Shown piece after piece: positions 1 to 64,000 of a DNA stretch of 64,000 nt. How positions within the stretch are numbered: the stretch's first letter is position 1; every line of letters begins with the position of its first letter. Under the pieces are notes generated by a model that worked only from the letters and a program-made list of their open reading frames with translations, searched no databases and was not told where the DNA came from. Made by a program: the position numbers and the translations under genes. The stretch spans positions 144,378-208,377 of the forward strand of contig QZKU01000128.1 of assembly GCA_003598085.1 (NCBI GenBank), in the 5' to 3' direction. This stretch comes from Candidatus Abyssobacteria bacterium SURF_5 (GTDB taxonomy: Bacteria > Abyssobacteria > SURF-5).

Positions 1-198
1 CTGGTACACCGGCACAGGGCGTTGCAGTATACCTTTATCCTGATCCTCATTTTCAGCCTTGTCAGATTGAAGCCGACTCTGTTTGTCTTTGTGATCTTCT
101 TCTCTTATGCGCTGGTCGGCCCGCTCAATTACCTGGCGCGGAATCGTCTTTTCGGCGGCAAGCTGCAACTGGATCAGGAAGAGGCGAACGCGCAGTAA
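1..198 (+). CDS. C-terminal end of a probable CDP-alcohol phosphatidyltransferase (PssA-like), partial
   Basis: The frame is open from the first base to a TAA at 196-198 and gives 65 residues; the gene starts outside the window. The visible part has two hydrophobic segments joined by a short basic loop (LVRLKPTLFVF, then FFSYALVGPL) and a polar tail. This resembles the last two membrane helices of CDP-diacylglycerol-serine O-phosphatidyltransferase, an inner-membrane enzyme of phospholipid synthesis. The catalytic CDP-alcohol motif lies upstream and is not visible, so the family call is an inference from the tail alone. Confidence 0.5.
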   Translation: MVHRHRALQYTFILILIFSLVRLKPTLFVFVIFFSYALVGPLNYLARNRLFGGKLQLDQEEANAQ

Positions 199-288
199 GA
201 GAGACGTGCGCCTCTTGCGGCGTTTAGGATTGTGCCGGAAGATGCGTCTGCGCTTGATCGTTCAACCTCGCGAAGGAAAGGGGAGACG

Positions 289-1416
289 GTGCTGCCTGTT
301 ACGAAGCGTTCCTTACTCATTTTCCCGCTTTTGCTGACACTTATCATATTCCTGCACGCGTGTGCGCGGTCGACCGCGAAAGCACCCGATAGCGCCGCAG
401 TCGCCCCTCCTATACCGCAAGGCCCGGTGGTTCTTGTTTGCGAAGTCGATTGCGTCGCGGTGGAGCCCGAAGCTATTGGCCTGAGTCTCACACTCGCCCC
501 TCTGATTCGCCGCGACCTTTTCTGCGTGCGCCAGCTGAGCATTCTTCCCGAGGAGGATAGCGCCGTATCGGGGAAACCCTTTTTTGTGGGGACAAGGGGG
601 ATAAAGCGAATAGGATCTGCGCTTGGCGCTGATATCGTTACAGTGGGCCTCCTGAAAATGCAGGTTGATACGGTATCCGTCGAGCTGCTGGCATACGACG
701 TTTCGGCGGAACGCCTTCTCTTTAATTCGGTGGTAGAGGGCAAAAGAACGGCGTTTTACAAGCTCGAGAAACAGTTGGTCGAGCAATTTCTTGAGAAGAT
801 GGCGATTGAACTGCAGGACGAGGAACGCGCCAGAATATATTCGCATAGACCAAAAGATTTTTCGGCATTGCTGACGTATGGACTCGGCCTGCTCAACGAG
901 AAGAAGGGCAAAGATGCGGACGCTCTGATGGCATATCAGAAGGCGCTTATGGACGACGAGAAGATGGTTTTGCCTTACGCCGCGCAGGCGCGCTCCTTCA
1001 TGCGTTTAAGCGCTCCCGAAAAGGCCATGGAATCCTATGAGAAGGCTGTTACGAAGGACCCGTTTTTTGCGGAAGCATGGTACCGGCTGAATCTGTACGC
1101 CGCCCAAAGAAAAGATGACGAGAAGGCTCTCGATTGCTGTCTGAAAGCTCTTGAGGTGGCTCCCCGGTTCGGGAAGGCGAAGCTGAGTTTTGGAACCCGT
1201 CTCCACGACCTCGGGCGGCTTCAGGAAGCAATCGAGGAAACTAAATCGGCCGCAACAATTCTGAAGGTAGACCCGCTTCCGTCTTACAATCTCGGGCTCT
1301 ATTATCTCGAGGCCGGCGACGCACAGGCCGCTCGAGGATGGTTCGAGCAGGCGTTGCGTCGAGCCCCGGATTTTGAGCTCGCCCGAGCCGAGCTCGTGAA
1401 GCTTAACCAAAGATAA
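289..1416 (+). CDS. TPR-repeat lipoprotein
   Basis: The frame is open from an ATG at 232, but the GTG at 289 is preferred: it follows a purine-rich AAAGGGGAG and puts a clean lipoprotein signal at the N-terminus (KR, hydrophobic stretch, then LHAC with the lipid-modified Cys near residue 25). Residues ~30-190 form a domain I do not recognise. The C-terminal half carries about five tetratricopeptide repeats with the usual spacing (e.g. AMESYEKAVTKDPFF, ALDCCLKALEVAPRF, ARGWFEQALRRAPDF). It is probably a periplasm-facing membrane-anchored scaffold for protein-protein contacts. It ends convergently with the FAD protein. Confidence 0.8.
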   Translation: MLPVTKRSLLIFPLLLTLIIFLHACARSTAKAPDSAAVAPPIPQGPVVLVCEVDCVAVEPEAIGLSLTLAPLIRRDLFCVRQLSILPEEDSAVSGKPFFVGTRGIKRIGSALGADIVTVGLLKMQVDTVSVELLAYDVSAERLLFNSVVEGKRTAFYKLEKQLVEQFLEKMAIELQDEERARIYSHRPKDFSALLTYGLGLLNEKKGKDADALMAYQKALMDDEKMVLPYAAQARSFMRLSAPEKAMESYEKAVTKDPFFAEAWYRLNLYAAQRKDDEKALDCCLKALEVAPRFGKAKLSFGTRLHDLGRLQEAIEETKSAATILKVDPLPSYNLGLYYLEAGDAQAARGWFEQALRRAPDFELARAELVKLNQR

Positions 1417-1482
1417 GACCCGTCCTCAATCATCGCTCCAAGTCCCAAGCGTATCCGAATAATCGAGGTTCTTTTTCTCCTC

Positions 1483-2937
1483 TTATTGCTGCAGTAATTT
1501 CCGCACAGCGGCGGCAGCCTGATTACCCGCTGTTACGGCATCGGGGAAATGGCTAACCGGGTTCAAATATTCCGCATTTGCAAAAAAGACGTTTCCAAAG
1601 GGTCTGCCGAGTGTGGGGAACACGGAAGTGATGTAGCCGGGATACGGGATACAGTAGTTTCTGGTACGCAGGAAAACGTGAATGGCTTCCACCTTCGCGG
1701 CCATGTCAGTGAACCGCATATCGAGTTCGGTGAGCACTCGCGCCGTCATTCGCACCATGTGTTCCTTGTTCTTCACCGTGTCAACGTCCTTCAAGGACAT
1801 CTTGTTGAAACACGAGAGGATGTTGGGCCGCCCTGCCCCCAGATGCCGGCAGAACCAATCGGGAACAGTGACCGCCTGAATCGTGCATCCCATTACGCCT
1901 ACGCGATAGCCGCGCCGATAGATCGGCTGATGAGAGCAGAAATGGAAAGTGGGATAACTGAATCTGCGCATCCGCCCCATTGCGACCTTCAGATCTTCCG
2001 GGATATCATGCAGGATCTTCATTGCAATATTGGATTCTGCGTTGACAATGGCTGCCCTCGCGCGAACCGTGAATATCTTGCCGTCGCGCCAGTACGTCGC
2101 CAACACGCGGCCGTTGGCGTCGTGCCTGACGCTGTAGACGAAAGCCCCCGTCAGCATGCGTCCGGGGCCGGCCTCCTCGACTTTGTCCTGTAGCGTCTTA
2201 TTGATGAGAGCAAGTCCGCCGGGAAATGAGCAGATGCCTTTATCTTCGGCGTAATCGCCTTCCCTCGCCGATGTGATGGCGTAATAAGCCGAAGCATCCT
2301 CGGTGTTCGGGTAGGGCTTCGCGAGCAGTTCATACCAGTCTCTGAATTCCGGCGAGTATTTTTTCAGGAATTCCGAGAAGGAAATCTGGTCGAGTTCATC
2401 CTTTCGCGCTTCGATGTCGATGCGCGGCATGTCGAAGAAGTAGAATCGCAAGATGTCGCGTTTGACGCGCCAGGGCAGCGGCATTCGAAGGAACCCTCGG
2501 GCGCTATAGGGGTTTTGCACCTGCACGTCGCCCGGAAACGCCACCGTGAGGGGGCTGTCATCTTTCTCGGGATGAAGGTTGAGTTCCCGGCACAAATCCC
2601 ACGCGGAATCGGCCCATGTGCCGGGCACTCCGATATATTGCCCGCCGAGAGAGAAGGGAACCCCTTCCCACTCGCAGTACATCGAGTTGCCGCCGAGCTG
2701 CGGGAGCGCTTCGAGCAGCAGCATGTTGCAGTCGCGCAGCCGGTAAGCCGCCGTCAGCCCGCCGGCGCCTCCGCCAATGATAACAACGTCGATATCGCGC
2801 TGTGGTTCGGGCGGTGGCGGAAATTCTTCTCTTTCGAATTTTCGATTTGGATTATCGGGGAAAACTTCTCCGTGAAAAACTATCTTCTTTTCTATGCTCT
2901 CCGGTGTGATATCGTGCATGTGGGTTTTCTTTCTCAT
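1483..2937 (-). CDS. FAD-dependent amine-oxidase/phytoene-desaturase-like oxidoreductase
   Basis: 484 residues. The dinucleotide-binding motif is at residues ~50-60 (DVVIIGGGAGG), followed by the acidic ribose-binding end (LLEALPQLGGNS) and a second flavin-contact region (FSLGGQYIG). The C-terminal region VFFANAEYLNPVSHFPDAV with a Gly-Asn-Gln tail fits the FAD-binding close of the NAD(P)-binding Rossmann-like/amine oxidase superfamily. The substrate is not evident; a long-chain or carotenoid-type hydrophobic substrate is only a guess. Start ATG 2937 has GAGGG upstream and lies 12 nt after the stop of a possible small ORF. Confidence 0.75.
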   Translation of the reverse strand: MRKKTHMHDITPESIEKKIVFHGEVFPDNPNRKFEREEFPPPPEPQRDIDVVIIGGGAGGLTAAYRLRDCNMLLLEALPQLGGNSMYCEWEGVPFSLGGQYIGVPGTWADSAWDLCRELNLHPEKDDSPLTVAFPGDVQVQNPYSARGFLRMPLPWRVKRDILRFYFFDMPRIDIEARKDELDQISFSEFLKKYSPEFRDWYELLAKPYPNTEDASAYYAITSAREGDYAEDKGICSFPGGLALINKTLQDKVEEAGPGRMLTGAFVYSVRHDANGRVLATYWRDGKIFTVRARAAIVNAESNIAMKILHDIPEDLKVAMGRMRRFSYPTFHFCSHQPIYRRGYRVGVMGCTIQAVTVPDWFCRHLGAGRPNILSCFNKMSLKDVDTVKNKEHMVRMTARVLTELDMRFTDMAAKVEAIHVFLRTRNYCIPYPGYITSVFPTLGRPFGNVFFANAEYLNPVSHFPDAVTAGNQAAAAVRKLLQQ

Positions 2938-2949
2938 GCTGCCCTCGCG

Positions 2950-3130
2950 TTACAAGAGAGCGCACATTTCAGAGACATCCTCGATCTGATCGAGGTTCTT
3001 GATCATTTCGATGAGTTGCGCCACGTTCTTTTTCGGCAATACCTTATCAGCCTCCGCTCTGAACTTTTCGGAAAAGTCGTCAGTTCTCGCAGAAATGGTC
3101 GAGACCCGGAGGAATAGTAGGGTTCATCAT
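2950..3130 (-). other. Possible small or frameshifted ORF upstream of the FAD oxidoreductase
   Basis: On the minus strand an AAGGAG box (about 3135-3140) precedes two adjacent ATGs at 3130 and 3127. That frame stops after 16 codons. An overlapping frame is open to a TAA at 2950-2952 and encodes a charged, helix-like segment (EKFRAEADKVLPKKNVAQLI, then a stretch ending EDVSEMCALL) but has no ATG of its own at its 5' end. This could be one gene with a single-base frameshift, a small gene with a non-ATG start, or chance. It would be translated just before the FAD gene. Confidence 0.3.
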
Positions 3131-3171
3131 CCTGTCTCCTTATCCTGTGTGAGTGGAGGGTTATCAGGAAA

Positions 3172-3220
3172 ATGAAAAGCCGGCCCTCCCGCGCTGGTCG
3201 GCGGGAAGGGCCGGTTCATT
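3172..3220 (-). terminator. Rho-independent terminator after the shape/RNase G operon
   Basis: A GC-rich inverted repeat (minus strand CCGGCCCTTCCCGC, short loop, GCGGGAGGGCCGG) is followed on the minus strand by CTTTTCATTTTC. It sits directly after the RNase G stop at 3237 and so closes the minus-strand operon. Confidence 0.8.
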
Positions 3221-3236
3221 CTATAGGAAGGGATTA

Positions 3237-4814
3237 TTAAGATTCAAGCAGCTCGCCGGCGCCGGTCTCGATGATCGAGAAAAATTCGAGATGGCAATCA
3301 GGCGAAGCCTTCAGTTGGATTTTTCTGCCATGTTGCTTCTCGAGTTTGGCGAGGGTATCGCCCTCGCGCTCGCGCAACTGTTCGATGACGTCTTTATGAG
3401 CGGTCAAGGTGAGCGCCCTGCGGCCGTTTTCCCTGCACTGGCGCTCGAGTTGCCTGAGCGCCTGTATGCGGGTGGTCGTTGCCGACTTCACCCATCCAGT
3501 GCCGCCGCAGTAGGGACATGGTTCGCACAGCGAGGGCGTGAGGCTGAGCTTGACGCGCTTGCGCGTCATCTGGACCAGCCCGAGTTCGGTAATCCCGAGC
3601 ACATATACTTTCGTGCGGTCGGATTTAAAGGCCTCTTCCAATTCTTTGAGCAGTTTCTGCCGGTTGGATGCCTTTTCCATGTCGATGAAATCGACGACGA
3701 TGATGCCGCCGATATCGCGGAGGCGTACCTGACGCGCGATCTCGCGCGCCGCTTCCATGTTCGTCTTAAAGACAGTGTCCTCGAGTTTCTGTTTCCCGGT
3801 GAACTTCCCCGTGTTCACGTCAATGGTGGTAAGCGCTTCGGCCTGATCGATAATAATATATCCGCCGCTGGGGAGCCAGACCTTCTTGCGCAAAGCCTTC
3901 TCTATCTGCGCTTCGAGATCGTACTTTTCGAAGAGAGGAACCGATCCCCTGTAGAGCTGGACGCGCGACTTGAGTTGCGGGGCCAGATTATCGAGAAGGT
4001 TGAGGACGGTGTCGTAGTCGGGCTTCGAGTCGATGATGAAGCGGTCGATGTCATCATTGAGCACGTCGCGGACGACGCGGGCAACCTGTCCGAGATCCTG
4101 ATGCAGTTGAGAAGGGGACGGCATGCTTTCCATCCGGCGGACAATCTTCTGCCACAGCCCGGTGAGATATTTGACGTCGGCCGCTATCTCTTCCTTCCCC
4201 TTGCCCACGCCCAGCGTTCGGACAATCAAGCCCAGGTTCTGCGGGCGCACGTCGGCCGCTATTTTTCGCAGGCGGTCGCGCTCTTTCTCATCCTCGATTT
4301 TCCGGGAAACGCCGACGTGATTGACTGTCGGCATCAGTACGAGGTAGCGTCCCGGCAGCGAGATGTAATTGGTCAGGCGCATTCCTTTTTGGCCCATGGG
4401 CTCCTTGACGACCTGCACCATGATCTCCTGCCCGCGCTTCAGCATGTCTTCGATTCGCAGTTTGCGCCTCCGTTTGGAGCGGGGGCGATATCCCTCCTCT
4501 TCGACCTCGTCATCGAAATCATAGTCATCGAGGACATCGGTCACGTCGGAGACGTAGAGAAAACCGTTCTTCCCTTGCCCGACGTCAACGAAAGCCGCCT
4601 CGATGCCGGGAACGACGCTTTTGACTGTTCCCTTGTAGATGTTGCCGACGAGGTGGCGCTCAGTGGTACGCTCGATGAAGAGCTCGGTCAGCTGGGCATT
4701 CTCCAGCAACGCGATCCTCGTCTCGCGCGAATCCACGCTGGCCACCAGTTCCCGGAGGAATTCCTTTTGCGTCTTACCTGCTTTCCTTAATTTCCTCCTC
4801 TTGTTCTTTCGCAT
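3237..4814 (-). CDS. rng: Ribonuclease E/G family protein (RNase G)
   Basis: 525 residues; RNase G proteins are usually a little under 500. It is an endoribonuclease for 5S/16S rRNA maturation and mRNA decay. After a basic N-terminal extension (residues 1-20) comes the S1 domain (HLVGNIYKGTVKSVVPGIEA) with an inserted acidic loop. The catalytic core has both metal-binding Asp residues in TTIDVNTGKF (D332) and IIVVDFIDME (D375), and the Zn-link is CPYC (433-436). The long RNase E C-terminal scaffold is absent. ATG 4814 has AAGGATGGAGA upstream and overlaps the DUF2344 gene by 41 nt. Last gene of the operon. Confidence 0.92.
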   Translation of the reverse strand: MRKNKRRKLRKAGKTQKEFLRELVASVDSRETRIALLENAQLTELFIERTTERHLVGNIYKGTVKSVVPGIEAAFVDVGQGKNGFLYVSDVTDVLDDYDFDDEVEEEGYRPRSKRRRKLRIEDMLKRGQEIMVQVVKEPMGQKGMRLTNYISLPGRYLVLMPTVNHVGVSRKIEDEKERDRLRKIAADVRPQNLGLIVRTLGVGKGKEEIAADVKYLTGLWQKIVRRMESMPSPSQLHQDLGQVARVVRDVLNDDIDRFIIDSKPDYDTVLNLLDNLAPQLKSRVQLYRGSVPLFEKYDLEAQIEKALRKKVWLPSGGYIIIDQAEALTTIDVNTGKFTGKQKLEDTVFKTNMEAAREIARQVRLRDIGGIIVVDFIDMEKASNRQKLLKELEEAFKSDRTKVYVLGITELGLVQMTRKRVKLSLTPSLCEPCPYCGGTGWVKSATTTRIQALRQLERQCRENGRRALTLTAHKDVIEQLREREGDTLAKLEKQHGRKIQLKASPDCHLEFFSIIETGAGELLES

Positions 4815-5475
4815 TCTCCATCCTTAAAGGGCGGCCACTAAATCTCATTTCCGTTCGTACTATATGCAAACATTTCGCTTCATCCGGGGAAAGATGCAAT
4901 ACCGCCTGGGCCACTTCCGCTGCGCTGCAGGAACCACGGCCGCCTAGGGTAATTTCCATCCGCAGCCACCGGCCGTCCGCCCGGGTCTCCGTCCTCAGAT
5001 CCTTCACGAACTGTTTCACGTCGATAATATCGCTTGTATCCTTGCGCACCCGTTCGATCAGTGCGGTTTCTTTTGCGCAAAATTCTTCGATATCTTTACC
5101 AACTTCGGTTGGTTCTCTTTTTAATTGTACCATATACAGTGCAGAAGTTGCACTGGAAAGACGTGGGGAAGAAGGATCAACGGGTGCGAGTGCGAGCAAA
5201 TCGAGCCCTTCCGGCAAGAGCGGAGCGAGTCTATCTTTGACCATTGTAACGGAAAATGCGTGCGCAAAAGTAAAATCAACGTACTCTGCCTCGCTCTCAT
5301 AGCCGAGCGGGAGGGCGGCGCCCATGGTTATCTTCGGGCGCGGGTTGAATCCCTCGGTATATACAAGTGGCAAACCGGTGCGGGATAGCGCCCGCACCAG
5401 GGCGCGCATCACGTCCAGATGAGAGATGAACCTGATTCGGCCTCGTTTGGCGTATTTAAGACGATAAGTCCACAT
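4774..5475 (-). CDS. TIGR03936/DUF2344 family radical-SAM-associated protein
   Basis: About 233 residues from ATG 5475. The frame extends to 5556, but the start at 5475 leaves only a 20-nt overlap with the preceding gene and matches the family N-terminus (YRLKYAKRGRIRFISHLDVM). Family features seen: EGFNPRPKITMGAALPLGYES and a central conserved ISHLD. In many bacteria this domain is fused to, or encoded next to, the TIGR03960 radical SAM protein, as here. The biochemical role is not established; the steady linkage to RNase E/G suggests RNA-related work (inference). Confidence 0.85.
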   Translation of the reverse strand: MWTYRLKYAKRGRIRFISHLDVMRALVRALSRTGLPLVYTEGFNPRPKITMGAALPLGYESEAEYVDFTFAHAFSVTMVKDRLAPLLPEGLDLLALAPVDPSSPRLSSATSALYMVQLKREPTEVGKDIEEFCAKETALIERVRKDTSDIIDVKQFVKDLRTETRADGRWLRMEITLGGRGSCSAAEVAQAVLHLSPDEAKCLHIVRTEMRFSGRPLRMENAKEQEEEIKESR

Positions 5476-7270
5476 GTGCGCAGACTCCACAGCCAAGACA
5501 GCGTTCCCTGCAATCGGCGGTAAATTCAGGCGAGCGGGAGCGGGCTCTTTCCTCAAGCAGGTATTCCTTTGTCACTCCGGTTCGGATGTGGTCCCAGGGA
5601 AGCGGATCGGCCGGTCCATATGGAAAAGTGATCACGCTGGAGAAGTCAAGGCCGGCCTGGCTGATTGATTGCCGCCACGCTTTCATGCTCGATTCGGAAG
5701 ACCATGCATCAAATCTTGCTCCCGCCTTCCAGGCGCCAAGCACCACTGCTGCTGCTCTGCGATCGCCTCGCGACAACAAGGCTTCGAGCAGGCAGAGCGA
5801 GGGCTCGCGCCAGCTGATTTTTACGTCGCGATAAGGCACTCGTCCGGTGATGGTGGAATATTTCCGCCGCAACAGGTCTTCGGGAACCATGTTCTCCCAC
5901 TGGAACGGGGTATGCGGCTTGGGTATGAAAGCGGAAAGGCTGACGTTGGTGCGGAACCGTTTGCCCCTGATTTTGCGGCCCATGTTCCTGATGTTCAAGA
6001 CGAGCGCCGCGATTGCTTCCACGTCCTCATCTGTTTCGGTTGGCAATCCGAGCATGAAGTACAGTTTAAAGAGGTCCCAACCGGCCAGAAGAGCACTATC
6101 GAGCGATCTGAACATCTCGTCTTCCCTATAGTGTTTGTTTATGGCCCTCCGCAGGCGGTCGGTGGCGGCCTCGGGCGCGAACGTGAAACCGCTTTTTCTC
6201 ACTTCCTGGATTTTTTCGGCGATCTCGATTGAAAAACTGTCGAGTCGCAGTGAAGGAAGCGAAATAGATATCCTTCGGCCCGAGAGCAGATGCGTAAGCC
6301 GGTTGACCAATTCGCCGATCTTGCTGTAATCGGTCGAACTGAGGGAGGCGAGCGTAACGGCATCATAGCCTCCGTTGGCCAGGCCTTGTTCGACAAGTGC
6401 GCAGATAGTGTCGACGCTGCGTTCCCGTACCGGCCTGCACGTCATCCCGGCATGGCAAAACCGGCAGCCGCGCGTGCACCCGCGCATGATCTCGACGACG
6501 TAGCGATCGTGGACGGCCTCAATCAAGGGAACGGGCGAAGCGGTGGGGAAGGGGGCCTCATCAAGATTCTTCACCCATAGCCTGTCGATATATTCAGGTG
6601 CTCCCTCTCGACAATGCAGAGTAAAGAATTTGCCATTGCGATACTCGGGCTCATAAAGAGAAGGAACGTATATACCATCAACGGCGGACAGCCGGCGGAG
6701 CACGTCTCGCCTTGACCCATCGCTGCCGCGCGCTTCCTCATAGGCTTTTAACAGATGCAAGATCCCTTCTTCCGCCTCTCCAATGAGAAACGCATCGATG
6801 AAATCCGCCGTCGGCTCCGGATTCAATGCGCAGGGGCCGCCGGCAATTACGATTGGGTCCTCTCTGCGCCTGTCGGAGCTCAGCAGCGGAATAGCGGCAA
6901 GATCGAGCATGGTGAGGACGTTGGTAAATGTCATCTCGTACTGGAGTGAGAATCCGAGGAGGTCGAACTCGTTCAATGGCCGGAAGGATTCGAGCGAGTA
7001 CAACGGCACATTGTGCCGGCGCATCTGGCGTTCCATATCCGGCCATGGGCAGAAGGCACGCTCGGCGAGGTACTGAGGCCGTGAATTGATGATGTGGTAG
7101 AGAATCTTCAGGCCGAGATGCGACATTCCTATCTCGTAGATCTCGGGAAAGGCGAGAGCCACCCGCACGCGAGCGGCGTTCCACTCCTTGCGGATGCCAT
7201 GCAATTCACCGCCGACATAGCGGCCGGGTTTGACCACCAGCGGGAGAAACTGTTCGAGTTGTTCGAGCAT
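5456..7270 (-). CDS. TIGR03960-type B12-binding/radical SAM protein
   Basis: 604 residues from ATG 7270, which overlaps the rodA stop as TAATG. The open frame runs up to 7558, but that extension lies inside rodA in another frame and is not family-like. The N-terminal ~170 residues form a B12-binding-like fold (GFSLQYEMTFTNVLTMLDLA, GGPCALNPEP, IGEAEEGI). The radical SAM cluster is C265-x3-C269-x2-C272 (MRGCTRGCRFCHAG), followed by a TIM-barrel with FAPEAATDRLRRAINK. The C-terminus ends with a small Cys cluster (ERCLGCGVC). The substrate is unknown. Predicted partner is the adjacent DUF2344 protein. Confidence 0.88.
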   Translation of the reverse strand: MLEQLEQFLPLVVKPGRYVGGELHGIRKEWNAARVRVALAFPEIYEIGMSHLGLKILYHIINSRPQYLAERAFCPWPDMERQMRRHNVPLYSLESFRPLNEFDLLGFSLQYEMTFTNVLTMLDLAAIPLLSSDRRREDPIVIAGGPCALNPEPTADFIDAFLIGEAEEGILHLLKAYEEARGSDGSRRDVLRRLSAVDGIYVPSLYEPEYRNGKFFTLHCREGAPEYIDRLWVKNLDEAPFPTASPVPLIEAVHDRYVVEIMRGCTRGCRFCHAGMTCRPVRERSVDTICALVEQGLANGGYDAVTLASLSSTDYSKIGELVNRLTHLLSGRRISISLPSLRLDSFSIEIAEKIQEVRKSGFTFAPEAATDRLRRAINKHYREDEMFRSLDSALLAGWDLFKLYFMLGLPTETDEDVEAIAALVLNIRNMGRKIRGKRFRTNVSLSAFIPKPHTPFQWENMVPEDLLRRKYSTITGRVPYRDVKISWREPSLCLLEALLSRGDRRAAAVVLGAWKAGARFDAWSSESSMKAWRQSISQAGLDFSSVITFPYGPADPLPWDHIRTGVTKEYLLEERARSRSPEFTADCRERCLGCGVCAHVDLSS

Positions 7271-8373
7271 TAGAAGATAAAAGAACGCATTCGGATTCCC
7301 AGGAGGATTCCGATGCAGGTCATCATTGTCAGCAGATTTGAACCGCCGTAGCTCATGAAGGGCAGCGGGATACCGGTAACGGGACATAATCCGACGGTCA
7401 TGAGGAGATTCACGAGCACCTGGAAAACAATGATTACGATGATGCCGACGGCGAGCATACTGCCCTGAAAGTCGCGGGCGGTATCGGCAATTTTGATCGC
7501 CTGAAACAACAGTCCGAGGTAAAGCAAAATCAGCAGGCAAGCGCCGAGGAACCCCCACTGTTCCGCAAAAACCGAAAAAATGAAATCAGTATGCTGTTCA
7601 GGCAAGAAGTTGAGCTGGCTTTGAGTTCCGGCAAGCCATCCTTTCCCGATGAGTCCGCCTGATCCCACTGCGATTTGAGATTGGATCACCTGGTAGCTTA
7701 TTCCCAGGGGGTCGAGGTCGGGATTCACGAACGCCAGCAGGCGCGCTTTTTGGTAGCCTTTGAGGAACTGCCAGAAAATCGGGATTCCGGCGATTCCGGC
7801 CGCGGCGAGAAAGGCGAAATGACTCCGTTTGATTCCTGCTGCGAAGAGCATTCCTGCGAGAAGCACAATGAGCACGAGAGCGGTTCCCAGATCCGGCTGA
7901 AGCAATATCAGACCCGTCGGGACGCCGGCGAGAAGGAGGGCGACTACGAGGAATTTCACCTCGTGAATGCGATCACCGATATCGTCCAGGAATCTGGCCA
8001 GGACAAACAGGGTGCTGAGTTTGACGAACTCCGACGGCTGCACCTGGACGCCCATCAAGTGAATCCATCGCTGGGAACCGTGAACTTCTTTCCCTGAGAA
8101 AAGGAGGAAGACCAGCAAAAAGAGAGTGACGCCGTACAATTGATACGCATACGCTTCCACGAAGCGGTAATCGATCAGGACCGCGATGAGCATGGCGACC
8201 AGTCCGAGCAGCGCCCAAACCAGTTGTCGCGAAAAATAAGGCTTCACCGCATCGAGACCTGACGTATAGGAGGAGGAAAAGACAGTCACCAGTCCCAGAC
8301 AGACCAGGAGAAGCGTGCAGGCCAGAGTAACAGAATCAAAACCTTTGGTTAAATTTCGGTGCCCGTTCTTCAC
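7270..8373 (-). CDS. rodA: Rod-shape peptidoglycan glycosyltransferase RodA
   Basis: 367 residues of SEDS-family membrane protein with about ten hydrophobic helices. RodA polymerises glycan strands from lipid II in the elongasome with PBP2. Diagnostic regions: HGSQRWIHLMGVQVQPSEFVKL, LQPDLGTALVL, the extracellular loop after YQVIQSQIAVGSGGLIGKG with LPEQHTDFIFSV, and the C-terminal GIPLPFMSYGGSNLLTMM. The start is GTG at 8373, overlapping the mrdA stop by 4 nt (GTGA), so translation is probably coupled to the PBP2 gene. Confidence 0.95.
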   Translation of the reverse strand: MKNGHRNLTKGFDSVTLACTLLLVCLGLVTVFSSSYTSGLDAVKPYFSRQLVWALLGLVAMLIAVLIDYRFVEAYAYQLYGVTLFLLVFLLFSGKEVHGSQRWIHLMGVQVQPSEFVKLSTLFVLARFLDDIGDRIHEVKFLVVALLLAGVPTGLILLQPDLGTALVLIVLLAGMLFAAGIKRSHFAFLAAAGIAGIPIFWQFLKGYQKARLLAFVNPDLDPLGISYQVIQSQIAVGSGGLIGKGWLAGTQSQLNFLPEQHTDFIFSVFAEQWGFLGACLLILLYLGLLFQAIKIADTARDFQGSMLAVGIIVIIVFQVLVNLLMTVGLCPVTGIPLPFMSYGGSNLLTMMTCIGILLGIRMRSFIF

Positions 8374-10319
8374 GTGCTGTGTCCTTCTTGTGCGGTTTCA
8401 GTGGAAGCAATCGTGCCGGCCCCTTCCGCAATGCGGGTGGCAAGCTCGAGAGTCACCAGGACGGCGCTTTCGGAAGCGTGGCCGCTGTGCTCGCAGAAAA
8501 CGACGACCGCGTACGGTTCATCGGGACCATCGATGATAGATGCGAACCAGGCATGATCTCGCAATTCATAGGGGATCTGCTCAAGCTCTTTCGCTGTGTC
8601 GGCTCTTTCCTTAAAGGCTGCGACCTGAGCGGTGCCGGTTTTCCCAAGAATCGATACCGTATCGTTTTTGGCGCGCCACGCCGTGCCGAAAAACGGTTGA
8701 CGCGAGACCACGGCCTGCTTCAATCCTTCTTGAATCAGATCGAGCGCCGCGGAATCGTTTAGTGCGTGTCTTTGAGCGGGCGCGCGTTCGAGAAGGACCT
8801 TATCGCTCTGCGGAGTCTCGACTCTTTCGATAAGATAGGGAGTGACCAGCCTGCCGCCATTCACTATTGTGGCAATCGCGCATGTTAGCTGCAAGGGTGT
8901 TGCCAGCGTATAACCCTGGCCGATGCCCGCGATCACGGTTTCCCCCAGAAACCATTTCTGATCGGCCGGCCTTTTGAAGGTTTTCTGTTTCCACTCGGGA
9001 GATGGAATGAGCCCTTTCATTTCTCCCGGCAGTTCTATTCCGGTCGCGGCGCCGAGTCCGAACAGCCGCGCGTAGTGCTCGAGGCGCTCGATTCCGAGTT
9101 CCATGGCCATGGTGTAGAAGAAGACGTCGCAGGAATACGCCAGCGCCTGGACGACATTGAGTGAGCCATGGCCGGTATCCTTCCAGCAGCGGAATTTCCT
9201 TCCCAATGTAAACGAGCCGCTGCAGTAGACTTTTGTATCGGGCGAGACGATTCCTTCGGCCAGGGCGGCATATGCGGTGACTATCTTGAACGTAGAACCG
9301 GGCGAATACGCCTGCAGGGCGCGATTAAGGAGGGGATGCCGGGGATCATTGAGAACTTCGAGCCGTTCGGCGTTTCTTCCCGGCGAGACGAAGCTATTCG
9401 GGTCAAACGAGGGTCTGCTGACGAGGGCTCGGATGGCGCCGGTTTCGGCGCCCATGACGACTATGGCGCCGTCATATGAGCCCATTGCCGCTTCGGCGGC
9501 GAGTTGGATGTCGGCATCGATGGTGAGACGAACCACATTGCCGGCCTTCGGCACTTTTTTGCCCAGGGTAAGCAATTCACGGCCGGCGGAATCGATGCGG
9601 ACGCTGGGATTGCCGGTTTCGTCCAGTTCGATCTGCGGATGCCCGTCGGCATACACCTGCACCTGCATTCCGCCGCTTTCTCCATGAAGCCACTCCTCAG
9701 CCACCAACTCCAAGCCGGCCTTGCCGATGTAATCTCCGATGACATATCCTTTATCCGCGAGCCGCTCGTGTTCGCGGGGGGCGATTTCACCAAGATATCC
9801 GAGAACATGTGCGGCTCCTTTGAGAAGAGGGAATCGCCTGCACGGTTCCGCGGTTATGGTGATGCCCGGGAGTTCAAGCGAGCATTCCTCGATAGCGGCT
9901 GCCTGCTCGAGGGAGACATCGTAGGCAACGGCGATTTGGCTGAAAGGAGCGTTTCTCGCGGCCTCCAGTTTTCTCTGAGCTTCTTGCTCGTCAAATTCGA
10001 GGAATCGGCGCAGTTTTTGGAGCGTGGCGGCAGGATTGGATGCCTCCCCCGGAATGATGCTAACAGTAAAGGACGGCCTGTTATCGACAAGAATGTTATT
10101 GTGCCTGTCGAATACGAGTCCCCTCGGCGCCTGTAGCCGGAGCAGGCGGATTCTGTTTCTGTCGGACAAGCTTCTGAAGGTTGTTCCCGCGAATATCTGC
10201 AGGTGCACCAGTTGAAGGAAAAGGAGCGAGAATCCGCACGCAATGATGATACTGAGAACACGAAGCCTCAAGTGGAAATGGATTTGTTCTCTATGTCTTG
10301 ATCTCAGGTATGGTTTCAT
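8370..10319 (-). CDS. mrdA: Penicillin-binding protein 2, elongation transpeptidase
   Basis: 649 residues, normal for PBP2. One N-terminal membrane helix (~22-42) anchors a periplasmic dimerisation domain and a transpeptidase domain that crosslinks peptidoglycan during elongation. The three active-site motifs are all present: S342-TFK345 (SPGSTFK), S396-C-D398 and K560-TG (GKTGTAQV). The ATG at 10319 lies 29 nt inside mreD. It forms the elongasome pair with RodA, encoded next. Confidence 0.95.
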   Translation of the reverse strand: MKPYLRSRHREQIHFHLRLRVLSIIIACGFSLLFLQLVHLQIFAGTTFRSLSDRNRIRLLRLQAPRGLVFDRHNNILVDNRPSFTVSIIPGEASNPAATLQKLRRFLEFDEQEAQRKLEAARNAPFSQIAVAYDVSLEQAAAIEECSLELPGITITAEPCRRFPLLKGAAHVLGYLGEIAPREHERLADKGYVIGDYIGKAGLELVAEEWLHGESGGMQVQVYADGHPQIELDETGNPSVRIDSAGRELLTLGKKVPKAGNVVRLTIDADIQLAAEAAMGSYDGAIVVMGAETGAIRALVSRPSFDPNSFVSPGRNAERLEVLNDPRHPLLNRALQAYSPGSTFKIVTAYAALAEGIVSPDTKVYCSGSFTLGRKFRCWKDTGHGSLNVVQALAYSCDVFFYTMAMELGIERLEHYARLFGLGAATGIELPGEMKGLIPSPEWKQKTFKRPADQKWFLGETVIAGIGQGYTLATPLQLTCAIATIVNGGRLVTPYLIERVETPQSDKVLLERAPAQRHALNDSAALDLIQEGLKQAVVSRQPFFGTAWRAKNDTVSILGKTGTAQVAAFKERADTAKELEQIPYELRDHAWFASIIDGPDEPYAVVVFCEHSGHASESAVLVTLELATRIAEGAGTIASTETAQEGHST

Positions 10320-10833
10320 GTTCGGTTATATGCTTCAGTTTGAGCCTCAGATATGGGAGGGCCTGCGGCCTTCTGACGACGATATACACGCACGGCGCGA
10401 GCGCCGCCGTGTACAAGGAAGAGCCGAGCACGGTGGCGACAAGAGCCACGGGCGAACCCAGTTCATAATGAAGCAGCGGTTTGAGAAGGATGATCATGAT
10501 CCCATAAATTAGCGTTCCCGCGAACGCTATCGCGCATTGCCCCGTCCATGTTTCGGCGAGCACATATTCTTCGGCTTTGAGAAGGAGAAACGCGGTCAGC
10601 GTGAGAGCAAAAGCGCTCATACCCGGCGCGCTCAGGGAAAACATGTCGCGGGTGACCCCGAGCAGGAACGCGACCAGGAGCGTTCTGGAGAAGCTGGTTT
10701 CGCCGCTGATGAGGACGAGCGCGAGCATGAGAAGGTCGGGGCGGATTCCTGCGAGATCGATTGCCGGCATCAGGACCGATTCGGCTATCGTCAGCAGAAT
10801 GCCGATTCCAAACCATTTGAGCCCGAAGATCAT
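10291..10833 (-). CDS. mreD: Rod shape-determining membrane protein MreD
   Basis: 180 residues with five to six hydrophobic helices and little polar sequence, typical of MreD. Recognisable family pieces are the N-terminal segment with PDLLMLALVLISGE and the central GVTRDMFSLSAPGMSAF. It acts in the inner membrane with MreC and MreB in the elongasome. ATG 10833 follows GAGGAAGAGAAA. The call rests on weak family similarity plus its conserved position between mreC and mrdA. Confidence 0.88.
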   Translation of the reverse strand: MIFGLKWFGIGILLTIAESVLMPAIDLAGIRPDLLMLALVLISGETSFSRTLLVAFLLGVTRDMFSLSAPGMSAFALTLTAFLLLKAEEYVLAETWTGQCAIAFAGTLIYGIMIILLKPLLHYELGSPVALVATVLGSSLYTAALAPCVYIVVRRPQALPYLRLKLKHITEHETIPEIKT

Positions 10834-10843
10834 TTTCTCTTCC

Positions 10844-11740
10844 TCACGTGCCGCCGGTGCGCGGAACAGGCGCGTCCTGCGGCTGGAGATAACCCGCCGC
10901 GGGCGCCGGCTCCTGAACGGGCGGCGGCACCAAGACCACCACTTCCTCGAGTTTCTTGAAATCAGTATACGGCATCAATCTGGCCCACTGAAAAAGGCTT
11001 CCCGGCGTATTCTTGATATCGGTAACGCTGCCGACCAACAGTCCTTTGGGATATATGCGGCTGTAGCCGGAGGTGATGAGGACGTCACCGGTTTTGATGT
11101 GTGCGGTGGGCTCGATGTATTTGAGAAGGCATTGGCTGGCGCCGTCGCCCTGGACGACGCCTTGCACGCGTCCTTGCTGCGCAATCACGCTCACTTTCGA
11201 ATTGGGATCTGTCAGCAAGAGGACTTTACTGGAGAACCGGAAGACTTCAACCACGTGACCGGCCAGCCCTGATGCGGAGATGACGGGCAGGTACGGGCGG
11301 ACGCCGTGGACGGTTCCTTTGTCGATTATGATCGTGCGAAACCAACTGCTCGGGTCATTTCCGACCACGCGAGCGAATATCTTCTCCTCCTGAAAGTTCT
11401 CAGCGTACCCGAGCAAGTCTCTGAGGCGCCGTTCCTGGCGCAGGTCCTCCCGCAGGGCGACCACCTGCTGTTCGAGTTCTCCGACGCGTTTCTTCAGGGC
11501 GATATTCTGGGCTCGAGTCCGAAAAAAATCCGGGAAAACGGAAAGGACATTTCGCGCACCGTTATGCGCTCCCTTCGACAGCGATTGGACCGGCGAGGTG
11601 AAATCGAGGACCAGTTCGTTGCCGATTCGCGCGACCCATTTCTTATGGAGGCTGTCAATCATGAAAAGGCACGCGAGTGATAGCAGGGCGAAAAACAGAA
11701 GCGGGCGTCTATACTTCCATAAGAAGTCGGGTAGATACAA
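10844..11740 (-). CDS. mreC: Rod shape-determining protein MreC
   Basis: 298 residues: a short cytoplasmic N-terminus, one membrane helix (RPLLFFALLSLACLFMI), a coiled-coil (residues ~75-110, KKRVGELEQQVVALREDLRQ) and the periplasmic beta-barrel core (ARVVGNDPSSWFRTIIIDKG, SGLAGHVVEVFRFSSKVLLL, GDVLITSGYSRIYPKGLLVG). MreC links MreB filaments to PBP2. The start codon is TTG at 11740 with AGAGG five bases upstream. A Pro/Gln-rich tail follows the core. Confidence 0.93.
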   Translation of the reverse strand: MYLPDFLWKYRRPLLFFALLSLACLFMIDSLHKKWVARIGNELVLDFTSPVQSLSKGAHNGARNVLSVFPDFFRTRAQNIALKKRVGELEQQVVALREDLRQERRLRDLLGYAENFQEEKIFARVVGNDPSSWFRTIIIDKGTVHGVRPYLPVISASGLAGHVVEVFRFSSKVLLLTDPNSKVSVIAQQGRVQGVVQGDGASQCLLKYIEPTAHIKTGDVLITSGYSRIYPKGLLVGSVTDIKNTPGSLFQWARLMPYTDFKKLEEVVVLVPPPVQEPAPAAGYLQPQDAPVPRTGGT

Positions 11741-11765
11741 CTGCTACCTCTTGGGTGGATAAGAG

Positions 11766-12788
11766 CTAGATGCGGCTCTTTGGAAAATTGAACATACCGT
11801 CCAGATATTTTCCCGCACCCATGGCCACCGCGGTTAAAGGATCGTCAGCCAATCTCACCGGCAATTGCGTTTCCTCCGCGATCAGTTTATCGAGACCGCG
11901 CAGAAGTGAGCCGCCGCCGGCAAGAACCATTCCCCGGTCGACAATGTCCGCTGATAATTCAGGCGGTGTGCGCTCCAGGGTGATCTTTACGGATTCGAGG
12001 ATGGTGGATATGGGTTCTGCAAGAGCTTCCCGAATTTCTTCAGAGGTAATGGTGATCGGCTTCGGCAGGCCGGCGACCATGTCGCGGCCCTTTACCGTCA
12101 TATGTTTTTCTTCCTCCATCGGGAAAGCGGAGCCGAGCGCAATCTTTATTTCTTCAGCTGTTCGCTCGCCGATCATGAGGTTGTATGTTTTCTTCAGGTG
12201 CTGAATGATTGCCTGATCCATTTCGTCGCCGGCTATGCGCGCGGTCTTGCTGAAGACGATTCCTCCCAGCGAAATGACGGCAACCTCGGTTGTGCCGCCG
12301 CCGATATCGACAATCATGTTGCCAATGGGCTCCTGTACCGGCAAGCCCGCGCCGATGGCCGCGGCCATCGGTTCTTCTATGAGCGCTACGCTCCGAGCGC
12401 CTGCCTGCGCGGCGGAATCCTCGACGGCCCTTTTCTCGACCTCGGTGATGCCGGACGGAACTGCGATGACCATACGCGGACGAACAAGAGATTTGCGGTT
12501 ATGGACCTTTTGAATGAAGTAGCGAAGCATCTGTTCGGTGACTTCAAAATCCGCGATAACACCGTCCTTCATGGGTCTGATAGCAACGATGTCACCGGGT
12601 GTGCGGCCGATCATCTGTTTCGCTTCGCTACCGACTGCCAGCGCGCGATTTTCCCCCTGTCGAATCGCGACAACCGAGGGTTCGCGCAGAACAATGCCCT
12701 GTCCTTTTACGTACACCAGGGTATTTGCGGTGCCAAGATCAATGCCCATATCATTGGAAAAGAGCCCCGCAATAGTATCGAAGATCAT
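11766..12788 (-). CDS. mreB: Actin-like rod shape protein MreB
   Basis: 340 residues. The bacterial actin homologue forms membrane-associated filaments that direct the elongasome. Actin-fold motifs are clear: phosphate 1 ([15 protein letters not shown]), connect 1, phosphate 2 ([20 protein letters not shown]), GDEMDQAI, and the adenosine motif [17 protein letters not shown] 12788 has GGAGG seven bases upstream. It is the first gene of the minus-strand shape operon that ends at the terminator near 3.2 kb. Confidence 0.97.
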
Positions 12789-12934
12789 GTCGAAATCCTC
12801 CGCAGATGCAGAATAGTGAGAAGCGCCCAGCCCCCTCAGGTAGTGTTGAAGACGGTTGTGGTGTGGGTAGTTAGGCTAATTTTACCATTTCCGGATTCAA
12901 AAAGTCTACTGAAATTCCTGCCGCTTGATTTTCT

Positions 12935-12963
12935 TTGAGTAATAGTGCGGCATCTGGTATAAT
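12935..12963 (+). promoter_or_regulatory. Sigma70-type promoter for the pabB-like operon
   Basis: TTGAGT (12935-12940), a 17-bp spacer and a perfect TATAAT (12958-12963). It lies in the 245-bp divergent gap between mreB and the pabB-like gene. The promoter overlaps the first codons of the longest possible reading frame of that gene, which argues for the later start at 13034. Confidence 0.65.
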
Positions 12964-13033
12964 TCTCCTAATTCTACCCCAATGTTTTGTGATACAGCAA
13001 TTTTTGTGCCGTCCAAATTTGGGCAATATACCT

Positions 13034-14539
13034 ATGCATCGGCAAATCGCGAACTTGATCTGCAAAGAGGGAGAAGCGCACTCAACGGTTATCGAGCGCG
13101 AGGGCCTTTCTCCGGTCGGTATCTGCCGACAGCCTCTTGCTCCCTATCTCAAGCCGCTTGAAGTGCTTAAAGCCCTGGCCGGCCGCGCATTTCCGTTCCT
13201 GCTTGAGAGTGCTGAGGGGCCATTCAAGACGGCACGCTACTCGATAATCGGGTGCGACCCCCTTTTCACCATACGAGCGAAACGATTCGCCTGCCGTATT
13301 CGTGATGCTAACGGAGAGAGGACTCTGCCGGGAAATCCAGTTGACACTATAAAGGAGCTGCTGGCCCCTTACCGCTTGCCGCACCAGCCGCAACTTCCGC
13401 AGTTCTTCGGCGGGATGGTCGGTTTGTTCTCATACGACATGAAGAATTATTTTGAGGAACTCCCTGACGAGGCCGAAGACGATCTGGATCTGCCTGATTG
13501 TTTTCTCATATGTGTGGACACGGTGGTCGTGTTTGACCGGATGACCGGCGCGGTGGAGATTATTTCCTCCGTTTTCGATTGTAGTGACGGCGCGCAGGCG
13601 GAAGCGAAGGCTTTCTCGAAGGTGTCACAATTTTTGGGAAAGCTTAACAATGGGAGTACTTCGGCGTCGGAAGACGCTCGGATCGGTTTTGGCGAGATGA
13701 CCTCGACACATACCATAGAGAAATATTCCGAGATGGTCGTTCGGGCGAAAGAATATATTGCGGCGGGCGACATCTTTCAGGCCAACCTTTCGCAGCGACT
13801 GAAGATCCCGTTCGAGGGCGGCACGATCGAGCTTTACCGGCGGCTTACACGAATCAATCCGTCTCCGTTTGCTTTTTACATGGATTTCGGCGAATTCCAG
13901 TTGGTGAGCTGTTCGCCGGAACGGCTCGTCCGGGTGATCGGAGATTTTGTTGAGACACGCCCGATCGCGGGAACGCGGCCGCGCGGGCGAAGCGAGGCCG
14001 AAGACGAAGCCCTGCGCGAGGAGCTTATTCTTCATCCGAAAGAGCGGGCCGAGCACATCATGATCGTAGACATGGCGCGGAACGATATCGGGCGCGTATG
14101 CACATGTGGAACGGTGAGGCCAGACGAGCTGATGGTGATTGAACGATATTCGCATGTGTTCCATATCGTGTCAAACATCGTAGGAACGCTTGCGCCCGGA
14201 CGTTCGTGTTTTGATGTTCTGGCCGCCGTTTTTCCCGGCGCCAGCATTACCGGCGTCCCAAAAATTCGGTGCATGGAGATTATCGACGAGCTCGAATCGG
14301 TGAGGCGGGGTCCTTACACGGGCTCGCTCGGTTGGATCTCTTATACAGGCGACATGGACCTGAACATCATCATTCGCACATTCGTCATCAAGGGCGGCAA
14401 CGCCTACATCCAAGTCGGGGGCGGAATAGTCGCCGATTCCGAGCCCGAGCGGGAATATCAGGAGAGCCTGAACAAGGCGCAGGCGCTTATCGAAGCTTTG
14501 CGAACGGGCAAGCAGATACGGCGGAGGCCGAAATCCTGA
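13034..14539 (+). CDS. Chorismate-utilising enzyme, aminodeoxychorismate/anthranilate synthase component I
   Basis: 501 residues from ATG 13034. It converts chorismate with ammonia or glutamine nitrogen to aminodeoxychorismate (PabB) or anthranilate (TrpE). N-terminal TrpE-like domain: FPFLLESAEG and GGMVGLFSYDMK. Catalytic domain: AGDIFQANLSQRL, SCSPERLVR, RPIAGTRPRG (310-314), MIVDMARNDIGRVC, PGASITGVPK and GGGIVADSEPEREYQES. The next gene is a PabC-like lyase/aminotransferase, favouring a folate (PABA) role, but PIAGT has Ala where E. coli-type PabB has a catalytic Lys. No glutaminase subunit gene is nearby. Its stop abuts the next start (TGAATG). Confidence 0.85.
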   Translation: MHRQIANLICKEGEAHSTVIEREGLSPVGICRQPLAPYLKPLEVLKALAGRAFPFLLESAEGPFKTARYSIIGCDPLFTIRAKRFACRIRDANGERTLPGNPVDTIKELLAPYRLPHQPQLPQFFGGMVGLFSYDMKNYFEELPDEAEDDLDLPDCFLICVDTVVVFDRMTGAVEIISSVFDCSDGAQAEAKAFSKVSQFLGKLNNGSTSASEDARIGFGEMTSTHTIEKYSEMVVRAKEYIAAGDIFQANLSQRLKIPFEGGTIELYRRLTRINPSPFAFYMDFGEFQLVSCSPERLVRVIGDFVETRPIAGTRPRGRSEAEDEALREELILHPKERAEHIMIVDMARNDIGRVCTCGTVRPDELMVIERYSHVFHIVSNIVGTLAPGRSCFDVLAAVFPGASITGVPKIRCMEIIDELESVRRGPYTGSLGWISYTGDMDLNIIIRTFVIKGGNAYIQVGGGIVADSEPEREYQESLNKAQALIEALRTGKQIRRRPKS

Positions 14540-15418
14540 ATGCCGGAGACGGAAGTGGAGAAGGTTGTTTATCTTGACGGAGACTTCTTGCCTGAAGGCA
14601 AGGCGCTGGTTTCGGTCTTTGACCGCGGATTCCTGTACGGCGACGGCGTATTCGAGACGATGCGCGCGTACGGTGGCCGCGTCTTCAGGCTCGCACAACA
14701 CCTGCGCCGGCTCGAGGAGTCCGCAGAACTGATAAAAATTACCCCGCCTCTTTCGCAAGATCAATTCGCCAAAATCTGCAGCGATCTAATCGAACGAAAT
14801 AACACAGCCGATGCGATCGTCAGGATCAGTGTCACGCGCGGAAAGGCTTCAGGGGGCCTTGGAACATCAAATGCGGGACGCCCGACTGTCGCAGCTTTCA
14901 TCCGCCCGCCGATGCCGGTTTCGACCGAAGCGGCGTCGGAGGGAGTACCCGCCATTATTTCATCGTTTCGAAAAATGCCCTCCGCGGCACTGAACGCGCG
15001 CATCAAATCGATGAACTTCCTGAACTCGATCCTTGCTCGTTCGGAGGCGGAGGAGGCCGGCTGTTACGAAGCTGTTTTGCTTGACTCAGACGGGAACGTT
15101 ACCGAGGCAACTACTGCAAATATCTTTTTTGTCGGGGGCGGCCGCCTCTTTACACCGGGGCCGGAAAGCGACATTTTATTAGGGATAACACGCGCCGCAG
15201 TCCTCGAGCTTTCAGCCGAAATGGGGATTCCGGCTGAGCAGAGAAAGATTTCCGCGTCCGAACTTGGCGGCTTCGAGGAATGTTTCATCACCAACAGCGC
15301 GATCGAGGCGCTGGCGGTGACGCGGATAGGCCCCTTGCGAGTGGGCGGCGGAAAACCGGGCGCTATCTATAAGAGAATACATGGAGCTTATCGCGAGCTC
15401 GTTCTCAGGAATACCTGA
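14540..15418 (+). CDS. Class IV PLP-dependent aminotransferase / aminodeoxychorismate lyase-like
   Basis: 292 residues of the fold-type IV PLP family (PabC, IlvE, D-amino acid aminotransferase). The family start YLDGDFLPEG and FDRGFLYGDGVFETMR is followed by the PLP-binding Lys (K156 in NARIKSMNFLNS), and the cofactor phosphate region includes VTEATTANIF and LLGITRAAVLELS. Its position right after a PabB-like gene favours aminodeoxychorismate lyase (PABA release), but branched-chain or D-amino acid transamination cannot be excluded from sequence alone. Confidence 0.8.
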   Translation: MPETEVEKVVYLDGDFLPEGKALVSVFDRGFLYGDGVFETMRAYGGRVFRLAQHLRRLEESAELIKITPPLSQDQFAKICSDLIERNNTADAIVRISVTRGKASGGLGTSNAGRPTVAAFIRPPMPVSTEAASEGVPAIISSFRKMPSAALNARIKSMNFLNSILARSEAEEAGCYEAVLLDSDGNVTEATTANIFFVGGGRLFTPGPESDILLGITRAAVLELSAEMGIPAEQRKISASELGGFEECFITNSAIEALAVTRIGPLRVGGGKPGAIYKRIHGAYRELVLRNT

Positions 15419-15933
15419 TGGCAAAGGTGGGCAAACTCAGCTTTCACACGCTCTCAATCAAGCATCTTGACGAGGTGCTCGAAATCGAAAAGGTCTCATT
15501 CAGGACTCCGTGGACAAAATATGCGTTTATCCACGAGATACAATTCGAGAAGTCGGTTTTCAAGGTGCTGAAGCTGAATGGGCGAATCATAGGATACGGC
15601 GGGTTCTGGCACATTCTCGACGAGGCGCACATCTCGAATATCGCGATTCACCCCGAGTACCGCGGGCAGGGCTTCGGAAAGATGTTGCTGCTGCACCTGC
15701 TGGAAGAGGCGCTGCAAAAGGGCGCATCGAAGGCGACGCTGGAGGTGCGCAGGTCGAACGTCATCGCACAGAAGATGTACTCCCGGTTCGGCTTCAAAAT
15801 CATTTCCGTACGAAAGAACTATTACACCGATGAACAGGAAGATGCGCTCATCATGTGGAACGATGACATCCGCGCGACACTTGCCGCTGCGGGCACGGAG
15901 AAGGAAGACACGCCCTCGGAATCCATCCATTGA
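15418..15933 (+). CDS. rimI: Ribosomal-protein alanine N-acetyltransferase-like GNAT
   Basis: 171 residues of the GNAT fold: motif A region with the acetyl-CoA pyrophosphate loop (IHPEYRGQGFGKMLL) and motif B (LEVRRSNVIAQKMYSRFGF), followed by the RimI-typical YYTDEQEDALIMW. RimI acetylates the N-terminus of ribosomal protein bS18; relatives have wider specificity. The start overlaps the previous stop as TGATG, so the three genes from 13 kb form one coupled operon. Confidence 0.85.
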   Translation: MAKVGKLSFHTLSIKHLDEVLEIEKVSFRTPWTKYAFIHEIQFEKSVFKVLKLNGRIIGYGGFWHILDEAHISNIAIHPEYRGQGFGKMLLLHLLEEALQKGASKATLEVRRSNVIAQKMYSRFGFKIISVRKNYYTDEQEDALIMWNDDIRATLAAAGTEKEDTPSESIH

Positions 15934-15943
15934 CGCGACGGCG

Positions 15944-16885
15944 TTACAGTTTCAGCAATTTTGCCGCCGCCTGCCCCAGAATGATATCGATTTCCTCCTG
16001 ACTGAATGAAATATGGGATTTGGGCGCATCCTTGACGGCATCGATCCATTGCCGGGTTGGCAGCACGAGCTTGAGGTACGGGTTGTCGGTCCCGAACATT
16101 ACTCTCCACGGCCCTATTTCATCGAGCGCCGTGCGCAGCATTCCATAAAACTTGTCCGGATGCAGCGTGAATGTTCGCTGCCATCCTGAGAAATCGACGT
16201 ACAGATTCCACTTGGTTCCCGCGAGCGCAATCGCCTCTTCCCACCAGCAGAGGCCGACGTGCGCCATGACGATCTTCAGGTCGGGAAAATCAGCGGCGAC
16301 ACTATCGATGAAAACCGGCCGCGCATATTTGGCCTTCATCGGCACCGGCTGGGTCCCGGTATGGAAGAGGACGGGAACACCAAGCTCCTGGGCCTTGCGG
16401 TACACCGGGTGGCAGATGGGATTGTCGGGGTAAAAGCCGGCGGTTGGATGCAGTTTCACTCCGCGAGCGCCCTGCTCGGTGACTCCGATTTCGACCTGCT
16501 TCGCGGCATCCTTTCGCCTGGGATCGATTCCGACGAAATGGACCAGGCGCTTTCCGTGTTTGGCTGAAATCCGGCTGAAAATCTGGTTTTGCGTCGCGAT
16601 CGGAACGCATTCCGATGCGCCGGAACAAGGCTCTTGCGCGCCGAGGGCGTAGTCGACCGGAAAGATCACGGAAACGTCGACACCAGCCTCATCCATATCA
16701 GCGAGCAGCAGATCGCCCTCCGGGTCTTTCAACTGTTTGACCGCGCCGCGCAGCAAGATATCGGGGTCGGGGAATTCGCCGGTGCTCTTGGCGACATTGG
16801 CCGCAACGACCTCTCCCAATCCGCGCATGAAGGCCTGCGGTATCCATCCTTCGTCATACACATGAACATGCACATCGACAATCAT
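15944..16885 (-). CDS. Amidohydrolase (Amidohydro_2) family protein, copy 1
   Basis: 313 residues, TIM-barrel metal-dependent hydrolase/decarboxylase family. Metal-ligand motifs: N-terminal HxH in DVHVHVYD, His in VLFHTGTQP, His in VMAHVGLCWW, and the Asp in MFGTDNPYL. The closest functional relatives hydrolyse or decarboxylate aromatic or lactone-type acids, but no substrate can be assigned here. ATG 16885 follows GACGGAGGAC. It is a tandem paralogue of the next minus-strand gene, with near-identical stretches in the central barrel. Confidence 0.85.
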   Translation of the reverse strand: MIVDVHVHVYDEGWIPQAFMRGLGEVVAANVAKSTGEFPDPDILLRGAVKQLKDPEGDLLLADMDEAGVDVSVIFPVDYALGAQEPCSGASECVPIATQNQIFSRISAKHGKRLVHFVGIDPRRKDAAKQVEIGVTEQGARGVKLHPTAGFYPDNPICHPVYRKAQELGVPVLFHTGTQPVPMKAKYARPVFIDSVAADFPDLKIVMAHVGLCWWEEAIALAGTKWNLYVDFSGWQRTFTLHPDKFYGMLRTALDEIGPWRVMFGTDNPYLKLVLPTRQWIDAVKDAPKSHISFSQEEIDIILGQAAAKLLKL

Positions 16886-16910
16886 AAGTCCTCCGTCTCA
16901 TTTATGTTTT

Positions 16911-17014
16911 CAGCCACAGGCTGGAGCCCTGTGTCAGGTTCTGCAGTCGCCGCTCCAAATCCGGGTGGCTGAGTCCGACGTGTCTGACGAGTCGGACCAG
17001 TCGGACATGTCGGA
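16911..17014. repeat. Intergenic repeat cluster: CACAGGC palindrome plus GTCNGAC array
   Basis: Two repeat families sit side by side between the tandem amidohydrolase genes. 16911-16938 is a palindrome related to the dispersed CACAGGCT-CCAGCCTGTG element. 16971-17014 holds five heptamers of type GTCNGAC with 9-bp period (GTCCGAC, GTCTGAC, GTCGGAC twice, partial). Confidence 0.75.
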
Positions 17015-17056
17015 AAAACTCGCCCTCGGGGGCCCCTCATGACCTGGCGGCACAGC

Positions 17057-18001
17057 CTATATCTTGTATAGCTTCTGCGCGGCCGCGCCGGTGACTATCT
17101 CGATCTCTTCTTTGCTGAAAGAATACTCCCCGCAATTGACAGCATCCTGAACGGCAGCAAGCCATCTCTTTGAGGCTAGGACGAGTTGCAGATACGGGTT
17201 ATCGGTCCCGTACATCACGCGATACGGCCCGATCTCATCGAGCGCGCACCTGAACATGTGATAGAACCTGTCCGGATGGTAGAGGAATTCTCTTTGCCAG
17301 CCGGAGATGTCGACATAGAGGTTCCATTTTGTTCCGGCGAGCGCGAGCGCTTCTTCCCACCAGCAATGGCCGACGTGCGCCATAACCATTTTGACTTCCG
17401 GGAAGTCGGCGGCGGCGCTGTCGACGAAAACGGGACGCGCGAACTTGGCTTTCATGGGCGCCGGCTGGGTGCCGGTATGAAAGAGTACCGGCACGTCGAG
17501 CTCGCGCGCTTTCTCATAGAGTGGATGACAGATGGGGTCATCGGGATAGAATCCGGTGGTGGGATGAAGCTTGAGTCCGCGGGCGCCCTGCTCAGTCACC
17601 CCGCGCTCGAGCTCTTTCGCGGCATCCTTGCGGCGCGGGTCGACCGCGACAAGATGGACGAAGCGTTTTGGATGTTTTGCGGCGATATCTCCGAAGATGC
17701 GATTCACATCGGAGATTGGCAGGCAATAGGGATCGCCTGAGCACGGCTCATCGTCGCCCATCGCATAATCGACCGTGGTGATGACGGAAACATTTACGCC
17801 GGCTTCGTCCATGTCCGCTATGCATAATTCACCCGTCGGATCGGTGAACTGTTCGTCGGCGCCTTTTACCAGTTCGTCGGGGTCGGCAAACTCTCCGCTG
17901 TATTTCGCGAGGCTTGCGGAGATTATGCGTCCGAGGCCTCGCTTGAATGCGGCCGGTCTCCACCGGTGATCATTCAAATGGACATGTGCATCAATGATCA
18001 T
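17057..18001 (-). CDS. Amidohydrolase (Amidohydro_2) family protein, copy 2
   Basis: 314 residues with the same plan and the same metal-binding motifs as copy 1 (DAHVHLND, VLFHTGTQP, VMAHVGHCWW, MYGTDNPYL). Over the block from TEQGARGLKLHPTTGFYPDD to KAKFARPVFVDSAAADFP it differs from copy 1 only by scattered conservative changes, so the two arose by tandem duplication. ATG 18001 follows GAGGAGGAA. Function unknown beyond the family. Confidence 0.85.
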   Translation of the reverse strand: MIIDAHVHLNDHRWRPAAFKRGLGRIISASLAKYSGEFADPDELVKGADEQFTDPTGELCIADMDEAGVNVSVITTVDYAMGDDEPCSGDPYCLPISDVNRIFGDIAAKHPKRFVHLVAVDPRRKDAAKELERGVTEQGARGLKLHPTTGFYPDDPICHPLYEKARELDVPVLFHTGTQPAPMKAKFARPVFVDSAAADFPEVKMVMAHVGHCWWEEALALAGTKWNLYVDISGWQREFLYHPDRFYHMFRCALDEIGPYRVMYGTDNPYLQLVLASKRWLAAVQDAVNCGEYSFSKEEIEIVTGAAAQKLYKI

Positions 18002-18073
18002 GACGTTCCTCCTCGATGTAGAAATGCCCCGCCATTATATGCCACGGAGAATTTCATGTCCAGAGGAAGGTGG

Positions 18074-18104
18074 GACTCGTCGGACCGGTCGGACAAGTCG
18101 GACA
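18074..18104. repeat. GTCNGAC 9-bp-period array
   Basis: Short array with three clear GTCGGAC heptamers at 9-bp spacing plus a degenerate first unit, in the gap between copy-2 amidohydrolase and the methyltransferase. Confidence 0.7.
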
Positions 18105-18130
18105 CTTGAAAGAAGGTGGAGGCGCTGCTT

Positions 18131-18934
18131 TCATTTCTTGCGTGTCGCTATAAAGATGAGTTCGCCGGGATACGTGGAGCCGAGGGGGCTCTTGTCATAA
18201 TCGGCATAAACATTTTCGATGCGAAAACCCGAGAGCTCGAGCAGGTGCTCGACTTCAAACCTGAAGAAGTAGCGGGTGGAAAAGCGCTGGCTCAGGGTTT
18301 CGGTGCGGCCGTCGGGATAGGTGACGTCGTGGTTTAACTCGAGATCGAGAATTTGATTCAAGGCCCCGCCGGAGCTGACCGTGATGCGGCGCGTCACTCG
18401 GCTGCCGTCGGGCATGGTGAATTCGGGCTCTTCTTCCCGATGCGGCTCAGGACTGTCGATAAGATGAGCCAGTCGTCTGACGTCAGGATTAAACAGATCG
18501 AGGATCAATTTGCCATCCTCGGCGAGATGCTCGCGAACACTTGCGAGACAGGAACGCTGGTCGGCGACATTGAGGAGGTGCTGAAACGGGCGGAACGGCG
18601 TGGTGATCAGGCGGAATCTTTGGCCCAAATCGAAGGATCGCATATCCGCCTGCACGAGCCAAGCGCGCTCCTGCACCTCTTTCGACTCGCGAGCAAGTTT
18701 CTCGCGGCAGACCGCGAGCATCGAGGCGGAAATATCAAGCCCGACTGTTTCGATTCCCGCGCGCGCGGTGGGAATCAGAATTCGGCCGGTGCCGCAGCCG
18801 ATTTCGAGAACGGGTCCGCCCGATTCGCGAGCCATTTCCACGAAAAAAGAGATGTCGCGGCGCTTGCGATAAAGCTCGACGTGGTCGTAAAACCGGGCCA
18901 CAACTGAGTAGATATCTTGCGGGACAGATTTCAT
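18131..18934 (-). CDS. Class I SAM-dependent methyltransferase
   Basis: 267 residues with the class I Rossmann signature: motif I VLEIGCGTGRILIP near residue 40, acidic end of beta2 (VGLDIS), motif II/III (LVQADMRSFDLG) and the later EDGKLILDLFNPD. The substrate is unknown; small-molecule methyltransferases of this subclass are common. The gene lies 17 nt after the GNAT gene, so the two are probably co-transcribed. Confidence 0.82.
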   Translation of the reverse strand: MKSVPQDIYSVVARFYDHVELYRKRRDISFFVEMARESGGPVLEIGCGTGRILIPTARAGIETVGLDISASMLAVCREKLARESKEVQERAWLVQADMRSFDLGQRFRLITTPFRPFQHLLNVADQRSCLASVREHLAEDGKLILDLFNPDVRRLAHLIDSPEPHREEEPEFTMPDGSRVTRRITVSSGGALNQILDLELNHDVTYPDGRTETLSQRFSTRYFFRFEVEHLLELSGFRIENVYADYDKSPLGSTYPGELIFIATRKK

Positions 18935-18951
18935 TTCTGATTGGAGGTTGG

Positions 18952-19455
18952 TCAGGAATCCGGAAACACGATTTCCAGTTCCAGTTCATCGCGGATCCTG
19001 ATTCCGTCCGCGCCGATGAGCGGGATCTCGGGCTTCAGCTTGCGGGCACGGTCAATCGCATTTGGGTAGACCGCGACCAGATGAAATCCGCGCTTCTGGT
19101 AGAAGCGCAAGGCGTTCGTGTTATCATTGGAGGTAACGAGCCAGAGGCGCCTGCATCCCGCTGAGACCGCCGCACCCTTTACGGCCTCGATCAACGCCGA
19201 TCCTATGCCTATTCCCTCGACGCCGCTTTCGAGGGTCACCATCTCGCACTCTTTATTTTTAATATGATAGGTTGCGAGGCTGACCCGCTGACCATTGATC
19301 GTCCCCACGTAACCCGGCAGGAGGACTACGTCATAAGTTCTGCCGCGGGAGATGATTCTGGTTGAGCCCCAGCTTTGCGAGACAAAAGAGATCAGCCACT
19401 CGCGATCGTCCTCATTCAGGCTTCTGATCTTGAACAATTCTTGGGCGCCGGGCAA
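18952..19455 (-). CDS. GNAT family N-acetyltransferase
   Basis: 167 residues; the acetyl-CoA loop is VEGIGIGSALIEAVKGAA followed by RRLWLVTSNDNTNALRFYQKRGF. The start is not ATG: TTG 19455 has AAGGA at good spacing, and a second TTG at 19437 would give the more family-like beginning (FKIRSLNEDDREWL). The substrate is unknown. Probably in one transcript with the methyltransferase downstream. Confidence 0.78.
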   Translation of the reverse strand: MPGAQELFKIRSLNEDDREWLISFVSQSWGSTRIISRGRTYDVVLLPGYVGTINGQRVSLATYHIKNKECEMVTLESGVEGIGIGSALIEAVKGAAVSAGCRRLWLVTSNDNTNALRFYQKRGFHLVAVYPNAIDRARKLKPEIPLIGADGIRIRDELELEIVFPDS

Positions 19456-19933
19456 AGGTCGGATCCTTCATGCAGGTGCGCGATTCCTTTTGCATGCAAT
19501 CTTAACAGATGAAAAGAAAAAAGCCAAACGGGGTGCGTAGTGGTGAGGCAGTCGGACGGGTCGGGCGGCGGACAAGTCAGACAGGTCCGACGAGTCCGAC
19601 CGGTAAGACAGTCGGAGGACTCCAACCGGTCCGACAACTATTCACATCCTGCCGCGCGCCCACTCCGGCGCAACAAAGCCCCGGTAGCACAGGCTTCCAG
19701 CCCGTGGCAGTTGGTTTTAAAAACACACAGGCCAGAGGGCGGCAGTGCCGCACCCGGCGCCACCGGGCCTGGGAGGCTCACTGAAATGCTGGTGGGCACT
19801 TTTTTCGGCCACCCTTACTGGACCAACCGTTTCATATCCTCCTCTGAGCCTCAGCAGGTTGACGGCGGCATTTTGCTGCTGATATTATTCCGTCAAATAG
19901 GGGGAAAGCGCTTTAAGAGGAAGGCAGGCGGAA
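19456..19933. repeat. 478-bp intergenic region made mostly of repeats
   Basis: No convincing gene. Contents: a GTCNGAC array in both orientations (19551-19636); a CCGGTAGCACAGGCTTCCAG-type palindromic element (19681-19709); a GGCCAGAGGGCGGCAG unit (~19727-19774) that recurs near 24.92 kb; and a ~73-bp segment (19771-19843) that recurs, diverged, at 20773-20847 on the other side of the AMP nucleosidase gene. Promoters for the divergent GNAT and amn genes must lie here but are not clear. Confidence 0.75.
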
Positions 19934-20734
19934 ATGGGAAAAAATTCACGTTCATCGGCGGAGGCATTGCGGGAGAAAATCGGCCGGGATTCGCTGGAGC
20001 GTTACACGAACAGTCCGGTCGCGGAATTTCAGCCGTTTATTTTGCTGACCAATTTTTCCCATTACATGACGCTTTTCAATGAGGCGTCCGGGAGAGCCAC
20101 ATGCCGGGGCTCGCTTATGGAGGTCTGTCACTGGCCGGAGGAGCAAATCTCGATCTTGAATTTCGGCGTGGGGTCTCCGATGGCTGCGCTGGTGATAGAC
20201 CTGCTGGCGTTTGTCGATCCGCTTGCGATCCTGATGCTCGGCATGTGCGGCGGATTGCGGAAGAAACACCGTCTCGGCGACTTCTTCAATACGGTGGCCG
20301 CGATAAGGGACGAAGGCACGTCGAATCATTACATGCCGCCAGGAGTACCCGCCCTTGCATCGTTTACGGTACAGAAGGCGGTTACAACGGAGGTGGAGGC
20401 GGCCAAGCGTTTTTATCATACGGGCGTGGTGCACACTACCAACTACCGCATGTGGGAATTCGATGACGACTTCAGGGCTGCACTCGAACGCGAAAAAGTC
20501 AGCGGGATCGAGATGGAGTGCGCGACACTGTTCTCGGCGGGGTTCAGCCGGAACCTGAACGTCGGCGCACTACTGCTTATTTCGGATCTGCCGCGGACAC
20601 GGCGCGGCATCAAGACGAAGGAATCCTCGAAGCGGGTGTTCAAGGAATATGCTCAGCCTCATCTCGAGATTGGAATAAACGTGATGCGGCGACTGCGCGA
20701 GATGGAGCGTGGCCTGCTGAAGAAACAGTGGTAG
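19934..20734 (+). CDS. amn: AMP nucleosidase
   Basis: 266 residues, the short form without the N-terminal regulatory domain of E. coli Amn. It would cleave AMP to adenine and ribose-5-phosphate. The nucleoside-phosphorylase/nucleosidase fold is shown by FGVGSPMAALVIDLLA, MLGMCGGLRKKHRLGDF, TNYRMWEFDDDF and the purine/ribose-binding GIEMECATLF followed by LLLISDLP. ATG 19934 follows AAGGCAGGCGGAA. It stands alone between repeat regions that share a duplicated segment. Confidence 0.87.
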   Translation: MGKNSRSSAEALREKIGRDSLERYTNSPVAEFQPFILLTNFSHYMTLFNEASGRATCRGSLMEVCHWPEEQISILNFGVGSPMAALVIDLLAFVDPLAILMLGMCGGLRKKHRLGDFFNTVAAIRDEGTSNHYMPPGVPALASFTVQKAVTTEVEAAKRFYHTGVVHTTNYRMWEFDDDFRAALEREKVSGIEMECATLFSAGFSRNLNVGALLLISDLPRTRRGIKTKESSKRVFKEYAQPHLEIGINVMRRLREMERGLLKKQW

Positions 20735-21025
20735 AGGATCGCGCCATGCCGGTGAATCGTTGAAAAGCCGGTGGGAGGCTGGTTGAAATGCTGGTGGGAA
20801 TTGTTTTCGGGCCGCACTTTACCGGACCAAACCTTTCACATCCTCCCGTGCGCGCACTCCGGAGCAACAAGCTCCGGTAGCACAGGCTTCCAGCCTGTGG
20901 CTGTAGCTTTCAAAAAACACCCGGGCCGGGCGAACGACTGAGAGCGGTGAGCATCGAGTTTTCGCTCAAACGCACTTGAAAAAATCACACAGTAAAAAAG
21001 CCAACCAAACGAAGGAAAGGATAAC
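20735..21025. repeat. Intergenic repeat region after amn
   Basis: 291 bp without a gene. 20773-20847 is a diverged copy of 19771-19843. 20836-20903 matches 19640-19709, including the CTCCGGTAGCACAGGC ... GCCTGTGGC palindrome (20872-20903). The last 20 bp carry the GGAAAGGA ribosome-binding site of the SDR gene. Confidence 0.75.
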
Positions 21026-21775
21026 ATGGATCTTTACCTGAAGAATAAGGTGGCGCTGGTGACGGGAGCGGGATCGGGTATCGGGCGGAACACGGCCTTG
21101 TTTCTGGCTGAGGAAGGAGCGAAAGTCTGTTGTGCGGACCTCTTCGAGGAGAAGGTCGCGGAAACGGTCAAGATGATCCGCGATCAGGGCGGCGAGGCGA
21201 TGCCTGCGGTCTGCGATGTCCGCGAGTATCGGCAGGTCACCCGGATGCTCAGGGCAACTCTTAATGCATACGCGCAGGTGGACATGCTGATTAATAGTGC
21301 CGGCGTGGCCGCCGGCGGACTGTTTGCCGATACCGAACCCGAGGAGTGGGCGAGCGAAATCAATATCAATCTTATTGGGACCATGAATTGTTGCAGAGCC
21401 GTAATCGACCACATGATCCCGCGCGGATACGGCAAGATCGTCAATCTTGCCTCCGACGCCGGCCGCGTCGGCGAGAAACGGATGACCGTTTACGGGGCGG
21501 CCAAGGGCGGAGTCATCGGCTTCACGAAATGCCTGGCGGTCGAAATGGCGCGCTTCAAGATCAATGTCAACGCCGTCGCTCCGGGCGTGGTTCGCAGTCC
21601 GATGACCTCGTACCTGACTGATGAAATGGCAAAGGAGTGGGCGCGCTACTATCCGCTGCGGCGGCTGGGCGAGACTGAGGATATCGCAAACATGATTGTC
21701 TTCCTTTGCTCCGACCGGACCAACTGGATGACCGGCCAAATCGTCAGCGTCGACGGCGGGTTCTCGCGAGTGTAA
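21026..21775 (+). CDS. Short-chain dehydrogenase/reductase
   Basis: 249 residues, classical SDR. NAD(P)-binding TGAGSGIG (13-20), structural NSAG motif (90-93) and the catalytic triad S143, Y156, K160 (YGAAK) are intact. The acidic residue after beta2 (CADLFEE) suggests NAD(H) preference. The C-terminal MTGQIVSVDGGFSRV is typical. It is followed 71 nt later by an amidohydrolase in the same direction and probably acts in the same, unidentified, catabolic route. Confidence 0.9.
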   Translation: MDLYLKNKVALVTGAGSGIGRNTALFLAEEGAKVCCADLFEEKVAETVKMIRDQGGEAMPAVCDVREYRQVTRMLRATLNAYAQVDMLINSAGVAAGGLFADTEPEEWASEININLIGTMNCCRAVIDHMIPRGYGKIVNLASDAGRVGEKRMTVYGAAKGGVIGFTKCLAVEMARFKINVNAVAPGVVRSPMTSYLTDEMAKEWARYYPLRRLGETEDIANMIVFLCSDRTNWMTGQIVSVDGGFSRV

Positions 21776-21846
21776 GCGGGAAGAGATCTGTTCAGTCTGA
21801 AAGAAGCAGGCAAGGCAAGCAAGGGCCATTTTTTTGGGAGGACCGC

Positions 21847-22725
21847 ATGATAAAAGCCATAGATGTCCACGCGCATCCATCGACGCGCGCCGCCGCCAGG
21901 AGCATGCTGAAGTACCAGAAGGCTCTTCTCCAGTATTACCAGAAGCGTGAGCTGACGGACGAGGAGGTATTGTCGGTCTCCAAATCCGAAGCTGAGATGG
22001 CGCAGGATTTTATTGATGCAGGCGTCAAAGGAATCATCGTTGCGTGGGACGCCGAGACCAATACCGGTCAGCCGGCGACGAGCAACGACTATATTGCAAA
22101 GCTCACAAGCGATTATCCCGACGCCTTCATCGGCGGCTACGCCTGCGTTGATCCGTGGAAAGGCGAGATGGCCATTCAGGAGGCCGAACGCGCGATCAGG
22201 AAGCTCGGGCTGATGGGCGTCAAGTTCCAGCAGACGGCGCAGGGTTTCTATCCGAACGACCGCCGCTTTTATCCGTTGTGGGAGAAGTGCGTGGAACTGA
22301 AGGCGCCGGTCATGTTCCATACGGGCACAACCGGGCTTGGCGCGGGCATGCCCGGCGGCATGGGAATTCATCTCAAGTACACGCGCCCGATCCCGCACAT
22401 TGATGATGTGGCGGCCGATTTTCCGGAGTTGCTCATCATCGCGTGTCATCCGTCATGGCCGTGGCAGGACGAGATGATTGCGGTGCTCATTCACAAGGCA
22501 AACGTGGTAATGGAACTATCCGGCTGGTCCCCCAAGTATTTTTCGCCGGCGCTCAAGAAGGAACTGCACAGCCGCCTGCAGGACCGAGCGATGTTTGGGT
22601 CGGATTATCCGATGATCCCGCACCAGAAGCTGTTTGATGCATACGCCGCCGAGGGCTATAAGGATGAGATTCTGGAAAAGATATTTTTGAAGAACGCGCA
22701 GCGGATATTGGGAATTAAAATCTAG
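21847..22725 (+). CDS. Amidohydrolase family protein, copy 3
   Basis: 292 residues from ATG 21847 (GGGAGGACCGC upstream); the frame is open further upstream but only inside the SDR gene. Metal motifs: DVHAHPST, MFHTGTTGLG, IIACHPSWPWQDE, MFGSDYPMI. It belongs to the Amidohydro_2 superfamily like the pair at 16-18 kb but is more distant, with a long N-terminal insertion (KYQKALLQYYQKRELTDEEV). Context with SDR and cupin suggests a small-molecule degradation route; the substrate is unknown. Confidence 0.83.
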   Translation: MIKAIDVHAHPSTRAAARSMLKYQKALLQYYQKRELTDEEVLSVSKSEAEMAQDFIDAGVKGIIVAWDAETNTGQPATSNDYIAKLTSDYPDAFIGGYACVDPWKGEMAIQEAERAIRKLGLMGVKFQQTAQGFYPNDRRFYPLWEKCVELKAPVMFHTGTTGLGAGMPGGMGIHLKYTRPIPHIDDVAADFPELLIIACHPSWPWQDEMIAVLIHKANVVMELSGWSPKYFSPALKKELHSRLQDRAMFGSDYPMIPHQKLFDAYAAEGYKDEILEKIFLKNAQRILGIKI

Positions 22726-22730
22726 AAGTT

Positions 22731-22784
22731 GTCGGACAGGTCGGACCCCGTCAGACAGGTCGGACGAGTCGGACGAGTCCGACC
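22731..22784. repeat. GTCNGAC 9-bp-period array
   Basis: Six heptamers starting 5 nt after the amidohydrolase stop: GTCGGAC units, one GTCAGAC, and a final GTCCGAC that makes a symmetric end. It lies between the amidohydrolase and the cupin gene. Confidence 0.8.
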
Positions 22785-22805
22785 GCCGATACGGGAGAAC
22801 ACGCC

Positions 22806-23078
22806 ATGGACGAAATTGAAATCAAGAAGCTCTCGAAGGACGACCTCGAGAAAATGGGGGTGTCGACGTGGCCGATTTGGGAGAAAGAAGCCTCGACCTT
22901 CGATTGGCACTATGACGAGACCGAGCAATGCTATATTCTTGAAGGCCGGGTGCGGGTGGAGCCGAAAGATGGAAAGCCGGCGGAATTCGGGCCGGGCGAT
23001 TTTGTAACTTTTCCGGAGGGCATGGACTGCGTCTGGAAAATTTCAAAGGACGTGAGGAAACATTACAGGTTCCTCTAG
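22806..23078 (+). CDS. Small cupin-domain protein
   Basis: 90 residues, a single small cupin barrel of the EutQ/DUF861-like type. The sequence shows HYDETEQCYILEGRVRVEP, then the turn FGPGDFVTFPEGMDCVW. The classic metal-binding His set is incomplete, so an enzymatic role is uncertain. RBS GGGAGAA lies upstream. It is in the same direction as the SDR and amidohydrolase genes. Confidence 0.75.
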   Translation: MDEIEIKKLSKDDLEKMGVSTWPIWEKEASTFDWHYDETEQCYILEGRVRVEPKDGKPAEFGPGDFVTFPEGMDCVWKISKDVRKHYRFL

Positions 23079-23255
23079 GGATCATGGTTTGATGCCTTTG
23101 GCTCTGTGGAATGTGCATGCCGAAGCCGGCCGGCTTCGCTCCTTCTAAAGCCATGGCTTAATTCTCTTTTTTTGCCACTGTAAGCTCCTGGGTGCATAGT
23201 ATAGAAGAGGAAAAGTGAACAGTCCTTCTGGGGTTTTTGAGAGGGAGTGACATAC

Positions 23256-23567
23256 ATGGAACAGAAACATGAAGAACAGAAAATAAAGGAAGAAAAGAAA
23301 GAATACGAGCAAAAACTAGAGGAAAAAATCGAGGACATCGAGCACGAGATAAAGGAAGTCGAGGCGAAGACCGAGCACGAGAAGGGGCAACGGAAGCAGG
23401 AACTGCATCGTTTGCTCGATGATCTCAAGGTGAAACGGGAGCAGGCGAATAAGAGATTAAGCGAAGTAAGATCCGCCAGTGCGGACACCTGGAAGAACGT
23501 GAAAACGCGGATGGATGCCACTTTGGACGATCTGAAGAAATTCGGGCGGAAGGTGTTCCATAAGTAG
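23256..23567 (+). CDS. Short cytoplasmic coiled-coil protein
   Basis: 103 residues from ATG 23256 (a GTG three codons earlier is possible; GGGAG lies upstream). It has no signal peptide and is very rich in Glu/Lys. Residues ~5-75 are one long coiled coil. The C-terminal block (TRMDATLDDLKKFGRKVF) resembles the end of the exported protein encoded next, so the two look like paralogues. No function is known to me. Confidence 0.7.
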   Translation: MEQKHEEQKIKEEKKEYEQKLEEKIEDIEHEIKEVEAKTEHEKGQRKQELHRLLDDLKVKREQANKRLSEVRSASADTWKNVKTRMDATLDDLKKFGRKVFHK

Positions 23568-23739
23568 AGCTCGGGTGCAATGCAGCGGGAGGCGGCTGTG
23601 CCGGCGGCCTCCCGCTCTTTCCATGTGAGAAGCACGCGCGAAGTAATAGCTTGACGGAAGCTAAGGGTCATCAATAGAATTGTCAGAACTGGTTTCGTGC
23701 GAGCAGTGGAGAAACATGTCCTTGAGTGGGAGGAAGAAG

Positions 23740-24243
23740 ATGCGATACCTGTTTTTGAGTATTCTCATATTTCTTTTCATTGCCGGAGCGGCGGGTATAG
23801 TCGTCGCTGAGGATCAGGATACGGCGGCATCGGCCGGATCGGCCGAGGAGGTTTCCCCCGAAAATGCAGAAGAAGAAACCGTTCCGCCCGAAGTGTCGGC
23901 CGAAGAGGTGAGGCGGAAGACACAAGAGGCGTATGAGGCTGCAAGGCGGTACATGATCCAGCGGATGGAAGAGTACGAGAAAACGTTGAATGTGCGGCTG
24001 GATGAGTTGAATCGGGAACTGGACGAGCTCCAGCGAAGGGCGGAAAAGGAAAAGCCCGAGGTAGAAGCGAAAGTCGAAGAGCAAATACAGGAGCTGGAGC
24101 AGCGCAAAGAGGTACTTGAAAAAAGACTTGACGAGGTTGAAAAAGAGGGCTCGGACACCCTGAAGCAGATGCGGAAACAACTGGCTACCGCACTCGAGGA
24201 CCTCGAGCAGTTTATAAGAGAAGTACTTCCGCCGGGGGAGTGA
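23740..24243 (+). CDS. Exported coiled-coil protein, paralogue of the preceding gene
   Basis: About 167 residues from ATG 23740 (GGGAGGAAGAAG upstream; an earlier ATG at 23680 in the same frame has no good site). It has an N-terminal signal/anchor (YLFLSILIFLFIAGAAGIVVAE), an acidic Ala/Glu-rich linker, then a coiled coil (residues ~60-145). The C-terminal block MRKQLATALEDLEQFIREVL is related to the end of the cytoplasmic neighbour. Probably periplasmic or inner-membrane anchored. Function unknown. Confidence 0.72.
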   Translation: MRYLFLSILIFLFIAGAAGIVVAEDQDTAASAGSAEEVSPENAEEETVPPEVSAEEVRRKTQEAYEAARRYMIQRMEEYEKTLNVRLDELNRELDELQRRAEKEKPEVEAKVEEQIQELEQRKEVLEKRLDEVEKEGSDTLKQMRKQLATALEDLEQFIREVLPPGE

Positions 24244-24245
24244 TG

Positions 24246-24300
24246 GTCGGAAAGAATCGGACGGGTCAGACGGGTCGGACAGGTCCGACTGGTCGGACTC
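24246..24300. repeat. GTCNGAC 9-bp-period array
   Basis: Array of about six units (GTCGGAC, GTCAGAC, GTCCGAC). It starts right after the stop of the coiled-coil gene. It falls inside the longest frame of the next gene, which is a reason to place that gene's start after it. Confidence 0.8.
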
Positions 24301-24341
24301 CTCCAAGTGCCTGCCACCGATCAGAAAGTGGACCTGGAATA

Positions 24342-24785
24342 ATGCGATACAGCGAGGGCGCCATTGGGCGGATATTTGTGCTGAGGCTCGAGCACGGCGA
24401 TAAAATGCCGGCGGCCATTGAGCAATTTGCGCTGGAAGAGAAAGTCAGCCGGGGCCTGTGCATTATGGTGGGCGGAATCGACACCGGCGGGAAGATTGTG
24501 GTCGGTCCGAGGGAGCGGGAGAGGATGCCCGTTGAACCGTTGTTTCACATGCTCGAAGGGGTTCACGAAATATGCGCGGTCGGCACCATATTCCCCGACG
24601 GTGAAGGCAGGCCGCGTCTGCACATGCATGCAGCGCTCGGACGGGAGGGCCAGACGCGGACCGGGTGCATCCGCCCCGGGATTGAGGTTTGGAAGCTGGG
24701 GGAAATCATCCTGCTCGAAATCAAGAATAACTCGGCCGTTCGGCGCCGTGACCCTGAGACAGGTTTCGATGTAGTGGATCCGTAA
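24342..24785 (+). CDS. PPC/DUF296-domain protein
   Basis: 147 residues from ATG 24342; the open frame goes up to 24240 but that part is repeat. The PCC/DUF296 fold is indicated by FVLRLEHGDKMPAAIEQFA, GLCIMVGGIDTGGKIVVGP and the metal-site-like RPRLHMHAALGREG followed by GCIRPG. Plant homologues of the domain occur in AT-hook DNA-binding proteins; bacterial stand-alone forms have no settled function, so DNA binding should not be assumed. Confidence 0.8.
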   Translation: MRYSEGAIGRIFVLRLEHGDKMPAAIEQFALEEKVSRGLCIMVGGIDTGGKIVVGPRERERMPVEPLFHMLEGVHEICAVGTIFPDGEGRPRLHMHAALGREGQTRTGCIRPGIEVWKLGEIILLEIKNNSAVRRRDPETGFDVVDP

Positions 24786-25329
24786 AGGCTGTCTGCGGTA
24801 TGATACGGAAAGCCATCCCTTTTATCTTTTAGGCGCCGTGACTGTCTGGGCGGGTTTTTCACTGCCTAGCCGGTGTCGGCTTCACTCGTAGTTGGTTTTG
24901 TTTTCAAAAGAAGAAAAGCACACAGGCCAGAGGGCGGCAGTGCCGCACCCGGCGCTACCGGGCTGAGTGGCGCTGATTCAGCAAGGGGGAGGAACTTGAA
25001 CAACCCCTGCCAAGGATTGCAATTTTTAAAAAAACACAGCCGAGACGCCTGTGCCGCAGCCGGCACTACCGGAACACGGACAGCCGAGACGGCGGCTGCC
25101 ATCCGACTGGTCTGACGAGTCCGACAGGTCCGACTTGTTCAATTCTCAAATTGCCCCGTACGGAGAATCCGGCCTCGCAATTTTGACAGGAAGCATCCTC
25201 TTTCCTGCGGCAAGGAGCGGTGTTGACTCTTACTTGAATCAGCGCATACTATTGCGCATGGACGGAAAGAGGGTTACCTTGTTCTGCGGTGGGGGCAGTG
25301 AGAGAGGCTCTACCACTCCCGTTTAAGAA
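24786..25329. repeat. 544-bp intergenic region with composite repeats and a promoter
   Basis: No gene is convincing. 24920-24961 repeats the GGCCAGAGGGCGGCAG unit of 19.73 kb. 24980-25040 holds a unit (AGCAAGGGGGAGGAACTTG to ATTTTTAAAAAAACAC) that recurs at ~31.99 kb. 25041-25074 is a GACGCCTGTGCCGCAG-type arm. 25102-25135 is a GTCNGAC array. A 22-codon ORF (25258-25326) precedes the CheB-like gene. Confidence 0.7.
25223..25252 (+). promoter_or_regulatory. Candidate sigma70 promoter of the CheB/CheR/kinase block
   Basis: TTGACT (25223-25228), 18-bp spacer, TACTAT (25247-25252), about 80 bp before the CheB-like start. Transcription would begin near 25259 and include the 22-codon leader ORF. 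Confidence 0.45.
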
Positions 25330-26037
25330 ATGATAAAATATTTTAGGGTGGTAAATCTGTCTGATTACGGCCCAAGCAAATCTGCATCTGAGGTTCGATG
25401 CGCGCGCCTCACGCGAGGTCGACGAGATGCGAGCGCGGAAAGCCGGCCGCAAGTGAAGACACAGGCATACGATATCATTGCAATTGGAGCGTCGGCGGGC
25501 GGGTTGAGGGCGCTGGAAAAGATTCTCGAACATCTGCCTGAGAACCTGGAAGCCCCGGTTGTTGTTGTACAGCATCTTGATCCGCGACACCGGAGCCTGA
25601 TGGCCAAAATCCTCAGCCGCCATACAAAGGCACAGGTCAAGCAGGCCGAAGAGGGAGAGGCGCTGGAGGCGGGGAAAATATATATTGCGCCTCCGAATCG
25701 CCATCTGTTGATAAATAGAGACCGCACCATTTCGCTATCGCAGAGCGAACTGGTTCATTTCGTTCGGCCGTCGGCGGATTTACTCTTTGAATCGGTCGCG
25801 GCAACATATAAAGACAGGGCGATCGCGGTAATATTGACTGGTACGGGCAGCGATGGCGCAATGGGGATTCAGGCAATCAAAAAGATGGGCGGAACGACAA
25901 TTGCCCAGGATGAGCAGAGTTCGGAGTTTTACGGCATGCCGTCCAGCGCGATTCGAACCGGCAAAGTGGACTTCATTCTTCCATTGTCGGAGATCGGGCC
26001 TGCACTTGTGACTCTGGTGCGAGGAGAAGAATTGTGA
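25330..26037 (+). CDS. CheB-type protein-glutamate methylesterase without receiver domain
   Basis: 235 residues from ATG 25330; a GTG at 25453 just before the domain is an alternative start. The CheB catalytic triad is complete: S55 (GASAGG), H82 (QHLDPRHRS) and D175 (GTGSDGAMG). The N-terminal receiver domain of chemotaxis CheB is absent. In stand-alone pairs like this, CheB and CheR act in signalling systems that need not control motility. The stop overlaps the CheR start by 4 nt (GTGA). Confidence 0.88.
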   Translation: MIKYFRVVNLSDYGPSKSASEVRCARLTRGRRDASAESRPQVKTQAYDIIAIGASAGGLRALEKILEHLPENLEAPVVVVQHLDPRHRSLMAKILSRHTKAQVKQAEEGEALEAGKIYIAPPNRHLLINRDRTISLSQSELVHFVRPSADLLFESVAATYKDRAIAVILTGTGSDGAMGIQAIKKMGGTTIAQDEQSSEFYGMPSSAIRTGKVDFILPLSEIGPALVTLVRGEEL

Positions 26038-27896
26038 GTGCCTCCCAGAAAACGATTATTGAAGATAAACATGCCTTTGAGGAGTTGCTCAACTTCTTAA
26101 AGTTCAGCCGAAATTTTGACTTCACCGGCTACAAGCGGAGCAGCCTCACGCGGCGGATACAAAAGCGGATGGCGACGGTGAAAACATACAGCTACGAAGA
26201 GTACCAGGATTATCTCGAAGTACACCCGGAGGAATTCAACGAGCTTTTCAACACGATCCTGATCAATGTCACGTGCTTCTTCCGCGATCCCGTCGCCTGG
26301 GAATTTCTGGCGAATGAGGCAGTTCCGGCATTGCTTGAAAAAAAGGGCGAGCAAGCGCAGGTGCGCGCATGGAGCGTCGGCTGCTCGACCGGGCAGGAGG
26401 CGTATACATTAGCGATGATCCTCGCCGAGGTGCTTGGCAAAGAACGGTTTATACACAGAGCAAAGATATATGCCACCGACGCGGACCAGGAGGCAATCAT
26501 TTTCGCGCGCCACGGGCTATACAGCAAGCAGGACCTCGAGGAAGTTCCCGAGCGCCTGCACAACAAGTATTTTAGATTAGTGAACGGAAAATACCAGTTT
26601 GACAAGGAACTGCGGCGCAACGTCATCTTTGGGGCGCATGATGTAGTGCAGGCGGCGCCGATCTCACGGCTCGACATCCTTGCGTGCCGGAACACGATGA
26701 TGTATTTCAACATCGAAACGCAGGAGAAAATCCTGGGGCGGTTCCACTTTGCGCTCAATGATTATGGGATCCTTTTCCTCGGAATGGCTGAGACAATGCT
26801 TACGCGCGACCGTTTCTTTGAGCCGCTGAACCAGAAACTGCGCATTTTTCGGAAACTGCCGATGCCGGTGTCTTATCGCCGTGCCATTGCAGCGGGCAAT
26901 CTGGTTGAGCCGGTTGAAGAGCCGGCGGCGCGGCAGCAGCTCTATGAGAGCCTGTTTCAGTTCATGCCGGCCGCGCAACTGGTGGTCGACACGGATGAAA
27001 AGCTGCTCCTGGCCAACCTCGGGGCCGTTTCTCTGTTCAACATCAAGGAATCCGACGTCGGCCGCCCGTTTTTTGAGTTGGAGGTTTCTTACCGGCCGGC
27101 GGAGCTGCGCCCGCTCATTCATGACGTGCTCAATCAAAACCGTGTCATCAATTTGACAGGTGTGGAGCGCAACTTGCCTGAGGGTGCGGTGCAATATCTG
27201 GATATCTACATGTATCCGCTGGCTGATCAGCAGCGGAAAATAGTGGGTGTGGGTATTTTTTTTACCGACGTTACCGCGCATCGTCAACTCCAGAAGGAAG
27301 CGGAACGGATCAACGTCGAACTTGAGCAGGCGCTGGTAGAAGTGCAATCGTCTTCCGAAGAACTCGAGACCACGAATGAGGAACTCCAGTCGACGGTCGA
27401 GGAATTGGAGACTTCAAACGAGGAACTGCAATCCTCCAATGAAGAAATGGAGACGATGAACGAAGAGCTGCAGGCGACGAACGAAGAACTGCAGACAATC
27501 AACGACGAGTTGCGCGAGCGCACGGAGCAATTGAATCAGATGACCTCCTTCCGCGACTCGGTCCTCCGCAGCGTCCCGATGGGCGTCGTAGCGCTTGACC
27601 GCCGGTTCCAGGTAATGATGTGGAACTTGCACTCTGAGCAATTATGGGGTATTCGCGCCGATGAAGCGGAAACACATAATTTTCTTAACCTCGACATGGG
27701 TCTGCCGGTAGAAAAGCTGAAGGATTGCATCAGGACTGTTCTTGAGAATAAGGAAGCTGAGAAAGTCGAGCTCAAGGCGATAAATCGACGCGGAAAGGAA
27801 GTCACTGTTCACGTCAATTGCAGTCCGCTTATCGGGCGGGAAAGGGAAGCCGCGGGTGTGATCCTGGTGATGGATGAGTATCCAAAAAAAGGATGA
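26034..27896 (+). CDS. CheR-type methyltransferase with coiled coil and PAS domains
   Basis: 620 residues from GTG 26034. Residues 1-275 are CheR: N-terminal helical domain (FDFTGYKRSSLTRRIQKRM), NVTCFFRDP, SAM-binding WSVGCSTGQEAYT and LDILACRNTMMYFN. Residues ~295-420 form a PAS-like domain. Residues ~425-505 form a striking heptad repeat of EELETTNEELQST type. Residues ~510-615 form a second PAS domain (VALDRRFQVMMWN). There is no His kinase domain; in related proteins the coiled coil leads straight into a kinase, here encoded as the next gene. No chemoreceptor substrate is nearby. Confidence 0.9.
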   Translation: MSASQKTIIEDKHAFEELLNFLKFSRNFDFTGYKRSSLTRRIQKRMATVKTYSYEEYQDYLEVHPEEFNELFNTILINVTCFFRDPVAWEFLANEAVPALLEKKGEQAQVRAWSVGCSTGQEAYTLAMILAEVLGKERFIHRAKIYATDADQEAIIFARHGLYSKQDLEEVPERLHNKYFRLVNGKYQFDKELRRNVIFGAHDVVQAAPISRLDILACRNTMMYFNIETQEKILGRFHFALNDYGILFLGMAETMLTRDRFFEPLNQKLRIFRKLPMPVSYRRAIAAGNLVEPVEEPAARQQLYESLFQFMPAAQLVVDTDEKLLLANLGAVSLFNIKESDVGRPFFELEVSYRPAELRPLIHDVLNQNRVINLTGVERNLPEGAVQYLDIYMYPLADQQRKIVGVGIFFTDVTAHRQLQKEAERINVELEQALVEVQSSSEELETTNEELQSTVEELETSNEELQSSNEEMETMNEELQATNEELQTINDELRERTEQLNQMTSFRDSVLRSVPMGVVALDRRFQVMMWNLHSEQLWGIRADEAETHNFLNLDMGLPVEKLKDCIRTVLENKEAEKVELKAINRRGKEVTVHVNCSPLIGREREAAGVILVMDEYPKKG

Positions 27897-27950
27897 TAGC
27901 TCAAAGGGAACATCTCGAGTGGTTCCGCGCGGGCGGCGACCCGAGATGGC

Positions 27951-29639
27951 GTGCTCAGCAAGATGGACAAGGCCTCAAAGAAAACCGAGATAGAACGGCT
28001 GCTCGATCAGGTCGAAGTATTCTCGAAGGTTGATTTTTCCGACGAGCAACAGCTTCGCGAGGTTCTGCCCGAGATGATCGAGAGGCTAAAGCATACGCTC
28101 GAGGAACTGGCTGTGGCCGAGGAGGAACTGCGCCAGCAAAACGAGGAACTCCGCAGAGCGCAGGATATCATAACGGCCCAGCGCAGGGAATATCAGAACC
28201 TGTTCGACTTTGCTCCGTCGCCGTATGTTGTGACGGACGAGGCCGGGATCGTTCTTGAGGCGAACGAGGCGGCGAAGGATGCGCTGAGACTGCAGGATGT
28301 TCCGCAGATACGTGTGCCGTTGGTGAACCGGGTCCTTGCTGAAGAGCGCAACTATTTCCTGGACCGGCTGAAGGAGATGCCCGCGAAAGGGGGAGTGTTG
28401 GAATGGGAACAGACGATCGCGGCGGATGAGAAATATTCATTTCCCGGTCTCTTTCGCGCAGTCCTGCTGGAACCTGCAGGCAAACAAATGTGTCGAATCC
28501 TCTGGCTAGTTAAAGACTTGACGGATCAGAAACGTCACCAAGCCGAGCGGGAGAATGCGCGCAGATTCGCCGAGGAGTTGTTTCAGACGATACGCGAGCC
28601 GCTCCTTGTACTCACTGAAGATTTAAAGGTGATGCTTGCCAACACCTCGTTCTATCGATTCTTCAGGGCAGATCAGGGAAGCGTCGAGGGAAGATACGTT
28701 TTCGAACTGGGGAACCTGCAGTGGGATATCCCGTCGCTTCGCAATCTGCTGAGCGAAATGGTCGCGGGCCGCGACTTTTTCGAAGATTTTCAGGTCGAGC
28801 ATACTTTTCCTAATATCGGCCGCCGGGTCATGCTGCTGAACGCGCGCCGCCTGCAGAATGAGAATTTCGGTGTCATACTCCTTCTGGCGATTGAGGACGT
28901 GACCGAGCGAATCGACTCCGAACGCAGACTCGATCGCCTCATGCGCGAATTGAAGCAATCGAACGAGGAGCTCCAGTATTTTGCGTATGTCGCCTCGCAC
29001 GACCTGCAGGAGCCTTTGCGCATGATCACCAGCTACGTCCAACTGATCGAGAGGAGATACGGTCACCTGCTCGAGGATGACGCCCGCGAGTTCATGGATT
29101 ACGTGGTTGACGGCGCTACCAGGATGAAAGCGCTCATCGAAAGTCTGCTCGAATACTCGCGCGTACAGACGCGGGGAAAAGAACCCGAGGCGGTTGATGC
29201 CGAAGAAGTTTTGGCGCGGGTGCTCCAAACGCTGGGGAGTTTGATAAGGGAAAACCATGCCACTGTCACTCATGACACCTTGCCTGTTGTTGTGGCGGAC
29301 CCGATACAATTCTCGATGGTCTTTCAGAACCTCATCGATAACGCAATCAGGTTCAGGAAGGAGGATGAGCCGCTCAAAGTCCATATATCCGCAAAAGAGG
29401 CCGGGAACGAATGGGTGTTTTCTGTTTCCGACAACGGGATCGGGATCGAGCCGCGCCACTACGAGCGCATCTTTCGCCTGTACCAGCGGCTGCACACTCG
29501 CGGCGAGCACACGGGCACCGGCATTGGACTCGCCATTTGCAAGCGGGTGGTCGAACGCCATGGCGGGCGCATCTGGGTTGAATCGATTCCCGGCGCGGGA
29601 TCCACTTTTTTCTTCACCATACCACGGAGAGAGCAATGA
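27951..29639 (+). CDS. PAS-domain sensor histidine kinase
   Basis: 562 residues from GTG 27951 (ATG 27963 is possible). It has an N-terminal coiled coil (~40-85, containing [16 protein letters not shown]), two PAS-like regions (~85-195 and ~205-320) and no membrane helix, so it is cytoplasmic. The HisKA phospho-acceptor is H350 ([11 protein letters not shown]). HATPase boxes follow: N (DNAIRF), G1 ([16 protein letters not shown]) and G2 ([18 protein letters not shown]). The subtype is the one often paired with Rcp1-like receivers, which fits the next gene (ATGA overlap). Confidence 0.93.
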
Positions 29640-30097
29640 CCATATTGAGAACTGAGACGGGCAAGATAGCGGATATCCTCCTGGTTGAAGATAATCCGGG
29701 GGATATCCGGCTGACACAGGAAGCCTTCAGAGAAGGCAAAATCAAGATCAATCTGCACATAACTCGCGACGGCGAAGAGGCGATGGATTTTCTTCGCCAG
29801 AACGGAAAATTTGAGGATGCGCCGCGGCCCGACCTCATCCTGCTCGACCTGAACCTTCCCCGAAAGGACGGGCGCGAGGTGCTCGAGGAGTTGAAGAGGG
29901 ACCAAGACCTAAAGAACATACCTGTGGTAATCCTGACAGTTTCAAAGGCTGAGGAAGACGTGCTGAAAACGTACAATCTGAATGCAAACGCATACATTGT
30001 CAAGCCGGTCGACCTCGATCAATTCATCAGGGTCATTCGAGTAATCGAGGATTTCTGGCTTACCATTGTAACGCTTCCAAAAAAGGGACAGGATTAA
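29636..30097 (+). CDS. Stand-alone response regulator receiver (Rcp1-like)
   Basis: 153 residues, a single receiver domain. Acidic pocket VEDNPGD (18-23), phospho-acceptor D71 ([13 protein letters not shown]) and conserved K123 ([11 protein letters not shown]) are present. The [12 protein letters not shown] and long loop after alpha3 ([14 protein letters not shown]) are typical of Rcp1-type receivers that dimerise and have no output domain. Coupled by ATGA overlap to the kinase upstream, its probable phosphodonor. Confidence 0.92.
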
Positions 30098-30098
30098 A

Positions 30099-31631
30099 TT
30101 GTCTACCGCGCAAAGGGAAAAATACAACATCCTGATCATTGAAGACAATCCGGGCGACGTCCGTCTGGTTAGCGAACTTCTCAGCGAGATCTCGGATTTG
30201 ACTTTTCATATCGAAACGAGTTCCCGGCTTGAGCCGGGATGCCGGAGATTGGCGCAGGGGGGCATCGATCTGGTTTTGCTCGATCTCCTCCTCCCCGACA
30301 GCGAGGGCCTGGACACATTGCGCAAGGTGCAGGAATGCGCTCCGAAAGTACCGATTGTTGTTCTTACCGTGATCAAAGATGAGGAGTTGGCGGTTCAGGC
30401 GCTTTCCCTGGGAGCGCAGGAGTATTTGTTCAAAAGCGAGATGAACAGCGGCATGCTTTCTCGCGGGATCAAGTATTCGCTCAAGCGGAAGGAACTCGAG
30501 ATGGCGCTGCGTGAAAGCGAGGAACGGTTTCGGCTTGCGGCCGAGAGTTATCCGTCGTTTTTCGTCATCTACGATAAAGACCGGCGCATCCTTTATATGA
30601 ACGAGAGAGGGATGAAGCTGCTTGGGCGGCGAAGGGAAGAGATTATCGGCAAACGCGATGAGGAGCTTGTTTCGCCTGAAATCACACAGAAGTACCTTCC
30701 ACTGATGTTCAAGTCTATGGAGACGCGCAAACCGCAGACGACGGAATTCAGCTTTCGCCGTGAGGGGACGGAATATACATTAGTCCTAACGTATGTGCCG
30801 ATTCTGGATGAGCGCGAGGATCTGAAGCAGGTGGCCACATTCACGTATGATATAACCGACAGAAAGCTGACGGAGGAACGCTTGCGGCAATCGGAGCTGC
30901 GCTACCGCCAACTTTCGGAAAGCCTTGAGGAAACGGTTAAGATCAAGGTCGAACAGATGCGCCGCATGCAGTCGCTGGCCCAGATCGGACAGATGGTGTC
31001 GGTCGTCGCGCACGAAATCCGCAACCCGCTGCAAAACATCCGGATGGGCGTCGACAGCCTGCGAGTTGTGCTCGGGAAAGAGCGTGACAAGCTCGAAATT
31101 CTCGGCGAGATCGACCACGGCATTAATCTGCTCAATAATACTGTCGCCGAGCTGCTGGAATATTCGAAGCCTGTGGAAATGAACCGGTCGCTGTGGCCGG
31201 TTTCGGAACTTTGCCATCAGGCGGTAAAAGGGGTCGCTCATCTGCTGAGAGATGTCGTGGTGAAAGTGGATTGTTCTCCGGTTGACCAGTCCATTCTCGT
31301 CGATGGCCCCAAGCTGATCCGCGTGCTCATGAACCTGATAACGAACAGCGTCGAAGCCATGCCGGAGGGCGGAAACATTGAAGTAAATGCCTGCTTTCTC
31401 GAAAAAGACGGAAAACGGCAGGTGGTTTTCTCAGTAGCGGATACGGGCCGCGGGATTCCCCCGGAGCAGTTGTTGCTCGTGCACGAGCCGTTCTTTACGA
31501 CAAAGCTGCACGGAACCGGGCTGGGGCTTTCCATCTGCAGAAAGCTGATCGATGCGCATGGCGGCTCGCTCACCATCACCAGCAAGGTGAACGAAGGCAC
31601 CAGGGTAGAATTTAGTCTTCCAGTTGAATAG
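30099..31631 (+). CDS. Receiver-PAS-histidine kinase hybrid
   Basis: 510 residues from a TTG at 30099, 1 nt after the previous stop region, with AAAAGGGACAGG upstream. Order: receiver (~8-125; D62, K112), PAS (~140-255, FRLAAESYPSFFVIYDKD), coiled coil (~255-290), HisKA with H305 (VVAHEIRNPLQNI) and HATPase (NLITNSVEAMPEGG, GRGIPPEQ, GTGLGLSICRKL). No membrane helix. Input comes through an N-terminal receiver, so it may be driven by another kinase of the cluster (inference). The kinase half is paralogous to that of the kinase at 32-34 kb. Confidence 0.92.
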   Translation: MSTAQREKYNILIIEDNPGDVRLVSELLSEISDLTFHIETSSRLEPGCRRLAQGGIDLVLLDLLLPDSEGLDTLRKVQECAPKVPIVVLTVIKDEELAVQALSLGAQEYLFKSEMNSGMLSRGIKYSLKRKELEMALRESEERFRLAAESYPSFFVIYDKDRRILYMNERGMKLLGRRREEIIGKRDEELVSPEITQKYLPLMFKSMETRKPQTTEFSFRREGTEYTLVLTYVPILDEREDLKQVATFTYDITDRKLTEERLRQSELRYRQLSESLEETVKIKVEQMRRMQSLAQIGQMVSVVAHEIRNPLQNIRMGVDSLRVVLGKERDKLEILGEIDHGINLLNNTVAELLEYSKPVEMNRSLWPVSELCHQAVKGVAHLLRDVVVKVDCSPVDQSILVDGPKLIRVLMNLITNSVEAMPEGGNIEVNACFLEKDGKRQVVFSVADTGRGIPPEQLLLVHEPFFTTKLHGTGLGLSICRKLIDAHGGSLTITSKVNEGTRVEFSLPVE

Positions 31632-32242
31632 CCCGGGCGAAGAGGATCGCTCGGGCACCGCAGAAGTTTTTAGCTTGTAAGAGCGTGTTGTGAAATATTG
31701 ACCCGCGTTTGTAAATGCGGGCATGCCAGTTGATCCATCCTGATAGTTCACCTCTACTTCACCTCACTTCGGAAAGCCCGAAAGACTCAGACCTGTCGGA
31801 CGTGTCGGACAGGTCGGACGAGTCGGATGGGTCGGAGACTGAACTTCGGAGGAAAAAGCTCCGGTAGCACAACTCCGGGAAAAAAACCCCGGTAGCACAG
31901 GCCTCCGGCCTGTGGCTTTTGGTTTTTAAAAAGAGAAGAAAGACCACAGGCGAGACGCCTGTGGTACCGAGCTGACAGGTAATGATTGAGCAAGGGGAAA
32001 AACTTGAACAGCCCCTGTGAAGTTGCAGCTTTTAAAGACCACCCCGCTGGAGACCTGTGCCGCCGAGGGGGAGAGTCGTTCTAAGAAGTGCTTTAGCACC
32101 TATTAACATGCAATAAAAAGATTGATAAACTATAAATGAGCTCTGCCGAGCGGCGCCCGCCATTCATGCGAATGATTCTTATTTCCGGCTGTCGAAGGAC
32201 AGTACGGCCCGCTTTGAGACCCGCATCCGGAGGGGATGACTA
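31632..32242. repeat. 611-bp intergenic region with repeats
   Basis: No gene found. 31791-31838 is a GTCNGAC array (five units, 9-bp period). 31859-31920 has GCTCCGGTAGCACA and a CCCGGTAGCACAGGC/GCCTGTGGC palindrome. 31944-31966 is a CCACAGGCGAGACGCCTGTGG hairpin. 31990-32040 repeats the unit of ~24.98 kb (GAGCAAGGGGAAAAACTTG). The last ~150 bp before the kinase gene are AT-richer and may hold its promoter. Confidence 0.75.
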
Positions 32243-34366
32243 GTGGTAAAAATCGGCCAAAATAGAATTAGATTCATCGACGACATGCAATACTTTCTCG
32301 AGCATTTAACAGATGTCGAAGACAGGAGGCGCTCAAAAGAAACAGGGGAAAGAGACTTTGACACTCTCATCCAAATGCTTCGGAGGTCGCTGCGAAAACT
32401 GCTGGCGGCGCAAGAGGAGATATCTGAAAAGGATGCTCAAATTGAGGAGAGCCGCCGATTAATCGAAGAGGAACGTCTGAAAAGCCGCAAACTTTTCGAA
32501 CAAGCTCCTGAGGGGTTGATAATCACGACCCCATCCGGAGTGATTCTCGATGCGAATCTGAGCGCGGGTCGGATGCTCAACGTTACTCCCGATTTTCTCC
32601 GGGGAAGGCCGCTGATTGTATTTGTCCACGAGCTTGATCGCGACAGATATTCAGCGGTTCTAGAGAGCCCGGAGAAGGGAGCGGGGAATGGTGAGTGGGA
32701 GGTGCGTATGCAGCCCGCAGGCGAGAAGGCCGTCTTTGAGGCGGCTCTGACAGTAATCCCCCAGTGGCAGGATGCCCGACAAAAGGGGTTGTGCTGGATC
32801 ATTCGCGATATCAGCGGACAGAAACGTTTTGAGGAAGCGCTGCTCCAAGAGAGGGAGCGGGCGCGGAAATATCTGGACGTGTCCGGAGCGATTATTGTCA
32901 AGATACGGACCGATGAACAGGTTGAGATGATCAACCGGAGCGGATGCGAGCTGCTCGGCTACCAGCAGGGTGATGTTGTAGGGCGCAACTGGTTTGACCA
33001 GTTTCTGCCGGAGCGGGCTCGGGAGAGCGTGCGGGAACAGTTCCACCGTTTCATCACCGGGGATGGCGAAACGTGGAACCATGAGTATCCTGTCGTTACG
33101 CGAAGCGGGAAGGAACGGCTCATGGACTGGCGCTGCATTTTAATACGGGACGATCTCGGGCAAGTCATCGGCACCCTCAGTTCCGGTCAGGATATCTCCC
33201 GCCGAAAGGAGACGGAGGAGCGGCTGCGGCGCGAGAAAGAATTCAGCGAGCATCTCATCAACAGCAGCAGCGACGGCATCATTGCGTTTGACATGCAGCT
33301 TCGCTGCACCGCCTGGAATCGGGTGATGGAGCACATATCGGGCGTGTCGAAGGAGGACGTACTGGGCAAGAATATCCTGGAGGTTTTCCCGGTCCTGCAG
33401 GGGGAGGAGCCGCGCCGCTGTTTTACGGAGACATTGTCCGGCAAGAATCTGGCCTTCAAGGAATGCCCGTACGTTCTGCCGGGGACAGGAAGGCCGGCAT
33501 ATATCGATTCGGAATTTTCGCCGATCCGCGATATGGATGGGCGGATCATTGGCGGACTGGTGCTGGTCAAGGACGTAACGGAGCGGAAATTGGCGGAGGA
33601 AGCGTTGCGGGAGTCTGAAGCGGGCTATCGGCGGCTGTCGGAAAATCTGGAAAATGCGGTTCAGAGCAAAGTTAGGGAGCTTCAACAGGCGGAAAGCCTC
33701 GCGGCCATCGGGCAGATCGTTTCCATTGTCGCGCATGAGGTGAGGAACCCCCTGCAGAATGTGCATATGGGAGTCGACATGCTCCGGCATTCGCTTGAGC
33801 AGGAAGAGAATTTGGAACCTGAGAAACTGCAGATTCTGGACGAGATAGATTACGGCGTCCATCAGCTCAATGAGATCGTGATGGACCTTCTCGAATATTC
33901 AAGGACGGTCAAAATCAGTTGCTCCTGGTGGGAGGCGCGCGTGGTCATCCATCGAGTGCTTGCCGCTTTGTCGGACAAGTTACGTCGTATCAATGTCGAG
34001 CTGAAGCTCGAGCATGGCGACCGGCTTTGCTTCGGCGATCCCGAAAAAATCAAGCGGGTGCTGCTCAATCTTGTCGAAAACGCGGCGGACGCCATGCCCG
34101 GCGGGGGAAGGCTCAAGATTCAGACACGGGTCGAGACAAGCGAACAGGAAGAGACCTTTATCTTTCATGTTCAGGATACCGGAGCTGGCATCGATCGGGA
34201 AACGCTCCCGCGAATACAGGAACCTTTCTTTACGACCAAGGCGCAAGGGACGGGATTAGGTCTATCGATCTGCAAGAAGATTATCGATGCGCACAAGGGG
34301 GAACTGCGATTTGCGAGTGCTCCGGGCACGGGGACGACCGTTGAGGTTCTTCTTCCGCTGCAGTGA
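32243..34366 (+). CDS. Triple-PAS sensor histidine kinase
   Basis: 707 residues from GTG 32243 (GGAGGGG upstream). N-terminal charged helix and coiled coil (1-80), PAS 1 (~85-195), PAS 2 (~205-325), PAS 3 (~335-450), HisKA with H498 (IVAHEVRNPLQNV), HATPase with N box (NLVENAADAMPGGG), G1 (DTGAGIDRETL) and G2 (GTGLGLSICKKI). No transmembrane segment, so sensing is cytoplasmic. The segment before and through HisKA closely follows that of the hybrid kinase at 30-31.6 kb. Confidence 0.93.
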   Translation: MVKIGQNRIRFIDDMQYFLEHLTDVEDRRRSKETGERDFDTLIQMLRRSLRKLLAAQEEISEKDAQIEESRRLIEEERLKSRKLFEQAPEGLIITTPSGVILDANLSAGRMLNVTPDFLRGRPLIVFVHELDRDRYSAVLESPEKGAGNGEWEVRMQPAGEKAVFEAALTVIPQWQDARQKGLCWIIRDISGQKRFEEALLQERERARKYLDVSGAIIVKIRTDEQVEMINRSGCELLGYQQGDVVGRNWFDQFLPERARESVREQFHRFITGDGETWNHEYPVVTRSGKERLMDWRCILIRDDLGQVIGTLSSGQDISRRKETEERLRREKEFSEHLINSSSDGIIAFDMQLRCTAWNRVMEHISGVSKEDVLGKNILEVFPVLQGEEPRRCFTETLSGKNLAFKECPYVLPGTGRPAYIDSEFSPIRDMDGRIIGGLVLVKDVTERKLAEEALRESEAGYRRLSENLENAVQSKVRELQQAESLAAIGQIVSIVAHEVRNPLQNVHMGVDMLRHSLEQEENLEPEKLQILDEIDYGVHQLNEIVMDLLEYSRTVKISCSWWEARVVIHRVLAALSDKLRRINVELKLEHGDRLCFGDPEKIKRVLLNLVENAADAMPGGGRLKIQTRVETSEQEETFIFHVQDTGAGIDRETLPRIQEPFFTTKAQGTGLGLSICKKIIDAHKGELRFASAPGTGTTVEVLLPLQ

Positions 34367-34464
34367 CGGCGCTTGGAGAAGAAGAAGGCCGAATTTATCC
34401 GGTTAGGTATACGGTTATATATAACTGAAATAAATTTACAATTAAGCTCTACGTAAATTTCCCC

Positions 34465-34492
34465 TTGCTTTTTCCATTCGTTTTGGCATAAT
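34465..34492 (+). promoter_or_regulatory. Candidate promoter for the single-receiver gene
   Basis: TTGCTT (34465-34470), 16-bp spacer, CATAAT (34487-34492), in an AT-rich 213-bp gap. This suggests the receiver at 34.6 kb has its own transcription start. Confidence 0.4.
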
Positions 34493-34579
34493 AAGTCTTG
34501 ATCAAACCCTGTCTATGTCCTGGAGACGTGAATCCCCTTGCTGAATCACGTTCAGTTGCAGTACGGCTTGGAGTCATGA

Positions 34580-34945
34580 ATGAGATTATTGGATATCATA
34601 ATACTGCTGGTTGAGGATGATGATATCGTACGCCGGCAGATGGCGCGACTGCTGCAGGCGGACGGGTACAAGATATTGCAGGCGGCGCGGGGCGATGACG
34701 CGCTGACCCTGCTTGACCATGAAGACGTGGACCTGGTGCTGAGTGACTGGAAGATGCCGGGGATGGACGGGGTGGGCGTCCTGAACTATGTGCGCACGCA
34801 TCATCCCGATGTCCCGGTCGCGCTGGTGACTGCTTACCCGGAGGGATTGGAACAGTTCAAGCCGGACGCTATTCTCGTCAAACCTTTCAACGCGGACCAA
34901 CTGAGGCAGTTGATCCGGACTCTAACCCACAAACAGAAGGCATGA
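34580..34945 (+). CDS. Stand-alone response regulator receiver
   Basis: 121 residues, one receiver domain without output. Acidic pocket VEDDD (11-15), phospho-acceptor D56 (LVLSDWKMPGMDG), T84 switch region (LVTAYPEG) and K101 (ILVKPF). It lies 213 nt after the triple-PAS kinase and has its own promoter-like sequence; likely partner of one of the local kinases. Confidence 0.9.
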   Translation: MRLLDIIILLVEDDDIVRRQMARLLQADGYKILQAARGDDALTLLDHEDVDLVLSDWKMPGMDGVGVLNYVRTHHPDVPVALVTAYPEGLEQFKPDAILVKPFNADQLRQLIRTLTHKQKA

Positions 34946-34959
34946 CCGGAGAAGCGATT

Positions 34960-34991
34960 TCGGACCGGTCGGACCGGTCGGATGTGTCTGA
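34960..34991. repeat. GTCNGAC 9-bp-period array
   Basis: Short array (about three units plus a degenerate GTCTGA) between the receiver gene and the TatD-family gene. Confidence 0.7.
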
Positions 34992-35045
34992 TTTCCAGGC
35001 GGGAGTCAGGATGTGCCGCCGGTCTTCAGAGCCAGTGGTCACGCC

Positions 35046-35780
35046 ATGTTTTCTCTAATCGACACGCACGCGCATCTCGATCAGCTTGAGGATATTGAAG
35101 GCGCGGTTCAGCGGGCGCGGGCCGCGGGGGTTGCCGCCATTATCGCAGTCGGCATGAACCAATTTTCGAACTACCATGTGTATAAACTGGCCAGAGAGCA
35201 CCGCGGGTACGTGTATCCGGCTTTCGGGATTCATCCATGGGCGATCGAAAAGGGCGAACTTGAGGATACCTTCGAATTTATTCGGGCGCATTTCGGCGAT
35301 TGTGTTGCGGTTGGAGAAATAGGGCTCGATTACTGGATTAAGAAAGACAAGAAAATCCAGCAAGAGGTATTCTGCAGGCTTCTGGAGGCGGCCGGGGAGA
35401 AGGGGAAGCCGATAAGCACGCATTCTCGCGGGTCCTACGAGGATGTTTTTCAATTGGTGCAGGAATATGGAATAAAAGAGGCCGTCTTTCACTGGTACAG
35501 CGGCCCGCTCGAGATCGTGGAACGCATCGTTGAGAGCGGCTATTTTGTTTCGGCCACTCCTGCGGTCGAATACAGCGAGAAGCATCGGGCCGTTATTGAG
35601 ATGGCGCCCCTGGAGAATCTGCTTCTCGAAACCGATTGCCCCGTCAAATACAAAGACGTGAAGTCAGAGCCAGCCACTTTGGAGGTGACCCTCCGTGAGG
35701 TGGCGAAGCTGAAGAAAGCCGATCCCGCCGATGTTGCTCGGATCACAACTGAGAACGCGCGGCGTATTTTCCGGTTGTGA
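35046..35780 (+). CDS. TatD family metal-dependent hydrolase
   Basis: 244 residues from ATG 35046; the frame extends to 35013 but the family begins at FSLIDTHAHLDQL. TatD proteins are TIM-barrel DNases/phosphoesterases. Metal-ligand motifs: THAHLD, VGEIGLDYW, ISTHSRG, AVFHWYSG, LLLETDCPV. The last part VARITTENARRIFRL is typical. Relative to common TatD proteins it is close to normal length. Convergent with the MFS gene, with a repeat array between them. Confidence 0.88.
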   Translation: MFSLIDTHAHLDQLEDIEGAVQRARAAGVAAIIAVGMNQFSNYHVYKLAREHRGYVYPAFGIHPWAIEKGELEDTFEFIRAHFGDCVAVGEIGLDYWIKKDKKIQQEVFCRLLEAAGEKGKPISTHSRGSYEDVFQLVQEYGIKEAVFHWYSGPLEIVERIVESGYFVSATPAVEYSEKHRAVIEMAPLENLLLETDCPVKYKDVKSEPATLEVTLREVAKLKKADPADVARITTENARRIFRL

Positions 35781-35800
35781 AGGTCCCCCCAGTCGTCGCT

Positions 35801-35834
35801 GTCCGACAGGTCCGATATGTCAGACGCGTCCGAC
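35801..35834. repeat. GTCNGAC 9-bp-period array
   Basis: About four units (GTCCGAC, degenerate GTCCGAT, GTCAGAC, GTCCGAC) in the 64-bp gap between two convergent genes. Confidence 0.7.
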
Positions 35835-35844
35835 TCTCCGCCAT

Positions 35845-37092
35845 CTAGCTCGCTCTCTTGTACGCCGCTTCGGGAGGCGCAAGAGCGGCTGGTGCGGGCT
35901 CGTGGGTGCCGTTCGTATGAATGGAGAGAGTGAGCAGGGAAGCAATAAGCATGCATGCGGCGGCAGTTGGAAAAATAAGCGGATAACCGGAAGAGTCAAT
36001 GAGCGCGCCGGCGGTCATTGGGCCGAAAATCTGGGGCGCCGCCATACTGATCACTCCCAGACCCACGAATTCTGCTGTGCGGCCGGCCGGGATGAGGTCG
36101 AGCATGAAAGCATATGCGACACTCCCGACCGCTGCAAGAGGAATCCCGGTGAGGCTCACCAGCACGATGGCCTGCGTATATGTGTGCGAGAATCCGATAA
36201 GAGATTGAACAGCGGCCCAAAACAAGATCATACAGAAGAGAATCCTCTTCCGAGAGAATCGGTCTCCGAGCAGGCCGAAGGGCAGAACGAAGCAGGTCTG
36301 CAATACAGTCGCGGTGAACGGCGCCAGGAGGGCTTTTCCTTCCGGGACGTTCAGAGACTCGACCATGAAGAGGGTGAGAAAAGATTGAACGACCCAGAAA
36401 CCGAGCCACCAGAAGAACTGCGCGAGAAAGAATTTCATGGCATTTCTTTCCTTCGCAAGTCCGCGCAGGTGGCGGAAAGGGTTGGCCCTCGCTGAGAGCT
36501 GCACGACAGGCGCGGCCGGTTCCTTCAACAGGGCAATTGCGGCCAGAGTGCATCCAGCCGTGATGAGCGATACCAGATAAAAGAGTTCAACCCGATACTC
36601 TTCCCAGAGCCTGGAGCTGAGGAAAAAACATGCCATTAACCCGACATTGCCGAAGAAGCTCATGACTCCGCTGGCGGTGCTGCGCTGGTGCGCGGGCGTA
36701 ATGTCGGGAAGAAGAGCCATATAGGGTGTCTGAGCGGTGTCCATGCAAAAATATGATAAAGCGGAGACGAAGATTACCGCGGCAAAAGCCTGGACATGCG
36801 GTAAAGCGATGAAACAAACAAAGACGCCCAGCATGCCGAAGAAGATATAGGGCCTGCGGCATCCGTACCTGCTTCTGGTTCGATCGCTCAGGAATCCGAC
36901 GACAGGAGGAACAATGCAGCCGGAGATTCCTGCAAGCGTTAACACGAGGGAGATGGTGAACTTCGAATCTGTGAACTCCCTCAGGAACAGGGGCATGGTT
37001 CCCGAATAAAAAGCCCAGAAAAAAAGAATTCCGAACCATCCTACTCCCAGAGCGGACATCGTACCGGCGCTGATTTTCGAGGGAGCTTTCAA
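35845..37092 (-). CDS. Major facilitator superfamily transporter
   Basis: 415 residues, mostly hydrophobic, about 12 membrane helices. The MFS motif A-like loop appears after helix 2 (GFLSDRTRSRYGCRRPYIF) and again in the second half (GLLGDRFSRKRILF), giving the usual twofold plan. The cytoplasmic RSRYGCRRPYIFFG resembles GPH/sucrose-transporter-like members, but the substrate is unknown. The start is TTG at 37092 (AAGGA upstream); ATG 37059 is an alternative. Confidence 0.85.
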   Translation of the reverse strand: MKAPSKISAGTMSALGVGWFGILFFWAFYSGTMPLFLREFTDSKFTISLVLTLAGISGCIVPPVVGFLSDRTRSRYGCRRPYIFFGMLGVFVCFIALPHVQAFAAVIFVSALSYFCMDTAQTPYMALLPDITPAHQRSTASGVMSFFGNVGLMACFFLSSRLWEEYRVELFYLVSLITAGCTLAAIALLKEPAAPVVQLSARANPFRHLRGLAKERNAMKFFLAQFFWWLGFWVVQSFLTLFMVESLNVPEGKALLAPFTATVLQTCFVLPFGLLGDRFSRKRILFCMILFWAAVQSLIGFSHTYTQAIVLVSLTGIPLAAVGSVAYAFMLDLIPAGRTAEFVGLGVISMAAPQIFGPMTAGALIDSSGYPLIFPTAAACMLIASLLTLSIHTNGTHEPAPAALAPPEAAYKRAS

Positions 37093-37129
37093 GAAGGGGA
37101 AATCCTTTTTCAGGGAAGTGAGAAGCAGG

Positions 37130-37165
37130 AGGGGAGCTTTTTTCCGATGAGAAATCGGCTCCCCT
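37130..37165 (-). terminator. Hairpin after the redox operon
   Basis: Inverted repeat AGGGGAGC ... GCTCCCCT with an inner CCGAT/ATCGG stem, 20 nt past the stop of the last gene of the flavin/Fe-S operon. The T-run is weak, so termination strength is uncertain. Confidence 0.5.
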
Positions 37166-37184
37166 CAAACTGTCTCAGAGTCGG

Positions 37185-38261
37185 TTAGTCAATTTTTATC
37201 TCGATGCCGCGGCTGGCGGCGCGCTTCATGTTCCATTCCATCAGATTCGACGGCGGCTGGTCCTGTTCGGCCTCGGGCCTTCGCTCGAGCCTGATCGATT
37301 CGGTCGGACACGTCGGCGTGCACACTCCGCAGCCGATGCAGCGTTCCGAGATCACGCTGTAGCTGCCGTCAGTCTCGACGATGGCGTCCATCGGGCAGCG
37401 CTCGTCGGCGCAGACGCCGCATGAGGCGCAGCTATCCTGATCGATCACGGCCACGAAATTGCTCTTCGCAAGGATGTAGGGGGCCTTGTACTGTTTGACG
37501 CCGCGCAGAATGCCACAGCAGCACGAGCAGCAGTTGCAGACGAAAACCTGGCCCTCCTCGACATTGTACGTGCAATGGACAAGGCCTTCCTCTTCCGCCT
37601 TCTTCATTACCTGGAGCGCCTCTTCCCTGTTAATGACGCGCCCGCTGGGGTAGCGGTCGAAGGCGTTTTCCTCGGTTGAGAAGCTGAGGCAGATTTCGAA
37701 GGTATGCTTGCACTGATGGCCTTCGAGTTTCTGTTCTTTCCGGCAAATGCAGTCCTGAACGCAAAAGGATTTGGCCTCGGAGATCATGAGCGCCATGTCC
37801 TCATAACGGTGCACGTGCAGGTCCTGCTTGATTTCGGTGCTGACGGGCACCACGCGCGCGACGGCGGGTGCGTAATCACCGACTTTCTTTACGAGGAGCG
37901 GTGCATACTGTTCGAACAGGACCGTCAGTTCCTTATCAAGGCGGTAAAGCTGGAACTCGTAGATGCCGATCACGAACGGGAACAGCATGTACATCTGCTG
38001 GCCGAACATTTTGAACGAGCCGATCTGCCCCTTCTCGACCATGTTGTCGAGGGTTTTCTGCATTTCGGGGACCGGCTTTCCGAGGCGTTCGGCGATCGCC
38101 TCGACGGTCTCCGGCATCGGTCTCAATTTGAGCGCCATTTCCGCCTCGTCGGGCGTGAAAATCTTCTCGAGGATTTTCAATTCCACTCCGCTCTCGGTTG
38201 CAGGATATCCATTTGGCAGGTCGTCGAGCCTTTTCGCAAGCCGCTTGTAAACGTCCGTCAT
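37185..38261 (-). CDS. Cys-rich 4Fe-4S protein with winged-helix-like N-terminus
   Basis: 358 residues from ATG 38261 (AAGGAGGGACTA upstream; an in-frame start at 38285 lacks a site). Residues ~25-95 look like a winged-helix segment (ETVEAIAERLGKPVPEMQKT, LDNMVEKGQIGSF). Then a Cys cluster C167-x3-C-x-C with C184 and C191, a dense cluster of six Cys in eight residues (242-249, CNCCSCCC), and two [4Fe-4S] ferredoxin motifs (CASCGVCADERC, CIGCGVCTPTC). Probably an electron carrier subunit for the upstream GlcD-like and CCG proteins. Such proteins are seen in anaerobes, but I know no assigned function. Confidence 0.8.
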   Translation of the reverse strand: MTDVYKRLAKRLDDLPNGYPATESGVELKILEKIFTPDEAEMALKLRPMPETVEAIAERLGKPVPEMQKTLDNMVEKGQIGSFKMFGQQMYMLFPFVIGIYEFQLYRLDKELTVLFEQYAPLLVKKVGDYAPAVARVVPVSTEIKQDLHVHRYEDMALMISEAKSFCVQDCICRKEQKLEGHQCKHTFEICLSFSTEENAFDRYPSGRVINREEALQVMKKAEEEGLVHCTYNVEEGQVFVCNCCSCCCGILRGVKQYKAPYILAKSNFVAVIDQDSCASCGVCADERCPMDAIVETDGSYSVISERCIGCGVCTPTCPTESIRLERRPEAEQDQPPSNLMEWNMKRAASRGIEIKID

Positions 38262-38300
38262 TAGTCCCTCCTTCAGGTAATACACTTCAATCCCGCTGCC

Positions 38301-39443
38301 TCACATTAAGGCGATTTCGGCGATATCTTTCACCTGGATACGGTCTTCGAGCCCTTCATCTCGGCGGGCATCCTCAAACATCTTTGCGCAATTCGGGCAC
38401 GCGACGGCGAGAATGCTCGCGCCGGTTTCGACAGCCTCCCTGATGCGCACGCGGGCCGGGCCGGCCTCTCCGCTCCCAATGATATCGGTGTGGAAGTTGC
38501 CGCCGCCGCCGCAGCACAGGGCGTTCTTGGAGTTCTTCTGCATTTCCTCGAGGATCAGGCCCGGCATCGAGCGCAGCACCTTGCGCGGCGCATCGAAGAC
38601 GTCGTTGTGCCGGCCGAGGAAGCACGGGTCGTGATAGGTTACGCGCGCCTTGATCTGCGGGAATGAAACCTTGTTTTCACGGACAAGCTGTTCGAGCGCC
38701 TGGGTGTAGTGCATCACTTCGAAATCCGCCCCGAGCGCGGGATAGTCATTCTTGAAAGTGTTATAGGCGTGCGGCGAGAGCGCGATGACCTTTCTCACTC
38801 CCAGTTTTTTGAAATTCTCAATGTTGCCCTCGGCCAGCGCCTGGAACAGGCCGAACTCGCCGAGCATTCTGACCTCGTTTCCGTCGCAGGACTCATTTGC
38901 GCCGAGGATGCCGAACGGGACGCCCGCCTTCTTGAGCAGCGAGGCGACGGCGGCCGCGATCTTTTTTCCCCGTTCGTCGTACGAGCCGACGCAGCCGACG
39001 TGAAGGAGATACTCCTGTCCATTATATGGCTCGAGGCCGAGGCCGTCGGCCCATTTGCCGCGGTCTTCGCGCGGCTGATTGAACGGATTGCCGCGCGTGC
39101 TGATGCCTTTGAAGTAATCACGCACCGCGGGAAGAGTATGTCCCTGTTCGACCATCTCCTTTCGGGCGGCGACGAAGATATTGACAAGGTCGACGCGGAA
39201 ATCGAAAACGCAATGTTCGCGGCAGTTACCGCAGGCGACGCATGAATACAGGATTTCGGAAAGGCGGCGGCTCGGTTCGACATCGCCGTTCAGCCAGGCG
39301 CGCACAAGCCACATGCGCCCGCCGGGCGAATACGTATCGAACCAGTATTTGCGGTAGGTGGGGCAGTTGAAGTCGCTGAAGTCTTTTGTGAACTTGCAGT
39401 AGCCGCAGCGGAAACAGCGGTGGATGACGTCGGCGTATTGCAT
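38301..39443 (-). CDS. Fe-S oxidoreductase with CCG domains (GlpC/HdrD-like)
   Basis: 380 residues. N-terminal iron-sulfur ligands: CFRCGYCKFTKDFSDFNC and CVACGNCREHC. Two CCG (heterodisulfide-reductase-type) domains follow: HVGCVGSYDERGKKIA ... ANESCDGNEVRMLGE, and YHDPCFLGRHN ... NALCCGGGGNFH. Such subunits pass electrons from a flavoprotein dehydrogenase to quinone or to a thiol/disulfide. RBS GGGAGGTGAAATAG. It is encoded directly after the GlcD-like subunit (adjacent, 0 nt gap). Confidence 0.87.
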   Translation of the reverse strand: MQYADVIHRCFRCGYCKFTKDFSDFNCPTYRKYWFDTYSPGGRMWLVRAWLNGDVEPSRRLSEILYSCVACGNCREHCVFDFRVDLVNIFVAARKEMVEQGHTLPAVRDYFKGISTRGNPFNQPREDRGKWADGLGLEPYNGQEYLLHVGCVGSYDERGKKIAAAVASLLKKAGVPFGILGANESCDGNEVRMLGEFGLFQALAEGNIENFKKLGVRKVIALSPHAYNTFKNDYPALGADFEVMHYTQALEQLVRENKVSFPQIKARVTYHDPCFLGRHNDVFDAPRKVLRSMPGLILEEMQKNSKNALCCGGGGNFHTDIIGSGEAGPARVRIREAVETGASILAVACPNCAKMFEDARRDEGLEDRIQVKDIAEIALM

Positions 39444-40823
39444 CTATTTCACCTCCCAATTGCCGGGATTCATGATGCCGTTGGGGTCAAGGGCGGAGCG
39501 GACCTTGTTCATGAGCTGGACCGTGTGCGGGTCCATGTGTTCGAGGATGAGTTTTTGCGCCGGTTCTTCGGCCTTCCAGGGGATGCCGCCCATCTCGAGC
39601 ACGCGCCGATTCGTTTCATGGAGCGCGCGCTGAGCGTTCAAGCGGTCGGTGTCGTCGGCCCGGTTGAAGGCGTAAGCGTAAGCGAACATCATGCAATGGC
39701 CGCGCCCGATGACGCGCACCGCCAGCGAGTATGGCGTGTTATATTTAGCCGCTATCTCGATTCCGGCTCGATAGGCGCGCGAGAAAAGCTCCAGCGGCAT
39801 GATCGCTCCGACGTACTCGAACCCGCCGCCCTTCTTCGTATCGGCGTACTTGGTCATCTCGCGAAGCGGCACCTCGAGAAAACGCCCTTTCGCGAAACCG
39901 GGGATGAACATGAAGCCGCCGTCTTTGCTGTCGACGTAGCTGCGCAATGTGGCGCGAATAAACTTTCGTTTCAGTTCCAGCTCTTCATCCGAATTGGCGG
40001 TTATATAGATCAGCAACAACTGCAGGCCTTCCATGTGAGCCGGCAGCGCAGAGCAGGAGACATTGAGGTCCTCGAGCATCTCGGTTCCGGTCAGCTTGTA
40101 GAGGATATCCGTCATGTGGTCCGGATTGTCATTGAGGAAGATCATCATATCTTTTTTGGCCGGGTTCGGGTAGAGCTTGATCCCCAGCTTCGTGATGACT
40201 CCCGTGGTGCCGAACCAGCCGACAAACAGGCCGGCCAGATCGGGCAGCGGCGCGCGCGAGAACCAGTAGGGCGTGGTTGAGCACGAGCCGATCTTGCAGA
40301 CCTCACCGGTCGGCAGGACGACCTCGAGGCCGTTCAGCATTTCGGAGTGGAAGCCGGTCGCCTGCGACATATGGCCGGAGCCGTGAATGAGGATGTTGCC
40401 GGCGATGGTTGCCGAGGGCGGCGCGTCGGGACTGGAATATTTCAGGTTCGGATAGTGTTGTTTCAGGTACGCCTGAAAGACTCCGTGCGCGCAGCCGGCC
40501 TCGATGACCGCATAGCGGCTGGTTTCGTTCACCTCGATGATCTTGTTCATCCGCTTCATGTCGAGAACGATGCCGCCCTTGAGCGGACGCGAGAGCCCCG
40601 AGAGCACCAGTCCGCCGCCGAGCGGGACGACGGGAATTTTCTCGCGGTTGGCGAGGTGAACGATCGCCTGTACCTCCTCCGTTGATTGTGGGACGACGAC
40701 ATAATCGGGTTTTTTCGGGTCCATCGTGCCGGGGTCGCGCGAATAGAAGAAGAGCTCCTCGGGTTGGTCCGACACGTATTCCTTCCCGACAATTTCAGCG
40801 AGAGCTTCGTATACGTTTGCCAT
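39444..40823 (-). CDS. GlcD-like FAD-linked oxidase subunit
   Basis: 459 residues, FAD_binding_4 plus FAD-oxidase C-terminal domain (lactate/glycolate dehydrogenase family). PCMH-type FAD binding: RPLKGGIVLDMKRMNKIIEV, SSPDAPPSATIAGNILIHGS, and GWFGTTGVITKLGIKLYPNP. The C-terminus ends VRSALDPNGIMNPGNW, the usual close of the family. It should oxidise a 2-hydroxy acid or similar and hand electrons to the Fe-S proteins on either side. The substrate is not determinable. No EtfAB is encoded nearby, so confurcation of the LDH-Etf type is not supported. Confidence 0.87.
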   Translation of the reverse strand: MANVYEALAEIVGKEYVSDQPEELFFYSRDPGTMDPKKPDYVVVPQSTEEVQAIVHLANREKIPVVPLGGGLVLSGLSRPLKGGIVLDMKRMNKIIEVNETSRYAVIEAGCAHGVFQAYLKQHYPNLKYSSPDAPPSATIAGNILIHGSGHMSQATGFHSEMLNGLEVVLPTGEVCKIGSCSTTPYWFSRAPLPDLAGLFVGWFGTTGVITKLGIKLYPNPAKKDMMIFLNDNPDHMTDILYKLTGTEMLEDLNVSCSALPAHMEGLQLLLIYITANSDEELELKRKFIRATLRSYVDSKDGGFMFIPGFAKGRFLEVPLREMTKYADTKKGGGFEYVGAIMPLELFSRAYRAGIEIAAKYNTPYSLAVRVIGRGHCMMFAYAYAFNRADDTDRLNAQRALHETNRRVLEMGGIPWKAEEPAQKLILEHMDPHTVQLMNKVRSALDPNGIMNPGNWEVK

Positions 40824-40827
40824 CGGC

Positions 40828-41868
40828 TCATCCCCATCCTTTCAGTTTCTCGCCCAGGGCGAGGCGGCACAGGTCGCTGAGCAACAGCGGCATCAATCCG
40901 TTGGCGGCCGCTTTCTCGCCGAGCGCAACCATGCAGAATGGGCAATTGAAGACGCACGCGGTCGCGCCCGCGGCGAGCATATCATCGATATTCTTCTGCT
41001 GAATCTCTTCGGCATACTCGTAGCGGCCGAGCCCCATGATGCCGGCGCCGCAGCACAACGCATTTTCGCCGTCGTACGTTCGCTCGACGCGCTCTGCGCC
41101 CAAAATCTTGAGAATGTCATCAACGTAGTGTTGCGTCTCGGGCACGAGACGGTTCGAGCACGGGCGCTGGTACGCCACCTTCATCGGGAGCGGGTTGAGG
41201 CTGTGCTTGCGCTCCGCCAGTCGTTTCAGCAGAAAGTCGAAAAAGTACACCGGCTTGAACGGGATATCAACCCCGAAGGCGGGCGCCCACGAGGTGAACG
41301 TGCCGTAACATTCATCGTGGAAACAAATGACCTCATTGATACCGTTGGGCTCGAGGTAGAATTTTTGGAGGTTGTCCAGGCTCTTGGAAAGGCGCTGTTT
41401 GATGACTGAATTGCGCGCGAAGTGCAGGTACATGAGGTTGCAGAAGATGTCATTGCCGGAGATAATGGAGACGTTTTCAAAGAGACTGCCGATGATCGAC
41501 ATGTCCTTGAACATGCCGAACGCGCACATATCGAGCAAAGGCCCCTGCAGTTCTTTCGGCGCGCTCTTGCCGTCATGCGCCATCATGCGCACCTGCTGTT
41601 TCTCGATCGGACGCGGGACGATTTGCATTCCCCGCGCCTCCTGCGCCTCGACGATTTTGTAGAATGGGTGGTTGCCTTTGGGGCAGTATTCCTCGCAGGC
41701 GTAACAGGTGACGCAATCATGCAGGACGCGCGAGTCTTCCCCCCGATTGATTTTCGATTTCTCCTCCTTGGCCTGCTCCGGCGTCAGCTTCATGTACTGG
41801 CACCGGGTAAGGCAGTCATACGTCTCGCACGCGGCGCAGAGGCTTTCATCGAATTTCAGATTTGACAT
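40828..41868 (-). CDS. Heterodisulfide-reductase-like Fe-S protein
   Basis: 346 residues. N-terminal ligands CAACETYDCLTRC and CVTCYACEEYCPKGNHPF, then CCG-type regions (CFHDECYGTFTSWAPAFG; PCSNRLVPETQHYVDDIL with NALCCGAGIMG). First gene of the four-gene redox operon, start ATG 41868 with GGAGGCGAGG upstream, 4 nt before the GlcD-like gene. Together with the CCG protein downstream it forms two Hdr-like electron-transfer modules around a flavoprotein. Confidence 0.85.
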   Translation of the reverse strand: MSNLKFDESLCAACETYDCLTRCQYMKLTPEQAKEEKSKINRGEDSRVLHDCVTCYACEEYCPKGNHPFYKIVEAQEARGMQIVPRPIEKQQVRMMAHDGKSAPKELQGPLLDMCAFGMFKDMSIIGSLFENVSIISGNDIFCNLMYLHFARNSVIKQRLSKSLDNLQKFYLEPNGINEVICFHDECYGTFTSWAPAFGVDIPFKPVYFFDFLLKRLAERKHSLNPLPMKVAYQRPCSNRLVPETQHYVDDILKILGAERVERTYDGENALCCGAGIMGLGRYEYAEEIQQKNIDDMLAAGATACVFNCPFCMVALGEKAAANGLMPLLLSDLCRLALGEKLKGWG

Positions 41869-42083
41869 GGCCTCGCCTCCTCACGAAGATGGGGCAGATT
41901 ATCTTTTCTTCCACGCGTCGAAAGGAGAGCCCACCGGAAATCATGGGGAAAAGGGTCTGTCCCTAATTTAGGTCAGTTCCAGATCATTCGTCAGAGGTCC
42001 ACGTTTTGACCGTGAAGAAAGATCCAGCAGAGGAATCAGGCATGCGTGAGGGACTATCCCTTCGCCGGATAATCCCTCCGCTG

Positions 42084-42113
42084 AAACCCGCCCGGGGACG
42101 TCAGCGGGTTTTT
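42084..42113 (+). terminator. Terminator-like hairpin upstream of the CODH cluster
   Basis: AAACCCGC, short loop, GCGGGTTT followed by TTGAG. No gene on the plus strand ends just before it, so it may close a short untranslated RNA or act as an attenuator. It precedes the TTGACA promoter element. Confidence 0.4.
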
Positions 42114-42212
42114 GAGCCTGTGCTCAAAAGTATATTTGAAAAAAACGGTGAAAGTCAAAGGGAAAATTCGGTTTATCAAGATGGAAATTCTTGGAGGGCG
42201 CCAAAAAGATCC

Positions 42213-42243
42213 TTGACAGGAAGTGGCTTTGAACGGTTAAAAT
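42213..42243 (+). promoter_or_regulatory. Candidate promoter of the CODH cluster
   Basis: Perfect TTGACA (42213-42218), 19-bp spacer, TAAAAT (42238-42243), 27 nt before the first ATG of the cluster. The spacer is slightly long for sigma70. Confidence 0.5.
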
Positions 42244-42269
42244 AAACGAAAAGGGCGGAAAAAACGGTT

Positions 42270-43517
42270 ATGAGATATGTCATCATCGGCAACGGCGCCG
42301 CCGGCGTGCATGCGGCGGAAAGCATTCGGAGGCTGGATAGCGCCGGTTCTATTAAGATAATAGCCGGAGAAGAGGCGCCGCCGTATTGCCGCCCCATGAT
42401 CAGCAACGTGCTCGAAGGTGCGGCGTCGTTTGAGCAGATTTCTCTCCGTCAGCCGGATTTCTACCGCTCCTATTCGATTGATGCGGTTGTCGGGGAGCGC
42501 GTAGAGACCGTTGATCTTGCGGCATGGCAGGTGATCACCGGCGGCGGAAGGAAGTTCCCGTACGACCGCCTGCTGATTGCCGCCGGCGCCGACCCCGCCC
42601 GAGCCAAGTGTCCCGGCGCGGATTTGGAGAACGTTTTCTACCTGAGGACCGAGCGGGACACACGCAACATCCTTTCCGCCCTGCCAAGGGTAAAAAGAGC
42701 GGTTGTGCTTGGGGGAGGGCTGGTGGGCCTGAAGGCCGCACACAGCCTGTTGCGGCGGGGAATTAGCGTGACAATGCTCATCGGGTCAAAACATCCGCTG
42801 TCGATGCAGGTTGATGATTTCGCGGGGAAATTGGTGCTTGATGAGCTGAGCCGTCACGGTATTGACGTGAGGACTCGTTCGGAAGCGGCGGCATTCGAAG
42901 GCGAGAAAGCTGTGCAGAGGGTGCGCCAGACGGATGGCTCAGTCCTGGCGTGCGACATGGTGATAATTGGAAAGGGAGTGAGACCCGCGGTTTCTGCTCT
43001 GCCGCGCGAGCAGATCGAGGTTGGCACGGGTGTCTGTGTGAACGACTATATGGAAACAAGCGCGGCGGGGGTGTTTGCGGCGGGCGACGTGGCGGAATCT
43101 ATGGATATTGCGCGGCGCCGCCGCCGCGTGAACGCGCTCTGGCCGGTCGCAGTGGAGCAGGGACAGATTGCGGGAATGAATATGGCGGGCAGGCGCGTGC
43201 GGTATCGCGGGAGCCTGAGCCGTAATATCATTCGCGTGTTCGATCTGGACGTGCTGACTGCCGGTTTGACGGCGCCGCCGGCGGAGGACGGCTGCGATAT
43301 TCTGAGCCGGTTTGACGCGCGGAGGAGACTATACCGCAGGCTCGTATTCCGAGAGGATCGGCTTGTTGGCTTCGTGATGCTGAATTCAGTCGAGCAGGGC
43401 GGCTTGTTGATGTCACTGATCCACCAGGAGATACCGGTGCGAATTCCGAGGGAGAAATTGCTCGAGAATTCGTTCAATTATTCGCGCGTGGCGCCGATGT
43501 ACGGGGGCAGGTCGTGA
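42270..43517 (+). CDS. FAD-dependent NAD(P)-linked oxidoreductase of the CODH cluster
   Basis: 415 residues, rubredoxin/ferredoxin-NAD reductase type. First Rossmann motif YVIIGNGAAGVHAAE (FAD), second AVVLGGGLVGLKAAHSL (NAD(P)), closing FAD motif AAGVFAAGDVAES, and a small C-terminal domain ending NYSRVAPMYGG. In cooS-cooF clusters of other anaerobes an enzyme of this type (often called FNOR) is thought to move electrons from CO oxidation to NAD(P)+. Its place here before cooF- and cooS-like genes fits that. Confidence 0.87.
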   Translation: MRYVIIGNGAAGVHAAESIRRLDSAGSIKIIAGEEAPPYCRPMISNVLEGAASFEQISLRQPDFYRSYSIDAVVGERVETVDLAAWQVITGGGRKFPYDRLLIAAGADPARAKCPGADLENVFYLRTERDTRNILSALPRVKRAVVLGGGLVGLKAAHSLLRRGISVTMLIGSKHPLSMQVDDFAGKLVLDELSRHGIDVRTRSEAAAFEGEKAVQRVRQTDGSVLACDMVIIGKGVRPAVSALPREQIEVGTGVCVNDYMETSAAGVFAAGDVAESMDIARRRRRVNALWPVAVEQGQIAGMNMAGRRVRYRGSLSRNIIRVFDLDVLTAGLTAPPAEDGCDILSRFDARRRLYRRLVFREDRLVGFVMLNSVEQGGLLMSLIHQEIPVRIPREKLLENSFNYSRVAPMYGGRS

Positions 43518-43560
43518 GGGCTTTGCGAACGGCTGAGGCGCATGATGATTCGGTTGTCAA

Positions 43561-43630
43561 GGCAGGCAGGATGCCTGCGCTACGAGGGCGGTGTGGCTTT
43601 GGTTTGCTGAAAAGGCCACAGAAGCTGACC
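43561..43630. repeat. Intergenic repeat relic
   Basis: Contains GGCAGGATGCCTGCGCTACG and a GGCGGTGTGGCTTTGG ... GCCACAG segment, a diverged member of the dispersed CACAGGC/GTAGCACAGG family, between the FAD oxidoreductase and cooF-like genes. Confidence 0.5.
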
Positions 43631-43652
43631 CTGTGATTAGCGGGAGGCAGTG

Positions 43653-44360
43653 ATGAAGAAGGTAATCGTTCATCCCGAGCGCTGCGTCGGCTGCATGCAG
43701 TGCATGTTTGCCTGCGCCGTCGCTCATTCGCGCGCTAAGAGCGCAGTGGGGGCAAGTCTGGAGAGCCCGCTGCCGCGCGCGAGAGTGCATGTGGGCGCCG
43801 GTCTGTATCGAGAAGGATTCCCCAATCGATGCCGGCATTGCGATCCCGCTCCGTGCCTGCACGCGTGCCTGGCGGGGGCGATCTATCGGGACGAGGGGAC
43901 GCAGTCGGTCTTGATTGATTGCGACCGCTGTATCAACTGCGCGTCGTGTGCGATGGCGTGTCCGTACGGCGTGATCAGGCATCATCAGGACTCCTCCGCG
44001 CCACCGGGCAAGACGGTGGCCGTGAAATGCGACAATTGCGTCGAGCGCCAAGAACGCGGCCTGACGCCCGCATGCGTCGAGGCATGCAAGAGCGGCGCTT
44101 TGACCTACGAGGAAGACGACAGGGCGCAGAAGCGGAAGACAGACGAGGTGGCGCGAACGATTTCGCTTGGCCTCAGCGAGGGGCGCATTGCGCCTGCCAA
44201 GGCGCAAGGTCCAATGTCCAATGTCCAAGGTCCAATGTCCAATGTCCAAGGTCTAAGGTCCAAGGTCCAAGGTCCAAGGTCAAGTTATTCTATTCTTGTC
44301 TCCGCAAGACGGTCGCAATGCGAGATCGAGGAGCGGTTAGTCCGGGGGGAAGAACGATGA
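43653..44360 (+). CDS. cooF: CooF-like four-cluster ferredoxin with repeat-derived C-terminus
   Basis: 235 residues from ATG 43653 (GGGAGGCAGTG upstream; GTG 43650 possible). Residues ~8-160 are a HycB/CooF-type electron-transfer subunit with 16 Cys ligands for four [4Fe-4S] clusters: CVGCMQCMFAC, CRHCDPAPCLHAC, CDRCINCASCAMAC and CDNC ... CVEAC. It carries electrons between CooS and partners. Residues from ~185 on are translated from a 7-bp tandem repeat (QGPMSNV, QGPMSNV, QGLRSKV, QGPRSS) and are foreign to the family. The stop overlaps the cooS start (ATGA). Confidence 0.87.
   Translation: MKKVIVHPERCVGCMQCMFACAVAHSRAKSAVGASLESPLPRARVHVGAGLYREGFPNRCRHCDPAPCLHACLAGAIYRDEGTQSVLIDCDRCINCASCAMACPYGVIRHHQDSSAPPGKTVAVKCDNCVERQERGLTPACVEACKSGALTYEEDDRAQKRKTDEVARTISLGLSEGRIAPAKAQGPMSNVQGPMSNVQGLRSKVQGPRSSYSILVSARRSQCEIEERLVRGEER
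44205..44284. repeat. GTCCAAK heptamer tandem repeat inside the cooF-like gene
   Basis: About eleven copies of GTCCAAG/GTCCAAT (one GTCTAAG, a truncated last copy), period 7. As 3 x 7 = 21 nt, every forward frame reads the same seven-residue cycle without a stop. It forms the last part of the cooF-like coding region. Confidence 0.9.
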
Positions 44361-46249
44361 ATACCAGGAACAGGTTTCAGTCATACAGCATTGCCGACGA
44401 TGCGAGGCTCATGTTGGCGAAGGCGGAGCGCGATCAGGTGCAGACGGTGTGGGAGCGCCATCAGGAGCAGCTTCCGCAATGCGGGTATTGCGAGATGGGC
44501 TTGAGCTGCCGGATCTGCGCGATGGGTCCATGCAGGATCGATCCATTCGGCGAGGGGCCGCAAAGAGGGGTATGCGGCGCCGATGCCGATATCATTGTTG
44601 CGCGAAACCTGGGCAGAATGATCGCAGCGGGCGCTGCGGCTCATTCGGACCACGGTCGCGACTTGATCGAGGTGCTTGCGAGGGTCGGCGAAGGAAAGGC
44701 GCCGGGTTATGAGATCAGGGATGAGAAAAAGCTGGCATTGGTGGCTGGCGAATTCGGTGTGGAGACGAAAGGGAAGGATTCGCTGAAGATCGCTCGCGAA
44801 TTGGCATACGCAATGCAGGAAGAATATGGAACCCGCAAGACGTCGCTTCGGTTGCTTTCGCGCGCGCCGGCGAACAGGCGCGCAATCTGGGCAAAACTCG
44901 GGATCACGCCGCGCGGAATCGACCGCGAGACCTCTGAGATGCTTCACCGCACGCACATGGGCGTTGACAATGGATGGCAGAGCCTGCTGCTGCAGGCGCT
45001 GAGGAATGCGCTTTCCGACGGCTGGGGCGGCTCGCTGCTGGCGACCGAGGTGTCGGATATTCTGTTCGGCACTCCGCAGCCCGCGGTCACTGCCGCCAAT
45101 CTGGGCGTTCTCGAGGAAGACAAGGTGAATATCATTGTGCACGGACACAACCCGATCGTCTCGGAGACGGTCCTTCGTGCATGCCGAGAGCCGGAGTTGG
45201 TTGCGCTCGCGCAGAAGAATGGGGCGAAAGGGATCAATCTGGCCGGCGTCTGCTGCACGGGCAATGAATTACTCATGCGCCACGGCGTCCCGATGGCGGG
45301 CAACCACCTGATGACCGAGCTTGCGCTGGTGACGGGCGCGGTCGAGATGATGATCGTGGATTACCAGTGCATCATGCCTTCGCTGGGATCGGTCGCCGGT
45401 TGCTACCATACCAGGATGATCTCGACCAGCGAGAAGGCGCGTTTTCCGGGGATGGATCATCGGGAATTCACGCCGGGCACTGCACCCGAGACGGCCAGGG
45501 CGCTGGTTCGAGAGGCGATCGAGAATTTCCCGCGCCGGATTCCCGAGAAGGTGAAGATTCCGGTCGAGCCGGTCAAACAGATGGCGGGGTTCTCCGTGGA
45601 AGCGATTGTGGGAGCGCTCGGCGGCACTCCCGCTCCGCTGATCGACGCGCTGAAGTCGGGAAAAATTCGAGGCGCCGCCGGTATCGTGGGCTGTAACAAT
45701 CCAAAGATCACGCAGGATTACGGTCACGTGACGCTCACGCAAAGGCTTATCGAGAACGATATTCTTGTTCTGGATACGGGATGCGCCGCGATCGCGAATG
45801 CGAAGGCGGGCTTGAAAAGGGCGGAATCGGTAAAAGCGGCCGGCAAAGGCCTTGGCGAGATCTGCGGCTCGTTGGGAATACCGCCGGTTTTGCACGTGGG
45901 GAGTTGCGTGGATAACGTGCGAATCCTGATGCTGGTTTCGGCGCTGGCAAACTCGCTCGGGGCGGATATCAGCGATCTTCCGGTGGCGGGCGCGGCCCCG
46001 GAATGGTATTCGGAGAAGGCCGTCTCGATCGGCGCCTATTTTGTAGCGTCCGGCGTCTATACGGTGTTGGGTCCCATGCCGCCGGTAACCGGCAGCATGA
46101 ACGTGGTGAAGTTGCTGACTGATGGATTGGACAGGTTGGTCGGCGCATCGTTCGCGGTGGAGCCCGACCCGGAGAAAGCGGCAGTAATGATTCGGCGCCA
46201 TATCGAGAGGAAGCGGGAGGCTCTGGGACTCCCAGCCTCGCGAATTTGA
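44357..46249 (+). CDS. cooS: Anaerobic Ni-Fe carbon monoxide dehydrogenase catalytic subunit
   Basis: 630 residues, usual CooS length. It oxidises CO to CO2 (reversible) at a Ni-Fe-S C-cluster. All cluster ligands can be placed: D/B-cluster Cys C42, C45, C51, C54, C59, C73 (CGYCEMGLSCRICAMGPC); C-cluster H264 (HGHNPIVSE), C300 (AGVCCTGNE), C338 (DYQCIMPS), C446 (VGCNNPK), C476 (DTGCAAIA), C517 (GSCVDN); acid/base K554 (WYSEKAVSIG). ATG 44357 overlaps the cooF stop. The maturation ATPase CooC and the ACS subunits are not in the window. Confidence 0.96.
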   Translation: MNTRNRFQSYSIADDARLMLAKAERDQVQTVWERHQEQLPQCGYCEMGLSCRICAMGPCRIDPFGEGPQRGVCGADADIIVARNLGRMIAAGAAAHSDHGRDLIEVLARVGEGKAPGYEIRDEKKLALVAGEFGVETKGKDSLKIARELAYAMQEEYGTRKTSLRLLSRAPANRRAIWAKLGITPRGIDRETSEMLHRTHMGVDNGWQSLLLQALRNALSDGWGGSLLATEVSDILFGTPQPAVTAANLGVLEEDKVNIIVHGHNPIVSETVLRACREPELVALAQKNGAKGINLAGVCCTGNELLMRHGVPMAGNHLMTELALVTGAVEMMIVDYQCIMPSLGSVAGCYHTRMISTSEKARFPGMDHREFTPGTAPETARALVREAIENFPRRIPEKVKIPVEPVKQMAGFSVEAIVGALGGTPAPLIDALKSGKIRGAAGIVGCNNPKITQDYGHVTLTQRLIENDILVLDTGCAAIANAKAGLKRAESVKAAGKGLGEICGSLGIPPVLHVGSCVDNVRILMLVSALANSLGADISDLPVAGAAPEWYSEKAVSIGAYFVASGVYTVLGPMPPVTGSMNVVKLLTDGLDRLVGASFAVEPDPEKAAVMIRRHIERKREALGLPASRI

Positions 46250-46288
46250 TCATTTTAACCGACTGACGCTGTTAATGGGAGAGCCAGA

Positions 46289-46999
46289 ATGTATATCGAC
46301 CAGGAGTTGTGCAAGAAGTGCCTGGAATGCCAGCCGGTGTGCCCGATGGGGGCAATCGTGCTGAAGAATCGGACAGTGGTGATCGACCTGGAGGAATGCG
46401 TCGAATGCGGCGTGTGCCAGCGGTTCGGCATCTGCGAGAACGACGCGATCAAGCAAGTCGATCAGATTCCCTATCCGCGGGTGCTCCGGGCGGTTTTTTC
46501 GGACCCGCTGCAGACGCACGAGAGCACGGGCGTTGCCGGGCGCGGTACGGAAGAGATGAAGACCAACGACGTCACCAATCGCTTCACCAGGGGCTATATC
46601 GGGTTTTCAATCGAACTAGGCCGGCCATACAAGGGCGCATACCTCAGGGATCTCGAGAAAGTGGTGAAGAAGGCGACATCGTTGGGGGCGGAATTCTCGC
46701 CGGATAATCCGGTCTACCCTCTGATTGCCAATCATGAGACCGGGGCGCTGAAGCCGGAGGTGCTGGGAGAGAAAGTCATCAGCGCGATCGCGGAATTCTT
46801 ACTGCCGGAGGAGAAAGCGATCGTCGCCATAGAGCAGTTGAAGCGGTTCCTGAATGCCGAACTCGATTGTGTAGCCACGATGAGCGTCATTTCGAGAGCA
46901 TCTGACAATGGGAACAGTTCCTTTTTCACCAGCCTCAAAGAAGCGGGTCATGATATTTATCCGAATGGAAAAGTGAATATCGGGATGGCCCTGAGATAG
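46289..46999 (+). CDS. 2[4Fe-4S] ferredoxin-domain protein with uncharacterised C-terminal domain
   Basis: 236 residues, RBS GGGAGAGCC. The N-terminal ~60 residues are a ferredoxin-like domain (CKKCLECQPVCPMGAI, then CVECGVCQRFGIC with an altered second motif). Residues ~90-236 form a domain I do not recognise (FTRGYIGFSIELGRPYKGAY, VIAIEQLKRF-like helix, IYPNGKVNIGMAL at the end). It starts 39 nt after cooS and is followed 8 nt later by another unknown gene, so all are probably one transcript. Confidence 0.75.
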   Translation: MYIDQELCKKCLECQPVCPMGAIVLKNRTVVIDLEECVECGVCQRFGICENDAIKQVDQIPYPRVLRAVFSDPLQTHESTGVAGRGTEEMKTNDVTNRFTRGYIGFSIELGRPYKGAYLRDLEKVVKKATSLGAEFSPDNPVYPLIANHETGALKPEVLGEKVISAIAEFLLPEEKAIVAIEQLKRFLNAELDCVATMSVISRASDNGNSSFFTSLKEAGHDIYPNGKVNIGMALR

Positions 47000-47007
47000 G
47001 GGGAAAT

Positions 47008-47631
47008 ATGACTCATACATTGAACAGGCGCGGGATATCAGATGAGCGTCCGGGTGAAGAGATCGTGGTCTTGTGCATGGCTCACTGCACGGAGAAGGCA
47101 AACAAGGCAGACGCAATGAGAAGCATCGCCGCGACCATCTTGAAATATCGGCCTTCCAATTATCTCGGGAAACCGCTCGGCCTGGAGCCGGAGGGTCTGC
47201 AGATGATGGCGCCGGTGGCGGGCGTCGTGACGGCGGTATTTAATAACAAGGAGGACGTTCGGCGGTTGATTGGGGACCTGAAGGAGCAAAAGCTGGGAGT
47301 TTCGGTAGTGCTGTCGGGCCTGTTCTCCGATGTGCGGGATATCTGCGGCTCGAACGGCCTTAACGAGCATACCTATCACATGTCGCTGGGCATCTTCGGC
47401 AAGACCGAGTGCCTGCCGGACGAGAAGACCTTGGAGATCACGACCCAGTGCGGGCATTCCCTTATTTCGCCGGCACTGGTCGCCGACGTGGTTCGCAAGA
47501 TGAAGAGAGCGAAAATTACGGCCGCCGAAGGAGCGGCGTTATTGGTGAAGCCGTGCGCCTGCGGGATCGGGAACCCGGAGAGGATCGAGCGCATTGTTCA
47601 GGAAATGGTCACCGAGGGAGGCAAAGCCTGA
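47008..47631 (+). CDS. Conserved-looking Cys-containing protein of unknown function in CODH cluster
   Basis: 207 residues, RBS GGGGGAAAT. I do not recognise the family. Seven Cys: C23-x3-C27 (VLCMAHC), C113, C135, C148 (TTQCGHSLI) and C183-x-C185 (KPCACGIGNPERIE). The pattern suggests a metal or Fe-S site or redox-active thiols. The sequence is otherwise a soluble alpha/beta type (APVAGVVTAVFNNKEDVRRL; LGVSVVLSGLFSDVRDICG). Its tight spacing to the ferredoxin-domain gene suggests the two proteins work together. Confidence 0.7.
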   Translation: MTHTLNRRGISDERPGEEIVVLCMAHCTEKANKADAMRSIAATILKYRPSNYLGKPLGLEPEGLQMMAPVAGVVTAVFNNKEDVRRLIGDLKEQKLGVSVVLSGLFSDVRDICGSNGLNEHTYHMSLGIFGKTECLPDEKTLEITTQCGHSLISPALVADVVRKMKRAKITAAEGAALLVKPCACGIGNPERIERIVQEMVTEGGKA

Positions 47632-47636
47632 CATTT

Positions 47637-47699
47637 GGTCCGACGGGTCAGACGGGTCCGACAGGTCTGAGGGGTCGGACAGATCCGACAGGTCCGACT
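47637..47699. repeat. GTCNGAC 9-bp-period array
   Basis: Seven units (GTCCGAC, GTCAGAC, GTCCGAC, GTCTGAG, GTCGGAC, ATCCGAC, GTCCGAC). It starts 6 nt after the last CODH-cluster gene and ends ~30 nt before the next start. Confidence 0.85.
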
Positions 47700-47728
47700 T
47701 AAGAGACGAGAAAGGTTCAAGAAACTAA

Positions 47729-48448
47729 ATGAAGTACCTGAGATCATGTTTAGTTGTGGCGAGTTTGTTGTTCTCCTTTGGAATAATCGGTGAGCGTGCG
47801 GCCGGAGTGTGGGCTGCATCGTTGGCGGGCGCGGCTGCGGCGGAAACGGCCTCTCCTTCGGGAGAGTTGGCGTCGCTTTCGCCCGACGACCTGCTTGCGC
47901 GCGCGATTGAGAATATCAGGGAATTGGATTCGTACCAGTGTCGACTCAAGCTGTACGTCACGAAGGGTGACCGGGTCCAGAAAAGCGAATATACGTTCTC
48001 GTACCGCAAGCCGAATCTGGTGCGCATGCACGTGGAAACCGGGAAAGACGAAGGGAGCACCGTCATCCGGCGCGAGGATGGCCGCATCCGTGGAAGGCGC
48101 GAGGGGCTCCTCTCGATATTTGCAGTAACGCTGCACTCGAACGATCAGCGTCTCTATGACCTGTGGGATCGCTCGTTCTGCGACTCGGACTGGCTCACCC
48201 TGCTCTCGGAGATGAAAGAGCGGCTGCGCGACGCCGAAGATGTCAGGGTTGAACCTGCAGGCAGCAACGGCAGTCTGATCCTGCTCGGGATAGACGGCAA
48301 GGGATTTGTCGAGCAAACCTGGTTTGACAGCCGGAATCTCACTCTGGTGCAGAAAGAGGCGTGGCGTGATAACGGTGACTACCTGAAGGTGGTTTGGAGC
48401 GACATCAGCCTTAATCCCCAATTCGAAGACGATTTCTTTTTCTTCTAA
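47729..48448 (+). CDS. Exported LolA/DUF1571-like outer-membrane lipoprotein-sorting-type protein
   Basis: 239 residues with an N-terminal signal peptide (YLRSCLVVASLLFSFGIIG, cleavage probably after the Ala-rich region). The mature part has the LolA-like half-barrel pattern: IRELDSYQCRLKLYVTKGDR, FSYRKPNLVRMHVET, NGSLILLGIDGKGFVEQTWFD, LVQKEAWRDNGDYLKVVWSDI. DUF1571-type proteins share this plan. The chain ends in four Phe after two Asp. The exact role is unknown; periplasmic lipid or lipoprotein handling is an inference. Confidence 0.7.
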   Translation: MKYLRSCLVVASLLFSFGIIGERAAGVWAASLAGAAAAETASPSGELASLSPDDLLARAIENIRELDSYQCRLKLYVTKGDRVQKSEYTFSYRKPNLVRMHVETGKDEGSTVIRREDGRIRGRREGLLSIFAVTLHSNDQRLYDLWDRSFCDSDWLTLLSEMKERLRDAEDVRVEPAGSNGSLILLGIDGKGFVEQTWFDSRNLTLVQKEAWRDNGDYLKVVWSDISLNPQFEDDFFFF

Positions 48449-48555
48449 CCGATTGATTATCGTGCTTCCTCCTCGGACTTGCTGCTGCTGGGCGGATAAA
48501 GGACAGTAGCAGTATTTGTCCAATAATGCCACTGTTTTGATGGAGGTGGTGTGCA

Positions 48556-48954
48556 ATGAGAACGAGCAAGTACTTCGAGATCGCCATTGGGCGCGGAGTA
48601 CTGGCAACCGTCGACGCCGACGGAATCGTGGACATTTTCTTATGTCCGCGGCCGCATGTAGTTGACGAAGAAACCGTCGCCTTCCTGATAACCGACAAGA
48701 CTACCCATCAGAATCTGCAGTACAATCCGCGTGCGACTTACCTTTTCCTGGAAGAGGGGCCTGAATTTAGCGGCAGGCGTCTCTACCTGACGAAGCTACG
48801 AGAGGAACGCGAGGGAGAGACCATCGAAGCCATCCGGACGACCATTTATCCAGAGTTGAGGGAGAAAATTGAAGCGCTGGTCTATTTTCGGGTGGACGAG
48901 GTTTTGCCGCTGACAGGGGAGCGAGAGAGCAAGCAATCGTTCATACCTGCCTGA
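48556..48954 (+). CDS. Pyridoxamine 5'-phosphate oxidase-like FMN-binding protein
   Basis: 132 residues, split-barrel fold of the PNPOx-like superfamily. Seen: GRGVLATVDADGIVDIFLCPRPHVV, NLQYNPRATYLFLEEG and GRRLYLTKLREEREGE. It may bind FMN, F420 or heme; true PNPOx activity is unlikely. ATG 48556 follows GGAGGTGGTG. It stands alone, convergent with aspS. Confidence 0.75.
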   Translation: MRTSKYFEIAIGRGVLATVDADGIVDIFLCPRPHVVDEETVAFLITDKTTHQNLQYNPRATYLFLEEGPEFSGRRLYLTKLREEREGETIEAIRTTIYPELREKIEALVYFRVDEVLPLTGERESKQSFIPA

Positions 48955-49016
48955 GTTCACCGATCGCGATAACTGTCAGTGCCTGTGAATTCCGCCGTGT
49001 CAAGGGTTGCGGAGTC

Positions 49017-50789
<1,773 letters not shown>

Positions 50790-50832
50790 GCGTTAACTCC
50801 GTATCAGCGGGAAACCAGACTGGGCCGGCCAC

Positions 50833-52095
50833 TCAACTTGCCAGCCGGGCGGGTATCTTCCGGAGGGAGACCAGTGCCTCTTCGCCGGTGGCCATCTCCC
50901 TCATGCGCGCCGAATCGCGCGCCAGTTCTTCTTCGCCCAGGATAAGGGCGAACCGCACACCGAGTCTGTGCGCCATTTTCATCTGGGCCTTCAGGCTGCG
51001 CCCTTCATAATCGACTTCGACTTTGATTCCGGTATTACGCAATCTTGCCGCGAGCAGAGCAGCCTCTCTGAGAGCCCGCTCCCCGATCGAACAGATGAAA
51101 GCCACCGGCGGCTCCTCGTGCGGCGCCAGCAGTTCTTCCTTCTCCATTGCCAGCAGGGTTGCCTCGACTCCGATGGAGAACCCTGAGGCGGGCGTCGGCG
51201 GGCCCCCGATCTCTTCGACGAGATTGTCATACCTGCCGCCGCCGCAAATGGCGGCGCGCGCACCGAGGTCGGGATGCTGAAACTCAAAAACCGTTCGAGT
51301 GTAGTAATCGAGGCCGCGCACGAGGCGCGGGTCGACGACGTACTGTATCCCGGCCCCTTCGAGCAGCGAGCACAGCATCTTGAAGTGCTGCGTGCAGTCT
51401 TCACACAAATGGTCCAATGGTGGTGGTGCGCCGGCGGCGAGCGCTTTGCAGGCTTCCACCTTGCAGTCGAGCACGCGCAGCGGATTCTTTTCGAGCCGCT
51501 CGATGCAGTCCGGGCACAGCATGGGAAGCTTGTCGCTGAAATATGCGCGCAGGCTTTCGGCGTAGTTACGCCGATCGGCGGCGCAGCCGAGACTGTTCAG
51601 CATCAGGTTGAGTCGCTTGAATCCGACGCGGTCGAAAAAGGAATCGGCCAGGTCTATCAGCTCGAAATCGAGGAGCGGACTCAGTGAACCGAAGGCCTCG
51701 GCGCCGATCTGGAAAAATTGGCGGTTTCGGCCGGCTTGCGGGCGTTCATAACGGAACATTGGTCCCATGTAGTACAGTTTTGCGAGCGCCTGCTGTGCGT
51801 ACAGTTTATGCTCGACATACGCGCGCACGATGGAGGCGGTCCCTTCGGGCCGCAGCGTCAGGCTGCGGCCTTTGCGGTCGGCGAAGGTGTACATTTCCTT
51901 GGTGACGATATCGGTTGTCTCGCCGATGCCGCGGGCAAAAAGCTGTGTCTCTTCCACCAGGGGGGTTCTGATTTCGGAGTAGCCGAAGAGAGAAAACAAG
52001 GACCGCGCGGAGTCTTCGAGATGGCGCCACTGGTGAATGCGATCGGGAAGGATGTCGTACATCCCGCGCGGGCCGGATATGATAGCCTTACCCAT
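50833..52095 (-). CDS. hisS: Histidine-tRNA ligase
   Basis: 420 residues, class II synthetase. Motif 1 region SGPRGMYDILPD, motif 2 (LRPEGTASIVRAYVE, GPMFRYERPQAGRNRQF), the HisA/B signatures LVRGLDYYTRTVFEF and GGRYDNLVEEIGG, and the C-terminal anticodon-binding domain (RNTGIKVEVDYEGRSLKAQM). It overlaps the DUF1858 gene by 8 nt and precedes aspS; aspS-hisS pairing is common in bacteria. Confidence 0.96.
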   Translation of the reverse strand: MGKAIISGPRGMYDILPDRIHQWRHLEDSARSLFSLFGYSEIRTPLVEETQLFARGIGETTDIVTKEMYTFADRKGRSLTLRPEGTASIVRAYVEHKLYAQQALAKLYYMGPMFRYERPQAGRNRQFFQIGAEAFGSLSPLLDFELIDLADSFFDRVGFKRLNLMLNSLGCAADRRNYAESLRAYFSDKLPMLCPDCIERLEKNPLRVLDCKVEACKALAAGAPPPLDHLCEDCTQHFKMLCSLLEGAGIQYVVDPRLVRGLDYYTRTVFEFQHPDLGARAAICGGGRYDNLVEEIGGPPTPASGFSIGVEATLLAMEKEELLAPHEEPPVAFICSIGERALREAALLAARLRNTGIKVEVDYEGRSLKAQMKMAHRLGVRFALILGEEELARDSARMREMATGEEALVSLRKIPARLAS

Positions 52096-52300
52096 CGCTC
52101 TTCCTGCGCCCGGAGGCGCGGTTCAGTTCCTCCACCACTTTATCGGGATCGATCCCGTGCATCCGCGCGCCGCGCTCGATCGTTTCGGCCGACGCGCCGC
52201 CGCACTTGATGCATTCCGGCATGTACTTTGCAATTATTTCCTTGCCTGATGCATGCTTTTTGAGCACGTCAGCTATTTTCATGTCTTTCGTTATTTTCAT
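52088..52300 (-). CDS. DUF1858-domain small protein
   Basis: 70 residues. DUF1858 pattern: the N-terminal MKIADVLKKH, then YMPECIKCGGASAETIERGAR with the CIKCG pair and GIDPDKVVEELN. Such proteins are frequent in anaerobes, often next to redox or hybrid-cluster-type proteins, but their function is not established. It overlaps hisS by 8 nt, so it is probably the first gene of the hisS-aspS transcript. Confidence 0.8.
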   Translation of the reverse strand: MKITKDMKIADVLKKHASGKEIIAKYMPECIKCGGASAETIERGARMHGIDPDKVVEELNRASGRRKSDG

Positions 52301-52441
52301 AAAAGAAGAACGCTCTCGTGAGCGTTTGGCGCGGTTGGATCAGTTGCATCCTGACTGAAAATATGCTATTGTATTAGTCTGTGTTCTGTGTGGAGTATAC
52401 CATAACGCTCAGGGAAAGTAAAGAATGTATGGAGGTGACCC

Positions 52442-52627
52442 GTGTCCAGGGTTTGCGATATATGTGGAAAAAAGCCTATCGTCGGATGTAACGTAAGCCA
52501 CGCCCACAACAAGACTAAGCGGAATTGGAAGCCGAATTTGCAGCGGACGCGCGTGATGCGCAACGGCGCAATGCAGACGATGCGCGTGTGCACCAGTTGC
52601 ATCAAAGCGGGAAAAGCAGGCAAGTAG
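52442..52627 (+). CDS. rpmB: 50S ribosomal protein bL28
   Basis: 61 residues from GTG 52442, with GGAGGTGACCC upstream. It is the zinc (C+) form: CDICGKKP at the N-terminus and CTSCIKAGK at the C-terminus form two CxxC pairs; [16 protein letters not shown] is the family core. It is transcribed divergently from DUF1858/hisS and followed by the YggT-type gene. Confidence 0.95.
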
Positions 52628-52677
52628 CCTGATCCCGATACGAGTATTTTGTTCGGCAGAAAGTCGAGTATCCACGA

Positions 52678-53013
52678 GTGATAATCGGCCTGTGGGGAAG
52701 ATCCGGCGCGGGCAGCGTCCTGGTTTGGCCGGTGCCGGATATTGTTCGAGCACAGCTTTCCATCGGCGGCTTATTGGTGGGACTGCTGGACATTTATTCG
52801 TGGTTGATTATTGCGAGGGTAATCATATCCTGGGTCGGCCTCAGCCCCGCCAATCCTGTGGTGCGGTTCCTCCAGGCTGCGACTGATCCCATTCTCACTC
52901 CCATCCAGAATGTTATCCCCCCGCTCGGGGGCGTAATAGATATCTCTCCGATAATTGCCTTTATTTTCGTTCAGATGCTGAGGACCGTTATCATCCGAGT
53001 ATTTTTCGGATGA
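52678..53013 (+). CDS. YggT family membrane protein
   Basis: 111 residues from GTG 52678; a later GTG (~52732) would remove an atypical N-terminus. It has two hydrophobic segments (LVGLLDIYSWLIIARVIISW and ISPIIAFIFVQMLRTVII) joined by the YggT motif NPVVRFLQAATDPILTPIQ. YggT proteins are small inner-membrane proteins linked to osmotic response and division in some bacteria. It begins a run of four co-directional membrane/envelope genes. Confidence 0.82.
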   Translation: MIIGLWGRSGAGSVLVWPVPDIVRAQLSIGGLLVGLLDIYSWLIIARVIISWVGLSPANPVVRFLQAATDPILTPIQNVIPPLGGVIDISPIIAFIFVQMLRTVIIRVFFG

Positions 53014-53062
53014 TGCGTCGATCCATTCAAGAGAAGGTATCGGGTGATCGAAAGGAGGCCGG

Positions 53063-53437
53063 ATGATTTCAGGAACTGCGTTTTATGTTGCGGTAAACGT
53101 TCTGGTTGCCGTCGCCGCTCTCGCGGCCATTTTCCTTGTCCCGAGGCAGATTCCCGCCGGAACTGCGCGGAAGCTCCTGGTGATTGCGCTGGCGCTGCTG
53201 CTTTTATCGGGCGGTATCTTTGCCGTGTCGTTGCGCTTTTTCAAGCTGGCCGAGATCGCCTATACGGGCCAGGCCTTCAAGGTGCTTGAACAGGGCACGT
53301 TTGAATTCATATACCGGTTCAAGGATGTTGCGTTGGCAGGGAACATCGCCGAGCTTGTGGCGGTAGCTCTGCTTGCATCCGTCGGCAGAACGCTTTTGCG
53401 CGCGGGCGGCGAAACGGGAGGGGATGGCATAAAATGA
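53063..53437 (+). CDS. Small membrane protein of unknown function
   Basis: 124 residues, RBS AAAGGAGGCCGG. Three predicted hydrophobic helices (~5-25, ~38-60, ~95-115) with a polar segment between the second and third (KLAEIAYTGQAFKVLEQGTF). No family recognised. Its stop overlaps the next gene by 4 nt. Confidence 0.7.
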   Translation: MISGTAFYVAVNVLVAVAALAAIFLVPRQIPAGTARKLLVIALALLLLSGGIFAVSLRFFKLAEIAYTGQAFKVLEQGTFEFIYRFKDVALAGNIAELVAVALLASVGRTLLRAGGETGGDGIK

Positions 53438-53769
53438 ACTTTTACGCGTCGCTTATCATCGAGAATGGCTCGTTCCTGGCGATTTTTCTCATTTCGATAG
53501 CCGCGGCATATGCGTGTAACAAACGAGCCAAAGACGTGCCGGGCGCTTCTCTCATGATGCTCGGATTCCTTCTCTATTCGGTATATGGTCTGCTTGCGAT
53601 CAGCGGGCCCGGCTTCACGGGCAGCTTTTTCAGAGACTTCGCGAAAGTGGGCGTTTTGGAAAGCGCCAGCCTGATCTATTTTCTGGGCTGCGCATCCCGG
53701 GTCGGAATGGTTCTGATTCTTGCGGGGATGTACGCGGTGGCCAAAAACCGCCGGATAGCGAAATTATGA
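53434..53769 (+). CDS. Small membrane protein of unknown function
   Basis: 111 residues with three hydrophobic helices (FLAIFLISIAAAYAC; LMMLGFLLYSVYGLLAI; MVLILAGMYAVA). It starts within the ATGA overlap of the previous gene and overlaps the OmpA gene by 4 nt. No family recognised. The coupling suggests a role with the OmpA-type protein in the envelope. Confidence 0.7.
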   Translation: MNFYASLIIENGSFLAIFLISIAAAYACNKRAKDVPGASLMMLGFLLYSVYGLLAISGPGFTGSFFRDFAKVGVLESASLIYFLGCASRVGMVLILAGMYAVAKNRRIAKL

Positions 53770-54719
53770 AGCGTATTTGTGTGGCGGCGATTTTGGCCGG
53801 CGCCATTTTGATGGCGGCGGCCCCCCCGGATGCAGCTGAACTCATCCGCTGTGACGGATTCGTCGTTGACGTCGCGACGGCAGAGATTGCCGACAAAAAT
53901 GTTTCTCCGCCCGATATATACGTCGCGGCCGCGGATAAATCGTTGGCAGTCGCGGCGGGGGATACGTTCAAGATTTTTCGGCGCAAGCTGGTGCCTCCCG
54001 CAGGAGAAGCCGCGGTTCAGCTTTATGTCGGGCGTGTAGCTATTCTTTCGGTGCAGGGCGACATCTGGATCGGGCGGATGATCGAGATTGCGAAGAGTGG
54101 AGAGCATCCGCACGTGCGCTACGAGACGGTGATGGTTGGCGATTGTGCGGTGCGAGAGGCTCCGATTCCGGCATCTCCTCCTGAGCCCGTAAAAGCGCCT
54201 GAACTTCCCGTTGAGCCTCGGAAAGCGGATGTCTCCGCGCCGGTCGGGGACGAGAGGTCGATTGGATTACGGCACCTCATTCCGTCGAAGGTATTGTTCA
54301 AATTCGATTCGGCCGAGATCATGCCCGATTACTACGAGCGCCTGGATCAGTTGGCCGTTTTCGTTTCCGGTCGGCGACCGGCAACCATTTACATAGACGG
54401 GCACGCCGACGCCATGGGAACCGACGAGTATAATGTCGGACTTTCGAAAAGACGGGCGCAGGCGGTTGCCGATTATCTGGCAAACAAGCGCGGTCTCGAC
54501 CCCGGCATGTTTGAGATACGGCCTTATGGCGAAGCGGCGCCGGAAGCGACCAATGATTCCGAGGCAGGCAGGCAGAAGAACAGGCGCGTTTGCATCCTGC
54601 TTACGGATGAAGTGCTTCCTGTTGTTGAAGCCGACCTTGGGGAGAGAAATGAGTGGCCGATAGTGGTGGGCGCCGATGCCCTTGCGCCCGAGGTTGTGGA
54701 ATTGTCGATTGTGCCGTAG
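53766..54719 (+). CDS. OmpA-family peptidoglycan-associated protein
   Basis: 317 residues: signal peptide (ICVAAILAGAILMAAAPPDA), a non-barrel N-terminal domain (~25-125), a Pro-rich linker (~140-160) and a C-terminal OmpA domain (~170-285; VLFKFDSAEIMPDYYERLDQ, GHADAMGTDEYNVGLSKRRA, GEAAPEATNDSEAGRQKNRR), which binds peptidoglycan. After it a ~30-residue tail. There is no lipobox, so it is probably soluble periplasmic or held by partners such as the two small membrane proteins upstream. Confidence 0.87.
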   Translation: MKRICVAAILAGAILMAAAPPDAAELIRCDGFVVDVATAEIADKNVSPPDIYVAAADKSLAVAAGDTFKIFRRKLVPPAGEAAVQLYVGRVAILSVQGDIWIGRMIEIAKSGEHPHVRYETVMVGDCAVREAPIPASPPEPVKAPELPVEPRKADVSAPVGDERSIGLRHLIPSKVLFKFDSAEIMPDYYERLDQLAVFVSGRRPATIYIDGHADAMGTDEYNVGLSKRRAQAVADYLANKRGLDPGMFEIRPYGEAAPEATNDSEAGRQKNRRVCILLTDEVLPVVEADLGERNEWPIVVGADALAPEVVELSIVP

Positions 54720-54732
54720 CCGCTTCCGCGCA

Positions 54733-55047
54733 TCATCGGGAAAATTTTGTCACCAGGATGAGGCAGCCTTCCTGGGTTTCAAAGGGTCCATGCGACATTC
54801 CGGCGGGCGTGAAATAATATGTTCCTTCCGTGCATGCTTTTCCCTCGATCGTGACAGTCCCGCTGAGAATATAGAAAACCTCGTTCAGAGGCTCGTCATG
54901 TTGCTCCAGTCGCGCTCCCGGCGGAACATCAAGCAAAATCGTGTAGGTGCCGCTTTCGATGTCCGAAGGGAAGACCTTCATTTTAACCCCCGGGTACGGC
55001 CCATCAACCCACTCAAGTTCGCGCGTATGCGCCACAACTCTTTTCAT
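54733..55047 (-). CDS. Cupin-domain protein
   Basis: 104 residues, one cupin barrel. Motif 1 has the metal-binding pattern LEQHDEPLNEVFYILSGTV, motif 2 GTYYFTPAGMSHGPFE, so it probably binds a metal. ATG 55047 follows GGAGGAGGCGGC. The substrate is unknown. Convergent with the OmpA-family gene. Confidence 0.82.
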   Translation of the reverse strand: MKRVVAHTRELEWVDGPYPGVKMKVFPSDIESGTYTILLDVPPGARLEQHDEPLNEVFYILSGTVTIEGKACTEGTYYFTPAGMSHGPFETQEGCLILVTKFSR

Positions 55048-55193
55048 GCCGCCTCCTCCGTTGCTTTATTGATAAGGCAAGGATGCAGAACATTACCCAT
55101 AATAACCGGGCACGCCACTATAGCATCGCGTTCGGTAGAGAATCAACTTCCGCCCACGTCGATGCCGGTACCGGATCTCGCAATCGAAACTAT

Positions 55194-55379
55194 TCAGGCG
55201 ACGCGAGGATCCATTCCTTGAAATCCGCATTCGGGCGTATAGCATGAAACATCGGAAAACTCGCAATGTTCGCGGCACGATGGACATTGCGCAGGCGGGG
55301 CTGCGGCCTGCAGCATATATCCACACCTGGCGCATTTCCAATGCGGCTGCTTATCCGGCGGATCTTGCTTCTGTTGCAT
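55194..55379 (-). CDS. Small rubredoxin-like / zinc-ribbon protein
   Basis: 61 residues, RBS GAGGAAGGCA. Four Cys form a rubredoxin-like site: [11 protein letters not shown] and [15 protein letters not shown]; two further Cys ([11 protein letters not shown]) follow. The first half resembles the C-terminal domain of rubrerythrin. It may serve as an electron donor for the nearby rubrerythrin. It is downstream of tpx in the same direction, 150 nt away; that gap holds a 36-codon frame of doubtful value. Confidence 0.72.
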
Positions 55380-55532
55380 TGCCTTCCTCTTCAGCCTCCT
55401 ATCCCTGCGGGGGGACTCCCGGGCGACAAACGGCGGCCGAGTTCCTGGTCAAGCATGAACAGGGCGCTGGCGAAGTCGCCGATCAGGCCCAATTTCTGCA
55501 CTATTTTGTTTGCCGAATATCAAGGCTTTAGA

Positions 55533-56045
55533 TCATAATTCTCTAAACGCGTTCAGAACGGCGGAGTAATCCGGCTCGCTGGTTACCTCCTTCACCAGTT
55601 GGGTATATCTGACGACGCCTCCCGAATCGACCAGGAAGATCGCACGCGCGAGCAGGCGAAGTTCCTTTATCAAGACACCGTAGGCGTTGCCAAAGGCGGC
55701 TTCACGGTGGTCGGAAAGCGTCTCAACTTTATCGATTCCGGCGGCGGCGCACCATCGCTTCTGGGCGAACGGCAAGTCCATGCTTATGGTGAGCAGAGCC
55801 GCATCGGAGCCCAGTTTTGCGGCCTCTTCATTAAACCTGCGCGTCTCTGTATCGCAGACGGGCGTATCGAGAGAGGGCACAGAAGAGATAATGCATTTTT
55901 TGCCGCGGTACGAAGAAAACCGGACGGGCTGGAGGTCGGTATCCAGCGCGACGAAATCAGGAGCGGGCGAGCCCACTTTCACTTCTTGTCCGACGAGTGT
56001 CAGCGGATTCCCATTGATGGTGACGAGGCCTGGTCTCTCCGGCAT
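55533..56045 (-). CDS. tpx: Thiol peroxidase
   Basis: 170 residues, atypical 2-Cys peroxiredoxin of the Tpx group. Peroxidatic C64 (SLDTPVCDTETRRF) and resolving C99 (KRWCAAAG) are in the usual places; the N-terminal VTINGNPLTLVG and SPAPDFVALD are typical. It reduces hydrogen and lipid peroxides with thioredoxin. RBS GAAAGGGACAC. Part of the minus-strand peroxide-defence group below the PerR-like regulator. Confidence 0.95.
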   Translation of the reverse strand: MPERPGLVTINGNPLTLVGQEVKVGSPAPDFVALDTDLQPVRFSSYRGKKCIISSVPSLDTPVCDTETRRFNEEAAKLGSDAALLTISMDLPFAQKRWCAAAGIDKVETLSDHREAAFGNAYGVLIKELRLLARAIFLVDSGGVVRYTQLVKEVTSEPDYSAVLNAFREL

Positions 56046-56077
56046 AGGGTGTCCCTTTCTTGTTTTTGTGGCGCGTA

Positions 56078-56650
56078 TCAGTAGTTTTCTCCGAGCAACT
56101 CGAAATAGGCGCGTTCATGTTCACATGCAGGGCAGGTATCGGGGGCTTCGGTTCCCTGATGGAGATAGCCGCAGTTGCGGCAGCGCCACACGACAGGTCC
56201 GTCTTTCTTGAAGACTGTTCCCGTTTCAAGATTTTTCAACAGCGCGAGATACCGCTTCTCATGTTGCTTCTCTGCAACGGCGATCGCGCGAAACATCGCG
56301 GCAATATCGGAAAATCCTTCTTGCTGTGCCACGTCGGCGAACGAAGGATACATGTCCGTCCACTCGTGGTTTTCGCCGGCGGCGGACGCTTTCAAGTTGC
56401 TCGCCGTCTTTCGAATGACTCCTGCAGGAAAAGATGCCTGGATCTCAACGTCGCTGCCTTCGAGCAGCTTAAAGAGGCGTTTCGCATGCTCTTTTTCCTG
56501 GTTTGCCGTCTCCTCAAAGATGAAGGCCACCTGCTCGAGTCCTTCCTTTTTCGCCTGGCTCGCAAAGTACGTGTACCGGTTGCGCGCCTGTGATTCACCG
56601 GCGAATGCGGTCAGGATGTTTCGTTCTGTTTTCGTTCCACCCAATCTCAT
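56078..56650 (-). CDS. rbr: Rubrerythrin
   Basis: 190 residues from ATG 56650 (GAAGGAGAGAAAGC; an ATG at 56668 overlaps the regulator). Ferritin-like di-iron domain with helix motifs [24 protein letters not shown] and [11 protein letters not shown], then a C-terminal rubredoxin domain ([10 protein letters not shown] ... CPAC). It is an NAD(P)H-linked peroxide reductase of anaerobes. It lies between the Fur-family regulator and tpx. Confidence 0.95.
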
Positions 56651-56664
56651 GCTTTCTCTCCTTC

Positions 56665-57078
56665 TCACGATAGAATACCCGCGTCCGGCTCCTTCCGGTG
56701 GCAGTCCGGACAGATCCCGATAAACTCCAAACGATGTCCGACAATTATAAAGTCGGTCTCTCTGCCGATGTTTTGTTCGAGTTCACTCAGTCGACCGGCC
56801 TGTACATCCTGTATATTCCCGCAACGGAGACAGCGCACATGATAATGGTTCTCCAGGCGGCCGTCGTAGCGTCTTTGCCCGTATTCCAATTTTTTAGCAA
56901 GCCCATGCTCGCACAGGATTTCCAGATTGCGATAGATCGTCCCGAGACTGATGTGCGGCAGGCGTTTGCGCACGCGCGCATAAACCTCGTCGGCCGATGG
57001 ATGTGAGCCGGCGGAACGCAGTTCTTCCAGGATAGTCTGCCGCTGGCGCGTCATCCTCAACTGTCGCGAAGAGCTCAT
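56665..57078 (-). CDS. Fur-family regulator, probably PerR
   Basis: 137 residues from ATG 57078; the frame is open to 57171 but that part contains the operator palindrome. Winged helix ([35 protein letters not shown]), regulatory-site residues D72, H78, H80 ([13 protein letters not shown]) and structural zinc CxxC pairs 83/86 and 123/126. Rubrerythrin and Tpx genes follow directly, which favours a peroxide sensor over an iron regulator. Confidence 0.85.
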
Positions 57079-57101
57079 GCAGGGGCCGCATCCCGTTTGA
57101 G

Positions 57102-57117
57102 AGTAATAACCATTACT
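57102..57117. promoter_or_regulatory. Candidate Fur/PerR-type operator
   Basis: AGTAATAACCATTACT, a perfect AGTAAT-N4-ATTACT inverted repeat 24 bp upstream of the regulator start, within an AT-rich stretch. Its position suggests autoregulation of the regulator-rbr-tpx group. Confidence 0.55.
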
Positions 57118-57170
57118 AGAATAATGCCAACAGGTCCTCTTTTCCGCAAGGGGGGTGAGGTTTTTTTCCA

Positions 57171-57266
57171 CTAATCCCAGAAGAAGAAGCTAACTGAGAG
57201 CCCGCCGTAAAACTCATTCTCGTACTGGGTGTCGAGCGCAAGGGAATAAAAGAAGCCTTGTACGAA
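57171..57266 (-). pseudogene. 3' relic of an outer-membrane beta-barrel gene
   Basis: On the minus strand a frame of 31 codons ends at TAG 57171-57173 and reads like the last strands of a barrel protein (FVQGFFYSLALDTQYENEFY, then a strand ending SVSFFFWD). An in-frame TAG lies immediately upstream (57267-57269) and no start is near, so only a gene end remains. The rest of 57079-57462 holds the operator and no gene. Confidence 0.5.
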
Positions 57267-57462
57267 CTACCCCTGATTTGTCGCACGCAAGAGCCGGGTG
57301 GAGATCAAGCGGGCGGCAAAATGATTCATAGTTGTTTTTGGATGCGCGCATTCGTTAAATTTTGCGTGCATTACCTTTACCTTTTGCCGGATTCATGGCA
57401 AAGTGGGAAAAACGCATTGGTGTGGGAATATAAGCGCTCATGACAACTCGAGGGGGTGACGC

Positions 57463-58686
57463 GTGGACACGACCAGCAATATGTCCAGCATTCAGGATTA
57501 TGAACCGTTGATCGGTGGCAAGGCTGTTGAGCGGATCATGAAGAAGGCCAAACCGCTGCATGATTTGCACGTAGCGAACATCAACTCGACATATTACGGC
57601 GGCGGGGTCGCAGAGATGCTTTCGTCGCTGACGCTCCTCATGAACAGCGTGGGAATCAAGACAGGCTGGCGCATCATTCAGGGATCGCCCGATTTTTTTT
57701 CAATTACAAAGAAATTCCATAATGCGCTGCAAGGGGGTGAGATAAACCTTTCACGGCGGAAAAAGGAGATTTACGAAGAAGTGATACATGAAAACTCTCT
57801 GCGGAATCATCTGACGCACGACATGGTGATCATCCATGATCCTCAGCCGCTCCCGATGATCAACCATTACCGGCGGCGCGGGCCTTGGATTTGGCGTTGT
57901 CACGTGGACCTGACGTCTCCGAATCGGCAGGCATGGGATTACCTCAAGCAGTTCATCGAGAGGTACGACGCGGTCATCCTCAGTTCGAGGATGTATGAAC
58001 GGGAAGATTTGAAGGCGCCCCAGGTTGTCTTCGTTCCGGCCATTAATCCCTTCTCGATTTTGAATCGGGAGATGCGGGTGGACGAGATCGAAGAGCGTTT
58101 GGCGCATTATCACATTCCCACGGACCTGCCGCTCGTCGTTCAGATATCGCGTTTCGACCGGTGGAAGGACCCTGTCGGTGTTATCGAGTCATTCAAAATT
58201 GCGCGCAAGCAGGTGGATGCCACGCTGGTTTTGCTCGGGAACGTGGCAACCGACGACCCGGAGGGCGCGGAGGTATACCAGTCGCTGATGGACTCGCGCG
58301 AAGAGCGAATAATTATCATGAGCCATCAAGACACTGCTCTGGTGAATGCTCTCCAACGGAAGGCCGACGTGGTCCTGCAGAAGTCGCTGCGGGAGGGATT
58401 CGGCCTCACGGTTGCCGAAGCGATGTGGAAGGGGACGCCCGTTATCGGGGGCGACGTCGGCGGAATTCGACTTCAAATTGAAGACGGCGTGAACGGCTAT
58501 CTGGTATCCTCAAATGAAGAGGCCGCCGATCGAATCGTGCGCCTGCTGAGGAACAAGGACTTGCGGATGGAAATGGGGGAGAAGGCGCGAGAAACCGTGA
58601 AGCGAAATTTCCTGCTGACGCGATACCTGGAGCAGTACCTGGACCTTTTCAGCTCCTTCCGTCCCCATTTCGATCTTGCTCGATGA
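57463..58686 (+). CDS. GT4 glycosyltransferase, trehalose synthase (TreT)-like
   Basis: 407 residues from GTG 57463 (GAGGGGGTGACGC). The GT-B fold N-terminus has NSTYYGGGVAEMLSSL, and IHDPQPLPMI matches the TreT group. The nucleotide-sugar side has QISRFDRWKDPVGVI and KSLREGFGLTVAEAMWKGTP with the conserved Glu. TreT makes trehalose from NDP-glucose and glucose; other retaining GT4 activities are possible. The next gene, an Fpg-family glycosylase, starts 33 nt later. Confidence 0.83.
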   Translation: MDTTSNMSSIQDYEPLIGGKAVERIMKKAKPLHDLHVANINSTYYGGGVAEMLSSLTLLMNSVGIKTGWRIIQGSPDFFSITKKFHNALQGGEINLSRRKKEIYEEVIHENSLRNHLTHDMVIIHDPQPLPMINHYRRRGPWIWRCHVDLTSPNRQAWDYLKQFIERYDAVILSSRMYEREDLKAPQVVFVPAINPFSILNREMRVDEIEERLAHYHIPTDLPLVVQISRFDRWKDPVGVIESFKIARKQVDATLVLLGNVATDDPEGAEVYQSLMDSREERIIIMSHQDTALVNALQRKADVVLQKSLREGFGLTVAEAMWKGTPVIGGDVGGIRLQIEDGVNGYLVSSNEEAADRIVRLLRNKDLRMEMGEKARETVKRNFLLTRYLEQYLDLFSSFRPHFDLAR

Positions 58687-58719
58687 GCGGCCGCGCCACT
58701 GCAAAGAGGGAAAATCTTC

Positions 58720-59514
58720 ATGCCCGAGCTTCCGGATGTTGAAACGTTCCGGCGGTATTTTGAGTCGACCTCGCTCGGCCGGACAATCGAAAGGGTGGAT
58801 GTGCTTGATCGCCGCATGCTCGACGACATTTCGCCGCGAAAACTGCAACTCGCATTAGCAAAAAAGAAGTTTACGGACTCCGTGCGCTGCGGCAAATATC
58901 TTCTCGCAAATGTAAGCAATGACGGCTCGTTAACGCTGCATTTCGGCATGACCGGCTATCTCGCCTATCTCACGGACGGTCAGGAGCCGCCGCGACACAC
59001 GCGCGTCTTGATCCAGTTCACCAATGGCGACAGGTTGGCGTTTGTGAACCAGCGCATCTTTGGAAGGGTCGGGCTGGTAGAGGATGCCGATCGATTGCGC
59101 GAACTGAAGTCCCTTGGGCCGGATGCTCTTGCCTCGAATCTTGATCTCGACGCATTTCGAAAAATAGTCGCGGGGCGAATCGGCAAGATAAAAGCGATAC
59201 TAATGAATCAGAAGCTCATCGCCGGCATCGGGAATATCTATTCGGACGAGATCCTTTTTCAGGCGGGAGTCCATCCCGAAACGCGTGCTCGCGATTTGGA
59301 CGAAGCGGCCCTTAAGCATCTGTTTCGCTCCATGAAGCAGGTGCTCGAGGAGGTAATCGAGTGTCAGGCTGACTCCCGGAAAATACCGGAGTCTTTTCTG
59401 CTGTCACATCGGAGCAGGGACGGTCGATGTCCGAAGGACGGTAAAAAGCTTTCGCGCGCAAAAATATTGGGAAGAACTGCTTATTTCTGTCCCGAACACC
59501 AATTCAAAAAGTAG
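58720..59514 (+). CDS. mutM: Fpg/Nei-family DNA glycosylase with altered zinc finger
   Basis: 264 residues. It begins MPELPDVE, with catalytic P2 and E3 for base excision of oxidised purines, conserved K57-equivalent region (VRCGKYLL), H2TH motif (LMNQKLIAGIGNIYSDEILF) and a C-terminal zinc-finger region. There the four-Cys pattern is changed: CPKD ... FCPEH replaces CxxC ... CxxC, leaving two Cys plus Asp and His. It may bind zinc with a different ligand set or none. RBS GAGGGAAAA. Confidence 0.85.
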   Translation: MPELPDVETFRRYFESTSLGRTIERVDVLDRRMLDDISPRKLQLALAKKKFTDSVRCGKYLLANVSNDGSLTLHFGMTGYLAYLTDGQEPPRHTRVLIQFTNGDRLAFVNQRIFGRVGLVEDADRLRELKSLGPDALASNLDLDAFRKIVAGRIGKIKAILMNQKLIAGIGNIYSDEILFQAGVHPETRARDLDEAALKHLFRSMKQVLEEVIECQADSRKIPESFLLSHRSRDGRCPKDGKKLSRAKILGRTAYFCPEHQFKK

Positions 59515-59768
59515 TATTGCCTCAGGGCTCACCCCAGTTGGAACGCAACAAGGCGGATGTGTCAGGGCGAGTGGAGCCCTTGACAATCGCGAACATTAGC
59601 ACGCGCGCCCGCATATTGTTAATCTAAAAAGAGGAAGGGTTGTCCTATACTTATCCTCTACTAGATTGATATTACAGCAAATACAGGTGAACGAAAAAAT
59701 AAACGAAAGGAAGGTTTTGCCATATGGCTGAGCATAGACAGGGCGGCGTTCTCACGGAGAGGAGAACG

Positions 59769-60824
59769 ATGAGAGCCTTTGTGATGAAAGGGATCGGGGA
59801 GGTGGGCATTGTTGAAAAGCCGATTCCCGAGGATCCCGGCCCGAATGGGGCGATCATAAGAACGACCAGGGCGCTTATTTGCACGTCGGATGCGCACACG
59901 GTGTTGGGCGGTATCGCCGAGCGCAGGGATCTCACCCTCGGCCATGAGGCCGTTGGCATAGTGCATCGGCTCGGCAGCGAGGTCAGGCACGTCAAAGAAG
60001 GCGACCGCGTCGCCGTCAATGCGATTACGCCGTGTTATCACTGTGAAAACTGTCTTCGCGGCTACACTTCACAGTGCACCACGATGCTCGGCGGTTGGAA
60101 GTTCGCAAACACGAAAGACGGCGTGTTTTCCGACTTCTTTCATGTGAATGACGCCGAAGCCAACCTTGCGCCTATTCCCGATTCCGTTCCCGACGAGGCG
60201 GCCGTTTACACGTGCGACATGATGTCGACAGGCTTCATGGGCGCCGAGAACGCGAATATCCCTGTCGGGGGCATTGTGGCGGTATTCGCGCAAGGTCCGG
60301 TGGGGCTGATGGCGACCGCGGGTGCAAAGCTTTTGGGAGCGGGACTGATCATCACTGTAGAATCGATCCCCCGGCGCAAAGAGCTTTCCAAACGATACGG
60401 AGCCGATTTGGTGATCGACTTCAAGGATCGTGATCCCGTCAAGGCGATACTTGATCTTACCGATGGCAGCGGAGTGGATTCGAGCATCGAATCGCTAGGA
60501 TCGCAAGCGACGTTTGAGGCCTGCATAAAAGTGACCCGCCCGGGCGGCACCATTTCCTCGATCGGGTACTACGGCAAAGGAGACTACGTCAAGATTCCGC
60601 GCGTCGAATGGGGGGTTGGGATGGGTGATAAAACCATCCGGACCGGCCTGTGCCCGGGCGGCAAGGAGCGGATGAAGCGGCTGTTGAGGATGATCGAGAA
60701 CGGGCGAATCGACCCGACGCCTTTGACTTCGCACACGTTCGGTTTTGACGAGATCGAGAAGGCGTTCCACTTGATGGAAACGAAAGGCGATAACATCATA
60801 AAGCCGCTTATCATCTTTGATTGA
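59769..60824 (+). CDS. Zinc-dependent secondary-alcohol-type dehydrogenase (MDR family)
   Basis: 351 residues from ATG 59769 (GGAGAGGAGAACG); ATG 59724, also with a purine-rich site, would add 15 residues. Catalytic zinc ligands as in clostridial secondary alcohol dehydrogenases: Cys in CTSDAH, His-Glu in LGHEAVG and Asp in CDMMSTGF. The Rossmann part is VAVFAQGPVGLMA. A structural-zinc-like set CYHCENCLRGYTSQC is kept, unlike in the clostridial enzymes. NADP(H) use is plausible; the substrate is probably a short secondary alcohol, ketone or aldehyde. Confidence 0.85.
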   Translation: MRAFVMKGIGEVGIVEKPIPEDPGPNGAIIRTTRALICTSDAHTVLGGIAERRDLTLGHEAVGIVHRLGSEVRHVKEGDRVAVNAITPCYHCENCLRGYTSQCTTMLGGWKFANTKDGVFSDFFHVNDAEANLAPIPDSVPDEAAVYTCDMMSTGFMGAENANIPVGGIVAVFAQGPVGLMATAGAKLLGAGLIITVESIPRRKELSKRYGADLVIDFKDRDPVKAILDLTDGSGVDSSIESLGSQATFEACIKVTRPGGTISSIGYYGKGDYVKIPRVEWGVGMGDKTIRTGLCPGGKERMKRLLRMIENGRIDPTPLTSHTFGFDEIEKAFHLMETKGDNIIKPLIIFD

Positions 60825-60881
60825 AACAGATTTTCGGCGCCTGCGACTCCATGGCGCGCTTGTTGTAAGGAGGGAAATTCA

Positions 60882-61898
60882 ATGGCGAAAGTCGCAATTA
60901 ACGGAATGGGGCGCATTGGTCGCGCCGCCTTCAAGCTCGTGTTGGAAACGCCGGAACTCGAACTGGTGGCGGTAAACGACATCGTGCCGGCCGACAACCT
61001 TGCGTATCTGCTGAAGTATGATTCGGTCTACGGCAGATATGAAAAGAGCGTTGAGGCCCGCGATAACAAGTTGGTGATCGAAGGCAGAGAATATGAGGTT
61101 TTGAACGTCAAAGACCCCGCCCAACTTCCATGGAAAGAAAAGGGGGTCGATATCGTATTTGAATGTACCGGGATGTTCACCGCAAAAGGTGACATGCAAA
61201 AACACATCGAGGCAGGTGCAAAACACGTGATCCTGTCGGCTCCGTCAAAGAGCGAGGATGTCGCCACCGTTGTTCATGGGGTGAATCATGCAGACGGTTC
61301 GCTCGAGATGATCTCGTGCGCGAGTTGTACGACGAACTGCATTGCCCCCGTAGTCGAGATCATCGGACGCAGAATCGGTTTCCAAAAAGCCATTATGACT
61401 ACCCTGCATGCGTATACTTCATCTCAGAAAATCGTAGACGGTCCAAGCAAGAAGTGGCGACGGGGCCGGGCGGGGGCGGCGAATTTTGTGCCGACTTCCA
61501 CCGGCGCCGCCATCGCGACCACCAAGGCTCTGCCTCAATACAAGGGAAAATTCGATGGGGTGGCGGTCCGCGCGCCTGTGGCTGTCGGATCGATTGCCGA
61601 CATTATTTTTCTGACGGAACGCTTGACTTCAGTTGAGGAAATCAATTCAATTTTCAGGGAAGAGTCGCAGTCCGAGAGATACCGAGGGATTCTGGGTGTT
61701 TCCGAGGACCCAATCGTGTCGGCCGACATCATCAAAGACCCCCGCGCATCGGTCGTTGATCTGGCGATGACGCAGGTGGTCGACGGGAATCTGATTAAGG
61801 TAATGAGTTGGTACGATAACGAATGGGGCTTCAGCAACCAGATGATACGGGAGGCGGTCAGTATCGCGAAGGAAATGGACGTCGCGCTGGCGCAGTGA
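60882..61898 (+). CDS. gap: Glyceraldehyde-3-phosphate dehydrogenase, type I
   Basis: 338 residues. NAD-binding INGMGRIGR, catalytic C149 (SCASCTTNC) and H176 (TTLHAYTSSQ), RGRAGAANFVPTSTGAA for phosphate binding, and the end SWYDNEWGFSNQMI. It interconverts glyceraldehyde-3-phosphate and 1,3-bisphosphoglycerate in glycolysis/gluconeogenesis. Asp after beta2 (VNDI) points to NAD. Strong RBS AAGGAGGGAAATTCA. Monocistronic by spacing. Confidence 0.97.
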   Translation: MAKVAINGMGRIGRAAFKLVLETPELELVAVNDIVPADNLAYLLKYDSVYGRYEKSVEARDNKLVIEGREYEVLNVKDPAQLPWKEKGVDIVFECTGMFTAKGDMQKHIEAGAKHVILSAPSKSEDVATVVHGVNHADGSLEMISCASCTTNCIAPVVEIIGRRIGFQKAIMTTLHAYTSSQKIVDGPSKKWRRGRAGAANFVPTSTGAAIATTKALPQYKGKFDGVAVRAPVAVGSIADIIFLTERLTSVEEINSIFREESQSERYRGILGVSEDPIVSADIIKDPRASVVDLAMTQVVDGNLIKVMSWYDNEWGFSNQMIREAVSIAKEMDVALAQ

Positions 61899-61983
61899 GA
61901 TGCGTGAGAGCTTCCCCGAACTTATCGAAGGTCGCGCATACGCCTGTGATTGCATGTTGAGCAACGGTTTGCGCCCGATTGGT

Positions 61984-62012
61984 TTGATTTTCGCGAGAAA
62001 ACGCGGTAAAGT
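61984..62012 (+). promoter_or_regulatory. Candidate promoter of the glycine-zipper lipoprotein gene
   Basis: TTGATT (61984-61989), 17-bp spacer, TAAAGT (62007-62012), 45 nt before the ATG at 62057. Confidence 0.5.
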
Positions 62013-62056
62013 AAAATGATAGGCCGGATTGATTCAGTTATTCAAAGGGGTGTGAA

Positions 62057-62503
62057 ATGAAAGCTATGGTAGTTGCCGCTTTGATGGCCGTTACGCTTAC
62101 GAGTTGCGCCTCGAGCATGTCCGGCAGCGCCTATTCTCGCGATCAAGCGCGCCAGGTGCAGACGGTGCGCGAGGGCACAGTGGTCAGTGTGAGGCCGGTG
62201 CAGATTGAGGGAACAAAATCGGGCCTCGGGACAATAGCGGGCGGAGTTCTCGGCGGTGCACTCGGCAGCGCGATCGGCGACGGCTCGGGTCAGATAATCG
62301 GAATAGCGGCGGGAGGCGTGGGCGGCGCCCTTGCGGGATCAGCCGTCGAAGAAGGGGTCACGCGCCAGAACGGATTGGAAATAACCATTGATATGGATTC
62401 CGGTGAGACGCTTGCGATTGTGCAGGCGGCAGATGAGACCTTCGTCTCCGGTGAGAGAGTGAAGGTCATACACGGACCGGACGGCGCGCGCGTAACTCAT
62501 TAG
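62057..62503 (+). CDS. Glycine-zipper 2TM lipoprotein (SlyB/Pcp-like)
   Basis: 148 residues, RBS AAAGGGGTGTG. Lipoprotein signal with Cys near residue 17 (AVTLTSCASS). Residues ~55-100 form a glycine-zipper hairpin (IAGGVLGGALGSAIGDGSGQ, GIAAGGVGGALAGSAVEEG), then a small beta domain (LEITIDMDSGETLAIVQ, VSGERVKVIHGPDGARV). SlyB-type proteins sit in the outer membrane and help keep it stable under stress. Confidence 0.87.
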   Translation: MKAMVVAALMAVTLTSCASSMSGSAYSRDQARQVQTVREGTVVSVRPVQIEGTKSGLGTIAGGVLGGALGSAIGDGSGQIIGIAAGGVGGALAGSAVEEGVTRQNGLEITIDMDSGETLAIVQAADETFVSGERVKVIHGPDGARVTH

Positions 62504-62583
62504 TTTTCACCCGCCAAGCGGTTCAGCTCAATATGATATTGGTGAACGGATAATCTGCCGCTGACACTATCTGGTTCCTCGTT

Positions 62584-62625
62584 GGCCGCGGAGGGGATAT
62601 ACCCTTCGCGGCCTTTCTATTTTAC
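62584..62625 (+). terminator. Rho-independent terminator after the glycine-zipper gene
   Basis: Twelve-base stem GGCCGCGGAGGG / CCCTTCGCGGCC (one G-T pair) with loop GATATA, followed by TTTCTATTTT. It is 80 nt after the stop at 62503. Confidence 0.85.
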
Positions 62626-62721
62626 TTTTATTCATGTAGGTGAACCGGCGTGAAGTTTCCTTTCGGTCCGGATAAAAACATAGTTGAATAGGATACACAT
62701 GGACGAAAGGAGGCAGAGTCA

Positions 62722-63534
62722 ATGGAAAATTACATCTGTGTGACATGTGGCGCGCAGTACAAAGAGAGCAAACGGCCTCCGGAAAATTGCATCATCTGCG
62801 AAGATGAACGCCAATATTTGAATGCGGAGGGGCAGCAGTGGACGACGCTTTCGGAGATGAAAACGCAAGGATACCGAAACGAGTTTCGGGAACTCGAGCC
62901 GGGTTTGGTTGGTATTCATACGCAACCCGATTTTGCGATCGGGCAGGTCGCTTATCTGGTTCGAACGGAAGCGGGCAATGTTCTGTGGGACTGCATCAGC
63001 TATATAGATGAGGAGACAGTTGAGAGAATCGAAAAGATGGGCGGAGTGAAAGGCATCGCGGTGTCACATCCTCATTTTTATTCTTCGATTGTTGAATGGA
63101 GCCATGGTCTTGGTCGCCCGCCGGTCTACATCCCCCTTGCCGATAAGAAATGGGTCGTCCGGCCGGACCCGGTCATTCAATATTGGGATGACGCAAAGGA
63201 GATACTGCCGGGGGTAACGATCATCCAATGCGGGGGGCATTTTGATGGGAGTTCGGTCCTGCATTGGCGGCATGGGGCCGCCGGAAAAGGGGTTTTGCTA
63301 GTGGGCGACACGATGGGCGTGGCAAAGGATGCCCGCTATGTCAGTTTCATGTACAGCTATCCGAATCTGATACCATTGCCGCCCCCTGCTATTCGCGGGA
63401 TCATGGAAGCACTTAGACCGTATGAATTTGATCGAATCTACAGCGCGTGGTGGGGAAAGATGATCCCGAAAGGGGCGAAAGAGGCAGTTGAGAAGTCCGG
63501 TGAACGGTATATCCGGCATGTACAGGCGGCATGA
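62722..63534 (+). CDS. MBL-fold metallohydrolase with N-terminal rubredoxin-like zinc ribbon
   Basis: 270 residues, strong RBS AAAGGAGGCAGAGTC. Residues 1-35 are a small two-CxxC domain (YICVTCGAQYKES ... NCIICEDERQY). The rest is a metallo-beta-lactamase fold: AYLVRTEAGNVLWDCISYID, AVSHPHFYSSIVEW, IIQCGGHFDGSSVLHW and LLVGDTMGVA. The usual HxHxDH metal motif reads HPHFYS here, so the second metal site is incomplete. The function is unknown; it could be a hydrolase with a single metal or a redox-linked MBL protein. Confidence 0.8.
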   Translation: MENYICVTCGAQYKESKRPPENCIICEDERQYLNAEGQQWTTLSEMKTQGYRNEFRELEPGLVGIHTQPDFAIGQVAYLVRTEAGNVLWDCISYIDEETVERIEKMGGVKGIAVSHPHFYSSIVEWSHGLGRPPVYIPLADKKWVVRPDPVIQYWDDAKEILPGVTIIQCGGHFDGSSVLHWRHGAAGKGVLLVGDTMGVAKDARYVSFMYSYPNLIPLPPPAIRGIMEALRPYEFDRIYSAWWGKMIPKGAKEAVEKSGERYIRHVQAA

Positions 63535-63647
63535 GATAATTCCAGTCACGGCTTCTCCTGGCCTCTTGCTCAAAAAGCACTCGGATTTGCGAAGCATACC
63601 GTCATACTTTCTCTGCCTGTCCCTGGCTGCGGCAGAAGTGGTTGCGT

Positions 63648-63932
63648 ATGAGAATTCCTCCGCTCGTGAGAAAGATGGCCGTTGAGAACCAGATTGTACA
63701 GATTGCCACTTCCGGCGTTGATGGGCGGCCCCATATCGCCGCTGCTCGCGGGCTGCGCGTGGTGAACGAGGAACGGGTCGCATTCGAAGACTGGTTCTGC
63801 TATCAGACGCTGGAAAACATTTCTCATAATCCGCGGGTAGCTCTTTCCATACTCGAACCGGGAAACGACCACGGCTATCAGCTTCTTGGCGTCGTTGACA
63901 AGGCAGGGCTTACGCATCTAAATTCCGAGTAA
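63648..63932 (+). CDS. Small PNPOx-like flavin-binding family protein
   Basis: 94 residues from ATG 63648 (a TTG two codons earlier is possible). Split-barrel features: IVQIATSGVDGRPHIAAARGLRVV, ISHNPRVALSILEPGNDHGYQLLGV. It is shorter than typical members and may be truncated at the C-terminus; the TAA at 63930-63932 looks like a real stop. It follows the MBL gene by 113 nt and shows no other neighbour before the window ends. Confidence 0.65.
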   Translation: MRIPPLVRKMAVENQIVQIATSGVDGRPHIAAARGLRVVNEERVAFEDWFCYQTLENISHNPRVALSILEPGNDHGYQLLGVVDKAGLTHLNSE

Positions 63933-64000
63933 TTTCTGTAGGAAAGTTTGATCGAGGGCGGCTTTTGTTCTTTTTCTTCTGAGTGATAGCTTTGGTGTTT

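Follow-up and report, generated by a model that had tools for sequence, protein, structure and literature searches.

The GTCNGAC arrays of the window

The window, by which we mean the whole 64-kb stretch of SURF_5 DNA that was analysed, contains ten (GTCNGACNN)n arrays, which are real, intergenic and well beyond chance. They fit the definition of 9-bp arrays used here (6-bp core, 9-bp step, free spacer and centre bases): three of the nine positions of the unit vary freely, while the cores are kept. The first array (16973..17015; five units with centres C, T, G, G and G; fold z −4.2) is located between two minus-strand genes, with a stop codon at 41 bp. The second (18070..18103; four units, the first degenerate) is located 27 bp from the stop codon of a minus-strand methyltransferase gene. 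The third (19551..19636) is partly degenerate with register shifts and is the one array, at 19567, that lies in a divergent gap. The array at 22731..22783, with 2 + 4 units and one 10-bp step, directly follows the stop codon of an amidohydrolase gene, and that at 24256..24307 (five units) lies 12 bp past a stop codon. Four units at 25101..25143 occupy the intergenic gap upstream of a CheB gene, and six units, including degenerate outer ones, are found at 31786..31837 (fold z −3.3). A degenerate array of four units (34959..34992) lies 13 bp past a stop codon, another four-unit array (35801..35834) lies in the convergent gap between TatD-family and MFS genes, and the last (47638..47698; seven units) lies 6 bp past a stop codon.

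A dinucleotide model predicts 14.3 occurrences of GTCNGAC in the window, and 45 were counted. Two-unit matches at spacing 9 were found 21 times and three-unit matches 11 times, and 60 shuffles gave 0.0 of either. All ten places reported in the earlier note were recovered at ≤3 mismatches per three units, and eight of them hold at least three exact units in a row or nearly so; the exceptions are 34959-34992, where the outer units are degenerate only, and 35801-35834, where one unit is broken. The 9-bp period is thus borne out, but the word "strict" used for it holds only in part. Among the 27 intervals of ≤60 bp in the window, 21 are exactly 9 bp and three are 18 bp, while register shifts occur inside 19551-19636 and 22731-22784 (spacings 25, 35 and 10). 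A hexamer-trained gene caller placed all ten arrays between genes, as had been claimed, and a stop codon lies within about 41 bp of seven of them.

Statements on the whole SURF_5 genome come from pattern searches and retrieved stretches. The genome-wide scan that the earlier note proposed gave 24 exact three-unit matches in 5.1 Mb and none with a reversed control pattern. The stretches of the genome that were sampled held 24 arrays, of which 23 were intergenic, although intergenic DNA makes up only 14% (p = 4e-19). The rest of the window is indeed free of arrays, and other arrays occur elsewhere in the genome; clustering in the middle of the window was confirmed, the 31-kb segment holding 8 of 18 array loci (p = 7e-14). 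The 24 arrays showed a small excess of mutual similarity, measured against a null that disregards strand composition, and no near-identical copies were found among them. Because of this, and because the loops of inverted elements are mutually unrelated, recent copy-and-paste is not visible here.

A 7-bp-period array, (GTCCAAN)12, was found on the plus strand at 44191..44291, where a gene for a 4Fe-4S protein has its 3′ end. It is probably a related element, and its unit length is that found beside S23/TIGR02436 genes.

TIGR04258 proteins and arrays in other genomes

Arrays of the same kind are present in many phyla, with up to 828 three-unit matches within a single genome. GTCNGAC arrays were absent from the two related genomes examined, though distant phyla have them. 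A TIGR04258 ("four helix bundle suffix") protein was encoded in 42 of the 53 genomes searched, namely 50 array-bearing genomes, SURF_5 itself and its two relatives. Several of the absences are small partial MAGs or Streptomyces and Leifsonia matches, which overlap long ORFs and are probably coding. In a Verrucomicrobiota sample, TIGR04258 was found in 33 of 37 genomes with arrays vs 94 of 203 others (p = 6e-7), leaving four array genomes without it.

TIGR04258 genes have 9-bp arrays within or next to them. Among 126 such genes, a period-9 array was found within 300 bp of 66 and a period-10 array within the same distance of 12, whereas each of the other periods from 5 to 15 was found at 0-2. 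In a sample not selected for arrays, period 9 was found at 11 of 45 TIGR04258 genes vs 0-1 for other periods. At one locus the flanking arms are kept in the orthologues of six Verrucomicrobiota genomes that are close relatives of one another and probably belong to Akkermansia.

The neighbourhoods of TIGR04258 genes are mutually unrelated, and no conserved adjoining partner gene was found, nor any recombinase or transposase partner or catalytic domain. The commonest neighbours were type I restriction-modification genes, a minority of about 5-6 of the 100 nearest genes. Phage records gave no match to a TIGR04258 protein. Plasmids gave one, on a replicon of Prevotella nigrescens, with a CCTAG array just 3′ of the gene.

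An AlphaFold model of TIGR04258 resembles the S23 structures 2gsc (TMt 0.80) and 2rld (TMt 0.71), the likeness being to a subunit of a pentamer. Foldseek also gave a weak match to the DGR protein Avd (8ub7_B, TMt 0.66, E 2.6), and a PDB sequence search gave no relative. The partner proteins matched only the profiles TIGR04258, TIGR02436 and PF05635, apart from one member that also matched a zinc ribbon; a C-terminal zinc-ribbon motif is present in two members and is of the Top1 type by Pfam in one.

Only two TIGR04258 genes were found in the SURF_5 genome, which is 98.5% complete: one in the clade of the 9-bp motif GTCCAY and one in that of the 10-bp motif CACGGAC. No GTCNGAC array was found at either gene, and no GTCNGAC-clade TIGR04258 protein was found in the genome. 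The GTCNGAC arrays of the window are therefore without a detected partner, which may have been lost or be unassembled; alternatively, the arrays may be cross-recognised.

Unit length, arm polarity and protein clade

Unit length differs between the two protein subfamilies. At 66 S23/TIGR02436 genes of the same genomes, period 7 was found at 32, period 8 at 11 and period 9 once, against 9-10 bp beside TIGR04258 genes. Unit length therefore follows the protein subfamily and not the helix, and the suggestion that the 9-bp period reflects one helical turn does not hold as a rule.

The palindromic symmetry pointed out for the GTCNGAC class is confirmed for that class, but other motif classes are non-palindromic. 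These form inverted arms, and 23 of the 24 pairs begin with the purine arm; they also occur as single arms unable to self-fold (e.g. GTCCAY). The arms that flank S23 genes are inverted 37:3, with the purine arm on the left 23:1. For arms flanking TIGR04258 genes the ratio was 9:5, not significant, perhaps because each side may itself hold a complete inverted element.

Six motif classes placed on the TIGR04258 tree required 10 changes, against a mean of 33.5 and a minimum of 28 after shuffling, and the GTCCAY class forms a single clade. Arrays adjoining a gene are inherited with it, so this match alone is no proof of recognition, and the weight of the case therefore lies on tests with unlinked arrays. 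Genome-wide, GTCCAY arrays were found in 10/10 holders of the clade vs 9/40 others (p = 9e-6), GTCNGAC arrays in 6/6 vs 6/27 (p = 8e-4) and AARGGAC arrays in 7/12 vs 1/43 (p = 3e-5; p = 2e-4 without the genome whose arrays are on the gene's contig only); these samples are small and the statistics ignore shared ancestry.

A proposed repeat-and-protein system and its alternatives

The arrays are best read as recognition sites, or else short elements, that belong to putative nucleic-acid-binding proteins of the S23 superfamily and are dispersed in the manner of IVS or REPINs. We hold it rather probable that they are dispersed recognition elements of this four-helix-bundle superfamily, the 9-bp kind belonging to the TIGR04258 branch. 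Each protein clade is paired with a 6-7 bp core of its own, which recurs at a constant step; this is 9-10 bp in TIGR04258 and 7-8 bp in S23/TIGR02436. The basic element would be an inverted pair of arms, purine-rich arm first, that encloses a short loop or else the gene for the protein itself; single arms are a variant, as are single arrays in the case of the palindromic GTCNGAC core. The protein, probably an S23-like ring of four-helix bundles, may bind the evenly spaced cores, with each protomer taking one unit, in DNA or RNA that is double-stranded or folded as a hairpin. Binding may in turn help the elements to survive and to spread between genes in the way of IVS or REPIN/RAYT. The association with the protein, the clade specificity and the polarity are observed, whereas binding, ring stoichiometry and mobility are inferred. 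The evidence points to a repeat-and-protein system so far undescribed, which probably behaves as a tiny mobile element. The interpretation in the earlier note is partly supported: a protein-binding array or self-spreading repeat agrees with the finding that a specific protein family follows the repeats from phylum to phylum and from one motif class to the next, while RNA hairpins at transcript ends are not supported as their purpose.

REP/REPIN sequences with RAYT proteins are dispersed, intergenic, often 3′ of genes, and form hairpins as inverted pairs (PMC3116915, PMC3733652). The arrays share this dispersal between genes, often downstream of them, and the inverted hairpin-forming pairs, as well as a flanked single-copy protein gene, a match of protein clade to repeat class, patchy occurrence over phyla and intragenic copies. 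Unlike RAYT, the partner is a four-helix bundle without the HUH/Y1 tyrosine transposase domain, and in place of a 20-40 bp palindrome the elements have units of 9-10 bp in tandem, the spacer bases being free. The copies in the SURF_5 genome are not near-identical, unlike REPINs, and inverted purine-first pairs were seen in other motif classes.

In 23S rRNA IVS an S23 ORF lies inside inverted repeats, which pair into a long stem, and the element has been proposed to be selfish or mobile (PMC4990558). The IVS protein has the fold and superfamily of TIGR04258 (TIGR02436/PF05635 match at the N-terminus), and S23/TIGR02436 genes outside rRNA, in related loci, have arms inverted 37:3, though at TIGR04258 genes the inversion is not significant. 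Unlike IVS, TIGR04258 has an extra suffix domain, and the arrays are not in rRNA, have arms of short tandem units and include many stand-alone copies without an ORF. IVS are located in 23S rRNA, from which RNase III excises them; Rfam gave no rRNA match in the window, where the arrays lie between protein genes and no S23-family ORF was found beside them. Avd, which shares the fold of the model by the weak match above, is a nucleic-acid-binding ring; no reverse transcriptase or template repeat, as in a DGR, was seen beside TIGR04258 genes. MetJ met boxes are also short palindromic cores in tandem at a fixed step, and are set apart by their 8-bp step, promoter location and ribbon-helix-helix protein. 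A CRISPR array was rejected, the window units being 7-bp cores with 2-bp spacers, where CRISPR would have repeats some 25-40 bp long, unique spacers between them and cas genes.

The arrays might instead be sites that serve the host (nucleoid organisation, transcript-end control or mRNA decay) through a TIGR04258 regulator, neither mobile nor selfish. Strong intergenic placement near stop codons, the lack of visible recent copying in SURF_5 and the arms kept at one locus in six Verrucomicrobiota genomes agree with this. We consider it unlikely in view of the patchy presence of GTCNGAC arrays, lacking in two relatives and present in distant phyla, the unrelated neighbourhoods of the gene, its enclosure by inverted arms and the count of up to 828 three-unit matches in one genome. 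Ordinary variable-number tandem repeats arising from replication slippage, a reading already disfavoured, would explain why some arrays are homogeneous and differ in copy number between close relatives; for example, L284 has tens of CCAGTCCAC units, and orthologues range from 2 to 15 GATAGGGGT units. But slippage copies the whole unit, yet here cores are kept while other positions vary, and it leaves the protein-clade match, the unit length by subfamily and the inverted polarity unexplained; it is very improbable.

That RNA hairpin terminators or other transcript-end structures were selected as such is a slight chance at most, even though many arrays lie just past stop codons and folding of four window arrays gave three that were more stable than their shuffles (z −2.3 to −4.2). 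Shuffling centres and spacers of 118 arrays gave a mean z of −0.11 ± 0.11; because of this lack of covariation, the arrays in divergent gaps and the single GTCCAY arms, a hairpin purpose is not supported, and Rfam gave no match in the window. An intrinsic terminator was rejected on the same grounds, the free positions showing no covariation. One frame reads Ser-Asp-x (SDx) repeats, and some matches in other genomes (Streptomyces, Leifsonia) are probably coding, but fragments of such coding repeats are scarcely credible here: the SURF_5 arrays are intergenic, codons do not explain why GAC keeps its C and NNG its G, and the motif classes include 7-, 8- and 10-bp units.

A search of the open-access literature found no description of the pairing of arrays with TIGR04258/S23 proteins, nor of the motifs GTCCGAC, GTCGGAC or GTCNGAC. 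S23 and four-helix-bundle proteins occur in many bacteria and have solved structures. If each carries its own array, the arrays would be a list of candidate ligands for each clade, and the long-debated matter of function could be tested directly by binding assay. The recognition-element reading, if true, would account for one class of short tandem repeats, so far unassigned, that is present in several phyla, and join the rRNA intervening sequences to a wider family of elements, and a subfamily that sets the repeat step would be a natural molecular ruler. It is possible, though we put it somewhat short of even, that a code extends over the whole superfamily, S23-type rings each reading their own core at a protein-set step of 7 to 10 bp in inverted tandem arms and driving a large cross-phylum class of mobile repeats, of which the 23S rRNA intervening sequences would be the sole part noticed so far.

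The GTCNGAC arrays and their distribution

The ten tandem GTCNGAC arrays described in the earlier note are real. The core occurs 45 times in the window against 14.3 expected, with 21 pairs and 11 triples at spacing 9 and none in 60 dinucleotide-model shuffles. The 9-bp period, which had been called strict, accounts for 21 of the 27 short intervals exactly; some arrays contain register shifts, and the outer units of some are degenerate. All ten were placed between genes, as claimed, by a scan allowing up to three mismatches per three units, and where the genome was sampled, 23 of its 24 arrays proved intergenic, compared with 14% intergenic DNA. A separate 21-bp-period repeat (27356-27505) lies inside a CheR-PAS protein gene and probably encodes a heptad coiled coil.

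The whole genome gave 24 exact three-unit and 48 two-unit matches; the reversed control pattern gave no three-unit match and one two-unit match. Eight of the 18 loci with three exact units lie inside a 31-kb segment (window 16973-47698; p = 7e-14). On the contig carrying the window, 10 of the 18 loci were observed (G000:C128:123339-192039, G000 being the window's own genome). Near-identical copies were absent among the 24 own-genome arrays, which counts against recent copying there. When three genomes of the phylum, the window's own included, were compared, both relatives lacked GTCNGAC arrays. A scan for four exact units, with one genome per species, found at least 114 stretches in many phyla; among the matches listed are Lentisphaeria, Verrucomicrobia, Bacteroidales, Hydrogenedentota, Sumerlaeota, Myxococcota, WOR-3, Deltaproteobacteria and others. 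A few of the matches, in Streptomyces and Leifsonia, fall on long ORFs and are probably coincidental coding sequence.

TIGR04258 proteins and the motif beside their genes

In an all-against-all ORF comparison, the protein most widely shared among array loci was one family found at nine loci, TIGR04258 ("four helix bundle suffix"), whose N-terminus matches TIGR02436/PF05635 (S23, the protein of 23S rRNA intervening sequences). It is present in 42 of 53 genomes searched, 50 of these being array-bearing; the 14 control genomes yielded none. Among 240 Verrucomicrobiota, 127 contain TIGR04258 and 37 contain GTCNGAC arrays, with both in 33 of the 37 (p = 6e-7). Two TIGR04258 proteins (loci L114 and L117) carry a C-terminal four-cysteine zinc-ribbon motif, of Top1 type by Pfam in L114, a feature consistent with nucleic-acid binding.

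Arrays with periods of 5 to 15 were sought within 300 bp of 126 TIGR04258 genes. A period-9 array was found by 66 genes and a period-10 array by 12, every other period scoring 0-2; for genes picked by protein alone, period 9 was found in 11 of 45, against 0 or 1 at other periods. The motif classes include GTCNGACNN, GTCCAYNNN, AARGGACNN, ATGGGNNNN, GATCNGNCN and others. On the TIGR04258 tree these classes require 10 changes, compared with a shuffled mean of 33.5 (minimum 28). All 11 genes of the GTCCAY class form a single clade, and another clade has 10-bp units, e.g. CACGGACNNN. Since a gene-adjacent array is inherited along with its gene, arrays elsewhere in the genomes were examined. GTCCAY arrays occur in 10 of 10 genomes that have the matching clade and in 9 of the 40 that do not (p = 9e-6), AARGGAC arrays in 7 of 12 and 1 of 43 (p = 3e-5), and GTCNGAC arrays, in the Verrucomicrobiota sample, in 6 of 6 and 6 of 27 (p = 8e-4), kinship being ignored in all three tests.

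A survey of TIGR04258 neighbourhoods found no constant partner or transposase; the commonest neighbours are type I restriction genes, yet these are a minority. Type I restriction-modification operons contain or adjoin TIGR04258 genes in several clades (L135, L139, L147, L150, L176, L199, L201), and further such loci are L203, L214, L218, L223, L231, L242 and L246. A contig classed as viral in IMG/VR (IMGVR_UViG_3300014039_000053; L274) carries a TIGR04258 gene and GGAC-type 9-bp arrays. Near the TIGR04258 genes at L148, L142 and L183 there are further inverted arrays: (CACGAAGNN)n/(CTTCGTG)n, and also (CACAGAGGN)n/(CCTCTGTG)n.

Unit length, element architecture and protein structure

Unit length follows the protein subfamily. 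In the same genomes, S23/TIGR02436 genes have period 7 in 32 of 66 cases, period 8 in 11 of 66 and period 9 once, a contrast with TIGR04258 of p = 7e-31 when counted by genes. A genome-wide bias is unlikely as its cause, because S23 and TIGR04258 genes share genomes. The window has one 7-bp-period array, (GTCCAAN)12 (44191-44291), where a 4Fe-4S protein gene has its 3' end; units of 7 bp adjoin S23/TIGR02436 genes in other genomes.

Among non-palindromic motifs, the purine arm comes first in 23 of 24 neighbouring opposite arrays (p = 3e-6), an order that is identical read from either strand. In two genomes a GTCCAY element has roughly four units on one side of a 5-40-base loop and roughly four, inverted, on the other; the loops are unrelated. 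S23/TIGR02436 genes outside rRNA (L301-L321, L326-L370) lie between 7-8 bp tandem-repeat arms, 37 inverted and 3 direct among 40 decidable, a general pattern that apparently has not been described. In six closely related Verrucomicrobiota genomes the TIGR04258 gene is flanked by an ATGGAC array on one side and a GTCCAC array on the other; the number of units in these arrays changes rapidly, up to tens. The end of orthologous TIGR04258 genes at L287-L293 is a GATAGGGGT array with about 2 to 15 units and a DRG-type repeat as its translation; its copy number varies among close relatives.

In the GTCNGAC arrays the GTC and GAC arms are conserved, unlike the central base and the two bases of the spacer, as first noticed. 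The units are nevertheless directional, because the centre is correlated with the spacer: G goes with purine spacers and C with pyrimidine ones. Along arrays the centre switches from purine to pyrimidine 81 times and in the opposite direction 54 times (p = 0.025), a purine-first tendency shared with the non-palindromic motifs. RNA hairpins had been among the functions suggested, and several window arrays, as well as the inverted elements, have better folds than shuffled sequences do. Their free positions do not covary, so that, despite the folding, the evidence favours repeated cores and not a perfect stem.

The AlphaFold model of TIGR04258 is a helical bundle (pLDDT 84.5), and the translated in-frame array forms a poorly ordered loop at residues 117-136. 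The best Foldseek matches are the S23-family structures 2gsc (TMt 0.80) and 2rld (TMt 0.71); 8ub7_B, the Avd accessory protein of a diversity-generating retroelement, matches more weakly (E 2.6). The E-values, from 0.05 upwards, are modest; small helical proteins commonly give such values. Xanthomonas S23 is a homopentamer of unknown function (PMC4990558).

Proposed mechanism and the arrays of the window

The TIGR04258 and S23 protein families, intervening-sequence (IVS) elements and REPIN/RAYT systems are already known. In the open-access literature searched, we found nothing that links short-unit arrays to TIGR04258 or S23 proteins, or that reports unit length and sequence following the protein clade. 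The arrays and their proteins resemble both REPIN/RAYT systems and rRNA IVSs in outline of working; however, the tyrosine transposase that defines the former is missing here, and the latter are defined by an rRNA location which these elements do not have.

On the economical reading, each protein would recognise a core of its own, repeated along inverted tandem arms at a step that the protein determines; the elements, whether or not they include the protein gene, would be dispersed between genes. Within this scheme we infer that the protein binds, to which nucleic acid and with what oligomer stoichiometry, and that the elements are mobile. The window's own genome encodes two TIGR04258 proteins, one of the GTCCAY clade and one of the 10-bp clade, and matching GTCCAY arrays occur elsewhere in it. 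In this assembly, although it is 98.5% complete, no GTCNGAC-clade protein was found. The arrays in the window may be relics whose partner has been lost, a reading suggested by the degeneracy of several units; they may instead be served by a protein from the unassembled part of the genome, or may be cross-recognised by a protein of a sister clade.
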